Shown here piece after piece: positions 1 to 64,000 of a stretch of DNA of 64,000 nucleotides. This DNA is from Ramlibacter tataouinensis. GTDB taxonomy: Bacteria; Pseudomonadota; Gammaproteobacteria; Burkholderiales; Burkholderiaceae_C. Made by a program: the position numbers and the translations under genes. The notes under the pieces were generated by a model that saw only the letters and a list, made by a program, of their open reading frames with translations, had not been told where the DNA came from and did no database searches. How positions within the stretch are numbered: the stretch's first letter is position 1; each line of letters begins with the position of its first letter. The stretch is taken from assembly GCF_027941915.1 (NCBI RefSeq), contig NZ_CP116009.1, positions 3,038,001-3,102,000 on the forward strand, given 5' to 3'.

Positions 1-2196
1 GCGGAAGTGCTCGGGCACGTCGCCGGTGGCCGGGATCTTGTAGGTGCTGGGGGCGTGGGTGGCCAGTGCGCCCCGGCCGTTCCAGACCAGCTCCTCGGTC
101 GTCAGCCACCCCACGCCCTGGATGAAGCCGCCCTCGATCTGGCCGATGTCGATGGCCGGGTTCAGCGAGGTGCCGACGTCGTGCAGGATGTCCACCGCCA
201 GCACCCGGCTCTCGCCGGTCAGCGTGTCGATCGCCACCTCGGTGCAGGCGGCGCCGTAGGCGAAGTAGAAGAACGGCCGGCCGGTCAGGGTGGCCTTGTC
301 GTAGTGGATCTTGGGCGTGCGGTAGAAGCCGTCGCTCCACAGCTGGATGCGGTTGGCATAGGCGGCCTTGACCACCTCGTCGAAGCTGCGGGTGGCCTTG
401 GGCGAGAGCACCTGGCCGGCGCGGAAGCTCACCGCGCCGGCGCCGCAGCCGTCCAGCCCGGCGACGAAGGCCGCCAGGTTGTCGCGCACGTTGCGGGCGG
501 CGAACTGGGCCGCGCGGCCATTCAGGTCGGTGCCGCTGGAGGCGGCGGTGGCCGAGGCATTGGGCACCTTGCCGGTCTCGGTGGCGGTACAGCGCACCCG
601 CTCGAACGGCACCCCCAGTTCGTCGGCCACCACCTGCATCACCTTGGTGTGCAGGCCCTGGCCCATCTCGGTGCCGCCGTGGTTGACCTGGATGCTGCCG
701 TCGGTGAACACGTGCACCAGCGCGCCGGCCTGGTTGAAGAAGGTGGCGGTGAAGCTGATGCCGAACTTGACCGGCGTGATCGCCAGCCCGCGCTGGATCA
801 CCGGGCTGGTCGCGTTCCAGGCCGCGATCTCGGCGCGCCGCTCGCGGTAGTGCGAGGTGTGTTCGAGGCGGTCGATGAGCGGATGCAGGATGTTGTCCTC
901 CACCTTCATCTGGTAGTGGGTGACGTTGCGCTCCTCGACGCCGTAGAGGTTGGCCTTGCGCACGTCGAGTGCGTCGATGCCCAGGTGGCGCGCGATCTCG
1001 CCCAGGATCGCCTCGATCAGGATCACGCCCTGCGGCCCGCCGAAGCCGCGGAAGGCGGTGTGGCTCTGGGTGTTGGTCTTGCAGCGGTACGAGGCGATCT
1101 CGACGTCGCCCAGGTAGTAGGCGTTGTCGGTGTGGAACACCGCGCGGTCGGCCACCGGCCCGGACAGGTCGGCCGAGAAGCCGCAGTTGGCCAGCATGGT
1201 GATCTTCAGGCCGGTCAGGCGGCCGTCGTCGTCGAAGCCGGCGTCCCAGTCGTAGGCGAACGGGTGGCGCTTGCCGGTGACCAGGAAGTCGTCGTCGCGG
1301 TCCAGCCGCAGCTTGACCGGGCGGCCGAACTTGCGCGCCGCCAGCGCCGCCCACACCGCCATGTGGCCGGCCTGGGTTTCCTTGCCGCCGAAGCCGCCGC
1401 CCATGCGCCGGCACTCCACCGTCACCGCGTTGTTCTCCAGCCCGAGCGCGTGCGCCACCCAGTGCTGGACCTCGCCGGGGTGCTGGGTGCTGGAGTGGAT
1501 CCACCACTGGTCCTGCTCCAGCGGCAGCGCGTAGGCGACCTGGCCTTCCAGGTAGAAGTGCTCCTGGCCGCCGACCTCGAGCTGGCCCGACAGGCGATGC
1601 CGGGCCCGGGCCAGGGCCTGTTCGGGTTCGCCGCGGCGCACGACGATCGGCGGCAGCACGTAGCTTTGCTTCGCGTGGGCCTCGCGCACGTCCAGCACTG
1701 CCGGCAGGGGCTCGATGTCGAGCTTGACCAGGCGCGCGGCGCGGCGCGCCTGCATCACGGTCTCGGCCACCACCAGGCCGACCACCTGGCCGACGTGCTG
1801 CACGCTGTCGCGGGCGAACACCGGCTCGTCGTGCACGAAGGTGGCCAGCACCGGGTCGCCCGGGATGTCGCCGGCCAGCACCACGCCGTGCACGCCGGGC
1901 AGGGCCAGCGCGGCGGCCGGGTCGATGCCGCGCAGCCGGCCGTGCGCCACGGTCGACAGGATGGGCGCGGCGTGCAGCGTGCCCTTGATCTCGGCGATGT
2001 CGTCGATGTAGGTGGCCGCGCCCATCACCTGGGCGCGCGCGCTCTCGTGCGGGCGCGAGCGGCCCATGGCGGGCTGCGCCGCCGCAGGGGCGTGCGGCGA
2101 GACGGTGGCGGGCGCCAGGTTGCGCTCGCCGGCATCCGCCGGGCCGGCCGGGCCGCCGCCGGTGGCCGAGGTGAATTCGTCGTCGCGGGCGGTCAT
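1..2196 (-). CDS. xdhB: Xanthine dehydrogenase, molybdenum-binding subunit (partial, C-terminus cut by window edge)
   Basis: Large subunit of the cytoplasmic molybdenum hydroxylase that oxidises hypoxanthine to xanthine and xanthine to urate. The reverse strand reads MTARDDEF at the start, and 732 codons run without a stop to the window edge. The molybdopterin-binding glycine motif GGGFGGKETQ is visible near 1365-1395, and the final codons read IPATGDVPEHF, a segment near the C-terminus of this family, so only some tens of residues should be missing. Its ATG overlaps the xdhA stop codon by four bases (ATGA), so the two subunits are probably translationally coupled. An XdhC insertion factor would be expected beyond the left edge. 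Confidence 0.95.
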   Translation of the reverse strand, partial: MTARDDEFTSATGGGPAGPADAGERNLAPATVSPHAPAAAQPAMGRSRPHESARAQVMGAATYIDDIAEIKGTLHAAPILSTVAHGRLRGIDPAAALALPGVHGVVLAGDIPGDPVLATFVHDEPVFARDSVQHVGQVVGLVVAETVMQARRAARLVKLDIEPLPAVLDVREAHAKQSYVLPPIVVRRGEPEQALARARHRLSGQLEVGGQEHFYLEGQVAYALPLEQDQWWIHSSTQHPGEVQHWVAHALGLENNAVTVECRRMGGGFGGKETQAGHMAVWAALAARKFGRPVKLRLDRDDDFLVTGKRHPFAYDWDAGFDDDGRLTGLKITMLANCGFSADLSGPVADRAVFHTDNAYYLGDVEIASYRCKTNTQSHTAFRGFGGPQGVILIEAILGEIARHLGIDALDVRKANLYGVEERNVTHYQMKVEDNILHPLIDRLEHTSHYRERRAEIAAWNATSPVIQRGLAITPVKFGISFTATFFNQAGALVHVFTDGSIQVNHGGTEMGQGLHTKVMQVVADELGVPFERVRCTATETGKVPNASATAASSGTDLNGRAAQFAARNVRDNLAAFVAGLDGCGAGAVSFRAGQVLSPKATRSFDEVVKAAYANRIQLWSDGFYRTPKIHYDKATLTGRPFFYFAYGAACTEVAIDTLTGESRVLAVDILHDVGTSLNPAIDIGQIEGGFIQGVGWLTTEELVWNGRGALATHAPSTYKIPATGDVPEHFR

Positions 2197-3650
2197 GCGG
2201 CGGCCTCCTGCAGCTGGAACTGCTCCAGGTTGATCGAGGCGGCGCCCTGGCTTTCCAGCCAGAACCGCTGCAGCAGGTTGCCCAGCACCTCGCTGCGGTA
2301 CGCCGCCGAGGCCCGCATGTCGGAGATCGGCTGGAACTCCGCGCGCAGCACTTGCGCGGCCTGCCGGGCGGTGTCGGCGGTCCAGGGCTGGCCGGCCAGG
2401 AACGCCTCGGTGTTGGTGGCGCGCACCGGCGTGGCGGCCACGCCGCCGGCGCCGATGCCGATGCGCGCCACCCGGCCGTCCTCCAGTTCCAGCCGGACGA
2501 CCAGGCAGACGGCGGAGATGTCGTCGTCGAAGCGCTTGGAGATCTTGTAGGCGCGCAGGAACTCGCCCTCGCGCGGCCGCGGCACCAGGATCCAGGCGAC
2601 CAGCTCGTTGGGCGCCAGCACGTTGGCGCGGTAGCCGGTGTGGAACGATTCCAGCGGCAGCTGGCGGTGCCCGCCCTGCTTCATCAGCACCAATTGCGCG
2701 CCCAGCGCGATCAGCAGCGGCATCGAGTCGCCGATCGGCGAGCCGTTGGCGACGTTGCCGCCCAGCGTGCCGGCATTGCGCACCGGCAGGCCGGCGAAGC
2801 GGCTGGCGAAGGTCTTGAGTTGCGGTCGCTCGGCCACCAGCGCGGCGAACGCGTCGGTCAGGCTGACGGCGGCGCCGATCGCCAGGTGCTGCGGGTAGTC
2901 CTCGATCCGAAGCAGCTCGCGCGCGCGGGTCACGTCCAGCACCTGGGCGAAGCGGCGGTGCTGCTTGGTGACCCACAGGCCGACGTCGGTGCAGCCGGCG
3001 ACCACCTGGGCCTCGGGGTGGGCGGCGCGGGCGGCCAGCAGGCCGGCGAGGGTGTCGGGGGCCAGATAGGTGGCCGCCTCGTCCCCGGCGCGACGCAGAT
3101 CCCGCAGTTGCGCCAGGACCTGGCCCTCATCCACGGCCACCCGCGGCAGCTCCCCCATCCGCTGCGCCGCATCCAGGATCGGCCGGTACCCGGTGCAGCG
3201 GCACAGGTTGCCGGACAGCTCCTCCTGCGCCAGGGCCCGCGTCACCGGTTCGCCCGGCACCACGTGGTTCTGGTACATGCCGAACAGGCTCATCACGAAG
3301 CCGGGCGTGCAGAAGCCGCATTGCGAGCCGTGGCTGTCGAGCAGGGCCTGCTGGGCCGGGTGCAGCGTGCCGTCGGCCGCCGCCAGGTCCTCGACCGTCC
3401 ACAGCGCCAGCCCATCGATCGAGTGCGCCAGCCGGATGCAGCTGTTCACGGCCCGGAAGCGCAGCCGCTCGCCGTCGGGCTCGCCGACCACCACGGTGCA
3501 GGCGCCGCAGTCGCCCTCGCCGCAGCCTTCCTTGGTGCCGGTGGCGCCCAGGTCCTCGCGCAGCACCTCGAGCAGGGTGCGGTCGGGTGGTACATTGCCC
3601 AGCACGACCGGTCGGCCGCGGCGGATGAATCGAATCGTTCTGCTGTCCAT
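2193..3650 (-). CDS. xdhA: Xanthine dehydrogenase, 2Fe-2S and FAD subunit
   Basis: Small subunit of xanthine dehydrogenase, 485 residues, carrying electrons from the molybdenum centre to NAD. The N-terminal plant-type ferredoxin domain has CGEGDCGAC, and the second 2Fe-2S domain has CGFCTPG and CRCTGYRP. The rest is the FAD-binding and CO-dehydrogenase flavoprotein C-terminal part. I chose the ATG reading MDSRTIRF at 3650 because family homology begins there; the frame stays open upstream to 3854 but that stretch has no family features and runs into the divergent regulator. It is first in the xdhAB operon and divergent from the LysR gene at 3744. Confidence 0.95.
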   Translation of the reverse strand: MDSRTIRFIRRGRPVVLGNVPPDRTLLEVLREDLGATGTKEGCGEGDCGACTVVVGEPDGERLRFRAVNSCIRLAHSIDGLALWTVEDLAAADGTLHPAQQALLDSHGSQCGFCTPGFVMSLFGMYQNHVVPGEPVTRALAQEELSGNLCRCTGYRPILDAAQRMGELPRVAVDEGQVLAQLRDLRRAGDEAATYLAPDTLAGLLAARAAHPEAQVVAGCTDVGLWVTKQHRRFAQVLDVTRARELLRIEDYPQHLAIGAAVSLTDAFAALVAERPQLKTFASRFAGLPVRNAGTLGGNVANGSPIGDSMPLLIALGAQLVLMKQGGHRQLPLESFHTGYRANVLAPNELVAWILVPRPREGEFLRAYKISKRFDDDISAVCLVVRLELEDGRVARIGIGAGGVAATPVRATNTEAFLAGQPWTADTARQAAQVLRAEFQPISDMRASAAYRSEVLGNLLQRFWLESQGAASINLEQFQLQEAAA

Positions 3651-3705
3651 GGGGTGGCGTGAAGGCGAACCAGTTGCCAAGGGTAGGCCGCCCGCGTGCC
3701 ACCGG

Positions 3706-3723
3706 CATAAGCCCCGCCTTATG
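3706..3723. promoter_or_regulatory. Perfect 18-bp dyad, candidate LysR-type operator between xdhA and its regulator
   Basis: CATAAG (3706-3711), six-base spacer CCCCGC, CTTATG (3718-3723). The dyad lies in the 93-base divergent gap, 20 bases before the regulator start and 55 bases before the xdhA start, where a shared LysR-family site is expected. The dyad is seen directly; the operator role is inferred. Confidence 0.5.
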
Positions 3724-3743
3724 AGAACCATGCCGCTGCGGGT

Positions 3744-4676
3744 ATGAGAGACCAGGACCTTTTCGACAAGATCGACCTCCACCTCATCCGGGTCCTGCAC
3801 ACCGTGTTGACCGAACGCAGCGTCTCCCGCGCCGCCGTGCGCCTGGGCATGCACCAGCCGCAGGTGTCCGCGGCGCTGCGCCGGCTACGCGAGCTGGCCG
3901 GCGATCCGCTGCTGGTGCGCTCGGGCACGGGCATGGTGCCCACCGATGCCGCGCTGCGCATGGTCGAACCCAGCGCCCGCATCCTGCGCGCCGCCGAGTC
4001 GCTGTTCTCCGACGCGCGCGGGTTCGACCCGGCCACCACCGCCCAGACCTTCCGCGTCGCCGCCAGCGACTACCTGGACCCGCAGTTCCTGCCCGCCCTG
4101 GTGGCCGACGTGAAGGCCCAGGCGCCGCACGCCGGCATCGAGATCCACCCGCTGTCGCCCGACGGCCACTACTCCGAGCGGCTGGCCCAGGGCGAGGTCG
4201 ACGTGGTGATCGGCAACTGGCTGCAGCCGCCGGGCGACCTGCACCGCGCCGAGCTGTTCACCGACCCGGTGGCCTGCCTGGTCGGGCGCGACCACCCCGC
4301 CGTGCGGCGCGGCTGGAGCGCCGACGACTGGCTGGCCGCCGAGCACGTCGCGCCGACGCCGCTGCACCCCGGCGCGCGCGGCGTGATCGACGAGCACCTG
4401 GAGAGCCTGGGGCTGGCGCGCAACATCACCGCCCGCTGCGCCCACTTCGGCCTGATTCCGGCCATGGTGGCCGCCAGCCTGCTGGTGATGACCACCGGCC
4501 GCCAGTTCTGCGAGCGCTATGCCGGCGGGCTGCCGCTGGCCATCCTGCCGCCGCCGATAGACTTCCCGCCGCTGACCTATTACCAGCTGTGGCACGAGCG
4601 CAGCCATGCCTCGGCCGCGGCGCGGTGGCTGCGCGCCCGCATCAAGGCCGCCGCCGGCCAGCTGCGAACCGCCTGA
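3744..4676 (+). CDS. LysR-family transcriptional regulator, probably of purine catabolism
   Basis: A 310-residue LysR-type regulator. The N-terminal winged helix-turn-helix includes SRAAVRLGMHQPQVSAALRR at about residues 29-48, followed by the periplasmic-binding-like co-inducer domain. It is divergent from xdhAB and lies seven bases before the purine-type ABC importer operon, so it probably controls one or both, with a purine or urate-like compound as co-inducer (inference). The start ATG at 3744 gives the normal N-terminus of the family. The dyad at 3706-3723 is a likely binding site. Confidence 0.9.
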   Translation: MRDQDLFDKIDLHLIRVLHTVLTERSVSRAAVRLGMHQPQVSAALRRLRELAGDPLLVRSGTGMVPTDAALRMVEPSARILRAAESLFSDARGFDPATTAQTFRVAASDYLDPQFLPALVADVKAQAPHAGIEIHPLSPDGHYSERLAQGEVDVVIGNWLQPPGDLHRAELFTDPVACLVGRDHPAVRRGWSADDWLAAEHVAPTPLHPGARGVIDEHLESLGLARNITARCAHFGLIPAMVAASLLVMTTGRQFCERYAGGLPLAILPPPIDFPPLTYYQLWHERSHASAAARWLRARIKAAAGQLRTA

Positions 4677-4683
4677 CAAGAAC

Positions 4684-6225
4684 ATGACCGAACCCGCCGC
4701 CCGCCTCCAGTTGCAGGGCATCACCAAGCGCTACCCCGCCGTCGTGGCCAACGACGGCATCTCGCTGTCCGTGCGGCCCGGGCAGGCCCACGCCGTGCTG
4801 GGCGAGAACGGCGCCGGCAAGTCCACGCTGATGAAGATCATCTACGGCTCGGTCAAGCCCGACGCCGGGCAGATCCTGTGGAACGGCCGGCCGGTGCAGG
4901 TGCGCAACCCGCAGGAGGCGAGGGCGCTGGGCATCAGCATGGTGTTCCAGCACTTCAGCCTGTTCGACACGCTGACCGTGGCCGAGAACGTCTGGCTCGG
5001 CCTCGGCAAGCGCCTGAAGCTGGCCGAGGTCACCCGCCGCATCGAGGCCAAGGCCTCCGAGTACGGCCTGCCGATCGATCCCTCGCGGCCGGTGCACACG
5101 CTGTCGGTGGGCGAGATGCAGCGGGTGGAGATCATCCGCGCGCTGCTGACCGACCCGCAGCTGCTGATCCTGGACGAGCCGACCTCGGTGCTGACGCCGC
5201 AGGCCGTCGACAAGCTGTTCGTGGTGCTGCGCCAGCTCGCCGCCGAGGGCTGCAGCATCCTGTACATCAGCCACAAGCTGCACGAGATCCGCGCCCTGTG
5301 CGACGCCTGCACTGTGCTGCGCGGCGGCCGGGTCACCGGCGAGTGCGACCCGCGCCAGGAAAGCAACGCCTCGCTCAGCCGCATGATGATCGGCGCCGAG
5401 CCGCCCGAGCTGGAGCACCACGAGCGCCAGCCCGGCGAGGTGGTGCTGCAGGTGCAGCGGCTGGCGCTGGAGCGCGAATCGCCGTTCGGCGTCGACCTGG
5501 ACGGCATCGACTTCCAGGTGCGGGCCGGCGAGGTGGTGGGCATTGCCGGCGTGTCCGGCAACGGCCAGCGCGAGCTGCTGTACGCGCTGTCGGGCGAGGA
5601 CCGGCGCGCCCGCCCCGAGGCCATCCGGCTGGGTGGGCAGGCGGCCGGCCGCATGGGCCCGGCGCACCGGCGCCACCTGGGCCTGCACTTCGTGCCCGAG
5701 GAGCGGCTGGGCCGCGGCGCCGTGCCCTCGCTCGGGCTCGCGCACAACCTGATGCTGACCCGCACCGACGCCGTCGGCCGCTCGGGCTGGGTGAACGTCA
5801 AGGCGCTGCAGCGCCAGGCGGGGGACATCATCCGCCGCTTCAACGTCAAGGCGGGCGGACCCGAGGCCGCGGCGCAGTCGCTGTCGGGGGGCAACCTGCA
5901 GAAGTTCATCGTCGGGCGCGAGATCGACGCCCGGCCGAAGCTGCTGGTGATCTCGCAGCCGACCTGGGGCGTCGACGTCGGCGCGGCGGCGCAGATCCGC
6001 AGCGAGATCCTGGCGCTGCGCGACGCCGGCTGCGCCGTGCTGGTGGTCAGCGAGGAACTGGAGGAGCTGTTCGAATTGAGCGACCGCCTGCACGTGATCG
6101 CCAAGGGCCGCCTGTCGCCCTCACTGCCGCGGGCCCAGGCCACGGTGGAGAAGATCGGCGCGTGGATGAGCGGGCTGTGGGATGCGCCGCCCGCCGTCGC
6201 CGCCCGGGAGGCCGCCAATGCTTAG
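4684..6225 (+). CDS. ABC importer ATP-binding protein, BMP-type nucleoside/purine transporter
   Basis: A 513-residue double-cassette ATPase of the RbsA/YufO type. The first cassette has Walker A GENGAGKST (residues 40-48), signature LSVGEMQ and Walker B LLILDEPTS. The second has the usual degenerate Walker A (GVSGNGQRE) and signature LSGGNLQK. I use the ATG at 4684; the frame runs further upstream but that would overlap the LysR gene. The two permeases and the BMP receptor that follow identify the substrate class as nucleosides or purine bases. Beside xdhAB this suggests uptake of purines for catabolism. The 3' end overlaps the next gene by eight bases. Confidence 0.93.
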   Translation: MTEPAARLQLQGITKRYPAVVANDGISLSVRPGQAHAVLGENGAGKSTLMKIIYGSVKPDAGQILWNGRPVQVRNPQEARALGISMVFQHFSLFDTLTVAENVWLGLGKRLKLAEVTRRIEAKASEYGLPIDPSRPVHTLSVGEMQRVEIIRALLTDPQLLILDEPTSVLTPQAVDKLFVVLRQLAAEGCSILYISHKLHEIRALCDACTVLRGGRVTGECDPRQESNASLSRMMIGAEPPELEHHERQPGEVVLQVQRLALERESPFGVDLDGIDFQVRAGEVVGIAGVSGNGQRELLYALSGEDRRARPEAIRLGGQAAGRMGPAHRRHLGLHFVPEERLGRGAVPSLGLAHNLMLTRTDAVGRSGWVNVKALQRQAGDIIRRFNVKAGGPEAAAQSLSGGNLQKFIVGREIDARPKLLVISQPTWGVDVGAAAQIRSEILALRDAGCAVLVVSEELEELFELSDRLHVIAKGRLSPSLPRAQATVEKIGAWMSGLWDAPPAVAAREAANA

Positions 6226-7327
6226 GCTGGAAGCCCGTCCCGAGCCTTCGCGCTTCTGGAGCCTGGCCTCGCCGCTGCTGGCGCTGGTGCTGACGGTGGT
6301 GATCGGCGTGCTGCTGTTCGCCGCCCTCGGCAAGGACCCGGTGCGCGGCCTGCAGGTGTTCTTCTGGGAGCCGGTCAAGTCGGCCTACGCGCTGGGCGAG
6401 CTGACGGTGAAGGCGACGCCGCTGCTGCTGATCGCGCTCGGCCTGGCGGTGTGCTTCCGCTCCAACGTCTGGAACATCGGCGCCGAGGGCCAGTTCATCG
6501 TCGGCGCCATCCTGGCCGGCGGGGTGGCGCTGATGGCCGGCAAGGACACCAGCCGCTGGATCGTGCTGGCGGTGCTGCTGGCCGGCACCGTGGGCGGCAT
6601 GCTGTGGGCCTCGGTCACGGCGGCGCTGCGCGACCGCTTCAACGCCAACGAGATCCTGGTCAGCCTGATGCTGGTCTACGTGGCCGAGCAGCTGCTGTTC
6701 TACCTGGTGTTCGGGCCGTGGAAGGACCCGGGCGGCTACAACTTCCCGCAGACCCGCACCTTCGAGGCGGTGACCCAGGTGCCGCGGCTGATGGCCGGCT
6801 CGCGCGTGAGCATCGGCGTGCTGATCGCGCTGGCCGGGGTGGCGCTGCTGTGGATCTTCCTGTTCCGCACCCGGGCCGGCTTTGCCCAGCAGGTGGGCGG
6901 GCTGGCGCCGGCGGCGGCGCGCTACGCCGGCTTCTCCTCGCGCAAGGCGCTGTGGCTGGCGCTGCTGCTGTCCGGCGGCACGGCCGGCCTGGCCGGCGCG
7001 CTGGAGGTGGCCGGCCCGATCGGCCAGCTGACGCCGCACGTGCCGGCCGGCTACGGCTTCGCCGCCATCATCGTGGCCTTCGTCGGGCGCCTGCACCCGG
7101 TCGGCATGGTGTTCTCGGCCATCCTCATGAGCATGTTCTACATCGGCGGCGAACTCGCGCAGTCGCGGCTCGGCCTGCCCAAGTCGCTGACCGGCGTGTT
7201 CCAGGGGCTGCTGCTGTTCACGCTGCTGGCCTGCGACACGCTGATCGCCTACCGGCTGCGCTGGCGTTCATCGGCGACCCAGGCGAAGCCCTCGGTGGCG
7301 ATGGCGTCGAAGAAGGGGGCCGCCTGA
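6218..7327 (+). CDS. ABC importer permease, BMP-type transporter (YufP-like)
   Basis: A 369-residue integral membrane protein with many hydrophobic segments and the branched-chain/ribose-type permease signature NVWNIGAEGQF, as in YufP-like nucleoside permeases. The ATG (MLRLEARP) sits inside the end of the ATPase gene, an eight-base overlap that suggests coupling. It would form the heterodimeric membrane channel with the next gene product. It is longer than its partner, mainly through the N-terminal first helix and loop. Confidence 0.92.
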   Translation: MLRLEARPEPSRFWSLASPLLALVLTVVIGVLLFAALGKDPVRGLQVFFWEPVKSAYALGELTVKATPLLLIALGLAVCFRSNVWNIGAEGQFIVGAILAGGVALMAGKDTSRWIVLAVLLAGTVGGMLWASVTAALRDRFNANEILVSLMLVYVAEQLLFYLVFGPWKDPGGYNFPQTRTFEAVTQVPRLMAGSRVSIGVLIALAGVALLWIFLFRTRAGFAQQVGGLAPAAARYAGFSSRKALWLALLLSGGTAGLAGALEVAGPIGQLTPHVPAGYGFAAIIVAFVGRLHPVGMVFSAILMSMFYIGGELAQSRLGLPKSLTGVFQGLLLFTLLACDTLIAYRLRWRSSATQAKPSVAMASKKGAA

Positions 7328-8247
7328 TGGAAAGCTACGCACTCCTGCTGGCCGCCACGCTCAACGCCGGCACCGTGCTGGCGCTGGCGGCCCTGGGCCT
7401 GCTGATCAACGAGAAGGCCGGCATCGTCAACCTGGGCGCCGAAGGGATGATGCTGTGCGCCGCGCTGGCGGCATTCGCCGCCGTGGTGCACAGCGGCAGC
7501 GACACGCTGGGTTTCCTGGCCGGCGTCGGCGCGGCGGCGCTGCTGGCAGCCATCTTCGGGGTGCTGGTGATCTGGCTCAACACCAACCAGTACGCCACCG
7601 GGCTGGCGCTGAGCCTGTTCGGCGCCGGCTTCTCGGCCTTCGCCGGCATCGGCTACGTGCAGGAAAAGCTGCCCGAGCGGCTGCACTTCACCATCCCCTT
7701 CCTGGGCGACATCCCGCTGCTCGGGCCGGCGCTGTTCCGCCAGCACCCGATGGTGTACCTGGCGATCGGCCTGGTCGCCTGGCTGGTCTGGTTCCTGTAC
7801 CGCTCGCGCGCCGGCCTGGTGCTGCGCTCGGTCGGCGAGTCGCCCGAGTCGGCCCACGCGCTGGGCTACCCGGTGCGGCTGATCCGGCTGGCCGCGGTGG
7901 TGGCGGGCGGCGCGCTGTGCGGGCTGGCCGGCGCCTACCTGATCCTGGTCTATACCCCGCTGTGGGTGGAAGGCATGGTGGCCGGGCGCGGCTGGATCGC
8001 GCTGGCGCTGACCACCTTCGCCACCTGGCGCCCGGCGCGGGTGCTGCTGGGCGCCTACCTGTTCGGCGGCGTGACCATGCTGCAGTTCCACCTGCAGGGC
8101 GCCGGGGTCGACGTCGCCACCCAGTTCCTGACCATGCTGCCCTACCTGGCCACCATCGTGGTGCTGGCGCTGATCTCGCGCAACCCGACCTGGATCCGGG
8201 TCAACATGCCGGCCTCCCTGGGGAAACCCTTCCATCCCGGCTCATAA
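7327..8247 (+). CDS. ABC importer permease, BMP-type transporter (YufQ-like)
   Basis: A 306-residue multi-spanning permease with the motif KAGIVNLGAEGMML, the counterpart of NVWNIGAEGQF in its partner. It starts one base inside the previous stop codon (TGATG). Together with the two preceding genes and the following lipoprotein it forms a complete BMP-family importer. Confidence 0.92.
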   Translation: MESYALLLAATLNAGTVLALAALGLLINEKAGIVNLGAEGMMLCAALAAFAAVVHSGSDTLGFLAGVGAAALLAAIFGVLVIWLNTNQYATGLALSLFGAGFSAFAGIGYVQEKLPERLHFTIPFLGDIPLLGPALFRQHPMVYLAIGLVAWLVWFLYRSRAGLVLRSVGESPESAHALGYPVRLIRLAAVVAGGALCGLAGAYLILVYTPLWVEGMVAGRGWIALALTTFATWRPARVLLGAYLFGGVTMLQFHLQGAGVDVATQFLTMLPYLATIVVLALISRNPTWIRVNMPASLGKPFHPGS

Positions 8248-8284
8248 TTCGCGCTTTCGTCGCCACCACCCCTCAGAGGACCCC

Positions 8285-9457
8285 ATGACCGACCTGAAGA
8301 AACGATCCCTGCTGCAGGCAGCGGCCCTGTCCGCCATCGCGGCGACCGCGCTGGTCGCCTGCGGCAAGAAGGAAGAGCCGGCGCCGGCCGCCGCGCCCAC
8401 CGCTGCCGCGCCGGCCTCGGCACCGGCCGCGCCCAAGCCCGAGCCGCTGAAGATCGCCTTCGCCTACATCGGGCCGGTCGGCGACGGCGGCTGGACCTTC
8501 GCCCACGACAACGGCCGCAAGGCGGTGGAGAAGGAGTTCGGCGACAAGGTGGTGACCTCGTTCGTCGAGAACGTGCCCGAGTCGGCCGACGCCGAGCGCG
8601 TGATCCGCGACATGGCCTCGCAGGGCAACAAGCTGATCTTCGGCACCACCTTCGGCTACATGGAGTCGATGATCAAGGTGGCGGGCGACCACAAGGACGT
8701 GAAGTTCGAGCACGCCACCGGCTACAAGACCGCCGACAACCTGCGCACCTACGACAGCCGCACCTACGAAGGCGCCTACATGGCCGGCGTGATCGCCGGC
8801 AAGATGACCAAGACCAACACGCTGGGCGTGGTCGGCTCGGTGCCGATCCCCGAGGTGGTGCGCAACATCAACAGCTTCACGCTGGGCGCACAGTCGGTCA
8901 ACCCGAAGATCAAGACCAAGGTGGTGTGGGTCGGCAAGTGGTTCGATCCGCCGAACGAGACGGCCGCGGCCACCTCGCTGATCAACGGCGGCGCCGACGT
9001 GCTGATGCAGAACACCGACTCGTCGGCCGTGCTGCAGACCGCCGAGAAGATGGGCAAGCGCGCCTTCGGCTGGGACAGCGACATGACCAGCTACGGTCCC
9101 AAGGCGCACCTGGGCTCGGCGGTCATCAACTGGGGCCCGTACTACGTCAAGGCGACGCGCGACGCGCTGGAAGGCACCTGGAAGGGCAACGAGCAGTCCT
9201 GGTGGGGTGTCAAGGAAGGCGCCATCGACATGGTGTCGATCGCCGAGGACGTGCCGGAAGAGACCAAGAAGAAGATCGAGGAAGTCAAGGCCGGCCTGAA
9301 GGACGGCAGCTTCGTGATCTGGAAGGGCCCGCTCAAGGACAACGCCGGCAAGGAAGTGCTGGCCAAGGACGCTGTCGCCGACGACAAGTTCCTGGGCGGC
9401 ATCAACTTCTACGTGCAGGGCGTCGAAGGCAAGGTGCCGGGCGGCGACAAGAAGTAA
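8285..9457 (+). CDS. BMP-family substrate-binding lipoprotein of the nucleoside/purine importer
   Basis: A 390-residue receptor of the PnrA/BmpA (Med) family. The signal peptide ends in lipobox LVAC with lipidated Cys26, followed by an Ala/Pro-rich linker and the ligand domain beginning KIAFAYIGPVGDGGW. Family hallmarks include the NTDSSA region and AFGWDSDM. It lies 37 bases after the second permease gene and ends the operon at a strong terminator. The ligand is probably a purine nucleoside or base, inferred from family and from xdhAB nearby. Confidence 0.93.
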   Translation: MTDLKKRSLLQAAALSAIAATALVACGKKEEPAPAAAPTAAAPASAPAAPKPEPLKIAFAYIGPVGDGGWTFAHDNGRKAVEKEFGDKVVTSFVENVPESADAERVIRDMASQGNKLIFGTTFGYMESMIKVAGDHKDVKFEHATGYKTADNLRTYDSRTYEGAYMAGVIAGKMTKTNTLGVVGSVPIPEVVRNINSFTLGAQSVNPKIKTKVVWVGKWFDPPNETAAATSLINGGADVLMQNTDSSAVLQTAEKMGKRAFGWDSDMTSYGPKAHLGSAVINWGPYYVKATRDALEGTWKGNEQSWWGVKEGAIDMVSIAEDVPEETKKKIEEVKAGLKDGSFVIWKGPLKDNAGKEVLAKDAVADDKFLGGINFYVQGVEGKVPGGDKK

Positions 9458-9477
9458 GCCGCCGCGGCGGAGAACAA

Positions 9478-9513
9478 GGGGCCGGGGGGCGCACCCCCGG
9501 CCCCTTTTCTTTT
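9478..9513 (+). terminator. Intrinsic terminator of the purine importer operon
   Basis: An 11-bp perfect GC stem (9478-9488 with 9494-9504), loop GCGCA, then TTTTCTTTT. It begins 20 bases after the receptor stop codon. Confidence 0.93.
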
Positions 9514-9580
9514 GCGCGCCGCCTTGGCGCACGGCCCGGGCCGGCTCAGCCCACCCCGTGCCTGGCCCCGCGCCCGGGCG

Positions 9581-10510
9581 TCAACGGCTGGCGGCGCGGC
9601 GCCGCTGCGGCGCCGGCACGGCCAGTTCCTCCGCCAGGTACCGCACCATGCCCTGGGCGGCCGGCGACAGCGACCGGCCGATGCGGCTCACGATGCCGAT
9701 GCGCCGGCCCACCACCGGCCGCTGCAGCGGCACCACCGCCAGCCCGCGCGAGGCCACCAGGCCCAGGGCCAGACGCGGCAGCACCGTGATCCCCAGGCCC
9801 TCGGCCACCATCGCGCCGCCGGCCGCCACGCTCGGGTACTCGAGCGTGGGCGTGACGGTGATGTCCTGGCGCAGCAGCGCCGCGTCGACGATCGGGCCGA
9901 TGCTGCCCTGGGCGGAACTGCCGATGAAGGGCCGGCCGGCCAGCGCCGTCCAGGGCACGGCCTTGCGCTGCGCCAGCGGATCGTCGCGCCGGCACACCAG
10001 CACGAACGGGTCGTCCAGCAGGTGCGTGTAGCGCAGCCGCGCGTCCGCCGGCGGCTCCACCGTGATGCCGAAGTCGACCAGGCCCTGCTCGACCCGCTGC
10101 AGCAGCGGCGCCGCCGGTGCTTCCTCGAGCGTGAAGCCGACGTCGGGCAGCCGCCGGCGCAGCGTCGCCACCGCCCGCGGCAGCAGCGCCACGCCCACCG
10201 ACGGCAGCGCGGCGACCGTGACGTGGCCGCGGCGGCCGTCGACGAACTGCGACAGCTCGCTGAAGGCGCTGTCGAACTCCTGCAGGATGCGGCGGGCGAT
10301 CGGCAGCAGCTCCTGGCCGGACGGCGTGAGCGCGACGTGGCGCGTGTCGCGGTCGAACAGCCGGGTGCCCAGCGCGGCCTCCGCCACGCGGATGGTGCGG
10401 CTGAGCGCCGGCTGCGAGACGAACAGCGCCTGGGCGGCGGCGCGGAAGCTGCCGCTGGCCGCGACCTTCTCGAAGGCCTCCAGCTGCTGCAGGGTGAGGT
10501 TGATCCGCAT
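9581..10510 (-). CDS. LysR-family transcriptional regulator, divergent from CaiB operon
   Basis: A 309-residue LysR-type regulator. The helix-turn-helix region contains FRAAAQALFVSQPALSRTIR, then the effector domain. It is transcribed away from the CoA-transferase gene at 10625 and is therefore its likely regulator. ATG at 10510 gives MRINLTLQQLEAFEKVA, the normal family N-terminus. A 19-base dyad just upstream (10514-10532) may be an autoregulatory site. Confidence 0.9.
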   Translation of the reverse strand: MRINLTLQQLEAFEKVAASGSFRAAAQALFVSQPALSRTIRVAEAALGTRLFDRDTRHVALTPSGQELLPIARRILQEFDSAFSELSQFVDGRRGHVTVAALPSVGVALLPRAVATLRRRLPDVGFTLEEAPAAPLLQRVEQGLVDFGITVEPPADARLRYTHLLDDPFVLVCRRDDPLAQRKAVPWTALAGRPFIGSSAQGSIGPIVDAALLRQDITVTPTLEYPSVAAGGAMVAEGLGITVLPRLALGLVASRGLAVVPLQRPVVGRRIGIVSRIGRSLSPAAQGMVRYLAEELAVPAPQRRRAASR

Positions 10511-10513
10511 CGC

Positions 10514-10532
10514 TGATCAGGAAAGCCGATCA
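10514..10532. promoter_or_regulatory. LysR-box-like dyad TGATC-N9-GATCA
   Basis: Inverted arms TGATC (10514-10518) and GATCA (10528-10532) fit the classical T-N11-A LysR half-site pattern (T at 10517, A at 10529). It sits directly upstream of the regulator start and about 90 bases before the divergent operon. Function is inferred. Confidence 0.4.
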
Positions 10533-10552
10533 CACATATACCTTTATTGTCC

Positions 10553-10582
10553 TTGTTCTATCGCCGGGGGCGTGCCTAGACT
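10553..10582 (+). promoter_or_regulatory. Possible sigma-70 promoter of the CaiB operon
   Basis: TTGTTC (10553-10558), an 18-base spacer, then TAGACT (10577-10582). It lies in an AT-rich patch of otherwise GC-rich DNA, about 40 bases before the GTG start of the CoA-transferase. Weak match; treat as a candidate. Confidence 0.35.
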
Positions 10583-10624
10583 GCCGCTCTCTTCCATCCA
10601 GGCATCTGCAACGAAGGCGCGCGC

Positions 10625-11758
10625 GTGATCAAGGTTCTCGAAGGCATCCGGGTGCTGGAACTCGGCCAGGTCCTGGCGGGGCCGTTCGCCGGCTCGATCT
10701 TCGCCGGGCTCGGCGCCGAGGTCGTCAAGGTCGAGCGCACCGAAGGCGGCGACGACGCCCGCCGCATGGGGCCGGCCTTCCACGACGGCGACTCGCTGAT
10801 CTTCCAGGTCTTCAACGCCGGCAAGCAGTCGGTGGCGCTGGACCTCAAGAGCGAGGCGGGCCGCGCCGGCCTGGAGCGCCTGCTGGCCGGCGCCGACATC
10901 CTGCTGCACAACCTGCGCCCGGGCGTCACGCGCGACCTCGGCATCGACGCCGCTTCGGTCTGCGCGCGCCACATGCACCTGATCTACTGCGAGATCTCCG
11001 CCTTCGGCCACCTCGGCCCGCTGGCCAACCATCCCGGTTACGAACCCCTGATCCAGGCCTTCAGCGGGCTGTCCAGCACCAACGGCGGACCGGACGATCC
11101 GCCCATGCGCTCGGCGACCTCGCTGTGCGACCAGGGCTCCGGCATGTGGCTGGTGATCGGCGCCCTGGCGCTGCTGGCGCAGCGCGCGCGCACCGGCCGC
11201 GGCGGCGTGGTCAACACCTCGCTGCTGGAGACGGCCCTGTCCTGGAACGCGCAGAAGGCCGACGCCTGGCGCAACGAGGGCGCGCTGCCGCCACGCCACC
11301 GCTCGGGCCATCCGGGCTTCGTGCCCTACGAGGCCTTCGATACCGCCGACGGCCCGCTGCTGGTGTGCTGCGGCAACGACCGCCTGTTCGCCAAGCTGGC
11401 CGCCGAGATCGGCCGGCCGGGCTGGCTGGAGGACGCGCGCTTCGCGACCAACCGCGCGCGCCTGCAGCACAAGGAGGCGCTGGTCGCCGAGCTCGGGGCG
11501 CTGCTGCGGCAGGCGCCGCGTGCGCAGTGGCTGGCGCGCTTCGCGCGCGCCGGCGTGCCCTGCGCCCCCGTGCACAGCGTGCCCGAGGCGCTGGCGCACC
11601 CGCAGGTGCAGGCGCTGCAAATGGTGCAGCCGATGGCCGATGCGGGCTTCGCGCTGACGGCGCTGCCGCTGTCCATCGACGGCGTGCGCGCCGGCTGGGA
11701 GCGCGCCGCGCCGGCCCTGGGCCGCGACAACGCCGTCTACGAGGAGGCTTCCCGATGA
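10625..11758 (+). CDS. CaiB/BaiF-family CoA-transferase
   Basis: A 377-residue class III CoA-transferase that moves CoA between carboxylic acids. The N-terminus reads VLELGQVLAGPFAGSIFAGLGAEVVKVE, a family hallmark split here only by its length. Asp169 in SLCDQGSG matches the position of the catalytic aspartate of the family. It starts with GTG; no in-frame ATG lies nearby and GAAGG precedes it. It overlaps the next gene by four bases, so it probably activates the acid that the AtuA-like protein acts on. The substrate cannot be told from sequence. Confidence 0.9.
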   Translation: MIKVLEGIRVLELGQVLAGPFAGSIFAGLGAEVVKVERTEGGDDARRMGPAFHDGDSLIFQVFNAGKQSVALDLKSEAGRAGLERLLAGADILLHNLRPGVTRDLGIDAASVCARHMHLIYCEISAFGHLGPLANHPGYEPLIQAFSGLSSTNGGPDDPPMRSATSLCDQGSGMWLVIGALALLAQRARTGRGGVVNTSLLETALSWNAQKADAWRNEGALPPRHRSGHPGFVPYEAFDTADGPLLVCCGNDRLFAKLAAEIGRPGWLEDARFATNRARLQHKEALVAELGALLRQAPRAQWLARFARAGVPCAPVHSVPEALAHPQVQALQMVQPMADAGFALTALPLSIDGVRAGWERAAPALGRDNAVYEEASR

Positions 11759-13605
11759 ATTCCACCACCACCCGTGAGGCCCGCGCCAGCGGTGATCCAC
11801 GCTCGACCCCCGTGCGCATCGGCGGCGCCAGCGGCGCCTGGGGCGACAGCCCGCTGGCCGTGCCGCAGCTGCTGGGCGCGGGGGTGGACTACCTCATGAT
11901 GGACTTCCTGGCCGAGGTCACGATGTCGCTGCTGGCGCGCGCCCGCATGAAGGACGCGGCCGCGGGCTTTCCGCCCGACGTCATCGGCTACCTGCGGCCG
12001 CACCTGGCGACGCTCGCGCGGCAGAAGGTGAAGGTGGTCACCAACGGCGGCGGCGTCAACCCGCTGGCCTGCAAGCAGGCGCTGGAGGCGGCCTGCAGCG
12101 AGCAGGGCATCCAGCTGCGCATCGCCGCCGTCGAGGGCGACGACCTGCTGCCGATGGCGCCGGCCCTGCGCGCCGAAGGCGTGCGCGAGTGGGTGAGCGG
12201 CGCGCCCCTGCCCGAGCGGCTGCTGACGGCCAACGCCTACCTGGGCGCGCTGCCGATCGCCGCCGCCCTGGCCGCCGGCGCCGACATCGTCATCACCGGC
12301 CGCTGCGCCGACAGCGCACTGGCGCTGGGCATCCTCATGCACGAGTTCGGCTGGGGCGCGCACGAGCACGACCGGCTCGCCGCCGGCAGCCTGGTCGGGC
12401 ACCTGCTCGAATGCGGCCCGCAAGCCACCGGTGGCCTGTTCACCGACTGGGAGCAGGTGCCGGGCTGGGACCGCATCGGCTACCCGATCGCCGAATGCAG
12501 CCCGGACGGCCGCTTCGTCATCACCAAGCCCGAAGGCACCGGCGGGCTGGTGACGCCGCAGACCGTCGGCGAGCAGGTGCTCTACGAGATCGGCGATCCG
12601 GCCGCCTACGTGCTGCCCGACGTGGTGGCCGACTTCTCGCAGGTGCGGCTGGTGCAGCAGGGCCAGGACCGGGTGGCCGTGGACGGCGCGCGCGGCCGCC
12701 CGCCCACTGCCCAGTACAAGGTGTCCGCCACCTGGCAGGACGGATTCCGCGCCACCTCCCTGGTCTGCATCATCGGCACCGACGCGGCGCGCAAGGCGGA
12801 GCGCACCGCCCAGGCCCTGCTGGAGCGCTCGCGGGCGCTGCTGCAGGCGCGTTCGCTGCCCGACTTCAGCGCGACCCACGTCGAGGTCCTCGGGGCCGAG
12901 GCCAGCTACGGCGCCCAGTCGCAGGCACGCGCCAGCCGCGAGGTGGTGCTGCGGCTGGTGGCGGAGCATCCGGACCCCAAGGCGCTGGACCTGCTGGCGC
13001 GCGAGGTCGGCTCGGCCGGCCTGAGCTTCGCCCAGGGCACGGCCGCCTTCATCGGCGGACGCCCCAAGCCGTCGCCGGTGGTGCGGCTGTACACCTTCCT
13101 GGTCGACAAGGCGCGGCTGCCGGCCCCGCGCGTGCGGATCGGCGACGAACCGGCCTTCGAGGTGCCGGTGCCCGCCGGCGAGCACTGGGAGCCCACGCCC
13201 GCCGCTGCAGGCACCCCGGCCGCGGGCGCTGCTGGCGCTGCCGGCGAGCTGGTGGAGGTGCCGCTGCTGGCCGTGGCCCACGCGCGCTCCGGCGACAAGG
13301 GCGATTTCTCCAACGTGGCCATCTTCTGCCGCGAGCCGCGGTTCTACGACCACCTGAAGCGCGAGCTCAGCTGCGAGCGCATGGCGGCCCACTTCGCCGG
13401 CACCGTCGAAGGGCCGGTCCGGCGCTTCGAGGCGCCCGGCATGGCGGCCCTCAACTTCCTCATGCAGGACGCCCTGGGCGGCGGCGGCATGGCTTCGCGC
13501 CGGATCGACCCGCTCGGGAAAGCCTACGGACAACGGGCGCTGGAGATGCGCGTGCGCGTGCCCGCCGACTGGCTGGCCGCGCCGGCCCCCGCCACATCAC
13601 GATAA
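11755..13605 (+). CDS. AtuA-like (DUF1446) protein with C-terminal AtuA ferredoxin-fold domain
   Basis: A 616-residue protein of the acyclic-terpene-utilisation AtuA family. The N-terminal DUF1446 domain covers roughly residues 20-470 (GGASGAWGDS, VTNGGGVNP, ITGRCADSAL, TKPEGTGG). An Ala/Gly-rich linker near residues 480-498 leads to the C-terminal domain (AHARSGDKGDFSNVAI). The family is linked to acyl-CoA degradation in citronellol/geraniol utilisation, but its reaction is not established. ATG at 11755 overlaps the CaiB stop as ATGA. With the CoA-transferase and the Bug receptor it suggests an operon for uptake and CoA-dependent breakdown of an unknown organic acid. Confidence 0.88.
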   Translation: MNSTTTREARASGDPRSTPVRIGGASGAWGDSPLAVPQLLGAGVDYLMMDFLAEVTMSLLARARMKDAAAGFPPDVIGYLRPHLATLARQKVKVVTNGGGVNPLACKQALEAACSEQGIQLRIAAVEGDDLLPMAPALRAEGVREWVSGAPLPERLLTANAYLGALPIAAALAAGADIVITGRCADSALALGILMHEFGWGAHEHDRLAAGSLVGHLLECGPQATGGLFTDWEQVPGWDRIGYPIAECSPDGRFVITKPEGTGGLVTPQTVGEQVLYEIGDPAAYVLPDVVADFSQVRLVQQGQDRVAVDGARGRPPTAQYKVSATWQDGFRATSLVCIIGTDAARKAERTAQALLERSRALLQARSLPDFSATHVEVLGAEASYGAQSQARASREVVLRLVAEHPDPKALDLLAREVGSAGLSFAQGTAAFIGGRPKPSPVVRLYTFLVDKARLPAPRVRIGDEPAFEVPVPAGEHWEPTPAAAGTPAAGAAGAAGELVEVPLLAVAHARSGDKGDFSNVAIFCREPRFYDHLKRELSCERMAAHFAGTVEGPVRRFEAPGMAALNFLMQDALGGGGMASRRIDPLGKAYGQRALEMRVRVPADWLAAPAPATSR

Positions 13606-13620
13606 AGGAGACGCAAGACG

Positions 13621-14589
13621 ATGAGACGCCAATTTCTGCAGGGCCTGGCCCTGGCCGTCGGCCTGGCCGCAACGCTGGGCGTGCAAGCCCAGGGCGGCGG
13701 CTTCCCGGACAAGCCGGTGCGCCTGGTGGTGCCGTTCCCCCCGGGCTCGGGCACCGACATCGGCGCGCGCCTGCTCGCCCAGCAGCTGCAGGCCGCGCTG
13801 GGCCAGCCCTTCGTGGTCGACAACAAGCCGGGGGCAGGCGGCTCGATCGGCGCGATGGAAGTGGTTCGCGCGGCCCCGGACGGCTACACGCTGCTGTTCG
13901 CGTCCAACTCGCCGGCCGCCTCCAACGTGGCGCTGCTCAAGAGCATGCCCTACGACCCGACGCGCGACCTGGCGCCGATCGGCGGCGTGGGCGACAGCGT
14001 GATGGTGCTGCTGGTGCGCAACGAGCATCCGGCGAAGAGCCTGAAGGACTTCGTCGCCTACCTCAAGCAGCGCCCCGGCAAGGTGTCGGCCGGCTACGGT
14101 TCCTCCAGTTCCCAGACCAGCATCGCCCTGCTGAACAAGCTGGCGCAGGTGGACGTGCTGGCGGTGCCCTATCGCGGCATCCCGCTGGCCGTCACCGACA
14201 CCATCGGCGGCGTGGTCGACTTCACCTTCGCCGACCTGGCCAACGGCGTCGCGCAGGTCAAGGGCGGCAAGATGCGGGCCCTGGGCGTGACCTCCGCCAA
14301 GCGGGTCGCGATCGCCCCCGACTGGCCGGCGCTGGGAGAAACCTGGCCCGGCTTCGACATCACCGCCTGGCTGGCGGTGTTCGGTCCGGCCCAGATGCCG
14401 GCCGAGCGGGTCGAGAAGCTCAGCACCGCGATCGCGGCGGCCCTGCGCAGCCCCGAGCTGCGCGAGAAGCTGGCGGCCACGGGCATGCAGCCGATGCCGA
14501 TGACGCCGGCCCAGCTCAAGCAGTTCCAGGGCGCCGAGATCGCCAAGTGGATCCAGCTCGCCCGCGACGCGAACATCGAGCCGCAGTGA
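13621..14589 (+). CDS. Bug-family (TctC-like) periplasmic solute receptor
   Basis: A 322-residue secreted receptor of the tripartite tricarboxylate transporter family. The signal peptide ends near VQAQG, then FPDKPVRLVVPFPPGSGTD and the NKPGAGGSIG loop typical of Bug proteins. It lies 15 bases after the AtuA-like gene. No TctA/TctB membrane genes are nearby, which is common because Bug receptors far outnumber transporters in Burkholderiales. It probably binds the carboxylate handled by the two upstream enzymes. Confidence 0.92.
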   Translation: MRRQFLQGLALAVGLAATLGVQAQGGGFPDKPVRLVVPFPPGSGTDIGARLLAQQLQAALGQPFVVDNKPGAGGSIGAMEVVRAAPDGYTLLFASNSPAASNVALLKSMPYDPTRDLAPIGGVGDSVMVLLVRNEHPAKSLKDFVAYLKQRPGKVSAGYGSSSSQTSIALLNKLAQVDVLAVPYRGIPLAVTDTIGGVVDFTFADLANGVAQVKGGKMRALGVTSAKRVAIAPDWPALGETWPGFDITAWLAVFGPAQMPAERVEKLSTAIAAALRSPELREKLAATGMQPMPMTPAQLKQFQGAEIAKWIQLARDANIEPQ

Positions 14590-14641
14590 GCCGGACCGCC
14601 GCCTGAGGATTGCGCCGGCCGGCGCGGGTAGAGTTCCGGCC

Positions 14642-16660
<2,019 letters not shown>

Positions 16661-16662
<2 letters not shown>

Positions 16663-16681
16663 TTGGGGTCAGATTCCAATT
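16661..16681. repeat. Dyad AATTGG-N9-CCAATT overlapping the adenine deaminase stop codon
   Basis: Arms AATTGG (16661-16666) and CCAATT (16676-16681) around GGTCAGATT. The GGGGTCAGA core resembles dispersed short palindromes seen in many proteobacterial genomes. The first arm begins within the TAA stop. There is no transposase here. Confidence 0.45.
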
Positions 16682-16750
16682 TCCGCCGGGTCGGTGTCAT
16701 CGCGGCCTTGCGCCGCAATCCTTCTCTCGTGCGTCGTCCGGCGTCGGGAG

Positions 16751-16776
16751 GGAATCCCGGCGTTCGCCGGGATGAC
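16751..16776 (-). repeat. REP-like palindrome, copy 1
   Basis: Nine-base arms ATCCCGGCG (16754-16762) and CGCCGGGAT (16765-16773), flanked by GAC. It matches the common intergenic family GTCATCCCGGC...GCCGGGATCC, here in reverse orientation. It lies between convergent genes, in the 151-base gap 16663-16813, which otherwise holds only the dyad at 16661-16681. Confidence 0.7.
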
Positions 16777-16813
16777 ATGAGGGAGGGCGCTGAACCGACC
16801 CGAGGCGCACTCC

Positions 16814-17908
16814 TCAGCCCCCCAACCCCTCCACCGCCTGCCCCATCGCCTCGCGCGCCTGCTCCCAGATGCGCTGCTGCCACTCGGGCGTGTCGGTGTA
16901 GAAGGCCTCCAGCATCTGGCGCTTGATCGAGGCGGCCAGCTCGGGCGAAGCCTCCGGGTGCTGGGCCAGCCAGTGCTCGGCGCGCACCGCCTGCAGCACC
17001 TGCTGCAGCGGCTGGGTGCCGTACTCCATGGCGATGCCGGTGTACTCGGCATCGGGGCACTCGTCGGGCACGCAGGCCCACATCATCCCGGTCAGCTTGG
17101 ACGAGGTGGACGAGCCGTCGTAGATCGAGGTGACCGGCGTGCGCCCGTCGCCATCCCACCAGCGGCGCGCCCGCGCCACTTCCGCGGCATCGTCGGGCCC
17201 GGCGTAGATGCGCTCGCCCAGGCCGCTCGGCCCGAGCCCGGTGTGGAAGTCGATCCAGCCGATGCGCCGCGCAGTGCGCGCGTGGGCGCGCAGCACCTCG
17301 CGCAGCGTGCGGTTGCTCCAGGTCGGCCCGAGCCCGCCGTAGTACATGCCGTCCGGGAACTCGTGCTGGCCGCTGCTGATGGCCGCCTGGTAGGCGGCGG
17401 CGCCGTGCTGCTCGACCCAGCGCTGCAGTTCGGCTTCGTTCTGCGCCGACGGCGGCCAGTGGTCGGGGAACATCAGCCCGTGCAGCTGTGCGTAGCCGGG
17501 GTTGCGCGGCAGCGGCTTGGAGAAGTCGTGGAAGTTGCGGTTCAGGTCGACGTTCTCCTGCGTGGTGCGCCGGATGTGCGAGAAGCCGTAGGGGTTGAGC
17601 GCGTGCACGTACAGCACGGCCACGCCGCCGCGGCGGGCCTGCTCGCGCCAGGCGGCGTCCTGCAGCGCCGCCACCTGCACGCCGCTGCCGCAATAGCCCT
17701 CGACGCCGTGGCAGGCGCTGGACAGCACCAGCAGCGCCGTGGCATCGGGCGCGCCGTCGCGCGCCACGTCCATCGCCAGTTCCTCGCCGTCACGGCCCCG
17801 CTCGGGGTGGATCTTCGACTCGACCTGCAGCCCGGCGTCGGCCGCGGCGTCCAGGAAGCGCCGGCGCGCCTGCGCGTAGCTGGCGGAAAAGCAGTCCTGC
17901 AGCTTCAT
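16814..17908 (-). CDS. DUF2817 family protein, M14-like zinc hydrolase
   Basis: A 364-residue cytoplasmic protein of the DUF2817 family, related to M14 carboxypeptidases and succinylglutamate desuccinylases. Visible landmarks are SSACHGVEGYCGSG (His and Glu of a likely zinc site), NPYGFSHIRRT, NVDLNRNF, and DFHTGLGPSG for the third ligand. There is no signal peptide. It starts four bases inside the end of the M20 gene (ATGA overlap), so the two amidohydrolases probably act in one pathway on a peptide or acylated amino acid. The substrate is unknown. Confidence 0.85.
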   Translation of the reverse strand: MKLQDCFSASYAQARRRFLDAAADAGLQVESKIHPERGRDGEELAMDVARDGAPDATALLVLSSACHGVEGYCGSGVQVAALQDAAWREQARRGGVAVLYVHALNPYGFSHIRRTTQENVDLNRNFHDFSKPLPRNPGYAQLHGLMFPDHWPPSAQNEAELQRWVEQHGAAAYQAAISSGQHEFPDGMYYGGLGPTWSNRTLREVLRAHARTARRIGWIDFHTGLGPSGLGERIYAGPDDAAEVARARRWWDGDGRTPVTSIYDGSSTSSKLTGMMWACVPDECPDAEYTGIAMEYGTQPLQQVLQAVRAEHWLAQHPEASPELAASIKRQMLEAFYTDTPEWQQRIWEQAREAMGQAVEGLGG

Positions 17909-19101
17909 GCGCGCTCCTTGGCGAACCAGGCCTCGGCCAGCCGCACCCAGTAGGTGGCGCCCAGCGGGATCAGGTCGTCGTTGAAGTCGTAGCTCGGGTT
18001 GTGCAGCGTGCAGGGCCCGGCGCCGTGGCCCATCTCGCGGTGGGCGCCGTCGCCGTTGGCGATGAAGCAGTAGGCGCCCGGCTTGGCCTGCAGCATGAAG
18101 GCGAAGTCCTCCGCGCCCATGGTGGGCTCCTGCACCAGGACGTTGTCCTCGCCGACGATCGAGGCCATCACCTCGCGGCAGAACTCGGCCTCGGCGGCGG
18201 AGTTGACGGTGGCCGGGTAGTTGCGCACGAACTCGAACTCGCACTTGGCGTCGTGCGCGGCGCAGATGTGCTCGGCCACCTGCTGCATCCGGCTCTCGAT
18301 CAGGTCCAGCACCTCGGGCTTGAACGTGCGCACCGTGCCCTGCAGCTCGCAGCTGTCGGGGACCACGTTGGTGGCCTCGCCGGCGTGGATCATGGTGACC
18401 GAGATCACGCCTGCGTCCACCGGCTTCTTGTTGCGGCTGATGATGGTCTGGAAGGCCTGCACCATCTGGCAGGCCACCGGCACCGGGTCGATGCCGTTGT
18501 GCGGCAGCGCGGCGTGGCTGCCCTTGCCGCGGATGGTGATCTTGAACTCGTTGGACGAGGCCATCACCGGCCCCGGGCTGACGGCGAACTGGCCGACCGG
18601 CATGCCCGGCCAGTTGTGCATGCCGAACACCGCCTCCATCGGGAACTGCTCGAACAGGCCGTCCTTGATCATCTCGCGCGCGCCGCCGCCGCCTTCCTCG
18701 GCCGGCTGGAAGATCAGGTAGACCGTGCCGTCGAAGTTGCGGTGCTTCGCCAAGTGCTGGGCCGCGGCCAGCAGCATGGCGGTGTGGCCGTCGTGGCCGC
18801 AGGCGTGCATGCGGCCGGCGTGGCGGCTGGCGTGGGGGAAGGTGTTGAATTCCTGCATCGGCAGGGCATCCATGTCGGCGCGCAGGCCGATGGCGCGCGG
18901 GCTGCTGCCGGCCTTGACGATGCCCACCACGCCGGTGGTGCCCAGGCCGCGGTGGATCGGGATGCCCCATTCGGTGAGCTTGGCCGCCACCAGGTCGGCG
19001 GTGCGCACTTCCTGGAAGCACAGTTCGGGGTGGGCGTGCAGGTCGCGCCGGATGGCGGTGAGGGCCGCCGCCTGCGTGACGATGGAATCAAGGACGTTCA
19101 T
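17905..19101 (-). CDS. M20 family amidohydrolase (hippurate hydrolase/aminoacylase-like)
   Basis: A 398-residue metal-dependent amidohydrolase of the HipO/IAA-amino-acid hydrolase group. Motifs: RRDLHAHPELCFQE at the N-terminus, LRADMDALPM, HACGHDGHTAMLLAAA, and FQPAEEGGGGA with the general-base glutamate. These enzymes release amino acids from N-acyl conjugates. I chose ATG at 19101 (MNVLDS); a TTG nine bases upstream is in frame but less likely. It is divergent from argE and coupled to the DUF2817 gene downstream. Confidence 0.9.
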   Translation of the reverse strand: MNVLDSIVTQAAALTAIRRDLHAHPELCFQEVRTADLVAAKLTEWGIPIHRGLGTTGVVGIVKAGSSPRAIGLRADMDALPMQEFNTFPHASRHAGRMHACGHDGHTAMLLAAAQHLAKHRNFDGTVYLIFQPAEEGGGGAREMIKDGLFEQFPMEAVFGMHNWPGMPVGQFAVSPGPVMASSNEFKITIRGKGSHAALPHNGIDPVPVACQMVQAFQTIISRNKKPVDAGVISVTMIHAGEATNVVPDSCELQGTVRTFKPEVLDLIESRMQQVAEHICAAHDAKCEFEFVRNYPATVNSAAEAEFCREVMASIVGEDNVLVQEPTMGAEDFAFMLQAKPGAYCFIANGDGAHREMGHGAGPCTLHNPSYDFNDDLIPLGATYWVRLAEAWFAKERA

Positions 19102-19187
19102 GGTCGGCAACTTCTTGGATTCGAGCCGGCCAGTCTAGCCCGTGGCACCGGGTCCGCGCATGAGGGCAATCCGCCACAATCCGGCCC

Positions 19188-20360
19188 ATGCCCGCCGCCC
19201 CCACGCCCTCGCCGCGCGCCCTGGAACTGGCGCAGTCCCTGGTGCGCATGAACACCATCAGCGACCGCAGCAACCTGGAGCTGATCCATTTCATCCGCGA
19301 TGAGCTCCTGCGGCTGGGCGTGCGATCGCGCCTGACCTTCAACGCCGACAAGACCAAGGCCAACCTGTTCGCCACCCTGGGCGAGGGCAAGCCGGCCGGG
19401 GTGATCCTGTCGGGCCACACCGACACCGTGCCCTGGGACGGGCAGGACTGGTCGCTCGACCCGCTTTCGGCCACGGTGCGGGACGGCAAGCTCTACGGGC
19501 GCGGCGCGGCCGACATGAAGGGCTTCATCGGGCTGGCGCTGGCCCACGCGCCGCAGTTCCTGGCGAGCCAGGCGCCGTTCGCCATCCACCTGGCGTTCAG
19601 CTACGAGGAGGAGATTGGCTGCTTCGGCGTGCGCGAGCTGATCGCCGACCTGCGCGACGCCGGCGTCAAGCCGCTGGCCTGCATCGTCGGCGAGCCCACC
19701 GGCATGGTGCCGGCGATCGCCCACAAGGGGGTGTACCGGTACCGCTGCTGCGTGCGCGGCAAGGAGGCGCATTCCTCGCTGACGCCGCTGTCGGTCAACG
19801 CCATCGAGATGGCGGCGCGGGTGGTCGGCAAGCTGCGCGACATGGCCGAGGGTTTCGAGCGCGAGGAGCCGCGCTACGACGGCTTCGACGTGCCGTTCTC
19901 CACCGCCAGCGTCGGCCAGTTCCACGGCGGCATTGCCGACAACGTGGTGCCGCGCGACGCCGAGTTCCGCTACGAATTCCGCGACCTGCCGACGGCCGAC
20001 GCCCAGGCCATGCAGCGGCAGGTGCTGGACTACGCGCGTTCGCTGGAGCCGGCGATGCAGCGGGTGGCGCCGGAGGCGGGCTTCCGCTTCGAGACGATCT
20101 GCGAGATCCCCAGTTTCCAGGGCCGGGCCGAGGACCCGGTGACGCGGCTGGCGCAGCGGCTGGCCGGCGAGGACAGGACCACGCTGGTGGCCTTCGGCAC
20201 CGAGGCCGGGCTGTTCAGGAACGCCGGCATTCCCACCGTGGTGTGCGGGCCCGGCTCCATCACCCAGGCCCACCAGCCCGACGAGTTCGTCAGCCTGGAG
20301 CAGCTGGCCCGCTGCGAGGCGTTCCTGCGCGGGCTGGCGGCGGCGACGGAAGTGGGCTGA
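19188..20360 (+). CDS. argE: Acetylornithine deacetylase
   Basis: A 390-residue M20 family dinuclear zinc enzyme that hydrolyses N2-acetylornithine to ornithine in arginine synthesis. Motifs are SGHTDTVPWDGQDW, GRGAADMKGF, SYEEEIGCFG and GEPTGM, all typical of ArgE rather than DapE. It is divergent from the M20 amidohydrolase and convergent with the LivK-like gene, whose stop lies only 13 bases away. ArgE is unusual where ArgJ recycling exists, so a role on another N-acetyl amino acid is possible. Confidence 0.88.
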   Translation: MPAAPTPSPRALELAQSLVRMNTISDRSNLELIHFIRDELLRLGVRSRLTFNADKTKANLFATLGEGKPAGVILSGHTDTVPWDGQDWSLDPLSATVRDGKLYGRGAADMKGFIGLALAHAPQFLASQAPFAIHLAFSYEEEIGCFGVRELIADLRDAGVKPLACIVGEPTGMVPAIAHKGVYRYRCCVRGKEAHSSLTPLSVNAIEMAARVVGKLRDMAEGFEREEPRYDGFDVPFSTASVGQFHGGIADNVVPRDAEFRYEFRDLPTADAQAMQRQVLDYARSLEPAMQRVAPEAGFRFETICEIPSFQGRAEDPVTRLAQRLAGEDRTTLVAFGTEAGLFRNAGIPTVVCGPGSITQAHQPDEFVSLEQLARCEAFLRGLAAATEVG

Positions 20361-20373
20361 GGCCCGCCCCGCG

Positions 20374-21504
20374 CTATTCCCGCACCCGGCCCTGCGAATC
20401 GATCAGGCTCAGCTCCACCATCCGGGAGCCGACCCGCTCGTTGCCGAAGTGCACGCGGAAGCCGCCGACATCGACGTCTTCCAGGCCTTCGATGGCCTTC
20501 CTGATGCGCGCCCGCGAGGGGTCCTTGGCGCGGCGCAGGGCCTCGACGTAGGCTCGGGCGGCGAGGTAGCCCTCCAGCATGTAGACGTTGGGCTTGCCGA
20601 GCTTGGCGGCCTGGGCGTCGGCCATCAGCTCGCGCACCACCGCGACCTTGGCGCTGTCGCTCTTGGGCACCACGCGCACCACCACCACCCCGGCGCCGGT
20701 GGGCCCCAGCTCCTCGGCCAGCAGGCTCTCGCCGGTGTTGGAGAAGCCGTAGATCGGGCCGCGGAAGCCCTTGGCGCGCAGGTCGCGCACGGCGCTGGCG
20801 GCATTGCCCGCGTCGCTCAGGATCAGCACCGACTGGGGTTTCGTCTCCAGCGTCTTGTCGACACTGTTGGCCACGCTGCCGGCGTTGACCACGTTGTTGG
20901 CCAGCAGGTTGGCGCCCATCGCCGTCATGGTGCGCTGGGCCGCGTCCAGCGCCGCCATCGACTCGCTGTCGGCCGCATGCAGGATGGCCAGCTTGCGTGC
21001 GCCCAGGGTCTCGGCGTGGCGCGTGACGGCCGCGGCCTCGATCGAATAGCCCGGCCGCAGCGAATAGATGTTCGGGTACTGGGCGCCGCGGAATTCGTCG
21101 GCCGCCGCCATCGGGGCGAAGACCAGCACGTCGCTGTCCTTGACCAGCGGGTAGGCGGCCGTGACCTGGGTCGAGCCGTAGAAGCCGAACAGCGACAGCA
21201 CTCCCTGGGCCAGCAGCTTCTTGGTGTTCTCCACCGTCAGGGCCGGGTTGCCGCGGTCGTCCAGCGTCACCAGCTCGACCTTGCGGCCGTTGACGCCGCC
21301 GGCGGCGTTGACCCGGTCGAAGTACAGCTTGGCGCCTTGCTGGTACGGCTCGGCCAGGGAAGAGCCGGGACCGGTCAGCGCCACCGACTGGCCCAGCACG
21401 ATGCTGGTCTTGCTGACCCCGTCCTCGGCGGCGACCCCCGCCGCGCCCGCCACCGCGAGGACCGCTACCATGGCGGCTCGCGCCCAACTCTGGGTGGTCT
21501 TCAT
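20374..21504 (-). CDS. LivK-like periplasmic receptor of a branched-chain amino acid type ABC transporter
   Basis: A 376-residue type I periplasmic binding protein. The signal peptide ends near GVAAEDG, then TSIVLGQSVALTGPGSSLAEPYQQGAKLYFD, the classical LivK/Leu-Ile-Val start. No permease or ATPase genes are adjacent, so it is an orphan receptor. It is divergent from the molybdopterin oxidoreductase, with under 40 bases between starts. Confidence 0.9.
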   Translation of the reverse strand: MKTTQSWARAAMVAVLAVAGAAGVAAEDGVSKTSIVLGQSVALTGPGSSLAEPYQQGAKLYFDRVNAAGGVNGRKVELVTLDDRGNPALTVENTKKLLAQGVLSLFGFYGSTQVTAAYPLVKDSDVLVFAPMAAADEFRGAQYPNIYSLRPGYSIEAAAVTRHAETLGARKLAILHAADSESMAALDAAQRTMTAMGANLLANNVVNAGSVANSVDKTLETKPQSVLILSDAGNAASAVRDLRAKGFRGPIYGFSNTGESLLAEELGPTGAGVVVVRVVPKSDSAKVAVVRELMADAQAAKLGKPNVYMLEGYLAARAYVEALRRAKDPSRARIRKAIEGLEDVDVGGFRVHFGNERVGSRMVELSLIDSQGRVRE

Positions 21505-21542
21505 CGTTCGGATCTCCTTCGTTGGCCGTAAGCGGATGTAAC

Positions 21543-23633
21543 GTGACGAGCACTCTAGGGAACAACTTGGCCGCCGGCATCCGCAATCCCCCTAGCGTCC
21601 ACGCGCCGCAACAGGTGCTTGGCGCATGCCCGCACGACTGCCCCGACACCTGTTCGCTGGTGACCACCGTGGCCGAGGGGAGGGCGATCCAGGTGCAGGG
21701 CAACCCGGCGCACCGGCCGACCGACGGCGTGCTGTGCGCCAAGGTCGCGCGCTACACCGAACGCACCTACCACCCCGACCGGGTGCTGCAGCCGCTGCGC
21801 CGGGCGGGGCCCAAGGGGTCGGGCCGGTTCGAGCCGGTGGGCTGGGACGAGGCGCTGGACGACATCGCCGCCCGCCTGTCGGCGATCGCCGCGCGCGACC
21901 CGCAGGCCATCCTGCCCTACAGCTACTGCGGCACCATGGGCCAGGTGCAGGGCGAGGGCATGGCGGCGCGCTTCTTCTTCCTGCTGGGCGCCTCGCTGCT
22001 GGATCGCACGATCTGCTCCACTGCCGGCTCCACCGCCCTGGTGCACACGCTGGGGGCCAAGGTCGGCATGAAGGTGGAGTTCTTCGCCGAGGCGAAGCTG
22101 ATCCTGGTCTGGGGCAGCAACTCCATCACCAGCAACCTGCATTTCTGGCGGTTGGCGCAGGAGGCCAAGCGGCGCGGCGCGCGGCTGGTCTGCATCGACC
22201 CGCGCCGCACCGAGACGGCGCAGAAGTGCCACGAGCACCTGCAGATCCTGCCCGGCACCGACGCCGCGCTGGCGCTGGCGCTGATGCACGAGCTGATCCG
22301 CCACGACTGGCTGGACCACGACTACATCGCCCGGCACACGCTCGGCTGGGAGGCGCTGCGCGAGCGCGCCCTGCGCTGGAGCCCGCAGCGCGCCGCCGCC
22401 GTTTGCGGCATCGCGGCCGAACGCATCGAGGCGCTGGCGCGCGACTACGGCACGATCCGGCCGGCCGCGATCCGCCTGAACTACGGCATGCAGCGCGTGC
22501 ACGGCGGCGGCAACGCGGCGCGCGCGGTGGCCTGCCTGCCGGCGCTGGTGGGCGCCTGGCGCGACCGCGCCGGCGGCGTGCTGCTGTCCAGCTCGGGCTG
22601 GTCCACCCTGGACAAGGCGGCGGTGCAGCGGCCCGACCTGCTGGCCGGCCGCACCCCGCGCACCCTCAACATGGTGACCATCGGCGACGACCTGCAGCGG
22701 CCCGCCTCGCCGGCCTTCGGCCCGCGGGTGGAGGCGGTGGTCGTCTACAACTGCAACCCGGTGGCGGTGGCCCCCGACTCGGCCCAGGTGGTGCGCGGCT
22801 TCGCCCGCGAGGACCTGTTCACCGTGGTGCTGGAGCACTTCCGCACCGACACCGCCGACTACGCCGACTACATCCTGCCGGCCACCACCCAGCTCGAGCA
22901 CTGGGACCTGCACAGCGCCTACGGCCACACCGACGTCCTGCTCAATCGCCCGGCGATCGCGCCGCTGGGCCAAGCCCGGCCCAACTCGCAAATCTTCCGT
23001 GATCTGGCCGCGCGCATGGGCTTCACCGACCCGTGCTTCGCCGACAGCGACGAGGACCTGTGCCGCCAGGCCTGCGCCGGCCGCATCGACTTCGATGCGC
23101 TGCTGCAGCACGGCTTCGCGCCGCTGCCGGTGCCGGACGCGCCGTTCGCCGACGGCCACTTCCCGACCGCTTCGGGCCGCTGCGAGTTCTTCAGCGCCGC
23201 GCTCGCGCGGCAGGGGCTGGACGGGCTGCCCGACCACGTGCCCAACCACGAGGCCTACGGCAGCTCGGCGCGCTACCCGCTGGCGATGATCTCGCCGCCG
23301 GCGCGCAATTTCCTCAACTCCAGCTTCGTCAACGTCGATTCGCTGCGCGCCATCGAGCGCGAGCCGCTGCTGGAGATCCACCCGCAGGATGCGCAGGCGC
23401 GCGGCATCGCCGACGGCGCCGTCGTGCGGGTGTTCAACGACCGCGGCGAGTACCGCTGCAAGGCCCAGGTGTGCGAGCGGGCCCGGCCGGGCGTGGTCAA
23501 CGGGCTGGGCGTGTGGTGGCGCAAGCTGGGCCTGGCCGGCACCAACGTCAATGAGCTCACCAGCCAGCGCCTGACGGACCTGGGCGCCGGCCCGGTGTTC
23601 TACGACTGCCTGGTGGACGTGCAACCGGCGTGA
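21543..23633 (+). CDS. Molybdopterin-dependent oxidoreductase (DMSO reductase/formate dehydrogenase family)
   Basis: About 696 residues from the GTG at 21543; a TTG 21 bases upstream is an alternative. An N-terminal 4Fe-4S site is formed by Cys29, Cys33, Cys37 (CPHDCPDTC) and Cys65. Then come the molybdopterin domains (WGSNSITSN, CIDPRRTETA, LNYGMQRVHGGGNAAR) and the C-terminal dinucleotide-binding domain (NRGEYRCKAQV-like NDRGEY). There is no twin-arginine signal, so it is probably cytoplasmic. The substrate cannot be predicted. Its stop overlaps the next gene as GTGA. Confidence 0.88.
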   Translation: MTSTLGNNLAAGIRNPPSVHAPQQVLGACPHDCPDTCSLVTTVAEGRAIQVQGNPAHRPTDGVLCAKVARYTERTYHPDRVLQPLRRAGPKGSGRFEPVGWDEALDDIAARLSAIAARDPQAILPYSYCGTMGQVQGEGMAARFFFLLGASLLDRTICSTAGSTALVHTLGAKVGMKVEFFAEAKLILVWGSNSITSNLHFWRLAQEAKRRGARLVCIDPRRTETAQKCHEHLQILPGTDAALALALMHELIRHDWLDHDYIARHTLGWEALRERALRWSPQRAAAVCGIAAERIEALARDYGTIRPAAIRLNYGMQRVHGGGNAARAVACLPALVGAWRDRAGGVLLSSSGWSTLDKAAVQRPDLLAGRTPRTLNMVTIGDDLQRPASPAFGPRVEAVVVYNCNPVAVAPDSAQVVRGFAREDLFTVVLEHFRTDTADYADYILPATTQLEHWDLHSAYGHTDVLLNRPAIAPLGQARPNSQIFRDLAARMGFTDPCFADSDEDLCRQACAGRIDFDALLQHGFAPLPVPDAPFADGHFPTASGRCEFFSAALARQGLDGLPDHVPNHEAYGSSARYPLAMISPPARNFLNSSFVNVDSLRAIEREPLLEIHPQDAQARGIADGAVVRVFNDRGEYRCKAQVCERARPGVVNGLGVWWRKLGLAGTNVNELTSQRLTDLGAGPVFYDCLVDVQPA

Positions 23634-24733
23634 AGGGCAGGTGGCTGGTGGCATCGGCACTGGGAGCGGCGGTGGTGGCGGCTTCGCTGCTGTGCCTGTC
23701 GGGTTGCGCCAACCTGGGCTACTACTGGCAGTCGGCCACCGGGCACCTGCGGGTGATGAACGCCTCGCGTCCGGTGCAGGAGTGGCTGGGCGACGAGCGG
23801 GCCTCGCCCGGCCTGAAGCAGCGGCTGGAACTGAGCCAGCGCATCCGCAGCTTCGCCTCCGGCGAGCTGCACCTGCCCGACAACCCCAGCTACCGGCGCT
23901 ACGCCGACCTGCACCGCAGCGCCGTGATCTGGAACGTGGTGGCGGCGCCGGAGTTCTCGCTCACGCTCAAGACCTGGTGCTTCCCCGTCACCGGTTGCGT
24001 GGGCTATCGCGGCTACTTCGACGAAGCCGAGGCCCGGGCCGAGGCCGACCAGTTGCGTGGCGAGGGCTACGAAGCCAGCAGCTACCCGGTTCCGGCCTAC
24101 TCCACGCTGGGCTGGATGAACTGGGCCGGCGGCGACCCGCTGCTCAACACCTTCATCCACTACCCGGAAGGCGAGCTGGCGCGGCTGATCTTCCACGAGC
24201 TGGCGCACCAGGTGGTGTACGCGCGCGACGACACCATGTTCAACGAGTCCTTCGCCACCGCGGTGGAACGGCTGGGCGTGCAGCGCTGGCTGCAGGAAGA
24301 GGCGTCACCCGAGGCGCGCGCCGACTACGCCCGGTACGACGGCCGCCGGCGCGACTTCCGCGCGCTGACCCGGACCACCCGCGAGAAGCTGGATGCGGTC
24401 TATGACCAGAAGGCTTCGCTCGGCGACGAGGAGGTGCGGCGGCGCAAGGCGCAGCTGATGGCCGACTTCCGCGCCGACTACCGGCGGCTGCGCGAGGCCT
24501 GGGGCGTCGAGCCGGCGCGCCTGCGCGGCTACGACAATTGGGTGGCCGGTGCCAACAACGCCTCGTTCGGCGCGCAGAAGGCGTACGACGGGCTGGTGCC
24601 CGGCTTCGAGGCGCTGTTCCACTCGCTGGGCGGCGACTGGCAGCGCTTCTACGCCGAAGTCAAGCGGCTGGCCGCGCTCCCCAAGGCCGAACGACACGAC
24701 TACCTGAAGCACAAGGAGAAGGGCCGTGCCTGA
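23630..24733 (+). CDS. Lipoprotein aminopeptidase (COG4324-type)
   Basis: A 367-residue putative zinc aminopeptidase. The signal peptide carries lipobox LSGC, followed by ANLGYYWQ, a hallmark of this family. HELAH at residues 189-193 and the downstream NESFA supply a zinc-metallopeptidase site. It starts with GTG overlapping the previous stop by four bases and overlaps the next gene by eight bases. The role is probably periplasmic or outer-membrane peptide trimming. Coupling to a molybdoenzyme has no obvious functional meaning. Confidence 0.87.
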   Translation: MKGRWLVASALGAAVVAASLLCLSGCANLGYYWQSATGHLRVMNASRPVQEWLGDERASPGLKQRLELSQRIRSFASGELHLPDNPSYRRYADLHRSAVIWNVVAAPEFSLTLKTWCFPVTGCVGYRGYFDEAEARAEADQLRGEGYEASSYPVPAYSTLGWMNWAGGDPLLNTFIHYPEGELARLIFHELAHQVVYARDDTMFNESFATAVERLGVQRWLQEEASPEARADYARYDGRRRDFRALTRTTREKLDAVYDQKASLGDEEVRRRKAQLMADFRADYRRLREAWGVEPARLRGYDNWVAGANNASFGAQKAYDGLVPGFEALFHSLGGDWQRFYAEVKRLAALPKAERHDYLKHKEKGRA

Positions 24734-25148
24734 CATCCACATCGAACGCGAACACAGCCTGGGACTGGCGCGCGCCCGCGAACTGGCCTTCAAGTGGGCC
24801 GAGGCGGCCGAGGACAAGCTCGACATGGAATGCACCTACGAGGAGGGCAAGACCTCCGACCTGGTCAGCTTCACCCGCTCGGGCGTCGACGGCGAGCTGC
24901 GCGTCACGCGCGACCGCTTCGAGCTGCATGCGCGCCTGGGGCTGCTGCTGGGCGTGTTCCGGGAGCGCATCGAGAGCGAGATCACCAGCAACCTGGACAG
25001 GCTGTTGGAGCATGGCGACCCCGTCACGGCGTTCGAAAAGGGCGTGGCCGAAGCCACGGGGCGGCGGGTGGCGAAGGAGGGGGATGCAGGCAAGGCTGCT
25101 GCGGCGGGCAAGGCGGCCAAGCCGGCGGCGCGCAGCCGCAAGGCCTGA
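24726..25148 (+). CDS. Polyhydroxyalkanoic acid system family protein
   Basis: A 140-residue small protein of the PHA_gran_rgn family, found beside PHA granule genes. The core reads IHIEREHSLGLARARELAFKW and continues to RIESEITSNLDRLL. The C-terminal 30 residues are a Lys/Ala-rich tail like that of phasin-like proteins. GTG at 24726 lies eight bases inside the aminopeptidase gene. Function is not established; it fits with the phasin at 30520. Confidence 0.82.
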   Translation: MPDIHIEREHSLGLARARELAFKWAEAAEDKLDMECTYEEGKTSDLVSFTRSGVDGELRVTRDRFELHARLGLLLGVFRERIESEITSNLDRLLEHGDPVTAFEKGVAEATGRRVAKEGDAGKAAAAGKAAKPAARSRKA

Positions 25149-25170
25149 TCCAGCGCAACGCGCCTCCGCG

Positions 25171-25197
25171 TGGATCTCCCCCCGGCGCCGGGATGAC
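25171..25197 (-). repeat. REP-like palindrome, copy 2 (degenerate)
   Basis: Contains the perfect 12-base palindrome CCCGGCGCCGGG (25181-25192), flanked by TGGATC and ATGAC. Same family and orientation as the copy at 16751. It fills the gap between convergent genes ending at 25148 and 25206. Confidence 0.55.
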
Positions 25198-25205
25198 GAA
25201 AGAAC

Positions 25206-25463
25206 TCAGCCCCGCAGCGACTCGATCAGGTCGATGTACTGCTGCATCGCGTCGTCGCTGGACGTGCCCTTGAAGCCGTTCCAGGCGTCCCACTTGGCGC
25301 GCCCGACCATGTCGCCGAAACCGGGCTTCTTCTCGGCGTTGTCGCCCTGCGTGGCCTGCTTGTACAGGCCGTAGATCTTCAGCAGCGTGCTGTTGTCGGG
25401 CCGCTCGCTCAGGGTCTTGGAGTTGGCGACGGCGGCTTCGAATTCGGCTTTGAGATCGGCCAT
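25206..25463 (-). CDS. Acyl-CoA-binding protein
   Basis: An 85-residue ACBP with the expected four-helix length. Landmarks are FEAAVANSKTL, LKIYGLYKQATQGDN, KPGFGDMVGRAKWDAWNGFKG and the C-terminal YIDLIESL. It binds long-chain acyl-CoA in the cytoplasm. It is divergent from the wax ester synthase/DGAT gene, with 93 bases between starts, so it may supply or buffer that enzyme's substrate. Confidence 0.95.
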   Translation of the reverse strand: MADLKAEFEAAVANSKTLSERPDNSTLLKIYGLYKQATQGDNAEKKPGFGDMVGRAKWDAWNGFKGTSSDDAMQQYIDLIESLRG

Positions 25464-25556
25464 GGTGGGGGCTCCGGTGGGAAAGTCCGCGGTATCTTAA
25501 GCGGGCCTGCGCACCCACAATAGGCGCCGCTCCCCACCCGGACAAGGACACCCGCC

Positions 25557-27077
25557 ATGGTCACCCGCATCGTTCGCAGCGTCGCCCAGCAAGCCGCCCG
25601 GAGCGCCGCCCGCGGCGCCGTGAAGCAGGCCCGGCGCGCGGCGCGCGGCGTGCTCGGCCTGGCCGCCGAGCGCATGAGCAAGGTCGATACGGCCTGGCTG
25701 CGCATGGACAACGAGCACAACCTGATGATGATCCTGGGGGTGTGGACGCTGCGTCCGGGCATCGACTACGAGGCGCTGTGCCGGCGGGTCCAGGAGCGGC
25801 TGCTCCAGTACCCGCGCTTTCGCCAGCACGTGGTGGAGGACGCCACCGGCGCCAGCTGGGTGGACACGGCGGACCTGGACGTGCACCAGCTGGTGGTGCG
25901 CGAGAAGCTGCCGCGCAGCCGCGCGGCCAGCCCGCAGGTCGCGCTGCAGGCGCGCGTGGGCCAGCTGGCGATGGAGCCGCTGGACCGCAGGCTGCCCCTG
26001 TGGCGCTTCCACCTGGTGGAGGACTACGACGGCGGCAGCGCGCTGGTGGTGCGCATCCACCACTGCATTGCCGACGGCATCGCGCTGATCTCGGTGGTGC
26101 TGTCCCTGGTCGATGGCGGCGCCGCGCCGCCGCTGCGCCGGTCGCGGGCGCCGGTCCACGGCGCCGGCGGCTGGATCGCCGACACGCTGCTCAAGCCCTT
26201 CACCGACCTCACCGTCAAGGCGCTCGACGCCGCCGGCGAAGGCGCCGCCCGTTCGCTGCACCTGCTGGAGGACCCGCACGCGGGGCTGGAGGGTTCGGTC
26301 GAACTGGCGCGGCTGGCCTACCAGGTGCTCAGCGATGCCGGCGCGCTGCTGCTGATGCCGGACGACGCCCGGACCCTGCTCAAGGGCCAGCCGGCCGGCA
26401 GGAAGCGGGTGGCCTGGTGCGACCCGCTGCCGCTGGACGAAGTCAAGGCGGTGGGCAAGGCGCTCAACTGCTCGATCAACGACGTGCTGCTGTCCTGCGT
26501 GTCGGGCGCTATCGGCGAGTACCTGCGCGCCCACGGCGACGATCCCGCCGGCAAGGAGATCCGCGCCATGGTGCCGGTGAACCTGCGGCCGATGGACCAT
26601 GCCTGGAAGCTGGGCAACCACTTCGGGCTGGTGCCGCTGGTGCTGCCGATCGGCCTGGAGAACCCGGTCGAGCGCGTCTACGAGGTGCGCCGGCGCATGG
26701 ATGCGCTCAAGGGCAGCACCCAGCCGCTGCTGGCGTTCGCGGTGCTGACCGTCGCCGGGTTGCTGGTCAAGCCGGCGCAGGACGCGATCCTGCGGCTGTT
26801 CAGCGACAAGACCACGGCGGTGATGACCAACGTGCCGGGGCCGCGCGAGAAGCTGCGCTTCCTGGGGGCGACGCTGGAGCAGTGCATGTTCTGGGTGCCG
26901 CAGTCCGGCAACATCGGCCTGGGCGTGTCCATCCTCAGCTATGGCGGCAACGTGCAGTTCGGCGTCATCGCCGATGCCGCCCTGTGCCCGCAGCCGCAGA
27001 AGATCATCGATGCCTTCGGGCCGGAGTTCGCCAAGCTGTCGTGGCTGACGCTGATGCTGCCGTGGGGGGAGGGGTAG
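25557..27077 (+). CDS. Wax ester synthase/diacylglycerol O-acyltransferase (WS/DGAT)
   Basis: A 506-residue acyltransferase of the AtfA family that joins acyl-CoA to a fatty alcohol (wax ester) or diacylglycerol (triacylglycerol). The catalytic motif HHxxxDG is present as His168-His169-CIA-Asp173-Gly174. PLWRFHLVEDY and the C-terminal NDVLLSCVSGA and VPGPREKLRF are also conserved. The first 40 residues are an Arg/Ala-rich extension before the usual MSKVDTAWLRM start, perhaps a membrane or granule anchor; an internal start at that Met is possible. The fatty acyl-CoA reductase at 31271 could provide its alcohol substrate. Confidence 0.92.
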   Translation: MVTRIVRSVAQQAARSAARGAVKQARRAARGVLGLAAERMSKVDTAWLRMDNEHNLMMILGVWTLRPGIDYEALCRRVQERLLQYPRFRQHVVEDATGASWVDTADLDVHQLVVREKLPRSRAASPQVALQARVGQLAMEPLDRRLPLWRFHLVEDYDGGSALVVRIHHCIADGIALISVVLSLVDGGAAPPLRRSRAPVHGAGGWIADTLLKPFTDLTVKALDAAGEGAARSLHLLEDPHAGLEGSVELARLAYQVLSDAGALLLMPDDARTLLKGQPAGRKRVAWCDPLPLDEVKAVGKALNCSINDVLLSCVSGAIGEYLRAHGDDPAGKEIRAMVPVNLRPMDHAWKLGNHFGLVPLVLPIGLENPVERVYEVRRRMDALKGSTQPLLAFAVLTVAGLLVKPAQDAILRLFSDKTTAVMTNVPGPREKLRFLGATLEQCMFWVPQSGNIGLGVSILSYGGNVQFGVIADAALCPQPQKIIDAFGPEFAKLSWLTLMLPWGEG

Positions 27078-27089
27078 GGCCGAACGCCC

Positions 27090-27557
27090 TCAGTGCTCCC
27101 GCTCCTGCCCCTCTTCCTCCTTCGCCGCCAGCCGTTCATGCTCTTCGCGATAGGGCTCGCCCAGCGCTTTCTGCTCCCTGCGTGACAGCACCTCCCGCGC
27201 CTGCGGGAAGAATTTCTGTTCCTCTTCCTGCAAGTGGTGCTCCACCTTCTGCACCAGCTTGCCGATGGCCTCCAGCCACCCGGGTGAGCCGGCGTCGGCC
27301 TTGTCCAGGTCCTCGACCATCTCGTCCATCTCGTGGTGTTCGGCGATGCCGTGGCGGGCGGCGTCGACCGTTTCGTCGTGTTCGATGAGCGGCACGTAGA
27401 AGGTGCGCTCCTCGGCGGTCTCGTGCGCGGCCATCTCGGCCTTGAGGTCGTCCAGCGCCTGCCGGCGCGGCCCGGGTTCGCCGATGGCGGTCAGCAGGCG
27501 CCGGCAGATCGCGCGCTGCCGTTCGTGGCTTTCGAGGAGGGCTTCGAAGATGTCCAT
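27090..27557 (-). CDS. Hemerythrin HHE domain protein
   Basis: A 155-residue cytoplasmic di-iron-type helical bundle. Histidines and glutamates in ESHERQRAI, AAHETAEERTFYVPLIEHDE, EHHEMDEM and KVEHHLQEEEQKFFP fit two HHE repeats. The C-terminus is highly charged and may form a helix. Likely role is oxygen or nitric oxide sensing or iron handling. It is convergent with the WS/DGAT gene, 12 bases apart. The start ATG at 27557 gives MDIFEALLESHERQ, the usual N-terminus. Confidence 0.88.
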   Translation of the reverse strand: MDIFEALLESHERQRAICRRLLTAIGEPGPRRQALDDLKAEMAAHETAEERTFYVPLIEHDETVDAARHGIAEHHEMDEMVEDLDKADAGSPGWLEAIGKLVQKVEHHLQEEEQKFFPQAREVLSRREQKALGEPYREEHERLAAKEEEGQEREH

Positions 27558-27626
27558 GCCGCCAGTCTCGACGGGCCGGCGGCGCCAGGCTGTAGGCCGG
27601 GCCGCCGCCTGCCGCCCGGCGGCCAC

Positions 27627-28400
27627 CTACTCTTCGAGTTCGGCCTGGGCCAGCGCGACGTCCAGCCGCTGCGTCGCATCCAGCGGCTCGATCGCCGCGG
27701 CCTGCTCGTACAGGGCCGTGGCTTCGGCCAGTCTGCCTTCGCCTTCGAGCATGACCAGCCCGTTGGCGTACTCGATCAGGCCGATGGCCGACCGGGGATT
27801 GAGCGCCAGCGCCTGCCGGAACAGGGTGAGCCCGGTCTCCTTCTTGGCCCCGTACGTCATGCCGCCGATCAGCGGGCCGACCTTGTCGATCACCTCGGCA
27901 TGGAAGGCGCCCAGCGCGATGTGCGCGTCGGCATGGCGCGGGTTCAGCCGGATCGCCTTCTCGAACGACTCCTTGACCTTGCTGCCCAGCCCCTGGGCCA
28001 GCGCCTTGGCGACGCTGATCGCCTGGCTGTAGCGACCGAGCGCATAGCCGCGGTGGTGCCAGGCGCCGGCGTTGTTCGGCTCGCGCGCGGCCTGCGCCTC
28101 GGCGCGCTGCGCCACTTCCTGGAACAGCTCGAGCCGGGTCCTTTCCTTCTTTTCCAGGTAGGTGGCATAGATGCAGGCGGCCTTGTTGGCGACCGTGATC
28201 CCGCCGCCGCCGGCCGCGAGCCCGGCTTGCACCGCCTGCTGGAATTCGCCGCGGTGGTACAGCGTCCAGGCGTGCAGCACGGCGGAGTCCGCGGGCAGCG
28301 GCTCGGCGTCGCCGGCGTGCAGGCGCGCCCAGTTGCTGCGGACCTCATCGTCGCCGAAGCCGAAATCGCCCAGGTACGGGAACGCCGCCCACTTGCCCAC
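27627..28400 (-). CDS. Tetratricopeptide-repeat protein of unknown function
   Basis: A 257-residue soluble protein with TPR-like helical repeats, for example AWHHRGYALGRYSQAISVAKAL, FEKAIRLNPRHADAHIALGAFHAE and FRQALALNPRSAIGLIEYANGL. No signal peptide and no enzymatic motif. It sits between the TetR gene and the hemerythrin gene on the same strand. It probably mediates protein contacts; no specific function can be given. Confidence 0.75.
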   Translation of the reverse strand: MGKWAAFPYLGDFGFGDDEVRSNWARLHAGDAEPLPADSAVLHAWTLYHRGEFQQAVQAGLAAGGGGITVANKAACIYATYLEKKERTRLELFQEVAQRAEAQAAREPNNAGAWHHRGYALGRYSQAISVAKALAQGLGSKVKESFEKAIRLNPRHADAHIALGAFHAEVIDKVGPLIGGMTYGAKKETGLTLFRQALALNPRSAIGLIEYANGLVMLEGEGRLAEATALYEQAAAIEPLDATQRLDVALAQAELEE

Positions 28401-28438
28401 TCTTGTCTCCCGATTGGCCTTGTTGCAGCCGCAGCGAC

Positions 28439-29101
28439 TTATCGGCTGCCGGCCGTGTACGCCCCGGCCAGGCCCAGCAGGTGGGCGCGCTGGTCGGCGC
28501 GCAGGTAGGGTACCAGCAGATGCAGCAGGTGGTGGGCGCCGCGCAGCAGGGCGGCCTGCGCGCCGGCCGGCTCCAGCGCGTGGCGCGGGTCGCCCACGTA
28601 TTCGAAGCTGAGCCAGTAGGTCAGCAACACCACCATGCTGGTGGCCATCGGTTCGGCCTCGCGCGAATCGATGCTGGCGCAGCCGCTGCGGTTGATGCCA
28701 TCGAGCATCGCGCGAATGGCGCGGGCCTTGTTCTTCAGCACCGCCTGGAACTGGGTCTCCAGCTTGCGGTTGCGCGAGAGCAGGTCGTTCAGGTCGCGAT
28801 AGAGGAAGCGGTACTGCCAGATCAGCTCGAACAGCGTGTGCAGGAAGAACCAGGCGTCCTCCACGTCGCGCACGTTGTCGGCGGCGGCGAGCAGCTCCGA
28901 CAGCGAGCGCTCGTAGCGCTCGAACAGCGAGTTGACCAGTTCTTCCTTGGCCGGGTAGTGGTAGTAGAGGTTGCCCGGGCTGATGTGCATCTCGGCCGAG
29001 ATCAACGTGGTCGACACATTGGGCTCGCCGAAGCGGTTGAACAGGTCGAGCGTCACCTCCAGGATGCGTTCGGCCGTGCGGCGCGGGGCCTTCTTCGCCA
29101 T
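28439..29101 (-). CDS. TetR-family transcriptional regulator
   Basis: A 220-residue repressor-type regulator. The N-terminal helix-turn-helix spans roughly residues 8-55 (RILEVTLDLFNRFGEPNVS, then the recognition region ISPGNLYYHYPAKEELV). The C-terminal ligand domain is DUF-type, with EDAWFFLHTLFELIWQYRFLYRDL. It lies 19 bases after the patatin gene on the same strand, in a lipid-storage neighbourhood, so it may respond to acyl-CoA and control nearby lipid genes (inference). Confidence 0.9.
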   Translation of the reverse strand: MAKKAPRRTAERILEVTLDLFNRFGEPNVSTTLISAEMHISPGNLYYHYPAKEELVNSLFERYERSLSELLAAADNVRDVEDAWFFLHTLFELIWQYRFLYRDLNDLLSRNRKLETQFQAVLKNKARAIRAMLDGINRSGCASIDSREAEPMATSMVVLLTYWLSFEYVGDPRHALEPAGAQAALLRGAHHLLHLLVPYLRADQRAHLLGLAGAYTAGSR

Positions 29102-29120
29102 CAGCCGCGGACCCTGCGCG

Positions 29121-30329
29121 TCATGCCGCTGCCTGGCCGGCGCCCTGCACCAGCCGCCCCAGGTCGTCCAGCGTGCCGTTCAGCGTCGCCATCGCCTGCC
29201 CGAGGCGCGCCGGGCGCTGCGGCGGCGCGAGCAGCCTGCGGTCGTCCTGCAGCCTGTCGTCGCGCAGCCGCACGCCGTGGCGCGCCAGCTTGGGCGCGAT
29301 CTCGGCCCGGCGCTCGCGCAGCAGGGCGCGCGTCTGCTGGTAGGCATGCTCGGCCAGCTGGCGCCGCTGGCGGTAGCTGAAGGTGTTGGCCAGGTACAGC
29401 TCGGGGTCGCGCCGGTCCGGCTCGATCAGCACGATGTCGGTGCCGGGATAGCTGCGCTCGTAGTGCTTCATGCCCAGCGCCATGCGCGAATGGATCATCG
29501 AGCGGAAGGTCTGGCTCAGCACCGCCGGCAGCCCGCCCTCGACGATGCGCGGGATGCCGCGCTCCCCGGCGCGCGCCGCAGCTCCGGCGTTGAAAGGCAC
29601 CAGCGGGTTGATGCACAGCATCAGGTCCACGCCCTCGTCCAGCGCCACGCTGGCGTGCAGCGTCTTCTCCAGCGCGCCGTCGACGAAGTCGGCGTCGCCG
29701 ATGCGCACCGGCGGGAACAGCCCCGGCAGGGCGGCGCTGGCCTGCACCGCGCGCGAGATCGGCACGTCGTCGAACCCCGGCCGGCCGAACGGGGCGGCCT
29801 TGCCGGTGTCCAGGTTGGTCGCCACCAGCGTCAGCCGGGTCGGCAGGCGGCGGAAATCGTTGGTGCGGCCGGGCCGCGAGAACGCCTCGGCCAGCCGGCG
29901 GTGGATCTCCTCGCTGGAGAAGATGCCGGTCGGCAGGGCCGGGCCGAGCTGCTCGAGGGCGTGCGTCAGCGGCTTGCGGCCGCCCGTGGCGCGCCACAGC
30001 GCCGAAGCCGCCAGCCGCGGCAGGCGCGCCAGCCGGCGGCCGAACTCGCCATAGGCCGGCACCATCAGCCAGGCCGGGTCGAACACTTCGCTGGCGGCGC
30101 TGTTCTCGATGAAGGAGGTGCACAGCTCGCGCGGGGTGAAGCCGTTGGCCAGCGACGCCGCGATGAAGCCGCCGGCCGACACGCCGACGTAGTGGTGGAG
30201 CCGGTTGAAGGCGATGCCCTGCAGCGAGTCCTCCAGCGCGCACAGCGCCCCGATCTCGTAGATCGCGCCGAGCGGTCCGCCGCCGGCGAGGGCGAGGGCG
30301 ATGCGCGGCTGGTTGCTGCTTGTGCTCAT
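29121..30329 (-). CDS. Patatin-like phospholipase/lipase
   Basis: A 402-residue serine lipid hydrolase with the Ser-Asp dyad of patatins. The oxyanion motif is ALAGGGPLGAIYEIGAL, the nucleophile elbow is GVSAGG, and the DG motif is FVDGALEK. There is no signal peptide. The C-terminal part is rich in basic helices. It may mobilise storage lipid or wax esters or remodel membranes; neighbours include a phasin-like protein and the fatty acyl-CoA reductase. Confidence 0.9.
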   Translation of the reverse strand: MSTSSNQPRIALALAGGGPLGAIYEIGALCALEDSLQGIAFNRLHHYVGVSAGGFIAASLANGFTPRELCTSFIENSAASEVFDPAWLMVPAYGEFGRRLARLPRLAASALWRATGGRKPLTHALEQLGPALPTGIFSSEEIHRRLAEAFSRPGRTNDFRRLPTRLTLVATNLDTGKAAPFGRPGFDDVPISRAVQASAALPGLFPPVRIGDADFVDGALEKTLHASVALDEGVDLMLCINPLVPFNAGAAARAGERGIPRIVEGGLPAVLSQTFRSMIHSRMALGMKHYERSYPGTDIVLIEPDRRDPELYLANTFSYRQRRQLAEHAYQQTRALLRERRAEIAPKLARHGVRLRDDRLQDDRRLLAPPQRPARLGQAMATLNGTLDDLGRLVQGAGQAAA

Positions 30330-30408
30330 GGACGCCAGTTTAGGTGGCGATGGAGGATGGGGTTGCTGCGATGCAGCATGGGCTGGCAGCGGGGTTCGTG
30401 CCTCAGTA

Positions 30409-30508
30409 CCTTGTCATCCCGGCGCAGGCCGGGATCCACCTGCGGAACGCTGCGCGTGCGCAGGCGTCGGTTGGTGGAGGGGCGGGTCAGTCAGCCCGCA
30501 ATGACAAG
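30409..30508. repeat. Paired REP-like element with 9-bp terminal inverted repeats, copy 3
   Basis: Ends are CCTTGTCAT (30409-30417) and ATGACAAGG (30500-30508). The left hairpin is ATCCCGGC/GCCGGGAT (30416-30423 with 30428-30435); the right hairpin is GCGGG/CCCGC (30481-30485 with 30494-30498). Two inverted units in 100 bases resemble a bacterial interspersed mosaic element. It lies between two minus-strand genes. Confidence 0.65.
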
Positions 30509-30519
30509 GAAGGGCGCCA

Positions 30520-31059
30520 TCAGGCCGCCTTCTTCGCCGCCCGCTTGCGCGAGGGCTTGGTCGCCGGCGCCACCGTCTTCGCGCCTGCCGCCCGCGTGCT
30601 CTTGCGCGCGGGGGCTGCCGCCTTGCCACCCAGCTTCGCCACGTTGCGATTGAGTTCGTCGATGCGCGCGATCAGCGCATCCACTTCCTTGGCCGAGGGC
30701 ACGCCCAGCTTCTTCAGCGCGCGGGCGACGCGCTCCTCGAAGATGGTCTCCAGCTTGTCCCACTGGCCCGAGGCCTTGGATGACAGGTCGGTGGCCATCA
30801 GCGCCATGCGGTTGGTGGCCTCGGAGATCTTCTCCTCGGCCACGGCCTGGGTCTTGCGCTGGATCGACAGGCCTTCCTTGACCAGCGCGTCGAAGACCTT
30901 GTTGCCTTCGCCCTGCGCCTTGGCGAAGGCGCCCAGCCCCGCCAGCCAGATCTGGCTGGCCGACTCGCGGACCGTGCTGGACAGGGGCACGCCGCCCTTG
31001 CCCTTCTTGTCTTTGCCACTGCCGTTGCTCGTGTCGGTGCGCTGGATCTTCTTGACCAT
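30520..31059 (-). CDS. Phasin family protein (PHA granule-associated)
   Basis: A 179-residue phasin-like protein. The helical core SASQIWLAGLGAFAKAQGEGNKVFDALVKEG is the family hallmark. It is followed by a heptad-like segment (ERVARALKKLGVPSAKEVDALIARIDELNRNV) and a Lys/Ala/Pro-rich histone-like tail of about 35 residues. Such tails in PhaM/PhaF-like proteins can bind DNA and link granules to the nucleoid. Function at PHA granules or other lipid inclusions is inferred. Confidence 0.88.
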   Translation of the reverse strand: MVKKIQRTDTSNGSGKDKKGKGGVPLSSTVRESASQIWLAGLGAFAKAQGEGNKVFDALVKEGLSIQRKTQAVAEEKISEATNRMALMATDLSSKASGQWDKLETIFEERVARALKKLGVPSAKEVDALIARIDELNRNVAKLGGKAAAPARKSTRAAGAKTVAPATKPSRKRAAKKAA

Positions 31060-31270
31060 GGTGCGGGACTCCAGGTGAGGGTGGATGGGTGAAGGCTGAC
31101 TTTACGGCGCGGGGCGGCGCGCGGGTAGGCGCGGGCTCCTAAATGCGGCCGCGCCATCCGCCGCGTCTTTGGGTTAACGCGGAATCTCTGCGCCTGGCCT
31201 TTGCACCAGAATCCTTTGCAGCAAGCCCGCGCGCGCCCTCCATCCGCGCCGCCCACCCGGAGGTCATCCC

Positions 31271-33259
31271 ATGCACTATTTCGTCACCGGCGCGACCGGC
31301 TTCATCGGCAAGCGCCTGGTCGGCAAGCTGCTCGAGCGCAAGGGCTCGGTGGTGTACTTCCTGATCCGCAAGGAAAGCGAGGCCAAGGTCGCGGCGCTGC
31401 GCGAGCACTGGGGCGTGCCGGCCTCGCGCGCCATCCCCGTGTACGGCGACCTCACGGCGAAGAAGCTGGGCGTCGCCGCGGGCGACGTGAAGCAGCTCAA
31501 GAACACGATCGACCACTTCTTCCACCTGGCCGCGGTCTATGACCTGGCGGCCGACCCGGAAAGCCAGGTCGCCGTCAACATCGAAGGCACGCGCAACACG
31601 GTGGAGTTCGCCAGGGCCATCGCCGCCGGCCGTTTCCACCATGTCTCGTCCATCGCCGCAGCGGGCCTGTACGAAGGCGTGTTCCGCGAAGACATGTTCG
31701 AGGAAGCGGAGAACCTGGACCACCCGTACTTCATGACCAAGCACGAGAGCGAGAAGATCGTGCGCAAGGAGTGCCAGGTGCCCTGGACGGTGTACCGCCC
31801 GGCGATGGTGGTGGGCGACAGCCACACCGGCGAGACCGACAAGGTCGACGGCCCGTACTACGTCTTCAAGCTGATCCAGCGCATGCGCCAGATCCTGCCG
31901 CCCTGGATGCCGGCGGTCGGCCTGGAAGGGGGCCGCGTCAACATCGTGCCGGTGGACTTCGTGGTCGATGCGCTCGACCACATCAGCCACAAGCCCGACA
32001 TCGACCGCAAGTGCTTCCACCTGGTCGACCCGGTCGGCTACCGGGTGGGCGACGTGCTGGACATCTTCGCGCGCGCCGCCCATGCGCCCAAGATGAACCT
32101 GTTCGTCAACGCGGCGCTGCTGGGCTTCATCCCCAAGGGCGTGAAGAAGGGGCTGATGGCGGTGGCGCCGGTGCGCCGCATCCGCCAGGCGGTGATGAAG
32201 GACCTCGGCGTGCCCGAGGACCTGCTGGACTTCGTCAACTACCCGACGCGGTTTGACTGCCGTGAAACGCTGGCCGCCCTGAAGGGCAGCGGCATCGCCT
32301 GCCCGAACCTGAAGGACTACGCCTGGCGCCTGTGGGACTACTGGGAGCGCCACCTCGACCCCGACCTGCACATCGACCGCAGCCTCAAGGGCACCGTGGG
32401 CGGCAAGGTGGTGCTGGTGACGGGCGGCTCCTCGGGCATCGGCCTGGCGGCGGCGCACAAGTTCGCCGAGGCCGGCGCCATCACCCTCATCTGCGGCCGC
32501 GACCCGGAGAAGCTGCAGGAAGCCTGCGCCGAAGCCCAGGCCAAGGGCTACCGCTTCATCGCCTATCCGGTGGACCTGGCCGACATGGCCGACTGCGACC
32601 GCTTCGTGCAGCAGGTGATCGCCGACCATGGCGGCGTCGATTTCCTGGTCAACAACGCCGGCCGGTCGATCCGCCGCGCCATCGAGGCCAGCTACGACCG
32701 CTTCCACGACTTCGAGCGCACCATGCAGCTCAACTACTTCGGGGCGCTGCGGGTCACCATGGGCCTGTTGCCCGCCATGGTGGCCAAGCGGCGCGGCCAT
32801 GTGGTCAACATCAGCTCGATCGGCGTGCTGACCAACGCGCCGCGCTTCTCGGCCTACGTGGCCAGCAAGGCGGCGCTGGACGCGTGGACCCGCTGCGCCG
32901 CCAGCGAGTACCAGGACCAGGGCATCACCTTCAGCACCATCAACATGCCGCTGGTGCGCACGCCCATGATCGCGCCCACCAAGATCTACAACAACGTGCC
33001 CACCCTCGCGCCGGAGGAGGCGGCCGACATGATCGCCGAAGCCTGCATCGCCAAGCCGGTGCGCATCGCCACCCGGCTGGGCATCACCGGGCAGCTGCTG
33101 CACGCCCTGGTGCCGCGCATCGCCCAGATCGTGATGAACACGAGCTTTCGCATGTTCCCCGATTCACCGGCAGCCAAGGGCGTCAAGGATGGCGCCAAGC
33201 CGCAGCTGTCGGCCGAAGCGGTGGCGCTGCAGCAGATGATGCGGGGGATTCACTTCTGA
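31271..33259 (+). CDS. Alcohol-forming fatty acyl-CoA reductase (two fused SDR domains)
   Basis: A 662-residue protein closely resembling, by recall, the Marinobacter fatty acyl-CoA reductase (Maqu_2220 type, 661 residues), which reduces acyl-CoA to fatty alcohol with NADPH. Domain 1 is an extended SDR with TGATGFIG (residues 6-13) and Tyr153-x3-Lys157. Domain 2 is a classical SDR with TGGSSGIG (384-391), NNAG and Tyr529-x3-Lys533. Shared landmarks include HVSSIAAAGLYEGVFREDMFEEAE and RTMQLNYFGALRV. With the WS/DGAT at 25557 it suggests wax ester synthesis. The 211-base gap before it holds no recognisable element. Confidence 0.9.
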   Translation: MHYFVTGATGFIGKRLVGKLLERKGSVVYFLIRKESEAKVAALREHWGVPASRAIPVYGDLTAKKLGVAAGDVKQLKNTIDHFFHLAAVYDLAADPESQVAVNIEGTRNTVEFARAIAAGRFHHVSSIAAAGLYEGVFREDMFEEAENLDHPYFMTKHESEKIVRKECQVPWTVYRPAMVVGDSHTGETDKVDGPYYVFKLIQRMRQILPPWMPAVGLEGGRVNIVPVDFVVDALDHISHKPDIDRKCFHLVDPVGYRVGDVLDIFARAAHAPKMNLFVNAALLGFIPKGVKKGLMAVAPVRRIRQAVMKDLGVPEDLLDFVNYPTRFDCRETLAALKGSGIACPNLKDYAWRLWDYWERHLDPDLHIDRSLKGTVGGKVVLVTGGSSGIGLAAAHKFAEAGAITLICGRDPEKLQEACAEAQAKGYRFIAYPVDLADMADCDRFVQQVIADHGGVDFLVNNAGRSIRRAIEASYDRFHDFERTMQLNYFGALRVTMGLLPAMVAKRRGHVVNISSIGVLTNAPRFSAYVASKAALDAWTRCAASEYQDQGITFSTINMPLVRTPMIAPTKIYNNVPTLAPEEAADMIAEACIAKPVRIATRLGITGQLLHALVPRIAQIVMNTSFRMFPDSPAAKGVKDGAKPQLSAEAVALQQMMRGIHF

Positions 33260-33355
33260 TATGGCGCTGCCCGAGACCGTGCTGGATTCCGTTGCATTTC
33301 ACGCCGAAGAGCTTTCTGCGCCAGTGCCATAATCGTCGGCTGCACGTCATCAAGA

Positions 33356-33374
33356 AGGCCGCGTGAGGCGGCCT
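33356..33374 (+). promoter_or_regulatory. Leader hairpin just upstream of wbpA
   Basis: Arms AGGCCGC (33356-33362) and GCGGCCT (33368-33374) around GTGAG, ending 11 bases before the wbpA ATG and overlapping the likely ribosome-binding region. There is no T-run. It could affect translation; a role is only inferred. CATAAT at 33328-33333 is a possible -10 element without a good -35. Confidence 0.35.
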
Positions 33375-33385
33375 CTCCCCCTGGA

Positions 33386-34669
33386 ATGGACAGAAAAATC
33401 GCAGTGGTGGGCCTGGGGTACGTGGGCTTGCCGGTGGCCGTTGCCTTCGGCCAGGCCCACCCGGTGGTCGGCTTCGACATCAAGGCAGCGCGCATCGCCG
33501 AGTTGAAGGCCGGCAGGGACAGCACCGAGGAGGTGGCCCCGGCCGACCTGGCCCGCGCCGACATCCTGTTCACCGACAGCGTCGATGAGCTGCGCTCGGC
33601 CGACTTCTTCATCGTGGCCGTGCCCACCCCGGTGGACTCGGGCAACAAGCCGGACCTCAGCCCGCTGGTCGGCGCCTCGCGCTCGGTCGGCAAGGCGTTG
33701 AAGAAGGGCGACATCGTGGTCTATGAATCGACGGTCTACCCCGGCGCCACCGAAGAAGACTGCATCCCGGTGCTGGAGCAGGTGTCGGGCCTGAAGTTCG
33801 GAACCGATTTCACGGTGGGCTACAGCCCCGAGCGCATCAACCCGGGCGACCGCGAGCACACCTTCACCAAGATCAAGAAGATCGTCTCCGGCTCCGACGC
33901 CCGCACGCTGGATGTCGTGGCCGGGGTCTACGGCTCGGTGGTCACCGCCGGCGTGCACCGCGCCAGCAGCATCAAGGTGGCCGAGGCCGCCAAGGTGATC
34001 GAGAACACCCAGCGCGACCTGAACATCGCGCTGATGAACGAGCTGGCGGTGGTGTTCAAGCGCATGGGCATCGACACGCTCGAAGTGCTGGAGGCCGCCG
34101 GCAGCAAGTGGAACTTCATCCACTCGCGCCCCGGCCTGGTGGGCGGCCACTGCATCGGCGTGGACCCGTACTACCTGACGCACAAGGCCGAGCAGCTGGG
34201 CTACATCCCGCAGGTGATCCTGGCCGGGCGCCGCATCAACGACAACATGGGCCGCTTCGTGGCGCACAGCACCATCAAGCTGATGCTGCGCAACAGCCAG
34301 GACGTGCCGCGCTGCCGGGTCGGCGTGCTGGGCATCACCTTCAAGGAGAACTGCCCCGACATCCGCAATTCCAAGGTGGCAGACGTGGTGCGCGAGCTGC
34401 GCGACTGGGGCGCCGAGGTGGTCGTGCACGACCCGCACGCCGACCCGCACGAGGTGCAGGAGGAGTACGGCATCGCCCTGGGGCGCATCGATGCGCAGAA
34501 CCCGGTCGATGCCCTCATCGTGGCGGTGGCGCACCGCGAGTTCAAGGCCATGAGACCGGCCGAGCTGCGCGCCCTGGTGCGCTGCGAGCGGCCGGTGCTG
34601 GCCGACGTCAAGTCCATCTTCCCGCGCGCGGAGCTGGAAGCCGCCGGCTTCACCGTGTGGCGGCTGTGA
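33386..34669 (+). CDS. wbpA: UDP-N-acetyl-D-glucosamine 6-dehydrogenase
   Basis: A 427-residue UDP-sugar dehydrogenase that oxidises UDP-GlcNAc to UDP-GlcNAcA with two NAD. N-terminal GLGYVG (residues 9-14), [17 protein letters not shown] and [12 protein letters not shown] are typical of the WbpA/TviB group. The catalytic cysteine is Cys256 in [11 protein letters not shown]. It is first of four consecutive genes for UDP-diacetamido-hexuronic acid synthesis. TviB/WbpO-type specificity for the same substrate cannot be separated by eye, but the following wbpB-D-E genes support WbpA. Confidence 0.92.
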
Positions 34670-34686
34670 GCGCGAGAGCTTTCCCC

Positions 34687-35742
34687 ATGAAGAACGCCAT
34701 CCAGGGCCGCAAGGTCCGCTTCGCCATCGTCGGCTGCGGCCGCATCGCCAAGAACCACATCGGCTCCATCCGCCAGCACGGCGACGACGCCGAGCTGGTG
34801 GGCGTGTGCGACATCGATCCCGCGGCGCTGCAGGCGGCGGTCAAGGAAACCGGCGCCAAGGGGTACGACCACATCGAGGCGCTGCTGGCCGACACCAACG
34901 CCGACGTGATCGTGCTGACCACGCCGAGCGGCATCCACCCCGCGCATGCCATCCTGTGCGCCAAGGCCGGCTTCCATGTGCTGAGCGAAAAGCCCATGGC
35001 CACCCGCTGGGAGGACGGCCTGCGCATGGTGCGCGCCTGCGACGAAGCCGGCGTGCGCCTGTTCGTGGTCAAGCAGAACCGGCGCAACGCCACGCTGCAG
35101 CTGCTGAAGCAGGCGGTGGAAGCGAAGCGTTTCGGGCGCATCTACATGGTGACGCTCAACGTGTTCTGGCAGCGGCCGCAGCAGGGTTACTACGACCAGG
35201 CCAAGTGGCGCGGCACCTGGGAGCTCGATGGCGGCGCCTTCATGAACCAGGCCAGCCACTACGTCGACCTGCTCGAGTGGCTGATCGGCCCCATCGAGAG
35301 CCTGCACGCCTACACCGGCACCCTGGCGCGCGACATCGAGGCGGAAGACACCGGCGTGCTCAGCTGCAAGTGGCGCAGCGGCGCGATGGGTTCGCTCAAC
35401 GTCACCATGCTGACGTACCCGAAGAACCTGGAAGGCAGCATCACCATCCTGGGCGAGAAGGGCACCGTGCGCGTGGGCGGCGTGGCCGTCAACGAGATCC
35501 AGCACTGGGAGTTCGAGGACAAGCGCCCGGAAGACGAATCCGTCAAGGCCGCCAGCTACGAAACCACCAGCGTCTACGGCTTCGGCCACCCGCTGTACTA
35601 CCGCAACGTGATCGACGTCATGCGCGGCCAGGCCGAGCCCGAAGTCGATGGCCGGGAAGGCCTGAAGTCGCTGGAGGTGCTGGTGGCGGCCTACCGCTCG
35701 GCGCGCGACGGCGTGCGCGTGAGCCTGCCGCTGGAGCTGTGA
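34687..35742 (+). CDS. wbpB: UDP-N-acetyl-2-amino-2-deoxy-D-glucuronate 3-dehydrogenase
   Basis: A 351-residue Gfo/Idh/MocA family oxidoreductase. It would oxidise C3 of UDP-GlcNAcA so that WbpE can install an amine. The Rossmann motif is [11 protein letters not shown] (residues 14-24). Lys102 in SEKPMA is the conserved catalytic lysine region, and [19 protein letters not shown] is the WbpB/WlbA hallmark. ATG at 34687 follows wbpA by 17 bases. Its stop overlaps the wbpD start by one base. Confidence 0.93.
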
Positions 35743-36320
35743 TGGGCTACACCGCGCACCCCTCCGCCATCGTCGACGAAGGCGCGCAGATCGGCGACGG
35801 CAGCCGCGTCTGGCACTTCGTGCACGTCAGCCCGGGCGCGCGCATCGGCCAGCGCTGCTCGCTGGGCCAGAACGTCTACGTCGGCAACGACGTCACCATC
35901 GGCGACAACGTCAAGATCCAGAACAACGTGTCGGTCTATGACGCGGTCACGCTGGAAGACGACGTGTTCTGCGGCCCCAGCATGGTGTTCACCAACGTGT
36001 ACAACCCGCGCTCGGCGGTCACGCGCAAGGACGAGTATCGCCGCACGCTGGTGAAGCGGGGCGCCACCCTGGGCGCCAACTGCACCATCGTCTGCGGCAC
36101 CACGATCGGCGAGTACGCCTTCGTCGGCGCCGGCGCCGTGGTCAACCGCGACGTGCCGGCGTTCGCGCTGATGGTCGGCGTGCCGGCCCGCCAGGCGGGC
36201 TGGATGAGCCGTTTCGGTGAGCGGCTGGACCTGCCGCTCACGGGCGACGCCGAGACGGTCTGCCCGCATACCGGCGAGCGCTATGTCCTGCGTGCCGGCG
36301 TCTGCAGCCTGCAAGCCTGA
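35742..36320 (+). CDS. wbpD: UDP-2-acetamido-3-amino-2,3-dideoxy-D-glucuronate N-acetyltransferase
   Basis: A 192-residue left-handed beta-helix acetyltransferase. It acetylates the 3-amino group to give UDP-GlcNAc3NAcA using acetyl-CoA. Hexapeptide repeats run through [20 protein letters not shown] to [34 protein letters not shown] is characteristic of WbpD/WlbB. The C-terminus has [15 protein letters not shown], an odd short two-cysteine tail also seen in some WlbB proteins. It starts within the wbpB stop codon. Confidence 0.93.
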
Positions 36321-36334
36321 GGGGAATCGAAAGA

Positions 36335-37465
36335 ATGAATGCCGTGCTGAAACCATCCGCACCCGACAAGATCCAGTTCATCGACCTGAAGGCGCAGTAC
36401 CAGGCGCTCAAGACCAGCATCGACGCGCGCATCCACAAGGTGCTGGACCACGGCCAGTACATCCTGGGCCCGGAAGTGGCGGAGATGGAAGCCCAGCTTG
36501 CCGCCTATACCGGCTCCAAGCACTGCATCAGCTGCGCGTCGGGCACCGAGGCGCTGCTGATGTCGCTGATGGCGCTGGGCATCGGCCCGGGCGACGAGGT
36601 GATCACCACCCCGTTCACCTTTGCCGCCACCGCCGAGATGATCGTGCTGGCCGGCGCCACGCCGGTGTACGTCGACATCGAGCCCGACACCTGCCTGATC
36701 GACGCCAGCAAGATCGAAGCGAAGATCACCTCGCGCACCAAGGCCATCATGCCGGTGTCGCTGTACGGTCAGGTGGCCGACATGGACGCGATCAACGCCA
36801 TTGCGGCGAAGCACGGCAACCTGGCCGTGATCGAGGACGCGGCCCAGAGCTTCGGCGCCACCTACAAGGGCCGCAAGAGCTGCAACGTCTCGACCCTCGG
36901 CTGCACCAGCTTCTTCCCGAGCAAGCCGCTGGGCTGCTATGGCGACGGCGGCGCCATCTTCACCAACGACGACGCGCTGGCCAAAACCCTGCGCGAGATC
37001 CGCACCCACGGTCAGGAGCGGCGCTACTACCACACCCGCATCGGCGTGGGCGGGCGCATGGACACCATCCAGTGCGCCGTCATCCTGGGCAAGCTCGAGC
37101 GCTTCGAGTGGGAGATCGAGCGGCGGCTGGCGCTGGGCGAGCAGTACCGGCAGAAGCTGGAGCAAGCCGGCGCCAAGGTCAAGCTGCTGACCGTGCGCCC
37201 CGACCGCGACTGCGTCTGGGCCCAGTACACCGTGTTCGTCGAGGACCGCGAGTCGGTGCAGAAGGCGCTGGCCGAGCAGGGCATTCCGACGGCGGTGCAC
37301 TACCCGCTGTCGCTCAACCGCCAGCCGGCCTACCGCGACGACGCATCGGCGGCGGAAACCGTGCACAGCCATCGGGCCGCGGAGCAGGTGATCAGCCTGC
37401 CGATGAGTGCGGATCTGACGGAAGAGCAGATGGACCGCGTGGTGGTGGCGGTCGCTGCAATCTGA
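36335..37465 (+). CDS. wbpE: UDP-2-acetamido-2-deoxy-3-oxo-glucuronate aminotransferase
   Basis: A 376-residue PLP-dependent sugar aminotransferase of the DegT/DnrJ/EryC1/StrS family. It transfers an amine from glutamate to the C3 ketone made by WbpB. Lys197 in FFPSKPLGCYGDGGA binds PLP. CASGTEALLMSLMALGIGPGDEV and EDAAQSFGA are conserved. It lies 14 bases after wbpD, completing wbpA-B-D-E. The next gene marks a visible drop in GC. Confidence 0.94.
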   Translation: MNAVLKPSAPDKIQFIDLKAQYQALKTSIDARIHKVLDHGQYILGPEVAEMEAQLAAYTGSKHCISCASGTEALLMSLMALGIGPGDEVITTPFTFAATAEMIVLAGATPVYVDIEPDTCLIDASKIEAKITSRTKAIMPVSLYGQVADMDAINAIAAKHGNLAVIEDAAQSFGATYKGRKSCNVSTLGCTSFFPSKPLGCYGDGGAIFTNDDALAKTLREIRTHGQERRYYHTRIGVGGRMDTIQCAVILGKLERFEWEIERRLALGEQYRQKLEQAGAKVKLLTVRPDRDCVWAQYTVFVEDRESVQKALAEQGIPTAVHYPLSLNRQPAYRDDASAAETVHSHRAAEQVISLPMSADLTEEQMDRVVVAVAAI

Positions 37466-37477
37466 GCGACGCCTCGG

Positions 37478-38365
37478 ATGGAAACAAACAATACGGCGCG
37501 AAGCTTCCGGGACAAGTGGCACCGGAACACGGATCTGGTCTTCGCTGAAACCCTCCGGGAGGATTCGAGCATCCTGCGTTGGATTCTTGAGCGCAATGGA
37601 TGGGGCAGCCTGGACGCGTTGCGGCATTCACTGCGTGGCCGAGGGCGAATTCTGGACGCAGGCTGCGGGAATGGGCGGGTGACGGCTCTTCTGCGCCGAT
37701 GCACTGACCCGCAAAGCACGCAAGTGGTCGGAGTCGACCTCGTCTCACATGAAGTAGCCAGAGGCAATCTCGCCGATGCGCCCAATATGCAGTTCGGTCA
37801 GGCCGACCTTACGACTGACCTGACCCGACTCGGCCGTTTCGACTACATCTACTGCCAGGAAGTCCTGCACCACACCAGTGACCCGGCTAAGTCGTTCGGC
37901 AACCTGTGTGCCCTGCTGCAGCCGGGCGGCGAGATTGCGATCTACGTCTACAAAGTGAAGGCGCCGGTACGCGAATTGACCGACGACTACGTGCGCAGCA
38001 AGATCGCTGCCCTTCCATACGAAGAGGCGATGCGCCTGTGCGCGCAGGTCACGCAACTCGGAAAGGCACTCTCGGACCTGAACGCCAAGATCAGGGTTCC
38101 CGATGTCGAAGTCTTGGGGATCGAAGCCGGCGAGTACGACGTGCAACGCCTGATCTATAACGCCTTTGCCAAGTGCTTCTGGAATCCCGAACTCAGCACC
38201 GAGGCAAATGACTTGGTGAACTACGACTGGTACCACCCCCAGACAGCCACGCGTCACACGCTGGCCGAGGTGCGCGAGTGGTTCGCGCGCGAGGGCGTGG
38301 ACATCATCCATGAACACGTGGACCCCTACGGCATCACAGTCCGGGGTGTCCGCGCCAACACCTAA
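37478..38365 (+). CDS. Class I SAM-dependent methyltransferase
   Basis: A 295-residue methyltransferase with SAM-binding motif ILDAGCGNGRV near residue 58 and the post-motif EVLHHTSDPAKSF. The C-terminal half is a family-specific substrate domain (YDWYHPQTATRHTLAEVREWF), as in putative sugar or lipid methyltransferases of O-antigen loci. It begins 12 bases after wbpE, and base composition drops here. Target unknown. Confidence 0.85.
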   Translation: METNNTARSFRDKWHRNTDLVFAETLREDSSILRWILERNGWGSLDALRHSLRGRGRILDAGCGNGRVTALLRRCTDPQSTQVVGVDLVSHEVARGNLADAPNMQFGQADLTTDLTRLGRFDYIYCQEVLHHTSDPAKSFGNLCALLQPGGEIAIYVYKVKAPVRELTDDYVRSKIAALPYEEAMRLCAQVTQLGKALSDLNAKIRVPDVEVLGIEAGEYDVQRLIYNAFAKCFWNPELSTEANDLVNYDWYHPQTATRHTLAEVREWFAREGVDIIHEHVDPYGITVRGVRANT

Positions 38366-38369
38366 CACC

Positions 38370-39359
38370 ATGGACCTGAACGGAAAGAAGCTTCTTGTCA
38401 TCGGCGGTGCCGGGCTGATCGGCTCGCACACGGTCGACCAGTTGATCAAGGAAGACGTCGCAGAAATCCGCATCTTCGACAACTTCACGCGCGGCCGACT
38501 TGAAAACTTGGCGCAGGCAATGAAGGACCCTCGCGTGAAGGTGTTCCCGCTGGGGGGGGACATCCTGCACCGCGACATCCTGGATGCCGCAATGGAAGGC
38601 ATGGACGGGGTGTTCCACTTTGCGGCACTCTGGCTGCTCCACTGCCACGACTACCCGCGCTCTGCCTTCGAGGTGAACGTGGGTGGCACGTTCAACGTGC
38701 TGGAAGCGTGCGTCAAGCACAAGGTCAAGCGCCTGGTCTACTCCTCCTCGGCTTCCGTTTACGGTGATGCCGTCCAGGAGCCCATGGACGAGGATCATCC
38801 GTTCAACAACAAGAACTTCTACGGAGCGACCAAGATCTGCGGCGAGGCGATGGCGCGGGCTCTGCACCATCGCTATGGGCTGCCGTACGTCGGCCTTCGG
38901 TACATGAATGTGTACGGTCCGCGTGCCGATTACAGGGGTGCCTACATCGCGGTCATCATGAAGATGCTCGACGCGATCGACGCCGGCAAGGGCCCCACCA
39001 TCCTGGGTGACGGCACCGAGGCGTTCGACTTCGTTGCGGTGCAAGATTGCGGGCGGGCTAACGTGGCGGCGATGAAGGCCGACGTGGTTGACCGCTGCTA
39101 CAACGTGGGCACGGGCATCCGCACCTCGTTGAAGGAACTCGCCGAGATGCTGGTGGAACTCACCGGCTGCAAGTACGGGATCAACTACGCACCTCGGAGC
39201 CAAGCCACTCTGGTGCGCAACCGTATCGGGGATCCGAGGCGCGCCAAGGCGGAGATCGACTTTGAAGCTGGGATGGACCTGAGAACCGGGTTGGAAGAAT
39301 TGATTGCCTGGCGCAAGGCGCATATTGCCGAAGTGGAAGTGCGGCGTGCGCTTGCCTAG
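38370..39359 (+). CDS. NAD-dependent nucleotide-sugar epimerase/dehydratase
   Basis: A 329-residue extended SDR. N-terminal GGAGLIGSHTVDQL binds NAD; the catalytic set is SSSASVYGD with Tyr in NFYGATK. GLRYMNVYGPRADY and GTGIRTSLKELAEML are typical of UDP-glucose 4-epimerase-like enzymes. The start ATG at 38370 follows the methyltransferase stop by four bases. It probably epimerises a UDP-activated sugar; which carbon cannot be told. Confidence 0.87.
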   Translation: MDLNGKKLLVIGGAGLIGSHTVDQLIKEDVAEIRIFDNFTRGRLENLAQAMKDPRVKVFPLGGDILHRDILDAAMEGMDGVFHFAALWLLHCHDYPRSAFEVNVGGTFNVLEACVKHKVKRLVYSSSASVYGDAVQEPMDEDHPFNNKNFYGATKICGEAMARALHHRYGLPYVGLRYMNVYGPRADYRGAYIAVIMKMLDAIDAGKGPTILGDGTEAFDFVAVQDCGRANVAAMKADVVDRCYNVGTGIRTSLKELAEMLVELTGCKYGINYAPRSQATLVRNRIGDPRRAKAEIDFEAGMDLRTGLEELIAWRKAHIAEVEVRRALA

Positions 39360-39416
39360 TGGCGCCGAACGGCTGGCTAGCAGCCTCGATGGGTGTGGCA
39401 GACACACTGGATTGAT

Positions 39417-41288
39417 ATGTGCGGCATTGCGGGTCTACTGAAGCTGGATGGCTCGACGGTTGACCCTATGGCTGTCGACCGGATGGGGCGCGCGTTGGCG
39501 CACCGCGGGCCCGATGGTGAGGGCAGATATGTCGAAGGCCCGATCGGGTTTGCCCATCGTCGACTCGCAATCATTGACCTCACCCCGGCAGCCGCGCAGC
39601 CGTTCTCGGATCCCAGCGGTCGATTCACGGTCGTCTACAACGGCGAGTTGTACAACTACCGTGAGCTGCGACGGGAACTGATTTCGCTAGGCCGCGTGTT
39701 CCGGACAGCGAGTGATACGGAGGTCCTGCTCGAGGCATTCAAGCAATGGGGTCCTGGAGCCGTCCAGCGATTCAACGGGATGTTCGCGTTCGCAATTTGG
39801 GACCGCGCGCAACGACGTCTCTTCCTGGCACGGGACAGGTACGGAGTGAAGCCGCTGTACACCTTCCACAAAGGAGGCGAATTCTTGTTTGCCTCCGAGC
39901 CCGTGGCGATCACGCAGCATGCCAATGCTGGCTCGGGTTTGGCTGTGGACGGCCTGGTTGAGTATCTGACATTCCAAAATTTCTTTTCGGACAGGACGAT
40001 CTATAGAGACGTCCGGATGTTCCCTGCCGGCTGCTGGGGAAGCATTTCGCCGGAGCAAGGCGAACTTGTTGTCAACCGGTACTGGGACTTCAACTTTGTT
40101 GAGCAACACGAAGTGGGCAGCGAAGCTGAAACGTGCGAGCGTCTGCGCCTACTGCTCAACCAAGCAGTCAGCCGGCAACTGGTCAGTGACGTGGAGGTCG
40201 GCGCGTATCTGAGCGGGGGCATCGACTCCGGTTGTGTGACTGCGCTTGCGGCACGGCAACTTCCCTACCTGAAAAGCTTCACGTGTGGATTTGACCTGCA
40301 CTCGGCAAACGGCATCGAGGTGGCGTTCGATGAGCGAGAGCGCGCGGAGCACATGTCGTACCTTTACAAGACCGAGCACTATGAAATGGTGCTGAAGTCG
40401 GGCGACATGGAGCGAGTCATGCCCAAGCTGATGCGTCACATGGGTGAGCCCCGGGTCGGCCAGTCCTATCCAAACTATTACGTGGCAGGCCTCGCGAGCA
40501 AGTTCGTGAAGGTCGTGCTGACGGGAACGGGCGGCGACGAGTTGTTCGGAGGCTATCCGTGGCGCTACTACACGCCTGAATCGGACGCCGACTTCGACTC
40601 CTACGTCGATGGCTACTATGGATATTGGCAGCGCCTGGTGCCGCCGGAGCTGATGCCGGAACTTCTGGCTCCAGTATGGTCGGAAGCCAAGCACGTCGAC
40701 ACCCGTGACTTGTTCAAGAGCGTCTTCGGTTCGCACCCGGCGCGCCTGCGCACGCGAGCAGACTATGTGAACAGCGCTCTGTACTTCGAGGCCAAGACGT
40801 TCCTTCACGGATTGCTGGTGGTCGAGGATAAATTGAGCATGGCGCACGGCCTGGAGTCGCGAGTTCCCTTCCTTGACAACGATCTTGTCGACTACGCCAT
40901 GACGCTACCGGTTTCCATGAAGCTCGCTGCGCGTCACAACGAGAGAATCGATGAGAACATGGCGGGTCCGAAGACGGAGCAGTTCTTCCAGCAGACTCAC
41001 GACGGCAAGCTGATCCTGCGTCAGGCGGTGGAAGAGTGGATGCCTAAGGTTGTCACGCAAGCGGCCAAGCAAGGCTTCTCCGCGCCGGATGCCAGTTGGT
41101 TCCGCGGCGAGAGCCTTGAGTACGTCAAGCGTTGTCTTCTTCGACCAGCCGCAAAGATCAACGAGGTTCTCAATCCCGCCGTTGTCGCAAGGCTGTTGGA
41201 TGAACACATGACCGGCCAGCGCAACCGGCGCCTTTTGATCTGGTCGTTGCTCTGCCTGGAGCACAGCGACTTCGAGGCAGCGACCTGA
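39417..41288 (+). CDS. Asparagine synthetase-like amidotransferase (copy 1)
   Basis: A 623-residue glutamine-hydrolysing AsnB-family protein. Cys2 (MCGIAGLL) is the glutaminase nucleophile, HRGPDGEG and YNGELYNYRELR complete that domain, and SGGIDS (residues 266-271) is the ATP-pyrophosphatase loop of the synthetase domain. In surface-polysaccharide loci such proteins often convert uronic acid carboxyls to amides. Alone it could make asparagine, but this is the first of three copies within 21 kb, next to uronic-acid genes. It is coupled by a one-base overlap to an epimerase. Confidence 0.9.
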   Translation: MCGIAGLLKLDGSTVDPMAVDRMGRALAHRGPDGEGRYVEGPIGFAHRRLAIIDLTPAAAQPFSDPSGRFTVVYNGELYNYRELRRELISLGRVFRTASDTEVLLEAFKQWGPGAVQRFNGMFAFAIWDRAQRRLFLARDRYGVKPLYTFHKGGEFLFASEPVAITQHANAGSGLAVDGLVEYLTFQNFFSDRTIYRDVRMFPAGCWGSISPEQGELVVNRYWDFNFVEQHEVGSEAETCERLRLLLNQAVSRQLVSDVEVGAYLSGGIDSGCVTALAARQLPYLKSFTCGFDLHSANGIEVAFDERERAEHMSYLYKTEHYEMVLKSGDMERVMPKLMRHMGEPRVGQSYPNYYVAGLASKFVKVVLTGTGGDELFGGYPWRYYTPESDADFDSYVDGYYGYWQRLVPPELMPELLAPVWSEAKHVDTRDLFKSVFGSHPARLRTRADYVNSALYFEAKTFLHGLLVVEDKLSMAHGLESRVPFLDNDLVDYAMTLPVSMKLAARHNERIDENMAGPKTEQFFQQTHDGKLILRQAVEEWMPKVVTQAAKQGFSAPDASWFRGESLEYVKRCLLRPAAKINEVLNPAVVARLLDEHMTGQRNRRLLIWSLLCLEHSDFEAAT

Positions 41289-42175
41289 TGGCCAAGCTGC
41301 TGGTCGTTGGAGGAACCGGACTGATCGGCTCCGAGGTTGTCCGCCAGGCAAGGACACTGGGACATGTGGTCACGATGTTGTCCCGCGACGCAAAGGGCAT
41401 TGATGGTCGCGTCATCGTCGGTGACTTGAGGCAACCGCATAGCCTAGAGGGTCTGTTGCGTGGAGAGCACTTCGACGCGATCGTGTACCTTGCGCAGGCC
41501 GCAAGTCACAACGCTTTTCCAGGCAATGCCACGGATGCGGTGGCAGTCAACATCTCTGCGCCCGTTGCGCTGTGCCAGTGGGCGGTGAACAGCGGTTGCG
41601 ACCGATTCATCCTCGGCTCATCCGGGGGAATCTGCGGACCCGCGCACGGGCTCGAGCGAATCACCGAGAGTTCGGGCCGGCAGCCGCCAGAGAGGCTGAA
41701 TTTCTATCTCTCGACCAAGGCGCGCTGTGAGGAGTTGCTCGTGGCGTTCGGTGGCCTGCTGAAAATAGATGTACTGAGGTACTTCTTCGTGTATGGCCGG
41801 ACACAGAGGCCAGACTTCCTCTTTCCCAGGCTGATCGAAAAGATGAAGTCGGGACAAGCCATAGAACTCGCGGGGGGCGAAGGGCCTTGGCTGAATCCGA
41901 TCCATGCCAGAGATGCCGCCTCGCTGACCATTCGCGCCCTTGAGTCTTCTGTGGGAGGGGTGACCAACGTGGCCGGCCTGGAGGACATGACGTTGCGTGC
42001 GTTGGTCGGCGCGCTCGAGCAAGCTGTCGGGACTCGTGCGAAGGTCGTCCCCACCGATGAGCGGCCTCCTCGCTTCCTTGCGGACACAAGCCTAATGCTG
42101 AAGAAGCTGGGTACGCCCGAAATCACGCTGGACAAAGGGATCGCCATGTCATTCGCTCAGGAGCCAAGAGAGTGA
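41288..42175 (+). CDS. NAD-dependent epimerase/dehydratase family protein
   Basis: A 295-residue extended SDR with VGGTGLIGSEV at the N-terminus, GSSGGICG at the catalytic serine position, and Tyr-x3-Lys as YLSTK. It has lower similarity to standard sugar epimerases than the gene at 38370. Start and stop codons overlap both neighbours (one and four bases), so it is co-translated with AsnB and the methyltransferase. It probably modifies the same nucleotide sugar. Confidence 0.82.
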   Translation: MAKLLVVGGTGLIGSEVVRQARTLGHVVTMLSRDAKGIDGRVIVGDLRQPHSLEGLLRGEHFDAIVYLAQAASHNAFPGNATDAVAVNISAPVALCQWAVNSGCDRFILGSSGGICGPAHGLERITESSGRQPPERLNFYLSTKARCEELLVAFGGLLKIDVLRYFFVYGRTQRPDFLFPRLIEKMKSGQAIELAGGEGPWLNPIHARDAASLTIRALESSVGGVTNVAGLEDMTLRALVGALEQAVGTRAKVVPTDERPPRFLADTSLMLKKLGTPEITLDKGIAMSFAQEPRE

Positions 42176-43032
42176 GATTTTGTGGACGCGAGCTGACAAT
42201 TCAGGATAGCTCGGAATCGCTGGCGGTCGAGCAGGTCCGGGAGCGCGGCAGGTGCGGGCAGTTCATGCCTTTTGACGAGCTGCTCCACCTTCTGCGCGAT
42301 CCAATTACAAAAGGGCCGCTTGTTAGTGGAGGCGACCACCTGACGGCCAATGGTCGCGTGTACCCCATTGTGCGAGGCAATCCGCACTTGTTCCCATGTG
42401 AGATGGACCGAGTGAGGGCGGCCCTGTCCCAGCCAGGGTTGCTCGACCGATTCCCAGATCTGCTGCCCATTGAGCAGTACTGTGCCTTCGGCCTCCTGAA
42501 ATCGTCGGGCGCAACTAACCTCGACTACGCGGACCTGTGGTACGGACGGCATCTCCATCGTGCGAGCAAACTCCTGAGCAACGCGCGCGGGACATTTCTG
42601 GATGTGGGCTGCGACGACGCTTTCCTCAGCCGGGGCATGCTTGCAGACCAGGTTCAGTACGTCGGCCTGGAGCCTTCAGCCGGCTCTTCCGAGGGGCTGC
42701 GGGTTTGCGGGCTGGGTGAATTCCTGCCCTTCGCGGACCAAAGCTTTGATGGCGTCGGCTTCCAGACGTCGTTAGACCATGTATTCGACTACCAGTTGGC
42801 GCTAGCGGAGGCGCGCAGGGTGCTCCGCCCAGGTGGGCGCCTGTATCTCGCTACCTTGTTGTGGACCGACAAGGCGCAACTGTATACGGACACTGCACAT
42901 TTCCATCATTTCAGGGGCGCGCAAGTCGAGGCAGTCCTGGCCGACGGATTCGAAGTTGAGCAAGTCGATGCGTACGTCTGGAAGGGAAATACCCATCGAT
43001 TCGGCGTCTACATGACTGCGATTAAGAAGTGA
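42172..43032 (+). CDS. Class I SAM-dependent methyltransferase with N-terminal Trm112-like segment
   Basis: A 286-residue protein. Residues about 35-75 (LLHLLRDPITKGPLVSGGDHL...VYPIVRGNPHLFP) resemble a Trm112-type segment with its cysteines missing. The methyltransferase core follows (FLDVGCDDAFLSRG, EARRVLRPGGRLYL). Motif I lacks the usual second glycine pair. GTG at 42172 overlaps the previous stop as GTGA. Target unknown; probably a glycan or sugar nucleotide. Confidence 0.8.
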   Translation: MRFCGRELTIQDSSESLAVEQVRERGRCGQFMPFDELLHLLRDPITKGPLVSGGDHLTANGRVYPIVRGNPHLFPCEMDRVRAALSQPGLLDRFPDLLPIEQYCAFGLLKSSGATNLDYADLWYGRHLHRASKLLSNARGTFLDVGCDDAFLSRGMLADQVQYVGLEPSAGSSEGLRVCGLGEFLPFADQSFDGVGFQTSLDHVFDYQLALAEARRVLRPGGRLYLATLLWTDKAQLYTDTAHFHHFRGAQVEAVLADGFEVEQVDAYVWKGNTHRFGVYMTAIKK

Positions 43033-43036
43033 GTAG

Positions 43037-43756
43037 ATGGAAACGCAGAACTTCACGGAAGAGGAATATCGGCGGCTGCTGGAGCTTACCCAGCGGCAAT
43101 ATGCCTTCGCCTCGTACTTGACTGCTCCGGAGCAGCCGCACGTCATACTGCGCCATGACCTCGATACCTCCTTGCAGCGCGCTCTGGCGCTCGCCAAGAT
43201 CGAAGCTTCTCTCGGCATTCGGGCAACGTATTTCCTGTTTCCAAGAAGCCTTTACTACAACCTGCTCCATCCCGAAAGCAAGGCGGTTGTTCGCCAAATC
43301 CTTGATTTTGGCCATGCAATCGGCCTGCATTTCGATGTTTCCATGGAGTACGAGCCAGAAGAGCTGGCGCCGCTTCTCCAGCATGAGAAACGGCTACTGG
43401 AGATCGAGTTCGGAAGGTCCGTCGAAGCCGTCAGCTTCCATTTGGCGGGAGACTTTCAGTCCCGACTTCCGTCCGAGCACGTGGTATGTGGGATGGTAAA
43501 CGCCTACTCCGAGCAGATGCGGCTTGGCTACAAGTACCTTTCGGACTCAAATGGTGTCTGGAGATTCGAGAACTGGGAAGAGATTCTTGATTCGTCGAAG
43601 TACCCACGGCTGCAAATCCTCGTGCACCCGGAATGGTGGACCCCGCAATCGCTGACGCCAAAGCAACGCTTGCAACGCGCCATCGATGGGTACGCAAGGC
43701 GGATGGGAGGTTGGTACGACGAGGTGACAAGGGCCTATGGACGTCCCAACTATTGA
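43037..43756 (+). CDS. Polysaccharide deacetylase-fold protein
   Basis: A 239-residue protein with the NodB-type metal motif HDLD (residues 40-43), then IRATYFLFPRSLYY, IGLHFDVSMEYE and a C-terminal LVHPEWW. These match carbohydrate esterase 4-like proteins found in O-antigen loci. There is no signal peptide, so it would act in the cytoplasm on a nucleotide sugar or lipid-linked sugar, perhaps removing an N-acetyl group that the following GNAT could replace with another acyl group (inference). Confidence 0.78.
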   Translation: METQNFTEEEYRRLLELTQRQYAFASYLTAPEQPHVILRHDLDTSLQRALALAKIEASLGIRATYFLFPRSLYYNLLHPESKAVVRQILDFGHAIGLHFDVSMEYEPEELAPLLQHEKRLLEIEFGRSVEAVSFHLAGDFQSRLPSEHVVCGMVNAYSEQMRLGYKYLSDSNGVWRFENWEEILDSSKYPRLQILVHPEWWTPQSLTPKQRLQRAIDGYARRMGGWYDEVTRAYGRPNY

Positions 43757-44261
43757 AGAAGGTTCGGTGGTTCTTCGGCCGCTGACCGACGCGGATTCCG
43801 ATGCGCTTTTCCGTTGGATCAACGACCATGACACCGTCGTTTTCAATGCGCCATTCGCGCCGGTGGAGCGTGAAGCTCACGAACGCTGGTTCGAGCGCGT
43901 CCGCGCTTCAACGAGCATTGCGATATTCGGGATCATGGAGCGACACACCAGAGCGCTTGTGGGCAGTTGCCAGCTCCTGAACATCTCGCCTCTGCACCGG
44001 AGTGCGGACCTGCAGATCCGGCTTGGCGAGCCGGCGGCACGAGGCCGAGGTCTGGGAACGGACGCAGTACGTGGACTTGTTCACTTCGGCATGACCCAGC
44101 TGAAATTGCACCGTATCGCACTCACGGTTCGAGCAGACAACGAGCGAGCGATCCGGGCTTATGTGAAATGTGGCTTCCAGAGAGAAGGGCTGTTGCGAGA
44201 AGCCGCCTTTATCGAAGGCCGTTTCGTGGATCTGATCGGCATGGCAGTGCTCGCGTCATGA
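43737..44261 (+). CDS. GNAT-family N-acyltransferase
   Basis: A 174-residue RimJ/RimL-type acyltransferase. VVLRPLTDADSDALFRWIND opens the fold, LGEPAARGRGLGTDAVRGL contains the acyl-CoA-binding R/Q-x-x-G-x-G/A loop, and RADNERAIRAYVKCGFQREG is motif B. The ATG overlaps the deacetylase gene by 20 bases; a GTG at 43767 would remove the overlap. Next to a deacetylase-fold gene it probably acylates a free amino group on a sugar. Donor unknown. Confidence 0.85.
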   Translation: MDVPTIEEGSVVLRPLTDADSDALFRWINDHDTVVFNAPFAPVEREAHERWFERVRASTSIAIFGIMERHTRALVGSCQLLNISPLHRSADLQIRLGEPAARGRGLGTDAVRGLVHFGMTQLKLHRIALTVRADNERAIRAYVKCGFQREGLLREAAFIEGRFVDLIGMAVLAS

Positions 44262-44956
44262 GCCGCGTCACAGCCATTCACCAGCCGAACTTCTTCCCCT
44301 GGCTTGGCTACTTCGACAAGATCGCGCAATGCGATGTCTTTGTCGTGCTGGACGACGTCCAGTACCAGAAAACCGGCAGCAACTGGTCGAATCGGGTGAA
44401 GCTGCTTTTGGCGGGCGAGCCGCGCTGGGTCACGGCGCCCGTCCGCAGGCCGGCGCACGGCACGGCGAAGATCGATGAACTCTCCTGGGCGCAGGAGCCC
44501 TGGCGCGAGAAGTTGATGCGAAGCCTGACCATGAACTATGGCAGTGCCCGCTTCTTTCGGGAGACCATGGAGCTGATCGAGCCACTGGTGCGCAACGAAG
44601 AGCCGATGCTTGCGGCGTACAACCTGCGTGCTATCCGGGCCATCTGCGAAGCGCTCGGCCTGCAGCGGAGTTTCGTGCTTTCCTCCAGCTTCCATGTTGA
44701 GACCGCATCGAATGAGCGCCTGATATCGCTGTGTCGGCACGTGGGGTGCGACATTTACCTCACCGGTGGCGGCGCGCAGGACTACCAACAGGACGAGCTG
44801 TTCGTGAACGCGGGCATCCAGGTCCGCCACCAGGATTTCCAGCATCCGCGCTATCCGCAGGCAGGCTGCGGCGACTTCGTCCCTGGTCTGTCGGTCATCG
44901 ACGCGCTCATGAATTGCGGAATCGACGGCACAAGAAAGGTGATGGGAGTTGCATGA
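44258..44956 (+). CDS. WbqC-family protein
   Basis: A 232-residue protein of the WbqC family, recognised by IHQPNFFPWLGYFDKI at the N-terminus, LDDVQYQKTGSNWSNRVKL, and YLTGGGAQDYQ. The family recurs in O-antigen and amino-sugar loci but has no settled reaction. ATG at 44258 overlaps the GNAT stop as ATGA. In this operon it may work with the AsnB, deacetylase and GNAT proteins on an N-acyl side chain. Confidence 0.85.
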   Translation: MSRVTAIHQPNFFPWLGYFDKIAQCDVFVVLDDVQYQKTGSNWSNRVKLLLAGEPRWVTAPVRRPAHGTAKIDELSWAQEPWREKLMRSLTMNYGSARFFRETMELIEPLVRNEEPMLAAYNLRAIRAICEALGLQRSFVLSSSFHVETASNERLISLCRHVGCDIYLTGGGAQDYQQDELFVNAGIQVRHQDFQHPRYPQAGCGDFVPGLSVIDALMNCGIDGTRKVMGVA

Positions 44957-45002
44957 CGACTGCTGCACGCTCCCGCACGGCGCGAAGGACGCCACTCCAG
45001 TC

Positions 45003-46691
45003 ATGAAGCAATGGGCACGCTGGTGCAGCGCAAAGCTGAAGAAGGCCGCTGCTGCGCTGCAAGGCTTGGCGGCCCCGGTGCTGAAATCGGTGGCACAGCC
45101 GGCCGTCCGTGTCGTCGAGGCGTCGGCTAGGCGTGCTCTGCGGCGGCTCGAGGCCATGCAGGCCGACCAGATGAAGGCCTTGGAAGGACACGCGGAAGTC
45201 CTGATGGACAAGCTGCACCGTACCGTAAGCGGCCAGGTGGCCTTTACGACGGGCCATGCGCACCTGCTGGGCGAACTGCAGCGCGCCAAGGCGCAGAAGG
45301 ATTCTCGCCTGCTGCCCAATCTTGATCTCTCCGAGCGCGTCCGATCCATCGTGCGCAAGCACGCCGGTTTGCCCCCCGTTGTGACAGGTGACGAGGGCAA
45401 GAACGATCTGACGACGGAGTTGCGGTTCCTGTGGGACAACAGCGCCTTGGTCCGCCAGATGCTCGAGCTCTGTGCCGGACGACGCGTGCTGTACTCGGGG
45501 CAGTGCTACTACAACCATTGGTATCTCTCGCGCGAATTGCGCAAGCTTGGCTGGAGGGCGGATGTGCTGAACTGGGACCCGAATCCGGCCTCCCAGATCT
45601 ATTACCACGGGGAGGACTTCCGCTATGTCGGGGTCCCCGAAGAAGATTTGCAGATGCTGCGATTCTTCGTCCAGGCACTCTACGGCTACGACGTTTTCCA
45701 CTTCAGCAATGCCCACGGAATCAGCTTCGGGTCGGCACTTGCATCCATCGTGACACCGCTGTTTGGCGAGCGCGGCGAGATCTACCTGTTGAAGGAACTC
45801 GGGAAGAAGGTCGCCTACACGAACAACGGCTGTCTCGACGGCGTGTCGCAGACTGCGTTCTCGCGGTGGGGGCCGGATTCCGTGTGTGCGATTTGCCGCT
45901 GGCGAAATGAACCTGCGGTGTGCAGCGATGAGCTCAATCTGCGATGGGGCCGATTTCGCAACTCAGTGAGCGACTACCAGTGCCTGCTGGGAGGCAATCG
46001 GGTCGACTTCAACGACGATCCGCGGGTCCACGAATCGCCCTGGGTGTACTGCCTCGATCCGGATATGTGGAAGCCGGGCCTCGACATCCCCGAACCGTTC
46101 CGGATCGAGCGGCGCTCCGAAAAGACCCTGCTGCTCTACCACGCGATCGGGAACAAGCAGGACCGCACCACCGACGAAGGCGTGAACATCAAGTCCTCCC
46201 ACGTGTACCTTCCGTTGCTACAGAAGCTCAGGGACGAGGGTTGGGACCTGGAGCTGCTGGAGCCGACCGGCGTCCCCAACAAGGACGTTCGTTTCATCCA
46301 GGCGCAGGCGGATATCTTCCTGGAGATGTTGACCTTCGGCTGGTTCGGCGCGAATGCGCGTGAAGCCATGATGCTGGGCAAGCCCGTCGTCTGCTTCATC
46401 CGGCCTGAATGGCTGGACAGTCTGCGGGAGGAACTGCCCGATTACGCGGATGAGTTGCCAATCGTGAGCGCGACTCCGGAGACCGTCGAGAGCGTGCTGG
46501 TCGATCTGATGGGCGACGAAGGCAAGCGCCGCGAGATCGGCCGCCGGAGCCGCGAATTCATGCTGCGCTGGCACTCCGCGCCGGTCGCGGCAGCCAAGTT
46601 CGAGGAGATCTACGGCCGGCTGATTGCCGGCGAGCCGCTGCTGCGCAAGACGGCGCATGGGGCTGGGCGGACGGCTCGGCTGGGTGACTAG
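45003..46691 (+). CDS. Glycosyltransferase-like protein, GT-B fold
   Basis: About 562 residues from ATG 45003; an in-frame TTG at 44949 would add 18 residues. The N-terminal 100 residues are Ala-rich helices (KKAAAALQGLAAPVL, VRVVEASARRALRRLEAM). The middle and C-terminal parts read like a glycosyltransferase family 1/4 GT-B fold: YSGQCYYNHWYLSRELRKLGWRADVLNWD, then LLYHAIGNK, WDLELLEPTGVPNKDV, and AREAMMLGKPVVCFIRPEWL near the nucleotide-sugar site. A Cys-rich stretch (SVCAICRWRNEPAVC) sits mid-protein and could bind metal. It is last gene of the low-GC block. Confidence 0.75.
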   Translation: MKQWARWCSAKLKKAAAALQGLAAPVLKSVAQPAVRVVEASARRALRRLEAMQADQMKALEGHAEVLMDKLHRTVSGQVAFTTGHAHLLGELQRAKAQKDSRLLPNLDLSERVRSIVRKHAGLPPVVTGDEGKNDLTTELRFLWDNSALVRQMLELCAGRRVLYSGQCYYNHWYLSRELRKLGWRADVLNWDPNPASQIYYHGEDFRYVGVPEEDLQMLRFFVQALYGYDVFHFSNAHGISFGSALASIVTPLFGERGEIYLLKELGKKVAYTNNGCLDGVSQTAFSRWGPDSVCAICRWRNEPAVCSDELNLRWGRFRNSVSDYQCLLGGNRVDFNDDPRVHESPWVYCLDPDMWKPGLDIPEPFRIERRSEKTLLLYHAIGNKQDRTTDEGVNIKSSHVYLPLLQKLRDEGWDLELLEPTGVPNKDVRFIQAQADIFLEMLTFGWFGANAREAMMLGKPVVCFIRPEWLDSLREELPDYADELPIVSATPETVESVLVDLMGDEGKRREIGRRSREFMLRWHSAPVAAAKFEEIYGRLIAGEPLLRKTAHGAGRTARLGD

Positions 46692-46803
46692 AATCCGGCT
46701 CTTCTTTGCGGTGACGGGAAAGGGGCACCCAGTGCGGTGCGTGCCCGAGCATGCCTTGTACCTGCCTGCATTCACCCCTGACCTCTGACACACGCCCCAG
46801 CCG

Positions 46804-47946
46804 ATGCCGCAACTGGCCGTTTCTGTAGAAGGCATTACGAAGCACTTTCCGAAGGCAGGTCGGCTACGGGTCCGGGAACTGCTCACAGGCTTGCCGCCCG
46901 AGAGGCGCTTCACCGCCATCGATGGCATCAGCCTGGACGTGCCGAAGGGCGAGGTCGTCGGCGTGCTGGGGCGCAACGGCGCCGGCAAGAGCACGCTGCT
47001 GCGGCTGGTCGGCGGGATCTATTCGCCGGATTCAGGCGCGATCGCGCTGAACGGCCATGTCGCGGGCTTGTTCGAGATGGGTGGATTCGGCAACACCCAG
47101 TTGACCGGCCGGGAGTTCGCCAACCGCTATCTGCAACTCTTCGGTGTTTCCCGGGCCCAGCGCGAGGCCGTCGTGGCCGAGGTCCGGGAGTTTGCCGAGC
47201 TGGGCGACTACTTTGATCAGCTGATTCGGACCTACTCGGCCGGCATGGCGGCCCGGCTGTACTTTGCGACAGCAACGGCGATCCCCCATGAGATATACCT
47301 GATCGACGAAATCCTGTCCGTGGGCGACGAGCATTTCCAGGCCAAGTCCTGGGCCCGCATGCGCGAGCGGCTGGCCAGCGGTGCGTCGGGCCTGCTCGTC
47401 ACCCACGACTGGTCGGCCGTGATCCGGCTGTGTCGCGAGTCGAAGGTGCTCGAGCGCGGCCGGATCCTGCTTCAGGGGCGATCGGACCGCGTGGTCGCCG
47501 ACTACCTGCAGCTGCCTCGGCCCGCCGCCGACCGCGCACGGCTGGCTGCCGCGCCGGGTGAGCGGCTGCAGGCGTCGAGCGGTCGCGCGTGCGCCCTCGA
47601 TCTCGAACTCGAGATCCTGGCGCCGGGCCCGGTCGAGCTCGCTGTGTCCATCGAGGCCCTGCAGCTCGGAACGGGTTGGGAGCCCGTCATCCTGACCGAG
47701 TTCCAGCCCGTGGCCAGCTCTCCCGGACGCTACCGGGCGACCGTGCGCATCGAGGCACTGCCACTTCGCGCCGGCGAGTACACCCTGAACGTATTCCTGG
47801 CGACACCGCCGGATTCGTCCGGCGTGCGAGAGACCCTGGATGTGCGTGGTTGGACCTACGGCAACGCGATGACGTTGGCGGTGGACGGCGAGCCCGGAGG
47901 CGGCATTGCGCCTTTCGCGGTGCGCTGGACGGAAGTGGCCCGATGA
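46804..47946 (+). CDS. wzt: Polysaccharide ABC exporter ATP-binding protein (Wzt-like, copy 1)
   Basis: A 380-residue ATPase of the Wzt/TagH export type. Walker A is GRNGAGKST (residues 56-64), the signature is YSAGMAARLYF, Walker B is IYLIDEILSVGDE, and the H-loop is VTHDW. The C-terminal 140 residues form an extra beta-rich domain like the Wzt carbohydrate-binding domain. It overlaps the next ATPase gene by four bases. The preceding 112-base gap has no clear promoter, though composition returns to high GC. Confidence 0.9.
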   Translation: MPQLAVSVEGITKHFPKAGRLRVRELLTGLPPERRFTAIDGISLDVPKGEVVGVLGRNGAGKSTLLRLVGGIYSPDSGAIALNGHVAGLFEMGGFGNTQLTGREFANRYLQLFGVSRAQREAVVAEVREFAELGDYFDQLIRTYSAGMAARLYFATATAIPHEIYLIDEILSVGDEHFQAKSWARMRERLASGASGLLVTHDWSAVIRLCRESKVLERGRILLQGRSDRVVADYLQLPRPAADRARLAAAPGERLQASSGRACALDLELEILAPGPVELAVSIEALQLGTGWEPVILTEFQPVASSPGRYRATVRIEALPLRAGEYTLNVFLATPPDSSGVRETLDVRGWTYGNAMTLAVDGEPGGGIAPFAVRWTEVAR

Positions 47947-49091
47947 TGGCGCTGCACATCCAGGCTGAGCGGCTTGCCAAGGCCTACGACCTCGGACAGG
48001 GCGTTGCCCCCAAGATGGCGCTTGATGGCGTCAGCCTGAACATTGCCGAGGGCGAGCGAGTGGGCCTCATCGGTCGCAATGGAGCGGGCAAGACGACTCT
48101 GCTCCAGCTGGTGAGCGGCATCGCGCAGCCCACCGGTGGGCGGCTGGACGTTCAAGGCCAGGTCACCGCCATCTTCACGCTGGGCATGGGGCTGCGCGAC
48201 GACCTGACGGGCAGGCAGAACATCGAGGTCGAAGGCGAGCTGCTGGGGCGTACCCGTGAGCAGACCGCGGCGCTCGCCGACGACATCATCAACTTCGCTG
48301 AGTTGGGTGAGTTCATCGACCGGCCGGTGCGCACCTATTCGACCGGCATGAAGGCCCGCCTGGCGTTCTCGACGATCGTCCACATCGAGCCGGAGATCCT
48401 GATCGTGGATGAGGCCTTGTCCGTGGGCGACGCTCGCTTCTCGGAGAAGGCAACCGCCAAGATGCGCGAACTGGCCGCGCGTGGTCGGATCCTGATTCTG
48501 GTGTCCCATTCGATGCGCGCCATCCAGGAGATGTGCACGCGCTGCATCTGGATGGACGAGGGCCGGGTGCGGATGGACGGTCCGCCCGCCCAGGTGACGC
48601 AGGCCTACCTTGACGAAGTCCATCGAGCCGACGAGGCGCTGCTTCTCGAACGCTTCCGGCGCGAAGTGACCGACGTTTCAGTGCGCGAGGGATTCCGTGT
48701 GGAGTCCCTCGACATGCTGGGCCACGAAGGCATTGCCGCGCTGTCACTGCAGACCGGAGAGCCGGCTGCCGTGGCCGTGCGCCTAACCGCCCCTGCAGGA
48801 TTGCCGGTGCATGTGAGGCTACGGGTGGAGCGCCTGGACGCGCTGGATGTCCTCGACTCGGGCATGGATCTGGAGCCTGGTGCGGCCGGGCAGCGGGAGC
48901 TCCGGGTCGACTTAGGGTACCTGCCGCTCAATGCCGGCGTGTTCAAGCTGCGGATCGACCTCGAGTGCGACGGGAGGCCCGCGGCGACCCGCTCGACAGT
49001 GTTCGAAGTGCTCAATCCAAACCCGCTGAAGGGAGGCCGACCCATTCTGGTTGTCCCTGCGCGCTGCGACATCACCCCCCTGGCTCCATGA
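47943..49091 (+). CDS. Polysaccharide ABC exporter ATP-binding protein (Wzt-like, copy 2)
   Basis: A 382-residue second Wzt-like ATPase. Walker A is GRNGAGKTT (residues 44-52), signature YSTGMKARLAF, Walker B ILIVDEALSVGDAR, H-loop VSHSM, and a C-terminal beta-rich domain of about 140 residues. Both copies keep all catalytic motifs, so each could be active. Only one permease gene follows, with a four-base overlap, so a heterodimeric exporter is possible. The C-terminal domains differ, which could mean different glycan ends are recognised. Confidence 0.9.
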   Translation: MMALHIQAERLAKAYDLGQGVAPKMALDGVSLNIAEGERVGLIGRNGAGKTTLLQLVSGIAQPTGGRLDVQGQVTAIFTLGMGLRDDLTGRQNIEVEGELLGRTREQTAALADDIINFAELGEFIDRPVRTYSTGMKARLAFSTIVHIEPEILIVDEALSVGDARFSEKATAKMRELAARGRILILVSHSMRAIQEMCTRCIWMDEGRVRMDGPPAQVTQAYLDEVHRADEALLLERFRREVTDVSVREGFRVESLDMLGHEGIAALSLQTGEPAAVAVRLTAPAGLPVHVRLRVERLDALDVLDSGMDLEPGAAGQRELRVDLGYLPLNAGVFKLRIDLECDGRPAATRSTVFEVLNPNPLKGGRPILVVPARCDITPLAP

Positions 49092-49879
49092 CCCTGTTCG
49101 GATTCGATCGCCGCGACGCGGCCACCGTCTGGAATTTCTTTCGGATGTTCCTGCGCGACCGCTTCCTCGGCTCGCGCCTGGGCACCGTATGGGCTGTGCT
49201 CAACCCGGTGCTGATGCTGACCACTTACACCTTTGTGTTCGGTTTCGTCTTCAAGGCGAAGCTGCCGGGTGCGGACACCACGCTGGCCTATGCCACCTGG
49301 CTGATCGCCGGTTACGGTCCCTGGCTGGCTATCAGCGAGTCGCTCAACTCAGCGGCGCAGTCTGTCACCGGCAACAGCGGACTGGTGAAGAACATGGCGT
49401 TCAAGACCGAATGCCTGCCGCTGGCATCCAGCATGCTGGGCCTTGTGCCGCTCTCCATCAGCATCGTGTTCGCACTTGTGCTGCTGACGGTTGACGGCAA
49501 CGCCCCCACCTGGCACGCACTGGCTGCCATACCGGGTGTGCTGCTGAGCTTCGCGTTCCTGGCGGCGCTCGGGGTGGGCCTTGCCGTGTTCACCGTGTTC
49601 GTCCGCGACTTCGCGCTGATCCTTCCCAACCTGCTGTTGATCCTGCTGTTTGCCTCACCCATCTTCTACCCGGTCGAGGCAATGCCGAGTTTGCTGAAAA
49701 ACGTGGCGCAGTGGAATCCATTCTTCTTGATGGCCGAGTTCGTCCGGCAACCGCTGATGTTCCATGTCGTCCCGCACTGGAGCCAGTGGACGTACGTCGC
49801 CGCACTGACGGCGCTCATCGGCAGCTTCAACCTCATCCTGTTCCGCCGCCTCAAGGGCAGCCTTTCCTCCTTGCTCTGA
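49088..49879 (+). CDS. wzm: Polysaccharide ABC exporter permease (Wzm-like)
   Basis: A 263-residue ABC-2 type integral membrane protein with about six hydrophobic segments. FFRMFLRDRFLGSRLGTVWAVLNPVLML is the conserved N-terminal amphipathic gate and first helix; the C-terminal half contains LLFASPIFYPVEAMP, the family's lumen-facing motif. It moves undecaprenyl-linked glycan to the periplasm, powered by the Wzt-like ATPases encoded just upstream. No Wzx/Wzy genes appear in the window, supporting ABC-dependent export. Confidence 0.9.
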   Translation: MTLFGFDRRDAATVWNFFRMFLRDRFLGSRLGTVWAVLNPVLMLTTYTFVFGFVFKAKLPGADTTLAYATWLIAGYGPWLAISESLNSAAQSVTGNSGLVKNMAFKTECLPLASSMLGLVPLSISIVFALVLLTVDGNAPTWHALAAIPGVLLSFAFLAALGVGLAVFTVFVRDFALILPNLLLILLFASPIFYPVEAMPSLLKNVAQWNPFFLMAEFVRQPLMFHVVPHWSQWTYVAALTALIGSFNLILFRRLKGSLSSLL

Positions 49880-49882
49880 CAC

Positions 49883-50707
49883 ATGAAACAAGCTGAGATC
49901 GACGCACAGAACGCCGAGTTCTGGGACACACTGTGTGGAACAAGCCTTGCGCGGATGCTGAACATCGAAGACGGCTCACCGCAGTCGCTGCGCAAGTTCG
50001 ATGATTGGTACCTGGACTATTACCCCTACTTGCTGAGTCACGTGCCGGTCCACGGGATGGGTGGCAAGGACGTGCTTGAGATCGGCCTTGGCTACGGGAC
50101 GCTGTCGCAGAAGATCGCCGAGGCCGGCGCCAGGTACAGCGGCCTGGACATTGCGAGCGGCCCGGTCGAGATGGTCAACTCGCGGCTGACACAGAACGCA
50201 CTGCCGGGGCGGGCCGTCCAGGGCAGCATGCTTCAGTGCCCGTTTCCGGACGAGAGCTTCGATTGCGTGGTCTCGATCGGCTGCTTTCATCACACCGGAG
50301 ACACGCAGCGCTGCCTGGACGAAACCTACCGGGTGCTGCGCCCAGGCGGCCATGCATACCTGATGCTCTATAACCGGTTCTCCTGGCGCCAGTGGAACGA
50401 TTACCCGGCCAAGACTCTTTCGGCAATGACTCGTGAGCTACTCGGCATCCGCGAGAACCCCAGCAGCACCGAAGCTCAGCGCGCCGCCTACGACACCGAC
50501 ACCAGCGGCAAGGCCGCACCCGAGACGCAGTTCTATTCCGTGCGGCAGATTCACCGGATGATGTCGCGCTACCAAAGCGTGAGCTGCACCAAGGAGAACT
50601 GCGACGACGAGGTGCGCAATGGCGTCGTGGTGCGCAAGCGCTCCGAAATGCTCGCCACTCGCGGCCGCAGGTATGGGTTGGACATCTATATCCACGCTGT
50701 GAAGTGA
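49883..50707 (+). CDS. Class I SAM-dependent methyltransferase
   Basis: A 274-residue methyltransferase with motif I VLEIGLGYGTLSQ near residues 65-77, CFHHTGDTQRCLDETYRVLRPGG, and a C-terminal substrate region. It begins four bases after wzm and its stop overlaps the GTG upstream of the next gene. In ABC-exported O antigens, a terminal methyl group can stop chain growth and be recognised by Wzt; this enzyme or its neighbours could make such a cap (inference). Confidence 0.85.
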   Translation: MKQAEIDAQNAEFWDTLCGTSLARMLNIEDGSPQSLRKFDDWYLDYYPYLLSHVPVHGMGGKDVLEIGLGYGTLSQKIAEAGARYSGLDIASGPVEMVNSRLTQNALPGRAVQGSMLQCPFPDESFDCVVSIGCFHHTGDTQRCLDETYRVLRPGGHAYLMLYNRFSWRQWNDYPAKTLSAMTRELLGIRENPSSTEAQRAAYDTDTSGKAAPETQFYSVRQIHRMMSRYQSVSCTKENCDDEVRNGVVVRKRSEMLATRGRRYGLDIYIHAVK

Positions 50708-50715
50708 GAGGCCGG

Positions 50716-52074
50716 ATGAACGTCCTTGTCCTGTACCACTCCACGCAGACGTTCACCAACACGGTCTTCGAGCATCTGAACTCGCTCGAGCGATTCTCGA
50801 GACATCGCTACTTCTTCTGCCACCACGACGCGGCGACCGCGTTCCACGTCGACTTGACGCGGTTCGACGCGATTGTTGTGCACTACAGCCTGCGGCTGCC
50901 GTACGACCAGATCTCCGATTCCCTCGCCAGCGCCATGGCGGGCTATGTGGGCTTGAAAGCCCTGTTCATCCAGGACGAGTACGACAACACCCACCGCACC
51001 TGGAACTGGATCCGTCGGCTGGGCTTTCAACTGGTATTCACCGTCGTTCCCCAAGCTCACATCGCCACGGTCTATCCGCCGGCGGAATTTCCCGGCGTGC
51101 GCTTCGTGAGCAATCTCACGGGGTACGTGCCCGAGTCCCTGAGCGCGGCCCGGAACGTGCCGCCCCCCTCGACTCGCTCCATCCTGATTGGCTACCGCGG
51201 TCGGCCACTGCCACTGCGCTACGGACAACTCGGCTTCGAGAAGGTGAGCATAGGGCGTATGGTGCGCGCGTGGTGCCAGCAACATGCGGTTCCTTGCGAC
51301 ATCGCATGGGATGAGGAGTCCCGCATCTACGGGCCGGCCTGGTACGACTTCATGGTCTCGTGCCGGGCAATGCTCGGCTCCGAAAGCGGCTCCAACGTGT
51401 TCGATTGGGAAGGGGACCTGGAGGGCCGGATCGCCGCCTACCGCGACGCTCATCCCGGAGTTGGGGACGAGCAGGTCTACCGCACCGTAGTGGAGCCGCG
51501 CGAACTGCCTGGCCTGATGAACCAGGTATCGCCTCGCGTGTTCGAGGCGATCAGTTCGCGCACGGTGCTGGTCCTCTTCGAAGGGTCGTACTCAGGCGTG
51601 GTTGAGCCCGGCCGCCACTACATCGCGCTGCGCAAGGACGGGAGCAACCTCGCCGAGGTGGTTGCGCTGCTTCGCGACGACGCCTACGTCGATGCGATGG
51701 CCGAGCGTGCGTGGCAGGACGTCATCGGCTCTGGCCGCTATGGATTCCCGCAATGGGTAAGTTGGGTCGACAGCGAGATGGAGTCGGCGCTGCGTTCTCT
51801 GCCACCGTCCACCGCTGATGGTGTGATCGTTACGAAACCCGACCATCCCGATGGATGGTTCGACCGGCCGGCACCCATGACCACCCATCCCCTACGTTTC
51901 AGGGTCGTCACAGCGCCAGTTCGCTCGCAGAGATGGCGGGGCATGGCCGTAGCCGGCTGGGCCTTCGTGCCGCTGCCGCTGCGTCCGGTTCTGCGGCCGA
52001 TCGTGCGGGGCGTCCTGCTACCCGGTCTTCGAATGATGCAGCGGATCATGTGGCGGCGCCGACGGCGCACCTGA
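50716..52074 (+). CDS. Glycosyltransferase-like protein, paralogue of the gene at 55452
   Basis: A 452-residue protein. It starts MNVLVLYHSTQTF with a Rossmann-like first strand; the ATG at 50716 is preceded by GAGAGG, although an in-frame GTG lies 12 bases upstream. The C-terminal half has LIGYRGRPLPLRYGQLGFEK, LGSESGSNVFD, SPRVFEA and HYIALRKDGSN, which recur in the reversed gene at 55452. The last 40 residues are basic and hydrophobic. Shape suggests a GT-B glycosyltransferase but no standard family is recognised. Its 3' end overlaps the convergent glycosyltransferase gene by 57 bases. Confidence 0.72.
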   Translation: MNVLVLYHSTQTFTNTVFEHLNSLERFSRHRYFFCHHDAATAFHVDLTRFDAIVVHYSLRLPYDQISDSLASAMAGYVGLKALFIQDEYDNTHRTWNWIRRLGFQLVFTVVPQAHIATVYPPAEFPGVRFVSNLTGYVPESLSAARNVPPPSTRSILIGYRGRPLPLRYGQLGFEKVSIGRMVRAWCQQHAVPCDIAWDEESRIYGPAWYDFMVSCRAMLGSESGSNVFDWEGDLEGRIAAYRDAHPGVGDEQVYRTVVEPRELPGLMNQVSPRVFEAISSRTVLVLFEGSYSGVVEPGRHYIALRKDGSNLAEVVALLRDDAYVDAMAERAWQDVIGSGRYGFPQWVSWVDSEMESALRSLPPSTADGVIVTKPDHPDGWFDRPAPMTTHPLRFRVVTAPVRSQRWRGMAVAGWAFVPLPLRPVLRPIVRGVLLPGLRMMQRIMWRRRRRT

Positions 52075-53541
52075 CAGCCTGTCGTACAGCGCGCGCAAGC
52101 GGCTCTGCTGCGCGGGCCAGCCGTAGTCGCGCCGGATTGTTGCCAGCACCTCCGGCCCAGGCCGGTACTGTCCCGGGTCCTGCAGCAGCGTGCGGATGGC
52201 TTGCGCGATCGAGGCGGGCTCACGCTCGTCCATCAGCACGCCGACTGGGAATCGGTCGAGGAAGCGTTCCAACTCCGCCAGCCGCGCGGCAGCCACCGGC
52301 AGCCCGCTCATGACGCTTTCCAGCAGCTTGTTCGGGAAGCAGTAGTAGTAGCTCAGGCAAACGTTCTGAATCGCGATCAAGCTGCAGTCGGCACTGGCCA
52401 CGTAGCCCGCGACTTCGCTTGAGGGCACCGGGTCGACCAGATGGACGCGGTCCTCGATCGCCAGCAGCCGCGCCAGCGCGCGGAGTTCCTCGGCCACGGT
52501 GGCATCCCTTGGCCCCACCAGGGCCAAGTGCAGGCCCGGCACCTGCGCAGCGGCCTGCACGCACTGCGGCAAGCCGCGGTCAATGCTTACCGCGCCCACG
52601 TAGACGGCCAACGGTACCGTGGGCGCCAGCCCCAGGTCCGAGCGCACCGAGCGGAAGGGGCTGGCTGCCGCGCCCTGCAAGTCGGGCGAATTGAGCACCA
52701 CCACCGGACGCTCGATTCCGTAATGCGCGGCCAGCCAGTCGGCGATGCTGTCGCACACCGTCACCACGGCGTCGCACCGGCGGATGAGTGAGCTCTCGTA
52801 CGTGGCGATCCAGCGATGCGTGGCCGCCGCCAGGCTCCAGTAGTTGGTGTGGGTCTCCAACTCGTGGGCGTCGTAGACCAAGCGGCAGCCGCTCGCCACC
52901 GCCGCCGCCCTACCGGTTGACAGCGTCACGAGGTCATGTGCGTGAACCACGTCCGGCGACAGGTCCAGGACACGGCCGAGGCCGTCGACCCCGAATCCGT
53001 TCAGGTAGCGAACGTGCTCAGGCAGGATGACACCCAAAGTGCCAGCCATCAGCGCGCGCACGGTGCCCAGTGCCCTGCGCACCAGCATGGCCCGCAACCC
53101 GCTCTGCGCTTGCGTGGCCGGCTCACGCCAGCGCGAGCGCCGGTAGCGCCGCCGTGCCAGGAGCAGCAGCGCAGCTGGCGGGGCCAGGAGAGGTAACAGC
53201 ACCAGCACCAGCAGTGCGATGCCGGCAGCCACGGCTGCCGATGCCCACGCTGCCAGAAATGCGCGTGAACCGTTCGGGTTACGCCGGGCAGCGCCGGCGA
53301 CCTGTAGATGCAGCCTCCACAACGCCAGTACACCGGCGGGGTGACGCCGAATGGACGCCGCCTGCGCGATCTCGTGCACCTGCACTTCCCCATGCCTCAG
53401 TGGTGCGCCGGGGGCTGTTACGCGTGACACGACATGCACCTCGTGGCCGGCGGCCGCCAGCGTCGCGGCCTCCCGCATCACGCGCGAGTCGATGCGCCAG
53501 TCGTTGTTGACCAGCATCGCCACGCGCGTGCGGTTGCTCAT
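52018..53541 (-). CDS. Glycosyltransferase family 4 protein with membrane insertion
   Basis: A 507-residue GT-B glycosyltransferase. The N-terminus reads VAMLVNNDWRIDSRVMREAATL, VVHAHDLVTL and YDAHELETH mark the acceptor domain, and YYYCFPNKLLESVMSGLPV with the preceding AVYVGAVSIDRGLP mark the donor domain. Unusually, a hydrophobic segment (VAAGIALLVLVLLPLLAPPA) sits inside the N-terminal domain near residues 100-130 and probably anchors it to the inner membrane. The ATG overlaps the AsnB stop as ATGA, and the 3' end overlaps the plus-strand gene. Confidence 0.87.
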   Translation of the reverse strand: MSNRTRVAMLVNNDWRIDSRVMREAATLAAAGHEVHVVSRVTAPGAPLRHGEVQVHEIAQAASIRRHPAGVLALWRLHLQVAGAARRNPNGSRAFLAAWASAAVAAGIALLVLVLLPLLAPPAALLLLARRRYRRSRWREPATQAQSGLRAMLVRRALGTVRALMAGTLGVILPEHVRYLNGFGVDGLGRVLDLSPDVVHAHDLVTLSTGRAAAVASGCRLVYDAHELETHTNYWSLAAATHRWIATYESSLIRRCDAVVTVCDSIADWLAAHYGIERPVVVLNSPDLQGAAASPFRSVRSDLGLAPTVPLAVYVGAVSIDRGLPQCVQAAAQVPGLHLALVGPRDATVAEELRALARLLAIEDRVHLVDPVPSSEVAGYVASADCSLIAIQNVCLSYYYCFPNKLLESVMSGLPVAAARLAELERFLDRFPVGVLMDEREPASIAQAIRTLLQDPGQYRPGPEVLATIRRDYGWPAQQSRLRALYDRLSGAPSAPPHDPLHHSKTG

Positions 53542-55427
53542 GCCCCGTGCCTCCAGCTGCCGTCCGCGTGCAGGCCTAGCCATTCGGACAGGCTGATCCA
53601 ACGCCAGATCGCCCAGGAGCTGTCGGATTCGCTGGCCTGATGCGCGTTCCAGGTGGCCTCCAGTGCGGCACGGTCATAACCCGGCACGCCGGACAGGCGG
53701 GTGTCGAACAGGCGATCGCGCCCCCATTCCTTCAGGGGTCCGCGCAACCAAACGTCCAAAGGGGCCGCATAGCCGACCTTGTCGGCCCGCCACTGCACCG
53801 CCGGCGGCAGCAAACCTTCCCCCGCGCTGCGCATCACGTACTTCTGCCAGCCGTCGTGGATCCAGGCCCGGTCCGGCAGCCGGATGCACCAGTCGACCAA
53901 GTCGTAGTCGAGGAAGGGCAGCCGCCCCTCGCGCCCGAAAGCCATCGCATTACGATCCGCATAGCGCAGCAGCTGCGGCAGCGAGTTGTATTGCAATGCC
54001 TCAGCCAGTTGGCGGCGCAGGCGCTGGCCGCGCCGCGGCGGTGGCACCCCCACCTCATACGGGCCAGCGTACAGGCCCGACGGTCGCACAATGGACCGCA
54101 GCAACTGCGGCACCGACATGGCGATCTGGTGATTGAAGCGGCGGCGACTATTGGCGTAGCGGTCACTGGCCACGCGCAGGCGGCTGTTGAACAGCTGCGT
54201 GGTGCGCAGCAGCTCCCGCAGTTGCAGCCGGTCCGCCAAGTCCAGTTGGTGGGTGCGAAAGTAGTACTGATAGCCGGCCAAGACCTCGTCGGCGCCCTGG
54301 CCGTCAAGCAGCACGGTAGTGCGGTGCTCGCGTGCCAGTCGGGCCACGCACCACTGTAGGTAGATCGAGGCGGAAAGGAACGGCTCTTCCTGATGCCAGT
54401 GCAGCAGGCGCGATTCGGCCATCAAGGTGGCCGGGTCGGGCGAAACCGCATGGGGATGCACGCCTGTGCGCTCGACCACCATGTCGATGTACTCGCCTTC
54501 GGAGAGAGTCGGGTCCTGGTCGAAGCGGGCGGAGAAAGTGTGCTGCTCGAAGGCCGCGCCCTTTGTACGCATGTCGGCCAGCGTGCAGACGATCATCGAC
54601 GAGTCGAGGCCGCCCGAAAGACTGCTGCCCACCGGCACGTCGGCGCGCAGGCGCTTGCGGATGCTCTCCTGAAGCAGCTCGAGGAAGCGGTCGGAGGCGC
54701 TCTCGAGGCCCAGCCCGTCGTCGACCTGAGTGTAGTCGGGCGTCCAGTACCTCCACTGGCGCAACAGGCGCGAGTCGGTGTCCAGCAGCAGGGCAGTGGC
54801 AGGGGGTACGCGCCGCACGCCATCGAACAGCGTCGCCTCGCCGTCCTCGTGGTACTGACCGGCGGCATAGCGCTCGAGAGTGCCCGTATCCACTCCCAAG
54901 GCAATGCCCGGGTGCGCCAAAAGGGCCTTTATCTCGGAGGCGAACGCGATCCCACCGCCGGCGGGGCGTGCGAAGAACAGCGGCTTCTCGCCAAAGCGGT
55001 CCCGCGCGATAAAGACCTGCTGGCGCACCTCGTCCCAGACGGCGAACGCGAACATGCCGTTCAGCCTTTGCAGGCAGTCGGGACCCCAGCGCCGGTAGGC
55101 GGCCAGCAATACCTCGGTGTCGCTGCGGGAGCGGAAGGTCTCGCCCTGCGCCTCCAGTTCCTTGCGCAGCTCGACGAAGTTGTAGATCTCGCCGTTGAAT
55201 GCGATCAGCTGGCGCCCATCAGCGCTGGCCATGGGCTGCGAGGCGGCCTCACTGAGGTCCACGATGGACAGCCGCCGGTGCGCCAGCGCCACGCTCATGG
55301 CGGACGTGTGTCGGATCTCGAGGCCATGGCCATCCGGGCCGCGGTGCGCCAGCCGGTCGCGCATGGCAATGACGACGTGATCGGGCAGGTCTGCCCTGGG
55401 GGCGATCATGCATACAAATCCGCACAT
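53538..55427 (-). CDS. Asparagine synthetase-like amidotransferase (copy 2)
   Basis: A 629-residue AsnB-family protein with Cys2 (MCGFVCMI), HRGPDGHG, NGEIYNFVELR, and SGGLDS at residues 271-276. The C-terminal synthetase domain shows GQGADEVLAGYQYYF and FGREGRLPFLDYDLV. It is divergent in sequence from copies 1 and 3 and lies on the minus strand, coupled to a glycosyltransferase. Possible roles are uronic acid amidation or another amide-forming step on the glycan. Confidence 0.88.
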   Translation of the reverse strand: MCGFVCMIAPRADLPDHVVIAMRDRLAHRGPDGHGLEIRHTSAMSVALAHRRLSIVDLSEAASQPMASADGRQLIAFNGEIYNFVELRKELEAQGETFRSRSDTEVLLAAYRRWGPDCLQRLNGMFAFAVWDEVRQQVFIARDRFGEKPLFFARPAGGGIAFASEIKALLAHPGIALGVDTGTLERYAAGQYHEDGEATLFDGVRRVPPATALLLDTDSRLLRQWRYWTPDYTQVDDGLGLESASDRFLELLQESIRKRLRADVPVGSSLSGGLDSSMIVCTLADMRTKGAAFEQHTFSARFDQDPTLSEGEYIDMVVERTGVHPHAVSPDPATLMAESRLLHWHQEEPFLSASIYLQWCVARLAREHRTTVLLDGQGADEVLAGYQYYFRTHQLDLADRLQLRELLRTTQLFNSRLRVASDRYANSRRRFNHQIAMSVPQLLRSIVRPSGLYAGPYEVGVPPPRRGQRLRRQLAEALQYNSLPQLLRYADRNAMAFGREGRLPFLDYDLVDWCIRLPDRAWIHDGWQKYVMRSAGEGLLPPAVQWRADKVGYAAPLDVWLRGPLKEWGRDRLFDTRLSGVPGYDRAALEATWNAHQASESDSSWAIWRWISLSEWLGLHADGSWRHGA

Positions 55428-55451
55428 ACCGGCGAACGACCTTTCCTTGAC

Positions 55452-56774
55452 TCAATGGCCAGTAATGCGCCGCACGAACTGCCGCGCCCGGCGGGCCGCG
55501 ATGCGCACCAAGGGATCATCCAGACGCTCGCGCAGCTCGGCGAACTCCTGGCGCAATTGCCGGGCCTGCGCCTGCATCGGGGCGAGCGCGCGTGCGGCGA
55601 CCTCGTGGTCGTGCGCCATGGCATCGAATTCCTGCGCCGTTGCATGGCCGCAGGGGCGCCCGTCGATATGCAGGCGCTCGGCGTGTCCAAGCACGTCCTG
55701 CACTCTACGTGCATATCTGTACGCAGGGCTGGCGATCAGGACCGAATGGCAAGCGTCGGCCACGGCCTGCGCCGTCGCCGTGTCGTGCAAGGCATCGAGC
55801 ACCACGTCGATGTTCGACCAATCCTTGCGGATCTCGAGGTAGTGGACGCCCGCCTCCATGTCCGGCAGGTACTCGCCCTCCAGCAGGATCTGGCAGGAGC
55901 CGAGCGCGGCCGCTTCGAACAGGCGCGGCGAGATCGCGCTGAAGACATGCCGGCCGTCCTGGCCCGGGAACACTGCGGCCTCGACCTCGTCGAATGAAGC
56001 GTCTGGGTGCTGGCGCAAGTACGCTTCGGCTGCCTCCCGTAGACCGCCATCGGCGTCAAGCAGACTGCTGCCGCTCTCGCTCCCCAAGGTATAGCGCGAG
56101 TCCTGCAGAAACCGGGTCCAGGCCGAGCCGAGCAGGACGTCGCGCGGATCGGTTGACACGTCGATCCCGGCGAGGCCGCGGCCATGTGCAAGCTCGGCGA
56201 AGCAGTCTCCGAGCCGGGCCTTTGCCAGCCCCAGCCGGCCGAACCAGGGCGGCAGGTTTCGTGCGCGGTAGCCCACCAGTACCGACCGGTCGGCGATCGC
56301 AGGGCGCTCCATCCGAGCCAGCTCTTCGTCGACGTAGCCGGTAAGGGCCACGCTTAGGCGACCCGGCTGGCGCGACAGGCGGGGGTACAACGCCTCGTGG
56401 TGTCGCGAACAAACGGTGTAGACATGGTCAACGCGCAGCTCGTCGAGCCAGCGGTCCAGCACATGGGCATGGTCGTAATCGTCTTGAGGAAAGGCGAACT
56501 TCACGGCCAAGTGGTGCGCGAGCCAGGCATAGGCGTCCTGCAGCTCTTCCAACAGGGCGCGAGGCCGAACCCAGCGCCAGCAGAGGAAGGTCCCGTCGAT
56601 CAGCACCAGGTCGAACGGAAACTCGCGCAGCGCCGGCGTGACCGGCGTTGACAGGTCCTGATACAGGTACCGGTGGCCGGGCGCATGGCGCTGGAAGCTT
56701 TGCAGGTGGGCAACGCTGGTCCCGCGGGCGAGGGACAGATCGGGGCCCAGCCCGTGCAGCACAAGAATGTTCAT
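55452..56774 (-). CDS. Glycosyltransferase-like protein, paralogue of the gene at 50716
   Basis: A 440-residue protein starting MNILVLHGLGPDLSL. Shared blocks with the protein at 50716 include QDDYD, ALTGYVDEE, VLVGYRARNLPPWFGRLGLAK, LGSESGSSLLD, SPRLFEA, LEGEY and HYLEIRKDWSN. The C-terminal 80 residues differ: a charged helical, probably coiled-coil segment (ALAPMQAQARQLRQEFAEL) ending in a basic tail. No standard family is recognised. It is first gene of the reversed three-gene block. Confidence 0.72.
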   Translation of the reverse strand: MNILVLHGLGPDLSLARGTSVAHLQSFQRHAPGHRYLYQDLSTPVTPALREFPFDLVLIDGTFLCWRWVRPRALLEELQDAYAWLAHHLAVKFAFPQDDYDHAHVLDRWLDELRVDHVYTVCSRHHEALYPRLSRQPGRLSVALTGYVDEELARMERPAIADRSVLVGYRARNLPPWFGRLGLAKARLGDCFAELAHGRGLAGIDVSTDPRDVLLGSAWTRFLQDSRYTLGSESGSSLLDADGGLREAAEAYLRQHPDASFDEVEAAVFPGQDGRHVFSAISPRLFEAAALGSCQILLEGEYLPDMEAGVHYLEIRKDWSNIDVVLDALHDTATAQAVADACHSVLIASPAYRYARRVQDVLGHAERLHIDGRPCGHATAQEFDAMAHDHEVAARALAPMQAQARQLRQEFAELRERLDDPLVRIAARRARQFVRRITGH

Positions 56775-57104
56775 TGGAAAGACGGCGCTGCGGTACGCGC
56801 TGCGGCGGGAAGGCGTGCCGCAGGCTGGATTCTACCGATGGGCTGAGGGATAGGCTGTGCTGCGCCTCGCCTTTTCCCGGAGTCGCGCCTCGCGCTCCAT
56901 AGCCTGCGGATCGCCCTTGTCCGGACGCAGTTACCTGCGCACGCGCTCACCTCGACCGGCCGACGGGCTGCTGGAAGTTCGGGTGAGCCGAGAGCCGCTG
57001 TTCAGCCGGCTTTCGGCGGAGGTGGGACGGCGTGTTAGGCTCAGCGCCCATCGGGCATTGCACCGGCTCGACGGGGAGATACGGGGTCTGGCTCTCCTGC
57101 TTCG
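56775..57104. other. Intergenic region between divergent genes (330 bases)
   Basis: Separates the reversed glycosyltransferase block from the methyltransferase at 57105. It must hold promoters for both directions. I see no convincing -35/-10 pair, hairpin terminator or repeat. Short open frames here are GC-driven and have no recognisable product. Confidence 0.6.
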
Positions 57105-58043
57105 ATGTGGATGCCGGGGAGTGGATTAGCCCGTCGCCGCATAGGCTCAAACAGTACCGTGAAATCATCGCTAGCAGCTCTCTCCCGCTCTGTCGCGTCA
57201 TATTGGACGAGCCACAATGTCACCGCGCACAAGACATTCGGTTCACGAGAAGAGTCGCTGGACTACTTCCACTGGCGCTGCGACCAATATCCAGGATATC
57301 TCGACCTCATGCCGGTTGCTGGCGTCGATGGAATGGATGTCCTCGATTACGGCTGCGGTCCTGGGCATGACTTGGTTGGGTTCCTCGAATACTCCAAGCC
57401 CCGGCGCCTCATCGGTGTCGATGTCTCCAGGTCCAGCCTGGCAGAAGCCAAGGGACGCTTGGAGCTTCATGGGGGCGAATCCACCGACCTGCGGTTGATT
57501 GATCCAAATGAATCTGAACTCCCGTTTCCGGACGCTTCGTTCGACTACGTGCATTCGTCCGGTGTCCTGCACCACGTTCCCGATTTGCAGGCCAGTCTGC
57601 GGGAGATCCGCCGGGTACTGAGGCCGAGCGGTCGTGCGCGAGTGATGGTCTACAACTTCAACAGCCTGTGGACTCACCTGTACGTAGCCTACACACTGCA
57701 GATCCGGAACAAGACCATCACTGCAGATCTGCCCGTCCGCGAGGCCTTCAAACGATCGACGGATGGCCCCGATTGCCCCATTGCTAATTGCTACACGGCC
57801 GAAGAATTCGGGCGCGAGGCGGCCGCAGCGGGCTTCGATTGCCGACCAGTGGGCGTGGCTGTCTCGTTGCATGAACTTCAACAGCTCCAGCAATTTCGCT
57901 TCGAGGCCTGCATGGACCCCGCGCTAAGGCGTGAGCATCGCGAATTTCTGCTCGCGCTGACGCTTGACGGGCGTGGTACCCCACATTTCGAGGGCGTGCC
58001 AGCCGGCATTGACCTTGTGCTCGAACTGCTGCCTCGCGAATGA
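57105..58043 (+). CDS. Class I SAM-dependent methyltransferase
   Basis: A methyltransferase of up to 312 residues. Motif I is VLDYGCGPGHDLVGFL, then SSGVLHHVPDLQASLREIRRVLRPSG. The C-terminal half (GPDCPIANCYTAEEFGREAAAAGF) is a substrate domain shared with sugar-locus methyltransferases. The start is uncertain: ATG at 57105, or GTG at 57159 (VKSSLAAL), which fits the conserved core better. It lies 16 bases before the third AsnB gene. Base composition is a little lower than its neighbours. Confidence 0.8.
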   Translation: MWMPGSGLARRRIGSNSTVKSSLAALSRSVASYWTSHNVTAHKTFGSREESLDYFHWRCDQYPGYLDLMPVAGVDGMDVLDYGCGPGHDLVGFLEYSKPRRLIGVDVSRSSLAEAKGRLELHGGESTDLRLIDPNESELPFPDASFDYVHSSGVLHHVPDLQASLREIRRVLRPSGRARVMVYNFNSLWTHLYVAYTLQIRNKTITADLPVREAFKRSTDGPDCPIANCYTAEEFGREAAAAGFDCRPVGVAVSLHELQQLQQFRFEACMDPALRREHREFLLALTLDGRGTPHFEGVPAGIDLVLELLPRE

Positions 58044-58059
58044 ATCTTCGCTGATCACT

Positions 58060-59964
58060 ATGTGCGGAATATTTGGCGCGCTGGGTGCGGGCAATCGATC
58101 CGTCCAGTCCGTAACCAAGGACGTTCATTGCGGGCTGGATGCCATCCGTCATCGCGGGCCGGACGGTCGATCGATCTGGGTGTCCGATGACGGTCTGGTC
58201 GGCCTCGGCCATGCGCGTTTGGCAGTCATCGACCTCGCCACCGGCGACCAGCCCATGCACAGTGCCTGCGGACGCTGGAGCATCGTGTACAACGGCGAGG
58301 TCTACAACTACCTCGAGTTGCGGCAGGAGCTGGGCGGCGAAGGCTTCCGCACCACCAGCGACACCGAAGTGATCCTGCGCGCCTACATGCGCTGGGGTCC
58401 CGGCTGCGTCACGCGGCTTCGCGGAATGTTCGCCTTCGCCATCTGGGATTCGAAGGAGCGCAAGCTCTTCCTGGCACGCGACCGCTTCGGCATCAAGCCG
58501 CTGTACTGGGCCCGCACCCGCGCCGGCTTTTTCTTCGCCTCCGAGATGAAGGCGCTGCGGCCCTTCCTGGACGAAGGGCGCGTGAATAAGGCCGCACTCT
58601 CCGACTATTTCTCGTTCCAGTTCTGCCTGGGCGACAAGACGCTGCTCGATGGCGTCAGCCAGCTGCCGGCCGCGCACCACGCGCTGGTGGCGCCGGGCGA
58701 GGCGCCGCGCCCGCAGCGCTACTGGGAGGTGCAGTACGACATCGACTTCGACCACAGCGAGAAGTGGTTCACCGAGCGGCTGCGCGCGCTGTTGGACGAT
58801 TCGATCCGGATGCACCTGCGAGCGGACGTCGAGGTGGGCAGCTATGTCAGCGGAGGCATCGACTCCAGCCTGGTGGCGGCACTGGCCCGCGAGCAGCACC
58901 CCGAAGGTCGTTTTCAGGGCTTCAACGGCCGTTTCACGGACGGCCCGGAGTTCGACGAGTCTCACTACGCGCGTGCCCTCGCGGACGAACGCGACCTGCA
59001 GCTGCACGTAGCCGACATCGGCGAGCAGGACTTCGTGGACAACATTCGCCAGGTGATCTGGCACCTGGACCAGCCCACCGCCGGCCCGGGTTCCTTTCCG
59101 CAGTACATGGTGTCGAAGAAGGTGCGCGAGCACGTCAAGGTCGTGCTCGGCGGGCAGGGCGGGGACGAGATCTTCGGCGGTTACGCGCGCTACCTGGTCG
59201 CGTACTTCGAGCAGTGCATCAAGGGCGCCATCGAGGGCACGCTGCACAACGGCAATTACGTCGTCACGTACGAATCGATCATCCCGAACCTCGAAAGCCT
59301 GCGGCAGTACAAGCCGATGATCAGGGAGTTCTGGGCCGAGGGGCTGTTCGAGGAGCGCGACCGCCGCTACTGGCGCCTGGTCAACCGCGCCAACACCTTT
59401 GGCGACGCACTGGCGCCCGGATCCATCGACCGTGATGCCACGTTCGCCGAGTTCCAGCAGATCTTCTGGGGCCAGAACGTGGGCAAGGAGTCGTACTTCG
59501 ATGCCATGACGCACTTCGACTTCAAGACGCTGTTGCCGGCGCTGCTGCAGGTCGAGGACCGCATGGCGATGGCGCACGGCGTGGAGTCGCGCGTTCCGTT
59601 CCTGGATCATCCGCTGGTTGAATTCGCGGCAACGATCCCTGCCGACGTGAAGTTCCAGAACGGGGAGTTGAAGCGCTTGCTGAAGCACGTGTTCGCGGCC
59701 AAGCTGCCAGCCTCGATCAAGGAGCGAAAGGACAAGATGGGGTTCCCGGTGCCTCTGACGCTTTGGCTGCGGCGCAAGGGCCCGGCCGCGGAGTTCGTGC
59801 GCGATGTGTTCTCCAGCCGGGCGGCCCGTGAGCGCTCGTACCTGGCTCGCCCTGTCGACCTCGACCACATTCTGTCCGGCCAGAGCGTGTACAGCCGGAA
59901 CCTGTGGGCTTTGCTGAGCCTGGAGCTTTGGCAACAGGCGTTCCTCGACGACCCGGTTGCCTGA
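58060..59964 (+). CDS. Asparagine synthetase-like amidotransferase (copy 3)
   Basis: A 634-residue AsnB-family protein: Cys2 (MCGIFGALG), RHRGPDGRS, YNGEVYNYLELR, SGGIDS (residues 264-269), GGQGGDEIFGGYARYL and AHGVESRVPFLDHPLVEF. Position directly before three epimerase genes mirrors Bordetella O-antigen loci, where an AsnB-like protein is thought to convert a diacetamido-hexuronic acid to its amide. That makes this copy the best candidate for uronamide formation here. Confidence 0.9.
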   Translation: MCGIFGALGAGNRSVQSVTKDVHCGLDAIRHRGPDGRSIWVSDDGLVGLGHARLAVIDLATGDQPMHSACGRWSIVYNGEVYNYLELRQELGGEGFRTTSDTEVILRAYMRWGPGCVTRLRGMFAFAIWDSKERKLFLARDRFGIKPLYWARTRAGFFFASEMKALRPFLDEGRVNKAALSDYFSFQFCLGDKTLLDGVSQLPAAHHALVAPGEAPRPQRYWEVQYDIDFDHSEKWFTERLRALLDDSIRMHLRADVEVGSYVSGGIDSSLVAALAREQHPEGRFQGFNGRFTDGPEFDESHYARALADERDLQLHVADIGEQDFVDNIRQVIWHLDQPTAGPGSFPQYMVSKKVREHVKVVLGGQGGDEIFGGYARYLVAYFEQCIKGAIEGTLHNGNYVVTYESIIPNLESLRQYKPMIREFWAEGLFEERDRRYWRLVNRANTFGDALAPGSIDRDATFAEFQQIFWGQNVGKESYFDAMTHFDFKTLLPALLQVEDRMAMAHGVESRVPFLDHPLVEFAATIPADVKFQNGELKRLLKHVFAAKLPASIKERKDKMGFPVPLTLWLRRKGPAAEFVRDVFSSRAARERSYLARPVDLDHILSGQSVYSRNLWALLSLELWQQAFLDDPVA

Positions 59965-60017
59965 AGGCAGCTGGGGCCTGACGCCTGTGCGGCGGCGGTT
60001 TGCCGTTGCCAGCCAGA

Positions 60018-60023
60018 TAAAAT
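60018..60023 (+). promoter_or_regulatory. Possible -10 element before the epimerase operon
   Basis: TAAAAT in the AT-rich patch GATAAAATT, 70 bases before the first epimerase start. No good -35 lies at 16-18 bases. Weak candidate in the 128-base gap 59965-60092. Confidence 0.25.
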
Positions 60024-60092
60024 TCCCCCGTTTACCGCCCCGCGCGGGTCCCAGGCAGTTTGCCTGCCAACTTCCCCTTCGGAAACCGCCCC

Positions 60093-61031
60093 ATGAACAT
60101 TCTCGTGACCGGTGGCCTCGGCCAGATCGGCTCCCACGTCTCCGAAATGCTGCTCGCCCGCGGCGACAAGGTGGTCGTGATCGACAACCTCGCCACCGGC
60201 CAGCGGCACCACCTGGGCGAGCACCCGAATCTGACGGTGGTGATCGATACGATCGCCAACCGCGACAAGGTGTTCGAGCTCTGCGGCGAGCACGGGTTCG
60301 GCGCCATCGTCCACACTGCGGCGTCCTACAAGGATCCGAACGACTGGTACAACGACACGCTGACCAACTGCGTGGGCGGCACCAACCTGATCCAGGCAGC
60401 GCAGCAGTTCAAGATCGGCCGCTTCGTCTACTTCCAGACCGCCCTGTGCTACGGCGTCAAGCCGCTGCAGCAGCCCATCCGGCTGGACCACCCGAAGTTC
60501 CCGGCCAACAGCAGCTACGCCATCTCCAAGACGGTGACCGAGGACTACCTCGAGATCTCCGGCGTCGACTACGTGTCGTTCCGCCTGGCCAACGTGATCG
60601 GGCCGCGCAACGTCAGCGGCCCGCTGCCCATCTTCTTCCAGCGCCTGTCGGAGGGGAAGAAGTGCTTCGTCACCAAGGCACGCCGCGACTTCGTCTTCAA
60701 CCAGGACCTGGCCCGCGCCGTGCTCAAGGCGGTGGACGGGACGGGCAAGGGCGCCTACCACTTCTCCTCGGGCGCCGACGTGGCGATCAAGGAGCTCTAC
60801 GATGCGGTGGTCAAGGCCATGGAACTGCCTGCCTACCCGGAGCCGGAAGTGCGGGAACTCGGTCCCGATGACGCGGCCAGCATCCTGCTCGATCCGTCGC
60901 GCACCTTCCAGGACTTCGGCAAGCCGGAGTTCACGCCGCTGGACGAGATCGCGCGCCAGTCGGTCGCCTACTTCCGCAAGCACGGCGCCAGCGGCGGGTA
61001 CACGCACCTGAAGCACGAGGAAAAGAAGTGA
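60093..61031 (+). CDS. NAD-dependent sugar epimerase, WbmF-like
   Basis: A 312-residue extended SDR. TGGLGQIGSHVSEML binds NAD; the catalytic residues are Thr in FQTALCYG and Tyr/Lys in SSYAISK. RLANVIGPRNVSGPLPIF is unusual and shared with the next protein. The ATG at 60093 gives the standard N-terminus. By gene order and recall it matches WbmF of the Bordetella O-antigen locus, which acts on UDP-2,3-diacetamido-hexuronic acids. It is coupled to the next gene by a GTGA overlap. Confidence 0.85.
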   Translation: MNILVTGGLGQIGSHVSEMLLARGDKVVVIDNLATGQRHHLGEHPNLTVVIDTIANRDKVFELCGEHGFGAIVHTAASYKDPNDWYNDTLTNCVGGTNLIQAAQQFKIGRFVYFQTALCYGVKPLQQPIRLDHPKFPANSSYAISKTVTEDYLEISGVDYVSFRLANVIGPRNVSGPLPIFFQRLSEGKKCFVTKARRDFVFNQDLARAVLKAVDGTGKGAYHFSSGADVAIKELYDAVVKAMELPAYPEPEVRELGPDDAASILLDPSRTFQDFGKPEFTPLDEIARQSVAYFRKHGASGGYTHLKHEEKK

Positions 61032-61969
61032 CCCGGATCCTGATCACCGGCGGCGCCGGTTGCCTGGGATCCAACCTCGTCGAGCACTGGCTGCCGCAGG
61101 GGCACCAGATCCTGGTACTGGACAACTTCGCGACCGGCAAGCGTGAAGTGGTGCCGGAAGTGCCCGGGTTGCAGGTGCGCGAGGGCCACGTCGCCGACGC
61201 CGCCTTCGTGGAGAAGGCGTTCGCCGAGTTCGGGCCCGAGCTGGTCATCCACTCGGCGGCTGCGTACAAGGACCTCGCGGATTGGCAGGAAGACGCGCGC
61301 ACCAACGTGCTGGGGTCGATCGAGGTGGCGCGTGCGGCCGAGAGGCACGGCGCAAAGCGCCTGGTCAACTTCCAGAGCGCCCTGACCTACGGCCGAACCA
61401 CGCTGTCGCCGATCCCGAACACGCACCCTTCGGCGCCCATCGCCAGCTATGGCATCTCCAAGACCGCCGGCGAGCAGTACATGCTGCTGTCCACCGTACC
61501 GACGGTGTCGCTGCGCATCGCCAACGTGACCGGCCCGCGCCTGGCCATCGGCCCGATCCCGACGTTCTACAAGCGCCTGAAGGCCGGCCAGAAGTGCTTC
61601 TGCTCGGACACCGCGCGCGATTTCCTGGACATGTCGGACTTCCTGGCGTTCATGGACCTGGCCATCCGTCCGGATGCGCCCACCGGCGTGTTCAACGTCA
61701 GCTCCGGCGAGGCGCACTACATCCGGGAAATCTATGACCTCGTCGCCGACTACCTGAAGGTGGACGGCGGCGACGTGCCGATCCAGCCTCCGGCCCCGGA
61801 CGACGTGCCCGTGGTGGCGCTGGACCCGGCCGAGACGGTGAAGGCCTTCGGCTGGCGGCCGCAGGTCGGCTTCGCGGACACCATCCGCAAGCAACTGCAG
61901 TGGTACGACCGCCACGGCATCAGCGACATCTACAGCCACCTGAGCAGCAGCTCCGGCACCAAGGCATGA
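61028..61969 (+). CDS. NAD-dependent sugar epimerase, WbmG-like
   Basis: A 313-residue extended SDR with ITGGAGCLGSNLVEHWL, FQSALTYG and SYGISK. It is a paralogue of the preceding protein (ANVTGPRLAIGPIPTFYKRLKAGQKCFC against ANVIGPRNVSGPLPIFFQRLSEGKKCFV, split here by their differences). GTG at 61028 overlaps the previous stop. WbmG in Bordetella is its probable counterpart. Likely substrate is UDP-GlcNAc3NAcA or a related uronic acid or amide. Confidence 0.85.
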   Translation: MTRILITGGAGCLGSNLVEHWLPQGHQILVLDNFATGKREVVPEVPGLQVREGHVADAAFVEKAFAEFGPELVIHSAAAYKDLADWQEDARTNVLGSIEVARAAERHGAKRLVNFQSALTYGRTTLSPIPNTHPSAPIASYGISKTAGEQYMLLSTVPTVSLRIANVTGPRLAIGPIPTFYKRLKAGQKCFCSDTARDFLDMSDFLAFMDLAIRPDAPTGVFNVSSGEAHYIREIYDLVADYLKVDGGDVPIQPPAPDDVPVVALDPAETVKAFGWRPQVGFADTIRKQLQWYDRHGISDIYSHLSSSSGTKA

Positions 61970-63051
61970 GCAACACCTTCAAGAACGCCTCGATCTGCGT
62001 GGTCGGCGGCGCCGGCTTCGTCGGCAGCAACCTGGTCAAGCTGCTCCTGGCCGAGCAGCCCCGCGAGATCGTGGTGGTGGACAACCTGCTGTCCTCCGAC
62101 GTGGCCAACGTGCCGGCCGACGAGCGCGTGAATTTCTGCTTCGCCTCGATCACCAGCGACCAGGGCCTGGCCGCCATTCCGGCCGAAGTGGACTACGTGT
62201 TCCACCTGTCCTGCTACCACGGCAACCAGTCGTCCATCGCCGATCCGTTCGCCGATCACGACAACAACACCTTCACCTCGCTGCGGCTGTTCGACCACCT
62301 GAAGGACTTCCGCTCGCTCAAGAAGGTGGTCTATGCCGCGGCCGCCTGCGCGGTGGCCGAGAAGACCTACGACCAGCCCACGGCCACCACCGAGGAGCAG
62401 CCGGTCTCGCTGGTGCACGACAGCCCCTACTCGATCTCCAAGCTGATCGGCGAGCTGTACGGCAACTACTACCACCAGCGCTACCAGCTGCCCTTCGTGA
62501 AGGCGCGCTTTTCCAACGTGTTCGGGCCGGGCGAGATCCTGGGCGCCGGCCGCTGGCGCGGCACGGTGCATACCGTGTGGCGCAACGTCACCCCCACCTT
62601 CATCTGGAAAGCCTTGCACCACGAGGCGCTTCCGCTGGACAACGGCGGCAACGCCAGCCGCGACTTCATCTTCGTCGAGGACATGGCCCGCGGGCTGATG
62701 GCCTGCGCCCTGCGCGGCGAGCCGGGCGGCATCTACAACCTGGCCACCGGGCGCGAGACGAGCATCCTCGACCTGGCCACCTGGATCAACGAGTTCGCCG
62801 GCAACCCGACTGCGCCCGACCTGAAGCCGGCGCGCGACTGGGATCGCTCCGGCAAGCGCTTCGCATCGACCGAGAAGTCGCGGCGCGACCTGGGCTTCGA
62901 GGCCCAGGTCGAAGTGCGCGAAGGGCTGCGCCGCACGGTGGAATGGACGCGAGCGAACCGTGAGCTGATCGCCCGCACCATGGCCGCCCACGCCAAGCAG
63001 ATGCAGCAAGCCGGTGCGCCGCTACGCACCGAGTACCTGCCGGCGGCCTGA
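61966..63051 (+). CDS. NAD-dependent sugar epimerase-like protein, WbmH-like, with altered active site
   Basis: A 361-residue extended SDR with VVGGAGFVGSNLVKLL, DNNTFTSLRLFDHL, Tyr/Lys in SPYSISK and ASRDFIFVEDMARG. By eye the catalytic Ser/Thr position is replaced by alanine (YAAAACAVAEK, where relatives have SSSATVYG-like sequences). A long C-terminal tail extends past the SDR fold. It could be a partner subunit or catalyse a different step. ATG at 61966 overlaps the previous stop and its own stop overlaps wbpI by one base. Confidence 0.83.
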   Translation: MSNTFKNASICVVGGAGFVGSNLVKLLLAEQPREIVVVDNLLSSDVANVPADERVNFCFASITSDQGLAAIPAEVDYVFHLSCYHGNQSSIADPFADHDNNTFTSLRLFDHLKDFRSLKKVVYAAAACAVAEKTYDQPTATTEEQPVSLVHDSPYSISKLIGELYGNYYHQRYQLPFVKARFSNVFGPGEILGAGRWRGTVHTVWRNVTPTFIWKALHHEALPLDNGGNASRDFIFVEDMARGLMACALRGEPGGIYNLATGRETSILDLATWINEFAGNPTAPDLKPARDWDRSGKRFASTEKSRRDLGFEAQVEVREGLRRTVEWTRANRELIARTMAAHAKQMQQAGAPLRTEYLPAA

Positions 63052-64000
63052 TGAAGGTCCTGACCGTCGTCGGCGCGCGGCCGCAGTTCGTCAAGGCTGC
63101 CACGGTGTCGCGGGCGTTCCGCTCGTGCCAGCCGCAGGTGGACGAGGTCATCGTCCACACCGGCCAGCACTTCGACGCGAACATGTCCGCCGTCTTCTTC
63201 GAGGAGATGCAGATCCCCCAGCCGCAGTACCAGCTCGAGCTGGGGGGGCTGGGGCACGGCGCGATGACCGGCCGCATGATGGAGAGCGTCGAGGCCATCC
63301 TGCAGAAGGAGCGGCCCGACTGGGTGCTGGTCTACGGCGACACCAACTCCACGATGGCCGGAGCCCTGGCGGCGGTCAAGCTGCACATTCCCGTGGCGCA
63401 CGTGGAAGCGGGCCTGCGCTCGTTCAACCGCGCCATGCCGGAGGAGATCAACCGCGTCGTTGCCGATCACGTGTCCAGCCTGCTGTTCGCGCCCACCGAG
63501 GTGGCCGTGCGCAACCTCGCCAACGAGGGCATCGCGGGCGGCAAGGTGGTGCGCAGCGGCGACGTGATGTACGACGCGGCGCTGTTCTACAGCCAGCGTG
63601 CGTCGGGCACGGCCTTGCAGCAGATCGGCCTGGAGCCGCGCAAGTATTTCCTCGCCACCATCCACCGCGCCGAGAACGTCGACGATCCGGCGCGGCTGGA
63701 AGTCATCGTCCAGGCCCTGGCACGCTGCGCCGCGACCCTGCCCGTGCTGCTGCCGATCCATCCGCGCACGCGCAAGAAGCTGGCCGAGACCGGCCTGCTC
63801 AAGGGCCTCGACACGGGCAAGCTGCGCCTGGTCGACCCGGTCGGCTACCTGGACATGGTGCAGCTCGAACAGCACGCCGCCGTGGTGCTGACCGACTCGG
63901 GCGGGGTGCAGAAGGAGGCTTACTTCTTCGGCGTGCCCTGCGTCACGATCCGCGACGAGACCGAGTGGGTGGAACTGGTGGAATGCGGCGCCAACCGGCT
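63051..64000 (+). CDS. wbpI: UDP-N-acetylglucosamine 2-epimerase family (WbpI-like), partial at window edge
   Basis: At least 316 residues, cut by the right edge. It belongs to the WecB/WbpI non-hydrolysing 2-epimerases: VVGARPQFVKAATVSRAF, HTGQHFDANMS, VYGDTNSTMAGALAA, HVEAGLRSFNRAMPEEINR, TIHRAENVD and LTDSGGVQKEAYFFGVPCVT. In the wbp pathway it converts UDP-GlcNAc3NAcA to UDP-ManNAc3NAcA. WecB acting on UDP-GlcNAc is the alternative; the presence of wbpA-B-D-E in the same locus favours WbpI. Confidence 0.88.
   Translation, partial: MKVLTVVGARPQFVKAATVSRAFRSCQPQVDEVIVHTGQHFDANMSAVFFEEMQIPQPQYQLELGGLGHGAMTGRMMESVEAILQKERPDWVLVYGDTNSTMAGALAAVKLHIPVAHVEAGLRSFNRAMPEEINRVVADHVSSLLFAPTEVAVRNLANEGIAGGKVVRSGDVMYDAALFYSQRASGTALQQIGLEPRKYFLATIHRAENVDDPARLEVIVQALARCAATLPVLLPIHPRTRKKLAETGLLKGLDTGKLRLVDPVGYLDMVQLEQHAAVVLTDSGGVQKEAYFFGVPCVTIRDETEWVELVECGANR

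Follow-up and report, generated by a model that had tools for sequence, protein, structure and literature searches.

A low-GC nine-gene island in an O-antigen locus of Ramlibacter tataouinensis as a candidate sugar-tailoring module with a putative WbqC-family ligase

The DNA analysed here, referred to as the window, is a stretch of 64,000 nucleotides of the soil bacterium Ramlibacter tataouinensis (assembly GCF_027941915.1, contig NZ_CP116009.1, positions 3,038,001 to 3,102,000). Positions 37478-46691 of the window contain nine genes, among which all the families named in an earlier sequence-only reading were found, as tightly packed as that reading had described: seven of the eight joints overlap or are 4 bp or shorter, the distances in order from MT1 to the GT-B-like gene being +4, +57, -1, -4, +4, -20, -4 and -8 bp. 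The genes are as follows.

37478..38365, + strand: MT1, SAM methyltransferase, the first island gene (Pfam Methyltransf_23 and others)
~38370..39359, + strand: SDR1, nucleotide-sugar C4 oxidoreductase or epimerase (Pfam Epimerase; YGATK catalytic motif)
~39417..41288, + strand: AsnB1, glutamine-dependent amidotransferase (Pfam GATase_7 and Asn_synthase; MCGIAGLL start)
41288..42175, + strand: SDR2, second SDR (Pfam Epimerase; YLSTK motif)
42172..43032, + strand: MT2, methyltransferase coupled to SDR2 (Pfam Methyltransf_11)
43037..43756, + strand: CE4/NodB-fold sugar N-deacetylase (predicted structure; family without a Pfam model)
43737..44261, + strand: GNAT acetyltransferase, PseH-like (Pfam Acetyltransf_3)
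44258..44956, + strand: WbqC-family protein, proposed BshC-like ligase (PF08889, E 8e-68)
44949..46691, + strand: N-terminally extended GT-B-like glycosyltransferase, candidate cap transferase (family profile against TreT)

MT1 is 58% identical to copies in Bacteroidota loci, and SDR1 is 89-91% identical in sister genomes. The MCGIAGLL start of AsnB1 shows that the glutaminase cysteine is retained; this type was found in 51 of 60 full loci of the comparison described below, and AsnB1 is likely the C6 amidator, forming a C6 carboxamide, which supports its earlier designation as the amide former. The GNAT scored 60.5 bits against TIGR03585, under the cut-off of 93.1. For the GT-B-like protein, a profile of 46 members matched TreT (E 1e-5), in the C-terminal half only.

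GC content per island gene was 0.558-0.631, compared with approximately 0.71 at 1-30 kb, and third-position GC (GC3) was 0.63-0.81, compared with 0.955 (sd 0.013) in 14 upstream genes. The island therefore differs from its flanks in both measures, as the sequence-only reading had held, and the two 60-base counts given there (28 and 40 G/C) are exact. At 37478 the left edge is abrupt, GC3 falling from 0.93 in the DegT gene to 0.75 in MT1. On the right, the transporter and glycosyltransferase genes up to 59964 are still low (GC3 0.66-0.87) and values of 0.92-0.94 return from 60060, so that 46691 is no compositional edge; the left boundary of the earlier reading stood, but the right one moves from 46.7 kb to about 60 kb. 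The following genes surround the island.

33386..34669, + strand: UDP-GlcNAc 6-dehydrogenase, WbpA-type, makes the precursor (Pfam UDPG_MGDP_dh domains; GC3 0.95, host-like)
34687..35742, + strand: Gfo/Idh 3-dehydrogenase, WlbA/WbpB-type (Gfo/Idh cluster profile, E 2e-153)
35742..36320, + strand: hexapeptide N-acetyltransferase, WlbB/WbpD-type (Hexapep domains; GC3 0.94)
36335..37465, + strand: DegT 3-aminotransferase, WbpE/WlbC-type (best PDB match WbpE 3nu7, E 6e-131)
46804..47946, + strand: Wzt1, O-antigen ABC transporter ATPase (Pfam ABC_tran)
47940..49091, start approximate (ORF opens 47589), + strand: Wzt2, second ABC ATPase (Pfam ABC_tran)
49088..49879, start approximate (ORF opens 48965), + strand: Wzm, O-antigen ABC permease (Pfam ABC2_membrane)
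60060..61031, + strand: SDR, Bordetella O-antigen SDR orthologue, WbmH by entry 2q1w (PDB 2q1w, E 3e-159)
61028..61969, + strand: SDR, probably of WbmG type given its position and family (Pfam Epimerase; between two Bordetella-like SDR genes)
61960..63051, + strand: SDR, Bordetella O-antigen SDR orthologue, WbmF by entry 2pzj (PDB 2pzj, E 7e-138)

Positions 34806-36320 are not a single WlbA-WlbB fusion, as the two genes lie in different frames. Both Wzt proteins are approximately 380 residues long, and at E 0.001 Pfam gave ABC_tran alone, plus a sub-cut-off AAA_21 match in one of them, the Wzt carbohydrate-binding domain being found in neither. Three AsnB genes are present in the locus. Since low third-position GC reaches approximately 60 kb, the island lies within the variable middle region of a larger O-antigen locus, with host-like genes on either side, those for UDP-GlcNAc3NAcA and those of the WbmF/G/H type. 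It is thus not the free-standing pathway proposed earlier, but lies inside a locus resembling Bordetella wbm, with the precursor genes on its flanks.

The Bordetella wbm locus (variable region A, wbmO-wbmZ) shares with the window the O-antigen SDR orthologues, of which two were found by search and the WbmG type was placed from position only, the ABC-type export genes, and a CE4-type deacetylase gene in a low-GC, horizontally exchanged, serotype-variable middle (PMC3849452, PMC2279256). In the window such a middle between conserved flanks is marked by the GC3 steps at 37478 and 60060 and by sister-genome identities. The window differs in that its deacetylase gives no match to PF22537, the WbmS family; it also carries WbqC, the GNAT, SDR2 and MT2. 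The four genes directly upstream of the island are homologous to the WbpA-B-E-D path to UDP-GlcNAc3NAcA of Pseudomonas aeruginosa, which makes the precursor only and has none of the island's tailoring genes.

Related loci were collected using a profile built from a six-sequence deacetylase alignment, which gave 105 relatives; the same search with a single deacetylase sequence gave none. Among 80 related loci from approximately 15 phyla, the arrangement SDR-AsnB-[tailoring]-deacetylase-[acyltransferase]-WbqC-GT appears repeatedly, so that the gene order sought in other genomes is conserved far beyond the genus rather than scattered. AsnB1, deacetylase and WbqC follow in this order in 37 of the 46 loci having all three. 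All nine families occur in L035, L040 and L086, and the first two, both from Bacteroidota, nearly match the window's order. Clustering had overlooked WbqC in L026, where its ORF was over-long. The gene following the deacetylase was a formyltransferase 19 times, a hexapeptide transferase 10 times and a GNAT nine times. GNAT and formyltransferase tend to exclude one another (p 1.5e-4), MT2 is associated with SDR2 (p 7e-8), and SDR2 next to AsnB1 replaces DegT next to AsnB1, the two being mutually exclusive in 51 loci (p 2e-6); these and the other p values for loci overstate certainty, because related sequences are not independent.

An origin without transfer, in which an old resident locus became GC-poor through relaxed selection or a local bias in mutation, is improbable. 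In the sister genome G326, SDR1, AsnB1 and the deacetylase are also somewhat low (GC3 0.82-0.88), as such an origin would allow, but it would have to account for the sharp step at 37478 and the return at 60060, and for a module found in different phyla. Furthermore, the flanks are 84-91% identical to those of sister genomes whereas many island genes are 36-79% identical, and whole genes have been replaced at one place among these genomes. Arrival by transfer, as proposed in the sequence-only reading, is therefore supported by both composition and mosaic identity.

The deacetylase gave nothing above the Pfam cut-off, yet its predicted structure (pLDDT 93.7) has the CE4/NodB fold (Foldseek E 2e-5; Z 13.0 to PplD and 10.4 to Bordetella WbmS 3hft), and its labelling as a deacetylase-fold protein was right. 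Residues D41, D43, H98, H135 and H197 are invariant in 62 sequences of the family, and the enzyme is probably cytoplasmic. The label "WbmS-like" was dropped, since PF22537 carries that name and did not match the deacetylase up to E 10, nor was it among the 25 families listed for the 62 members at E 1. The exchange of three unrelated acyltransferase families beside the deacetylase supports the earlier logic of deacetylation followed by re-acylation.

Annotated WbqC proteins occur in many bacteria and lack functional characterisation (PMC5532660). The protein in the window scored 229 bits against PF08889 (curated cut-off 21.3), and its model (pLDDT 95.7) aligned with BshC 4wbd at Z 14.6 and 3.1 A over 220 of 232 residues, the next best match having Z 8.1. 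This match surfaced only in a second look with VIA-align; Foldseek alone gave no significant match for the model (best E 0.009), and no solved protein was matched by sequence. Comparison of WbqC and BshC (PF10079) profiles was not significant in three comparisons (hhalign E 0.07-0.19, probability below 1%), and the WbqC-BshC link therefore rests on one structural alignment. The HUP core is common to many enzymes. BshC is approximately 540 residues long with a coiled-coil dimerisation domain, whereas the 232-residue WbqC lacks a long coiled coil in its model. Two motifs were paired by eye, without statistics (HQPN with GQQ, and YLxGGGAxxYQ with YVGGPGExxY), and the Gln of the first is the only residue that appears constant across the wider family. 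The earlier proposal of an acyl or aminoacyl transferase thus gains structural support from the BshC fold of the model, but not from the profiles.

The neighbours of WbqC recurrently include unrelated amine-forming enzymes, namely CE4-fold and PIG-L deacetylases and DegT aminotransferases. Among WbqC loci gathered without reference to the deacetylase, DegT lies directly upstream in 8 of 25 (expected 2.0, p 0.0004); PIG-L genes adjoin WbqC in L135 and L142, and in Mycobacterium branderi WbqC lies between a GNAT and a PIG-L gene. WbqC is missing in all 10 loci in which a hexapeptide transferase directly follows the deacetylase, which ties it to the acylation step. Among full-length loci it is missing in 4 of 15 with a formyltransferase and 4 of 4 with a hexapeptide transferase after the deacetylase, and re-acylation is therefore not always WbqC-dependent. 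WbqC is not simply one more exchangeable acyltransferase, as it co-occurs with GNAT or formyltransferase, and it does not serve ABC export only, as Wzx loci carry it.

These patterns also bear on a different, rather unlikely role, in which WbqC is no ligase but, for example, binds or transfers the finished sugar, while the GNAT (elsewhere a formyl or hexapeptide transferase) re-acylates directly. The three acyltransferases exchanged right after the deacetylase would suffice for re-acylation, WbqC shows associations with both Wzt (p 0.0035) and the GT580 family (p 0.007), and the lack of a sequence-level match to any solved protein fits as well. Such a role is harder to reconcile with WbqC genes beside Wzx in place of Wzt or beside DegT or PIG-L genes where this deacetylase is absent, with the hexapeptide loci, and with a BshC fold match that spans the whole protein.

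A ligase would have precedents in thiol biosynthesis. In mycothiol synthesis MshB is the deacetylase, MshC the Cys ligase and MshD the acetyltransferase (PMC4360819), the MshC ligation being ATP-dependent (PMC9736012), and the trio of deacetylase, proposed amine ligase and acetyltransferase parallels this series. Mycothiol and bacillithiol (BshB-BshC) synthesis both involve N-deacetylation of a GlcNAc unit and the joining of an amino acid to its amine, with acetylation by MshD in mycothiol; BshC is the proposed cysteine:glucosamine ligase, for which in vitro activity was not shown (PMC4360819). The window's substrate would, however, be a polysaccharide sugar rather than a thiol precursor, and its deacetylase has the CE4 fold whereas those of the thiol pathways are PIG-L. 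Known N-substituents of O-antigen sugars include amino acids, such as glycine in S. dysenteriae D7 (PMC10609480). We suggest, tentatively, that WbqC proteins are widespread BshC-like ligases joining amino acids or other carboxylic acids to free sugar amines, and that deacetylase, WbqC and GNAT form a mycothiol-like cascade for variable N-aminoacyl groups on surface polysaccharides, in which deacetylases (CE4, PIG-L), aminotransferases and acyltransferases are interchangeable.

From the observed gene content and order, acyltransferase exchange and predicted folds, we infer the chemical steps, the site of deacetylation and the use of the sugar in a cap or a repeat. The operon seems to remove an acetyl group from a surface sugar, place a different group on the freed amine and convert an acid to an amide. 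Judging from Pseudomonas and Bordetella homologues, the flanking host-like genes would make UDP-GlcNAc3NAcA and then its L-galacto form for use in the chain. The island's SDR1, SDR2 and methyltransferases would act on a diacetamido uronic sugar, remodelling and methylating it, probably around C4, and AsnB1 would turn C6 into a carboxamide. The deacetylase would take off one N-acetyl group, exposing a sugar amine, to which WbqC, with its BshC-like fold, may ligate an amino acid or other carboxylic acid; the GNAT may then acetylate the new amino group, or directly re-acylate the sugar amine. Transfer of the completed sugar would fall to the GT-B protein, most likely to cap the chain end. The term "undescribed" in the sequence-only reading suits the WbqC reaction and this deacetylase family, but not variable terminal-sugar modification, which was described for Bordetella (PMC3849452); the re-acylation logic, AsnB and transfer were its parts that held.

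A cap has a precedent in the O-antigen of Aquifex aeolicus, whose methyl cap is read by Wzt (PMC9445017) and which shares with the window methyltransferase genes with Wzm and Wzt and a cap probably made before export, whereas the window has two Wzt genes, in which Pfam detected no carbohydrate-binding domain, and its cap chemistry would be far more complex. Decoration of the O-chain repeating unit, or of another surface glycan, is the less probable use. Among the 60 full loci, eight carry the module together with a Wzx flippase but lack Wzt, so that the sugar cannot be a cap in every case, and with three AsnB genes amidation is not limited to one residue. Against this, the module adjoins Wzt-Wzt-Wzm in the window, the GT580 family is associated with Wzt (p 0.001), and in Bordetella the genes of the middle correlate with serotype and have a predicted role in modifying the terminal sugar (PMC3849452). 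With moderate confidence, we regard the nine genes as the part of an ABC-transporter O-antigen locus that tailors the sugar and is exchanged horizontally, with WbqC as a ligase and a cap sugar as the product.

The BshC fold match and the recurrent amine-forming partners give WbqC a concrete, assayable candidate reaction, and this lead may also inform BshC itself. The acyltransferases exchanged at a single position of the operon would serve as a readable code for predicting the N-acyl group of the surface glycan, which is relevant to serology, phage receptors and glycan engineering.

The nine genes of the island, in the order MT1, SDR1, AsnB1, SDR2, MT2, deacetylase, GNAT, WbqC and GT-B-like gene, all run in one direction and occupy positions 37478-46691 of the window. 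Seven of their eight joints overlap or span at most 4 bp, the exception being 57 bp ahead of AsnB1. The family assignments of the sequence-only reading were correct for all nine genes, and its quoted base counts were exact on recount. Third-position GC (GC3) is 0.63-0.81 in these genes versus 0.955 (sd 0.013) upstream. Since reduced GC3 extends as far as 59964, between flanking genes of host-like character at 33386-37465 and 60060-63051, the island forms the left portion of a more extensive variable middle. The compositional and gene-order observation was real and beyond chance. The broad interpretation, sugar deacetylation, re-acylation and amidation by a transferred nine-gene island, was mostly right, but its frame is now that of a conserved cross-phylum cassette inside a Bordetella-like locus.

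Upstream (5') of the island lie, in order, genes for a UDP-GlcNAc dehydrogenase, a Gfo/Idh protein, a hexapeptide acyltransferase and a DegT aminotransferase matching WbpE (6e-131), a set that constitutes the known route to UDP-GlcNAc3NAcA. Downstream (3') are Wzt-Wzt-Wzm (O-antigen ABC transporter ATPases and permease), more glycosyltransferases, two additional AsnB genes and three SDR genes, two of which match the Bordetella O-antigen structures 2q1w (3e-159) and 2pzj (7e-138), which we take to be WbmH and WbmF, respectively. UDP-L-GalNAc3NAcA is the product proposed for WbmF, G and H by King et al. (PMC2279256). In the Bordetella locus the middle genes have low GC, are swapped from strain to strain and have a predicted role in modifying the terminal sugar (PMC3849452). 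In architecture the window resembles that locus, but it differs in contents. Its two successive Wzt-type ATPases with one Wzm lie at 46804-49091, and at least two Wzt genes occur in 25 of the 37 Wzt-bearing loci among L026-L105; this suggests an asymmetric O-antigen transporter. The extra AsnB genes (53538-55427 and 58060-59964), one of which adjoins the Bordetella-like SDR genes, probably serve amidation of a different residue.

The window deacetylase reached no Pfam family, and Polysacc_deac_1 was touched weakly by 21 of 62 relatives. Its model has the NodB fold (pLDDT 93.7), matching PplD (Z 13.0) and Bordetella WbmS 3hft (Z 10.4 over 179 residues), and residues D41, D43, H98, H135 and H197 are invariant. 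No signal peptide was apparent in the sequence on inspection by eye only. Long forms with about 200 extra C-terminal residues occur in the related loci L050, L053, L057, L070, L073, L080, L081 and L088 (about 9995-11400), and four long forms (L050, L053, L070, L098) had no Pfam match. A radical SAM/SPASM protein is encoded immediately 5' of the deacetylase in L076 (8829-9977; Nitrospirota).

Using an alignment of six deacetylases as query, 80 related loci were retrieved from Pseudomonadota, Bacteroidota, Ignavibacteriota, Cyanobacteria, Campylobacterota, Chloroflexota, Acidobacteriota, Bacillota, archaea and others. Clustering of their ORFs gave AsnB in 65 loci, DegT in 57, SDR in 56, WbqC in 54, the GT-B family in 48, formyltransferase in 43 and Wzt in 37. 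The order AsnB1-deacetylase-WbqC is kept in 37 of the 46 loci carrying all three, and two Bacteroidota loci (L035, L040) hold all nine genes with only MT1 displaced, at 27-58% identity. Beside AsnB1 stands a DegT aminotransferase in 30 loci and SDR2 in 12, and no locus has both there (p 2e-6). SDR2 is associated with MT2 (p 7e-8), and GNAT and formyltransferase tend not to share a locus (p 1.5e-4). All p values are rough because the tests count related loci as independent. We read the choice between DegT and SDR2 as one between 4-amino and 4-hydroxy, methylated sugars, the window being of the second kind. The acyltransferase 3' of the deacetylase is a GNAT in 9 loci, a formyltransferase in 19 and of hexapeptide type in 10; WbqC is present in all 18 GNAT loci and in none of the 10 whose hexapeptide transferase directly follows the deacetylase. 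Two successive deacetylase-formyltransferase pairs in L057 and L074 fit two different amines. In L070, L080, L088, L093 and others, the stretch from AsnB1 to the deacetylase holds an alternative cassette of ATP-grasp and metallophosphoesterase genes, in many cases accompanied by a methyltransferase.

Within the genus, exchange in the island is gene by gene. Against the Ramlibacter genome G326, identity is mostly 84-91% in the flanks and SDR1, 79% in AsnB1 and 55-74% from SDR2 through Wzt2. Against a second, G317, identities are 91% for SDR1, 59% for AsnB1, 36% for the deacetylase, 68% for GNAT and 62% for WbqC; a DegT gene precedes AsnB1 there, and comparison of the window genes gave no match to SDR2 or MT2. 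In the Ramlibacter MAG of this pair, a formyltransferase-like gene fills the GNAT position between deacetylase and WbqC, and the opposite strand there carries another formyltransferase gene alongside one for a PF22537-cluster (WbmS-like) deacetylase.

The best structural match of the WbqC model (pLDDT 95.7, pTM 0.92) was BshC 4wbd (Z 14.6, 3.1 A, 220 of 232 residues), followed by tRNA synthetases and adenylyltransferases at Z about 8; the alignment tool's note gives 7 to 8 as the typical best Z for models with no clear match. The N-terminal HQPN motif of WbqC falls near the BshC GGQQ motif at the start of the alignment. On this model likeness in fold is established; homology is not, because profile comparison was not supportive (E 0.07-0.19), and no WbqC-BshC connection was found in the literature searched. 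BshC is the enzyme presumed to follow the deacetylase BshB and ligate cysteine to GlcN-malate, an activity not demonstrated in vitro as of the review cited (PMC4360819); in the mycothiol pathway, deacetylation is carried out by MshB, ATP-dependent ligation of cysteine by MshC and acetylation by MshD (PMC4360819, PMC9736012).

A second set of 25 WbqC loci, not selected via the deacetylase, included the host's second copy (L016 9326-14523, near 3.29 Mb), which is grouped as SDR-DegT-methyltransferase-WbqC without this deacetylase. Of 274 genomes in the class, 23 carry WbqC. DegT lay immediately 5' of WbqC in 8 of the 25 loci, where random placement would give 2.0 (p 0.0004); in 15 loci a DegT or deacetylase gene was present within 2 kb. 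In L135 and L142, WbqC is adjoined by genes for PIG-L deacetylases, the fold family of MshB and BshB. Plasmid pJCM12687 of Mycobacterium branderi, an illustration and not a test because it was picked from a list for its GNAT-WbqC overlap, carries DegT-SDR-DegT-GNAT-WbqC-PIG-L deacetylase, each gene overlapping or almost overlapping the next; the GNAT, WbqC and PIG-L genes overlap at L151 5084-7406, a trio possibly parallel to MshD-MshC-MshB. In a Dickeya flagellar island WbqC is also paired with DegT (PMC9650423). From these neighbours, WbqC therefore accompanies three unrelated enzyme families, all yielding a free sugar amine.

In the proposed pathway, a UDP-diacetamido-uronate precursor would be tailored by SDR1, SDR2 and the methyltransferases, AsnB1 would amidate C6, and the deacetylase would act at C2 or C3. 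WbqC would then join an acid to the freed amine and GNAT would acetylate it, yielding an N-acetyl-aminoacyl group, a type known in O-antigens (PMC10609480, PMC3210612). Candidates for transfer and export are the GT-B protein and Wzm-Wzt, respectively; the order of the steps, the level at which the substrate is modified (nucleotide sugar or chain end) and use as a cap are as we infer them. The part worth following up is the reaction proposed for WbqC.

Follow-up and report, generated by a model that had tools for sequence, protein, structure and literature searches.

Divergent AsnB-like amidotransferases of one Ramlibacter polysaccharide locus are probably dedicated to different diacetamido-uronic acids

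The AsnB-like proteins encoded in a polysaccharide locus of Ramlibacter tataouinensis are probably uronate amidotransferases, with different 2,3-diacetamido-uronic acids as their dedicated substrates. We analyzed a window of 64,000 nt (the whole stretch of DNA under study; assembly GCF_027941915.1, contig NZ_CP116009.1, positions 3,038,001-3,102,000, forward strand). An initial annotation had described three AsnB-family ORFs, starting at 39417, 55427 (minus strand) and 58060, each with a Met-Cys start and an SGG(I/L)DS motif, and we confirm these positions and motifs. The count of three is too low: a fourth full-length copy (D) begins just beyond the window end, its start lying 127 bases past the last window base and overlapping the end of a 2-epimerase gene by 13 bases. 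The main features are:

33386..37465, plus strand: wbpA-wbpB-wbpD-wbpE-like genes (ORFs and gaps), putative UDP-GlcNAc3NAcA pathway
38370..39359, plus strand: SDR1, an extended-SDR epimerase, probable C4 epimerase and partner of AsnB copy A
39417-41288, plus strand: AsnB-like copy A, 623 aa, Thr at the E. coli Glu-348 position
46804..49879, plus strand: two Wzt-like ATPases and one Wzm-like permease (ABC_tran, ABC2_membrane)
53538-55427, minus strand: AsnB-like copy B, 629 aa, start at 55427, Gln at 348
58060-59964, plus strand: AsnB-like copy C, 634 aa, Gln at 348, candidate L-GalNAc3NAcA amidotransferase
60093..61031, plus strand: WbmH orthologue (SDR; PDB 2q1w, E 2.9e-158)
61028..61969, plus strand: WbmG orthologue (SDR; PDB 2pzk/2pzl/2pzm, E 9.7e-138)
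61966..63051, plus strand: WbmF orthologue (SDR; PDB 2pzj/2q1s/2q1t/2q1u, E 7.3e-138)
63051..64000, continuing to 64139, plus strand: WbpI-like UDP-sugar 2-epimerase (TIGR00236 above cut-off)
64127-66010, beyond the window (L008:2127-4010): AsnB-like copy D, 627 aa, Gln at 348

The AsnB-like copies retain both catalytic sites. Copies A, B and C match Pfam GATase_7 (E 5e-45 to 8e-49) and Asn_synthase (E 1e-76 to 2e-93) so strongly that their AsnB-like identity is no chance match, and all four locus frames (A-D) are intact. A fifth copy (E) lies approximately 190 kb from the locus, adjoining pseudaminic-acid-type genes. In our alignment, A-E keep the glutaminase residues (N-terminal Cys, R49, N74, G75, E76 and D98) as well as the SGGxDS PP-loop with D351, E352 and K449; judged by these residues, all five are AsnB-type class II glutamine amidotransferases. 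Against the XrtA/PEP-CTERM amidotransferase model TIGR03108, A-E score 350-479 bits and WbqG of E. coli O121 scores 528.5, all under the curated cut-off of 816.9.

Copies A-D are phylogenetically distinct from one another. Their pairwise identity is 30-38%, and in our trees they sit in separate old clades. The trees drew on 133 ORFs, of which nine were set aside (Cys start unrecognised or too short); L014 was restored after trimming, giving 125 rows. Because the filter took single ORFs of at least 480 aa with SGGxDS, L042, L047, L053 and L086 contributed no row, while L030 and L066 retained their second copy alone. All four copies fall inside a 42-row group apart from WbqG (support 95 in one tree, 98/98 in another). 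The phylogeny proposed in the initial annotation as a check thus favors it in placing its three copies in separate deep clades, and counts against it in that none joins the WbqG uronate-amidotransferase branch. Orthology of A-D to WbqG is therefore rejected, and their likeness, as far as the trees can tell, is one of role. Local tandem duplication is also rejected: the nearest relatives of A, C and D all lie in other genomes, and B forms a separate long branch with no clear orthologue.

At least two of these lineages are each tied to one sugar-acid pathway. A wbmH or wbmF gene occurs within 6 kb of 9/9 rows of group C1, and of none of the 82 other-group rows or the 11 A rows. One C1 row is the window itself and another (L097) was retrieved via wbmF; the association holds for the remaining 7/7. 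SDR1 is found near 10 of 11 A rows (0/15 C rows, 0/82 others), and the SDR1 relatives adjoining copy-A relatives share 61-79% identity. These clade-specific neighbors persist across phyla. This suggests that the copies probably amidate different sugars, although neighbor association alone does not prove substrate.

The pathway genes themselves lie directly with A and C. Beside copy C, orthologues of WbmH, WbmG and WbmF are found all together, the gene set of the Bordetella wbm-type L-GalNAc3NAcA pathway; WbmFGH are proposed, in the available text of PMC2279256, to act on UDP-2,3-diacetamido-uronic acids. Upstream of copy A, the wbpA-, wbpB-, wbpD- and wbpE-like genes would provide the UDP-GlcNAc 6-dehydrogenase, 3-dehydrogenase, N-acetyltransferase and aminotransferase, respectively. 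These names were assigned from gene order and pathway logic; the wbpA-like gene exceeds the NCBIfam TIGR03026 cut-off, and the other three have family matches below cut-off. SDR1 is GalE/TviC-like with scores below cut-offs, and its PDB matches are 6dnt, WbgU and WbpP. Copy D adjoins the 2-epimerase gene, but a one-to-one link is weakened by D relatives in L020 and L124 that do not adjoin wbpI. Copy B shares the locus, flanked on both sides by minus-strand glycosyltransferase-like genes without a sugar-nucleotide gene alongside. Copies of the B/D groups stand with another AsnB in many loci, but most of these loci were retrieved via the partner gene, so we make no claim of a recurrent pairing.

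We propose that the locus would build a surface glycan from several 2,3-diacetamido-2,3-dideoxy-uronic acids, exported by the ABC system that the Wzt/Wzm-like genes appear to encode. In each AsnB-like enzyme, the N-terminal Cys site would split ammonia off glutamine and pass it through a channel to the PP-loop site; there, one particular sugar nucleotide would have its C6 carboxylate activated with ATP and converted to the uronamide. That copy C is dedicated to its own diacetamido-uronic acid, namely the UDP-L-GalNAc3NAcA produced by WbmH/G/F, is well supported by its genomic context. Copy A likely has its own acid too, the WbpA/B/D/E product, which SDR1 would probably first epimerise at C4. 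The assignments of D, perhaps to the D-manno form, and of B are less certain. We infer these substrates, the nucleotide sugar rather than the polymer as target, and the final amide pattern. The initial suggestion of an action on sugar acids that differ from copy to copy is thus partly upheld: deep clades, the neighbor lock and the changed 348 pocket speak for it, weakly in the case of D, and this support does not reach B. To our knowledge, no enzyme from the A-D branch has been assayed.

The copies are unlike asparagine synthetases at one pocket position. The synthetase pocket has an acidic residue at position 348 (E. coli AsnB numbering), Glu in both the E. coli and the human enzyme. Copies B, C and D have Gln there, A has Thr and E has Asp, so the Glu of a true synthetase is missing from all five aligned copies. 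Loss of the acidic residue would suit substrates without the charged amino and carboxyl groups of aspartate, and the equivalent human ASNS variants, E364Q and E364A, are inactive with L-aspartate in the available text of PMC6748925. WbqG has Asp here, which shows that a non-acidic change is unnecessary for uronate amidation. That any of the copies serves the cell as a true asparagine synthetase, located in a glycan locus by chance, is very improbable. Every copy does exceed the NCBIfam TIGR01536 'asparagine synthase' cut-off, but so does WbqG (459.8 bits), which makes this label unspecific. Furthermore, the genome has no asparaginyl-tRNA synthetase match above cut-off and no AsnA was found in it, while GatB is present; Asn-tRNA should therefore arise from Asp-tRNA by transamidation, and no copy should be required for asparagine. 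Consistent with this, 96 of 200 genomes sampled from the same family lack an AsnB-like match at 1e-60. Asparagine auxotrophy should not be expected on this gene content even with every copy deleted, so the auxotrophy test proposed initially would not discriminate.

Two other explanations concern specificity. The copies might overlap, any of them amidating any uronic acid of the locus, and be retained for dosage or as leftovers of cluster shuffling. The lower GC3 in the middle of the locus than in its flanks, which suggests assembly from parts, is consistent with this, as is the Bordetella b-Cool locus, where two residues carry amides and a third does not alongside a single AsnB-like gene (PMC12407052, available text), so that gene number need not equal amide number. 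We regard such overlap as unlikely, given that distant clades, clade-specific neighbors across phyla and four intact frames point to specialisation. Somewhat unlikely, too, is that some copies, B and D above all, make another amide, for example on a glycan substituent of acyl or amino-acid type, or with some amine in place of ammonia. In favor of this, the AsnB type is a diverse one, copy C has a hydroxyamidotransferase (7ylz) as its best PDB match, the locus carries a GNAT and a WbqC-like gene, and B has no adjoining sugar-nucleotide gene. Against this, the complete glutaminase site of every copy favors ammonia as the nitrogen source, and no dedicated amine-donor pathway was recognised. Dedicated uronate amidotransferases thus remain our preferred reading.

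Similar roles have been proposed for AsnB-like proteins of known glycan loci. WbqG, an AsnB-type amidotransferase of an O-antigen locus that belongs to the WbpS type and is the example with an experimental link, shares the catalytic residues of A-D outside 348, and WbqG and WbpS (P. aeruginosa O6) are proposed to convert a UDP-uronate to a uronamide, as we propose here. Unlike this locus, that of WbqG has one AsnB-like gene, and its sugar is GalNAcA rather than a 2,3-diacetamido acid. Mutants of PGN_1234 in P. gingivalis and of wbpS in H. pullorum, so far as the available reports describe them, indicate that AsnB-like proteins produce uronamides elsewhere. The Bordetella wbm locus shares wbmH, wbmG, wbmF and ABC export with the Ramlibacter locus, in which copy C adjoins wbmH and copies A, B and D are additional. 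A periplasmic deamidase, WbmE, is a further component in Bordetella (PMC3507681, available text), whereas no WbmE-like PF01841 deamidase is present in this locus and the two matches in the genome are both distant.

Multiple AsnB-like genes are not peculiar to Ramlibacter. The premise that one locus rarely needs more than one amidotransferase does not hold generally, since two or three per locus recur in our locus survey and in the available text of PMC3684757, PMC2823697 and PMC2883993. In previously published cases, Rubrivivax gelatinosus and Helicobacter canadensis, three asnB-like genes share a glycan or contiguous gene cluster (PMC3684757, PMC2823697), a likeness of gene number. Closer to Ramlibacter, G547 (same order, other family) has the A and C cassettes and a B/D-group copy spread over two contigs, and shares the hyp43037-GNAT-WbqC-hyp44949-wzt block with this locus. 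In G001 (same family), copies A and D stand with one of the WbqG type inside 16 kb. Neither has all four copies together.

What is new here is the non-acidic-348 branch and the lock between clade and pathway; neither this branch nor a clade-to-sugar rule was found in a literature search that covered few subscription journals. It is quite possible, though less likely than not, that the whole branch is dedicated to 2,3-diacetamido-uronic acids, each sub-clade to one stereoisomer, with one cell making up to four different uronamides per locus. The stereoisomer ties in that reading are A with SDR1, C with WbmHGF, and B/D with others.

AsnB-like genes of glycan loci are easily mislabelled asparagine synthase, as a curated model so names even WbqG. 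The 348 change and the clade-to-pathway lock offer an inexpensive means of distinguishing asparagine synthetases from probable glycan amidotransferases and of predicting the amide-bearing sugar. Such amidotransferases could also be tested against a clean background in a strain that has no need of an asparagine synthetase. Uronamides alter surface-glycan charge and may alter antibody recognition, as suggested for one P. gingivalis epitope (PMC7468200, available text). If the rule is true, sequence could reveal the amidation pattern of numerous O-antigens that are as yet uncharacterised.

The glycan locus holds four AsnB-like genes. The initial annotation had claimed three of them, and all three are real, with correct positions and intact frames; the true count, however, is four rather than three, as copy D lies past the window end. 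The genome is a single contig of 4,466,211 bases, on which the window spans 3,038,001-3,102,000; it has five full-length TIGR01536 matches at 1e-60 or better (copies A-E), and two more Pfam matches that are short and weak (25.6 and 20.3 bits).

39417-41288, AsnB-like copy A
53538-55427, minus strand, AsnB-like copy B
58060-59964, AsnB-like copy C
64127-66010 in extended window coordinates (L008:2127-4010), AsnB-like copy D
L010:7158-8948, ~190 kb from the glycan locus, AsnB-like copy E
43037-44956, hyp43037, GNAT and WbqC genes in series
46804-49879, two tandem Wzt-like ATPase genes and one Wzm-like permease gene
50716-52074, plus strand, GTx1, glycosyltransferase-like, sub-cut-off Pfam matches only
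55452-56774, minus strand, GTx2, glycosyltransferase-like, related to GTx1, sub-cut-off Pfam matches only

From 33.4 kb, the gene order is wbpA, wbpB, wbpD, wbpE, a methyltransferase, SDR1 (an extended-SDR epimerase), copy A, a second SDR and a methyltransferase; hyp43037, GNAT, WbqC, hyp44949, the two Wzt-like ATPases and the Wzm-like permease; a methyltransferase and GTx1; a minus-strand group of GTx2, copy B and a GT4; a methyltransferase, copy C, wbmH, wbmG, wbmF, a 2-epimerase and copy D; then genes for glycosyltransferase-like proteins and for an initiating enzyme resembling WecA. Most intergenic gaps are <60 bases or overlaps. Third-position GC in the genes at 37478-56774 is ~0.67-0.85, versus 0.92-0.95 in the flanks, which points to acquisition of the locus's central part. 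The hyp43037 product has an HD-type motif by eye and is deacetylase-like, without a significant family match. The hyp43037-GNAT-WbqC trio is present again in G547 (same taxonomic order, other family), and parts of it occur in other copy-A loci; by analogy with VimE/VimA, the trio could attach an acyl or aminoacyl substituent. Paired wzt1 and wzt2 are also present in G547.

The SDRs after copy C match Bordetella structures in a PDB search (WbmH, E 2.9e-158; WbmG, 9.7e-138; WbmF, 7.3e-138), the individual PDB codes being those we take to be WbmH, WbmG and WbmF. These structures are reported in PMC2279256, where the enzymes are proposed to convert UDP-D-ManNAc3NAcA to UDP-L-GalNAc3NAcA.

A pocket residue argues against asparagine synthesis by copies A-D. 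Across an alignment of 125 sequences (E. coli AsnB numbering, Met removed), all five copies keep Cys-1, Arg-49, Asn-74, Gly-75, Glu-76 and Asp-98, as well as SGGxDS, Asp-351, Glu-352 and Lys-449. At position 348, E. coli AsnB has Glu, whereas copy A has Thr, copies B, C and D have Gln, and both copy E and WbqG, the AsnB-type amidotransferase of E. coli O121, have Asp. The human counterpart of this Glu is Glu-364, with matching Ser-Gly-Glu-x-x-Asp-Glu spacing, and human E364A and E364Q are reported to have no activity when supplied with aspartate, ATP and ammonium chloride (PMC6748925). A non-acidic 348 alone is no proof of uronate amidation, because WbqG has Asp there. Copy E, with Asp at 348, adjoins a sugar-transferase-like frame, with pseudaminic-acid-type genes and another WbqC-like gene nearby.

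The cell should not need the AsnB-like copies for asparagine. No asparaginyl-tRNA synthetase in the genome scores above cut-off (best 88.6 bits versus 342.6 required), AsnA was not found in the genome search, and GatB is clearly present. Organisms with GatB and without asparaginyl-tRNA synthetase and AsnA make Asn-tRNA by transamidation of Asp-tRNA, and Asn-tRNA should therefore form in this way here. TIGR01536 at 1e-60 matches in 104 of 200 same-family genomes and in none of the other 96; five matches each occur in three (G000, G046, G066). The asparagine-auxotrophy test proposed by the initial annotation would be uninformative, because transamidation should supply Asn-tRNA. AsnB-like pairs at ~3.2 kb spacing are found in several family genomes; in the tandem pairs at L120 (G174) and L125 (G066), 348 is Asp in one copy and Val in the other.

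Copies A-D share one branch of the AsnB-like tree. With columns around 348 removed, all four fall within a group of 42 sequences (SH-aLRT 95), in which 348 is Gln in 31, Thr in 7 and other residues in 4, none acidic. Eight sequences outside this supergroup also have a non-acidic 348, so the loss of the acidic residue is not unique to the supergroup. In a second, more careful tree (49 sequences, 348 columns kept), support is 98/98 for the supergroup holding A-D and 100/100 for clade A (11 sequences). Clade C (15) and the wbm-type C1 within it (9) each receive 100/99, the B/D group (16) receives 100/98, and D clusters with three relatives at 100/100. Copy B forms a long branch within the B/D group and has no clear orthologue. 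WbqG falls outside the A-D group, closest to a Chloroflexi copy and one of the three copies of G001. Pairwise identity among A-E is 30-38%.

Clades A and C1 are each associated with particular pathway genes. We scored seven pathway genes within 6 kb of each of 124 AsnB-like sequences, E. coli AsnB excluded. wbmH or wbmF neighbours 9/9 C1 copies, 0/6 other C, 0/11 A and 0/82 of the remainder; SDR1, counted at ≥60% identity, neighbours 10/11 A, 0/15 C and 0/82 of the remainder. In the B/D group, wbmH or wbmF is near 5/16 (all in loci also with a C1 copy) and SDR1 near 2/16 (both in loci also with an A copy). C1 loci span Jacksonbacteria, Holospora, Rhodospirillaceae and Legionellaceae, among others, and A loci span Bradyrhizobium, Bosea and an Ignavibacteria MAG, among others. 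Loci were collected by AsnB-copy similarity, except L097, collected via wbmF; excluding both L097 and the window gives 7/7 for C1. Among the loci searched, GTx1/GTx2 relatives (E 1e-30 or better over 45% of length) are confined to those with a C1 copy (7/8 such loci outside the window). NCBIfam gave no match for GTx1 or GTx2, and PDB none for GTx1; the two are candidate transferases for L-GalNAc3NAcA(N).

The best reading is that the locus encodes several uronate amidotransferases, each paired to one 2,3-diacetamido-uronic acid, which partly supports the initial proposal that the copies amidate different sugars. In our judgement, copy C is quite probably matched to L-GalNAc3NAcA, and copy A, together with SDR1, somewhat favoured as matched to the WbpA/B/D/E product; amidation of candidate 2,3-diacetamido-uronic acids by D and by B is in each case tentative. 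Mutants elsewhere support this reading by analogy: deletion of P. gingivalis PGN_1234 is reported to turn a uronamide into the acid (PMC7468200), and a H. pullorum wbpS mutant to lose a HexNAcAN step (PMC6025236, which has HexNAcAN in one results passage and HexNAcA in its discussion). A strict one-enzyme-one-amide rule is disfavoured by the Bordetella b-Cool locus, described as having one asparagine-synthase gene and amides on 2/3 residues (PMC12407052). Bordetella also has WbmE, credited with periplasmic deamidation of uronamide-rich O chains (PMC3507681, citing King 2009), whereas PF01841 has no match within the Ramlibacter locus; the amides here may therefore persist.

Several copies also occur together elsewhere. 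G547 has A and the hyp43037-GNAT-WbqC-hyp44949-wzt block on one contig, while its C, wbmHGF and a B/D-group copy lie on a second; G938 has C and two B/D-group copies within ~12 kb, G158 has C and D adjacent, and G001 (same family) has A, D and a WbqG-type copy within 16 kb. Published loci include three wbpS genes in Rubrivivax psc1 (PMC3684757), three asnB in a single H. canadensis cluster (PMC2823697) and two copies in X. citri (PMC2883993), so multiplicity by itself is not new. The novelty lies instead in the non-acidic-348 branch and its clade-to-pathway lock.
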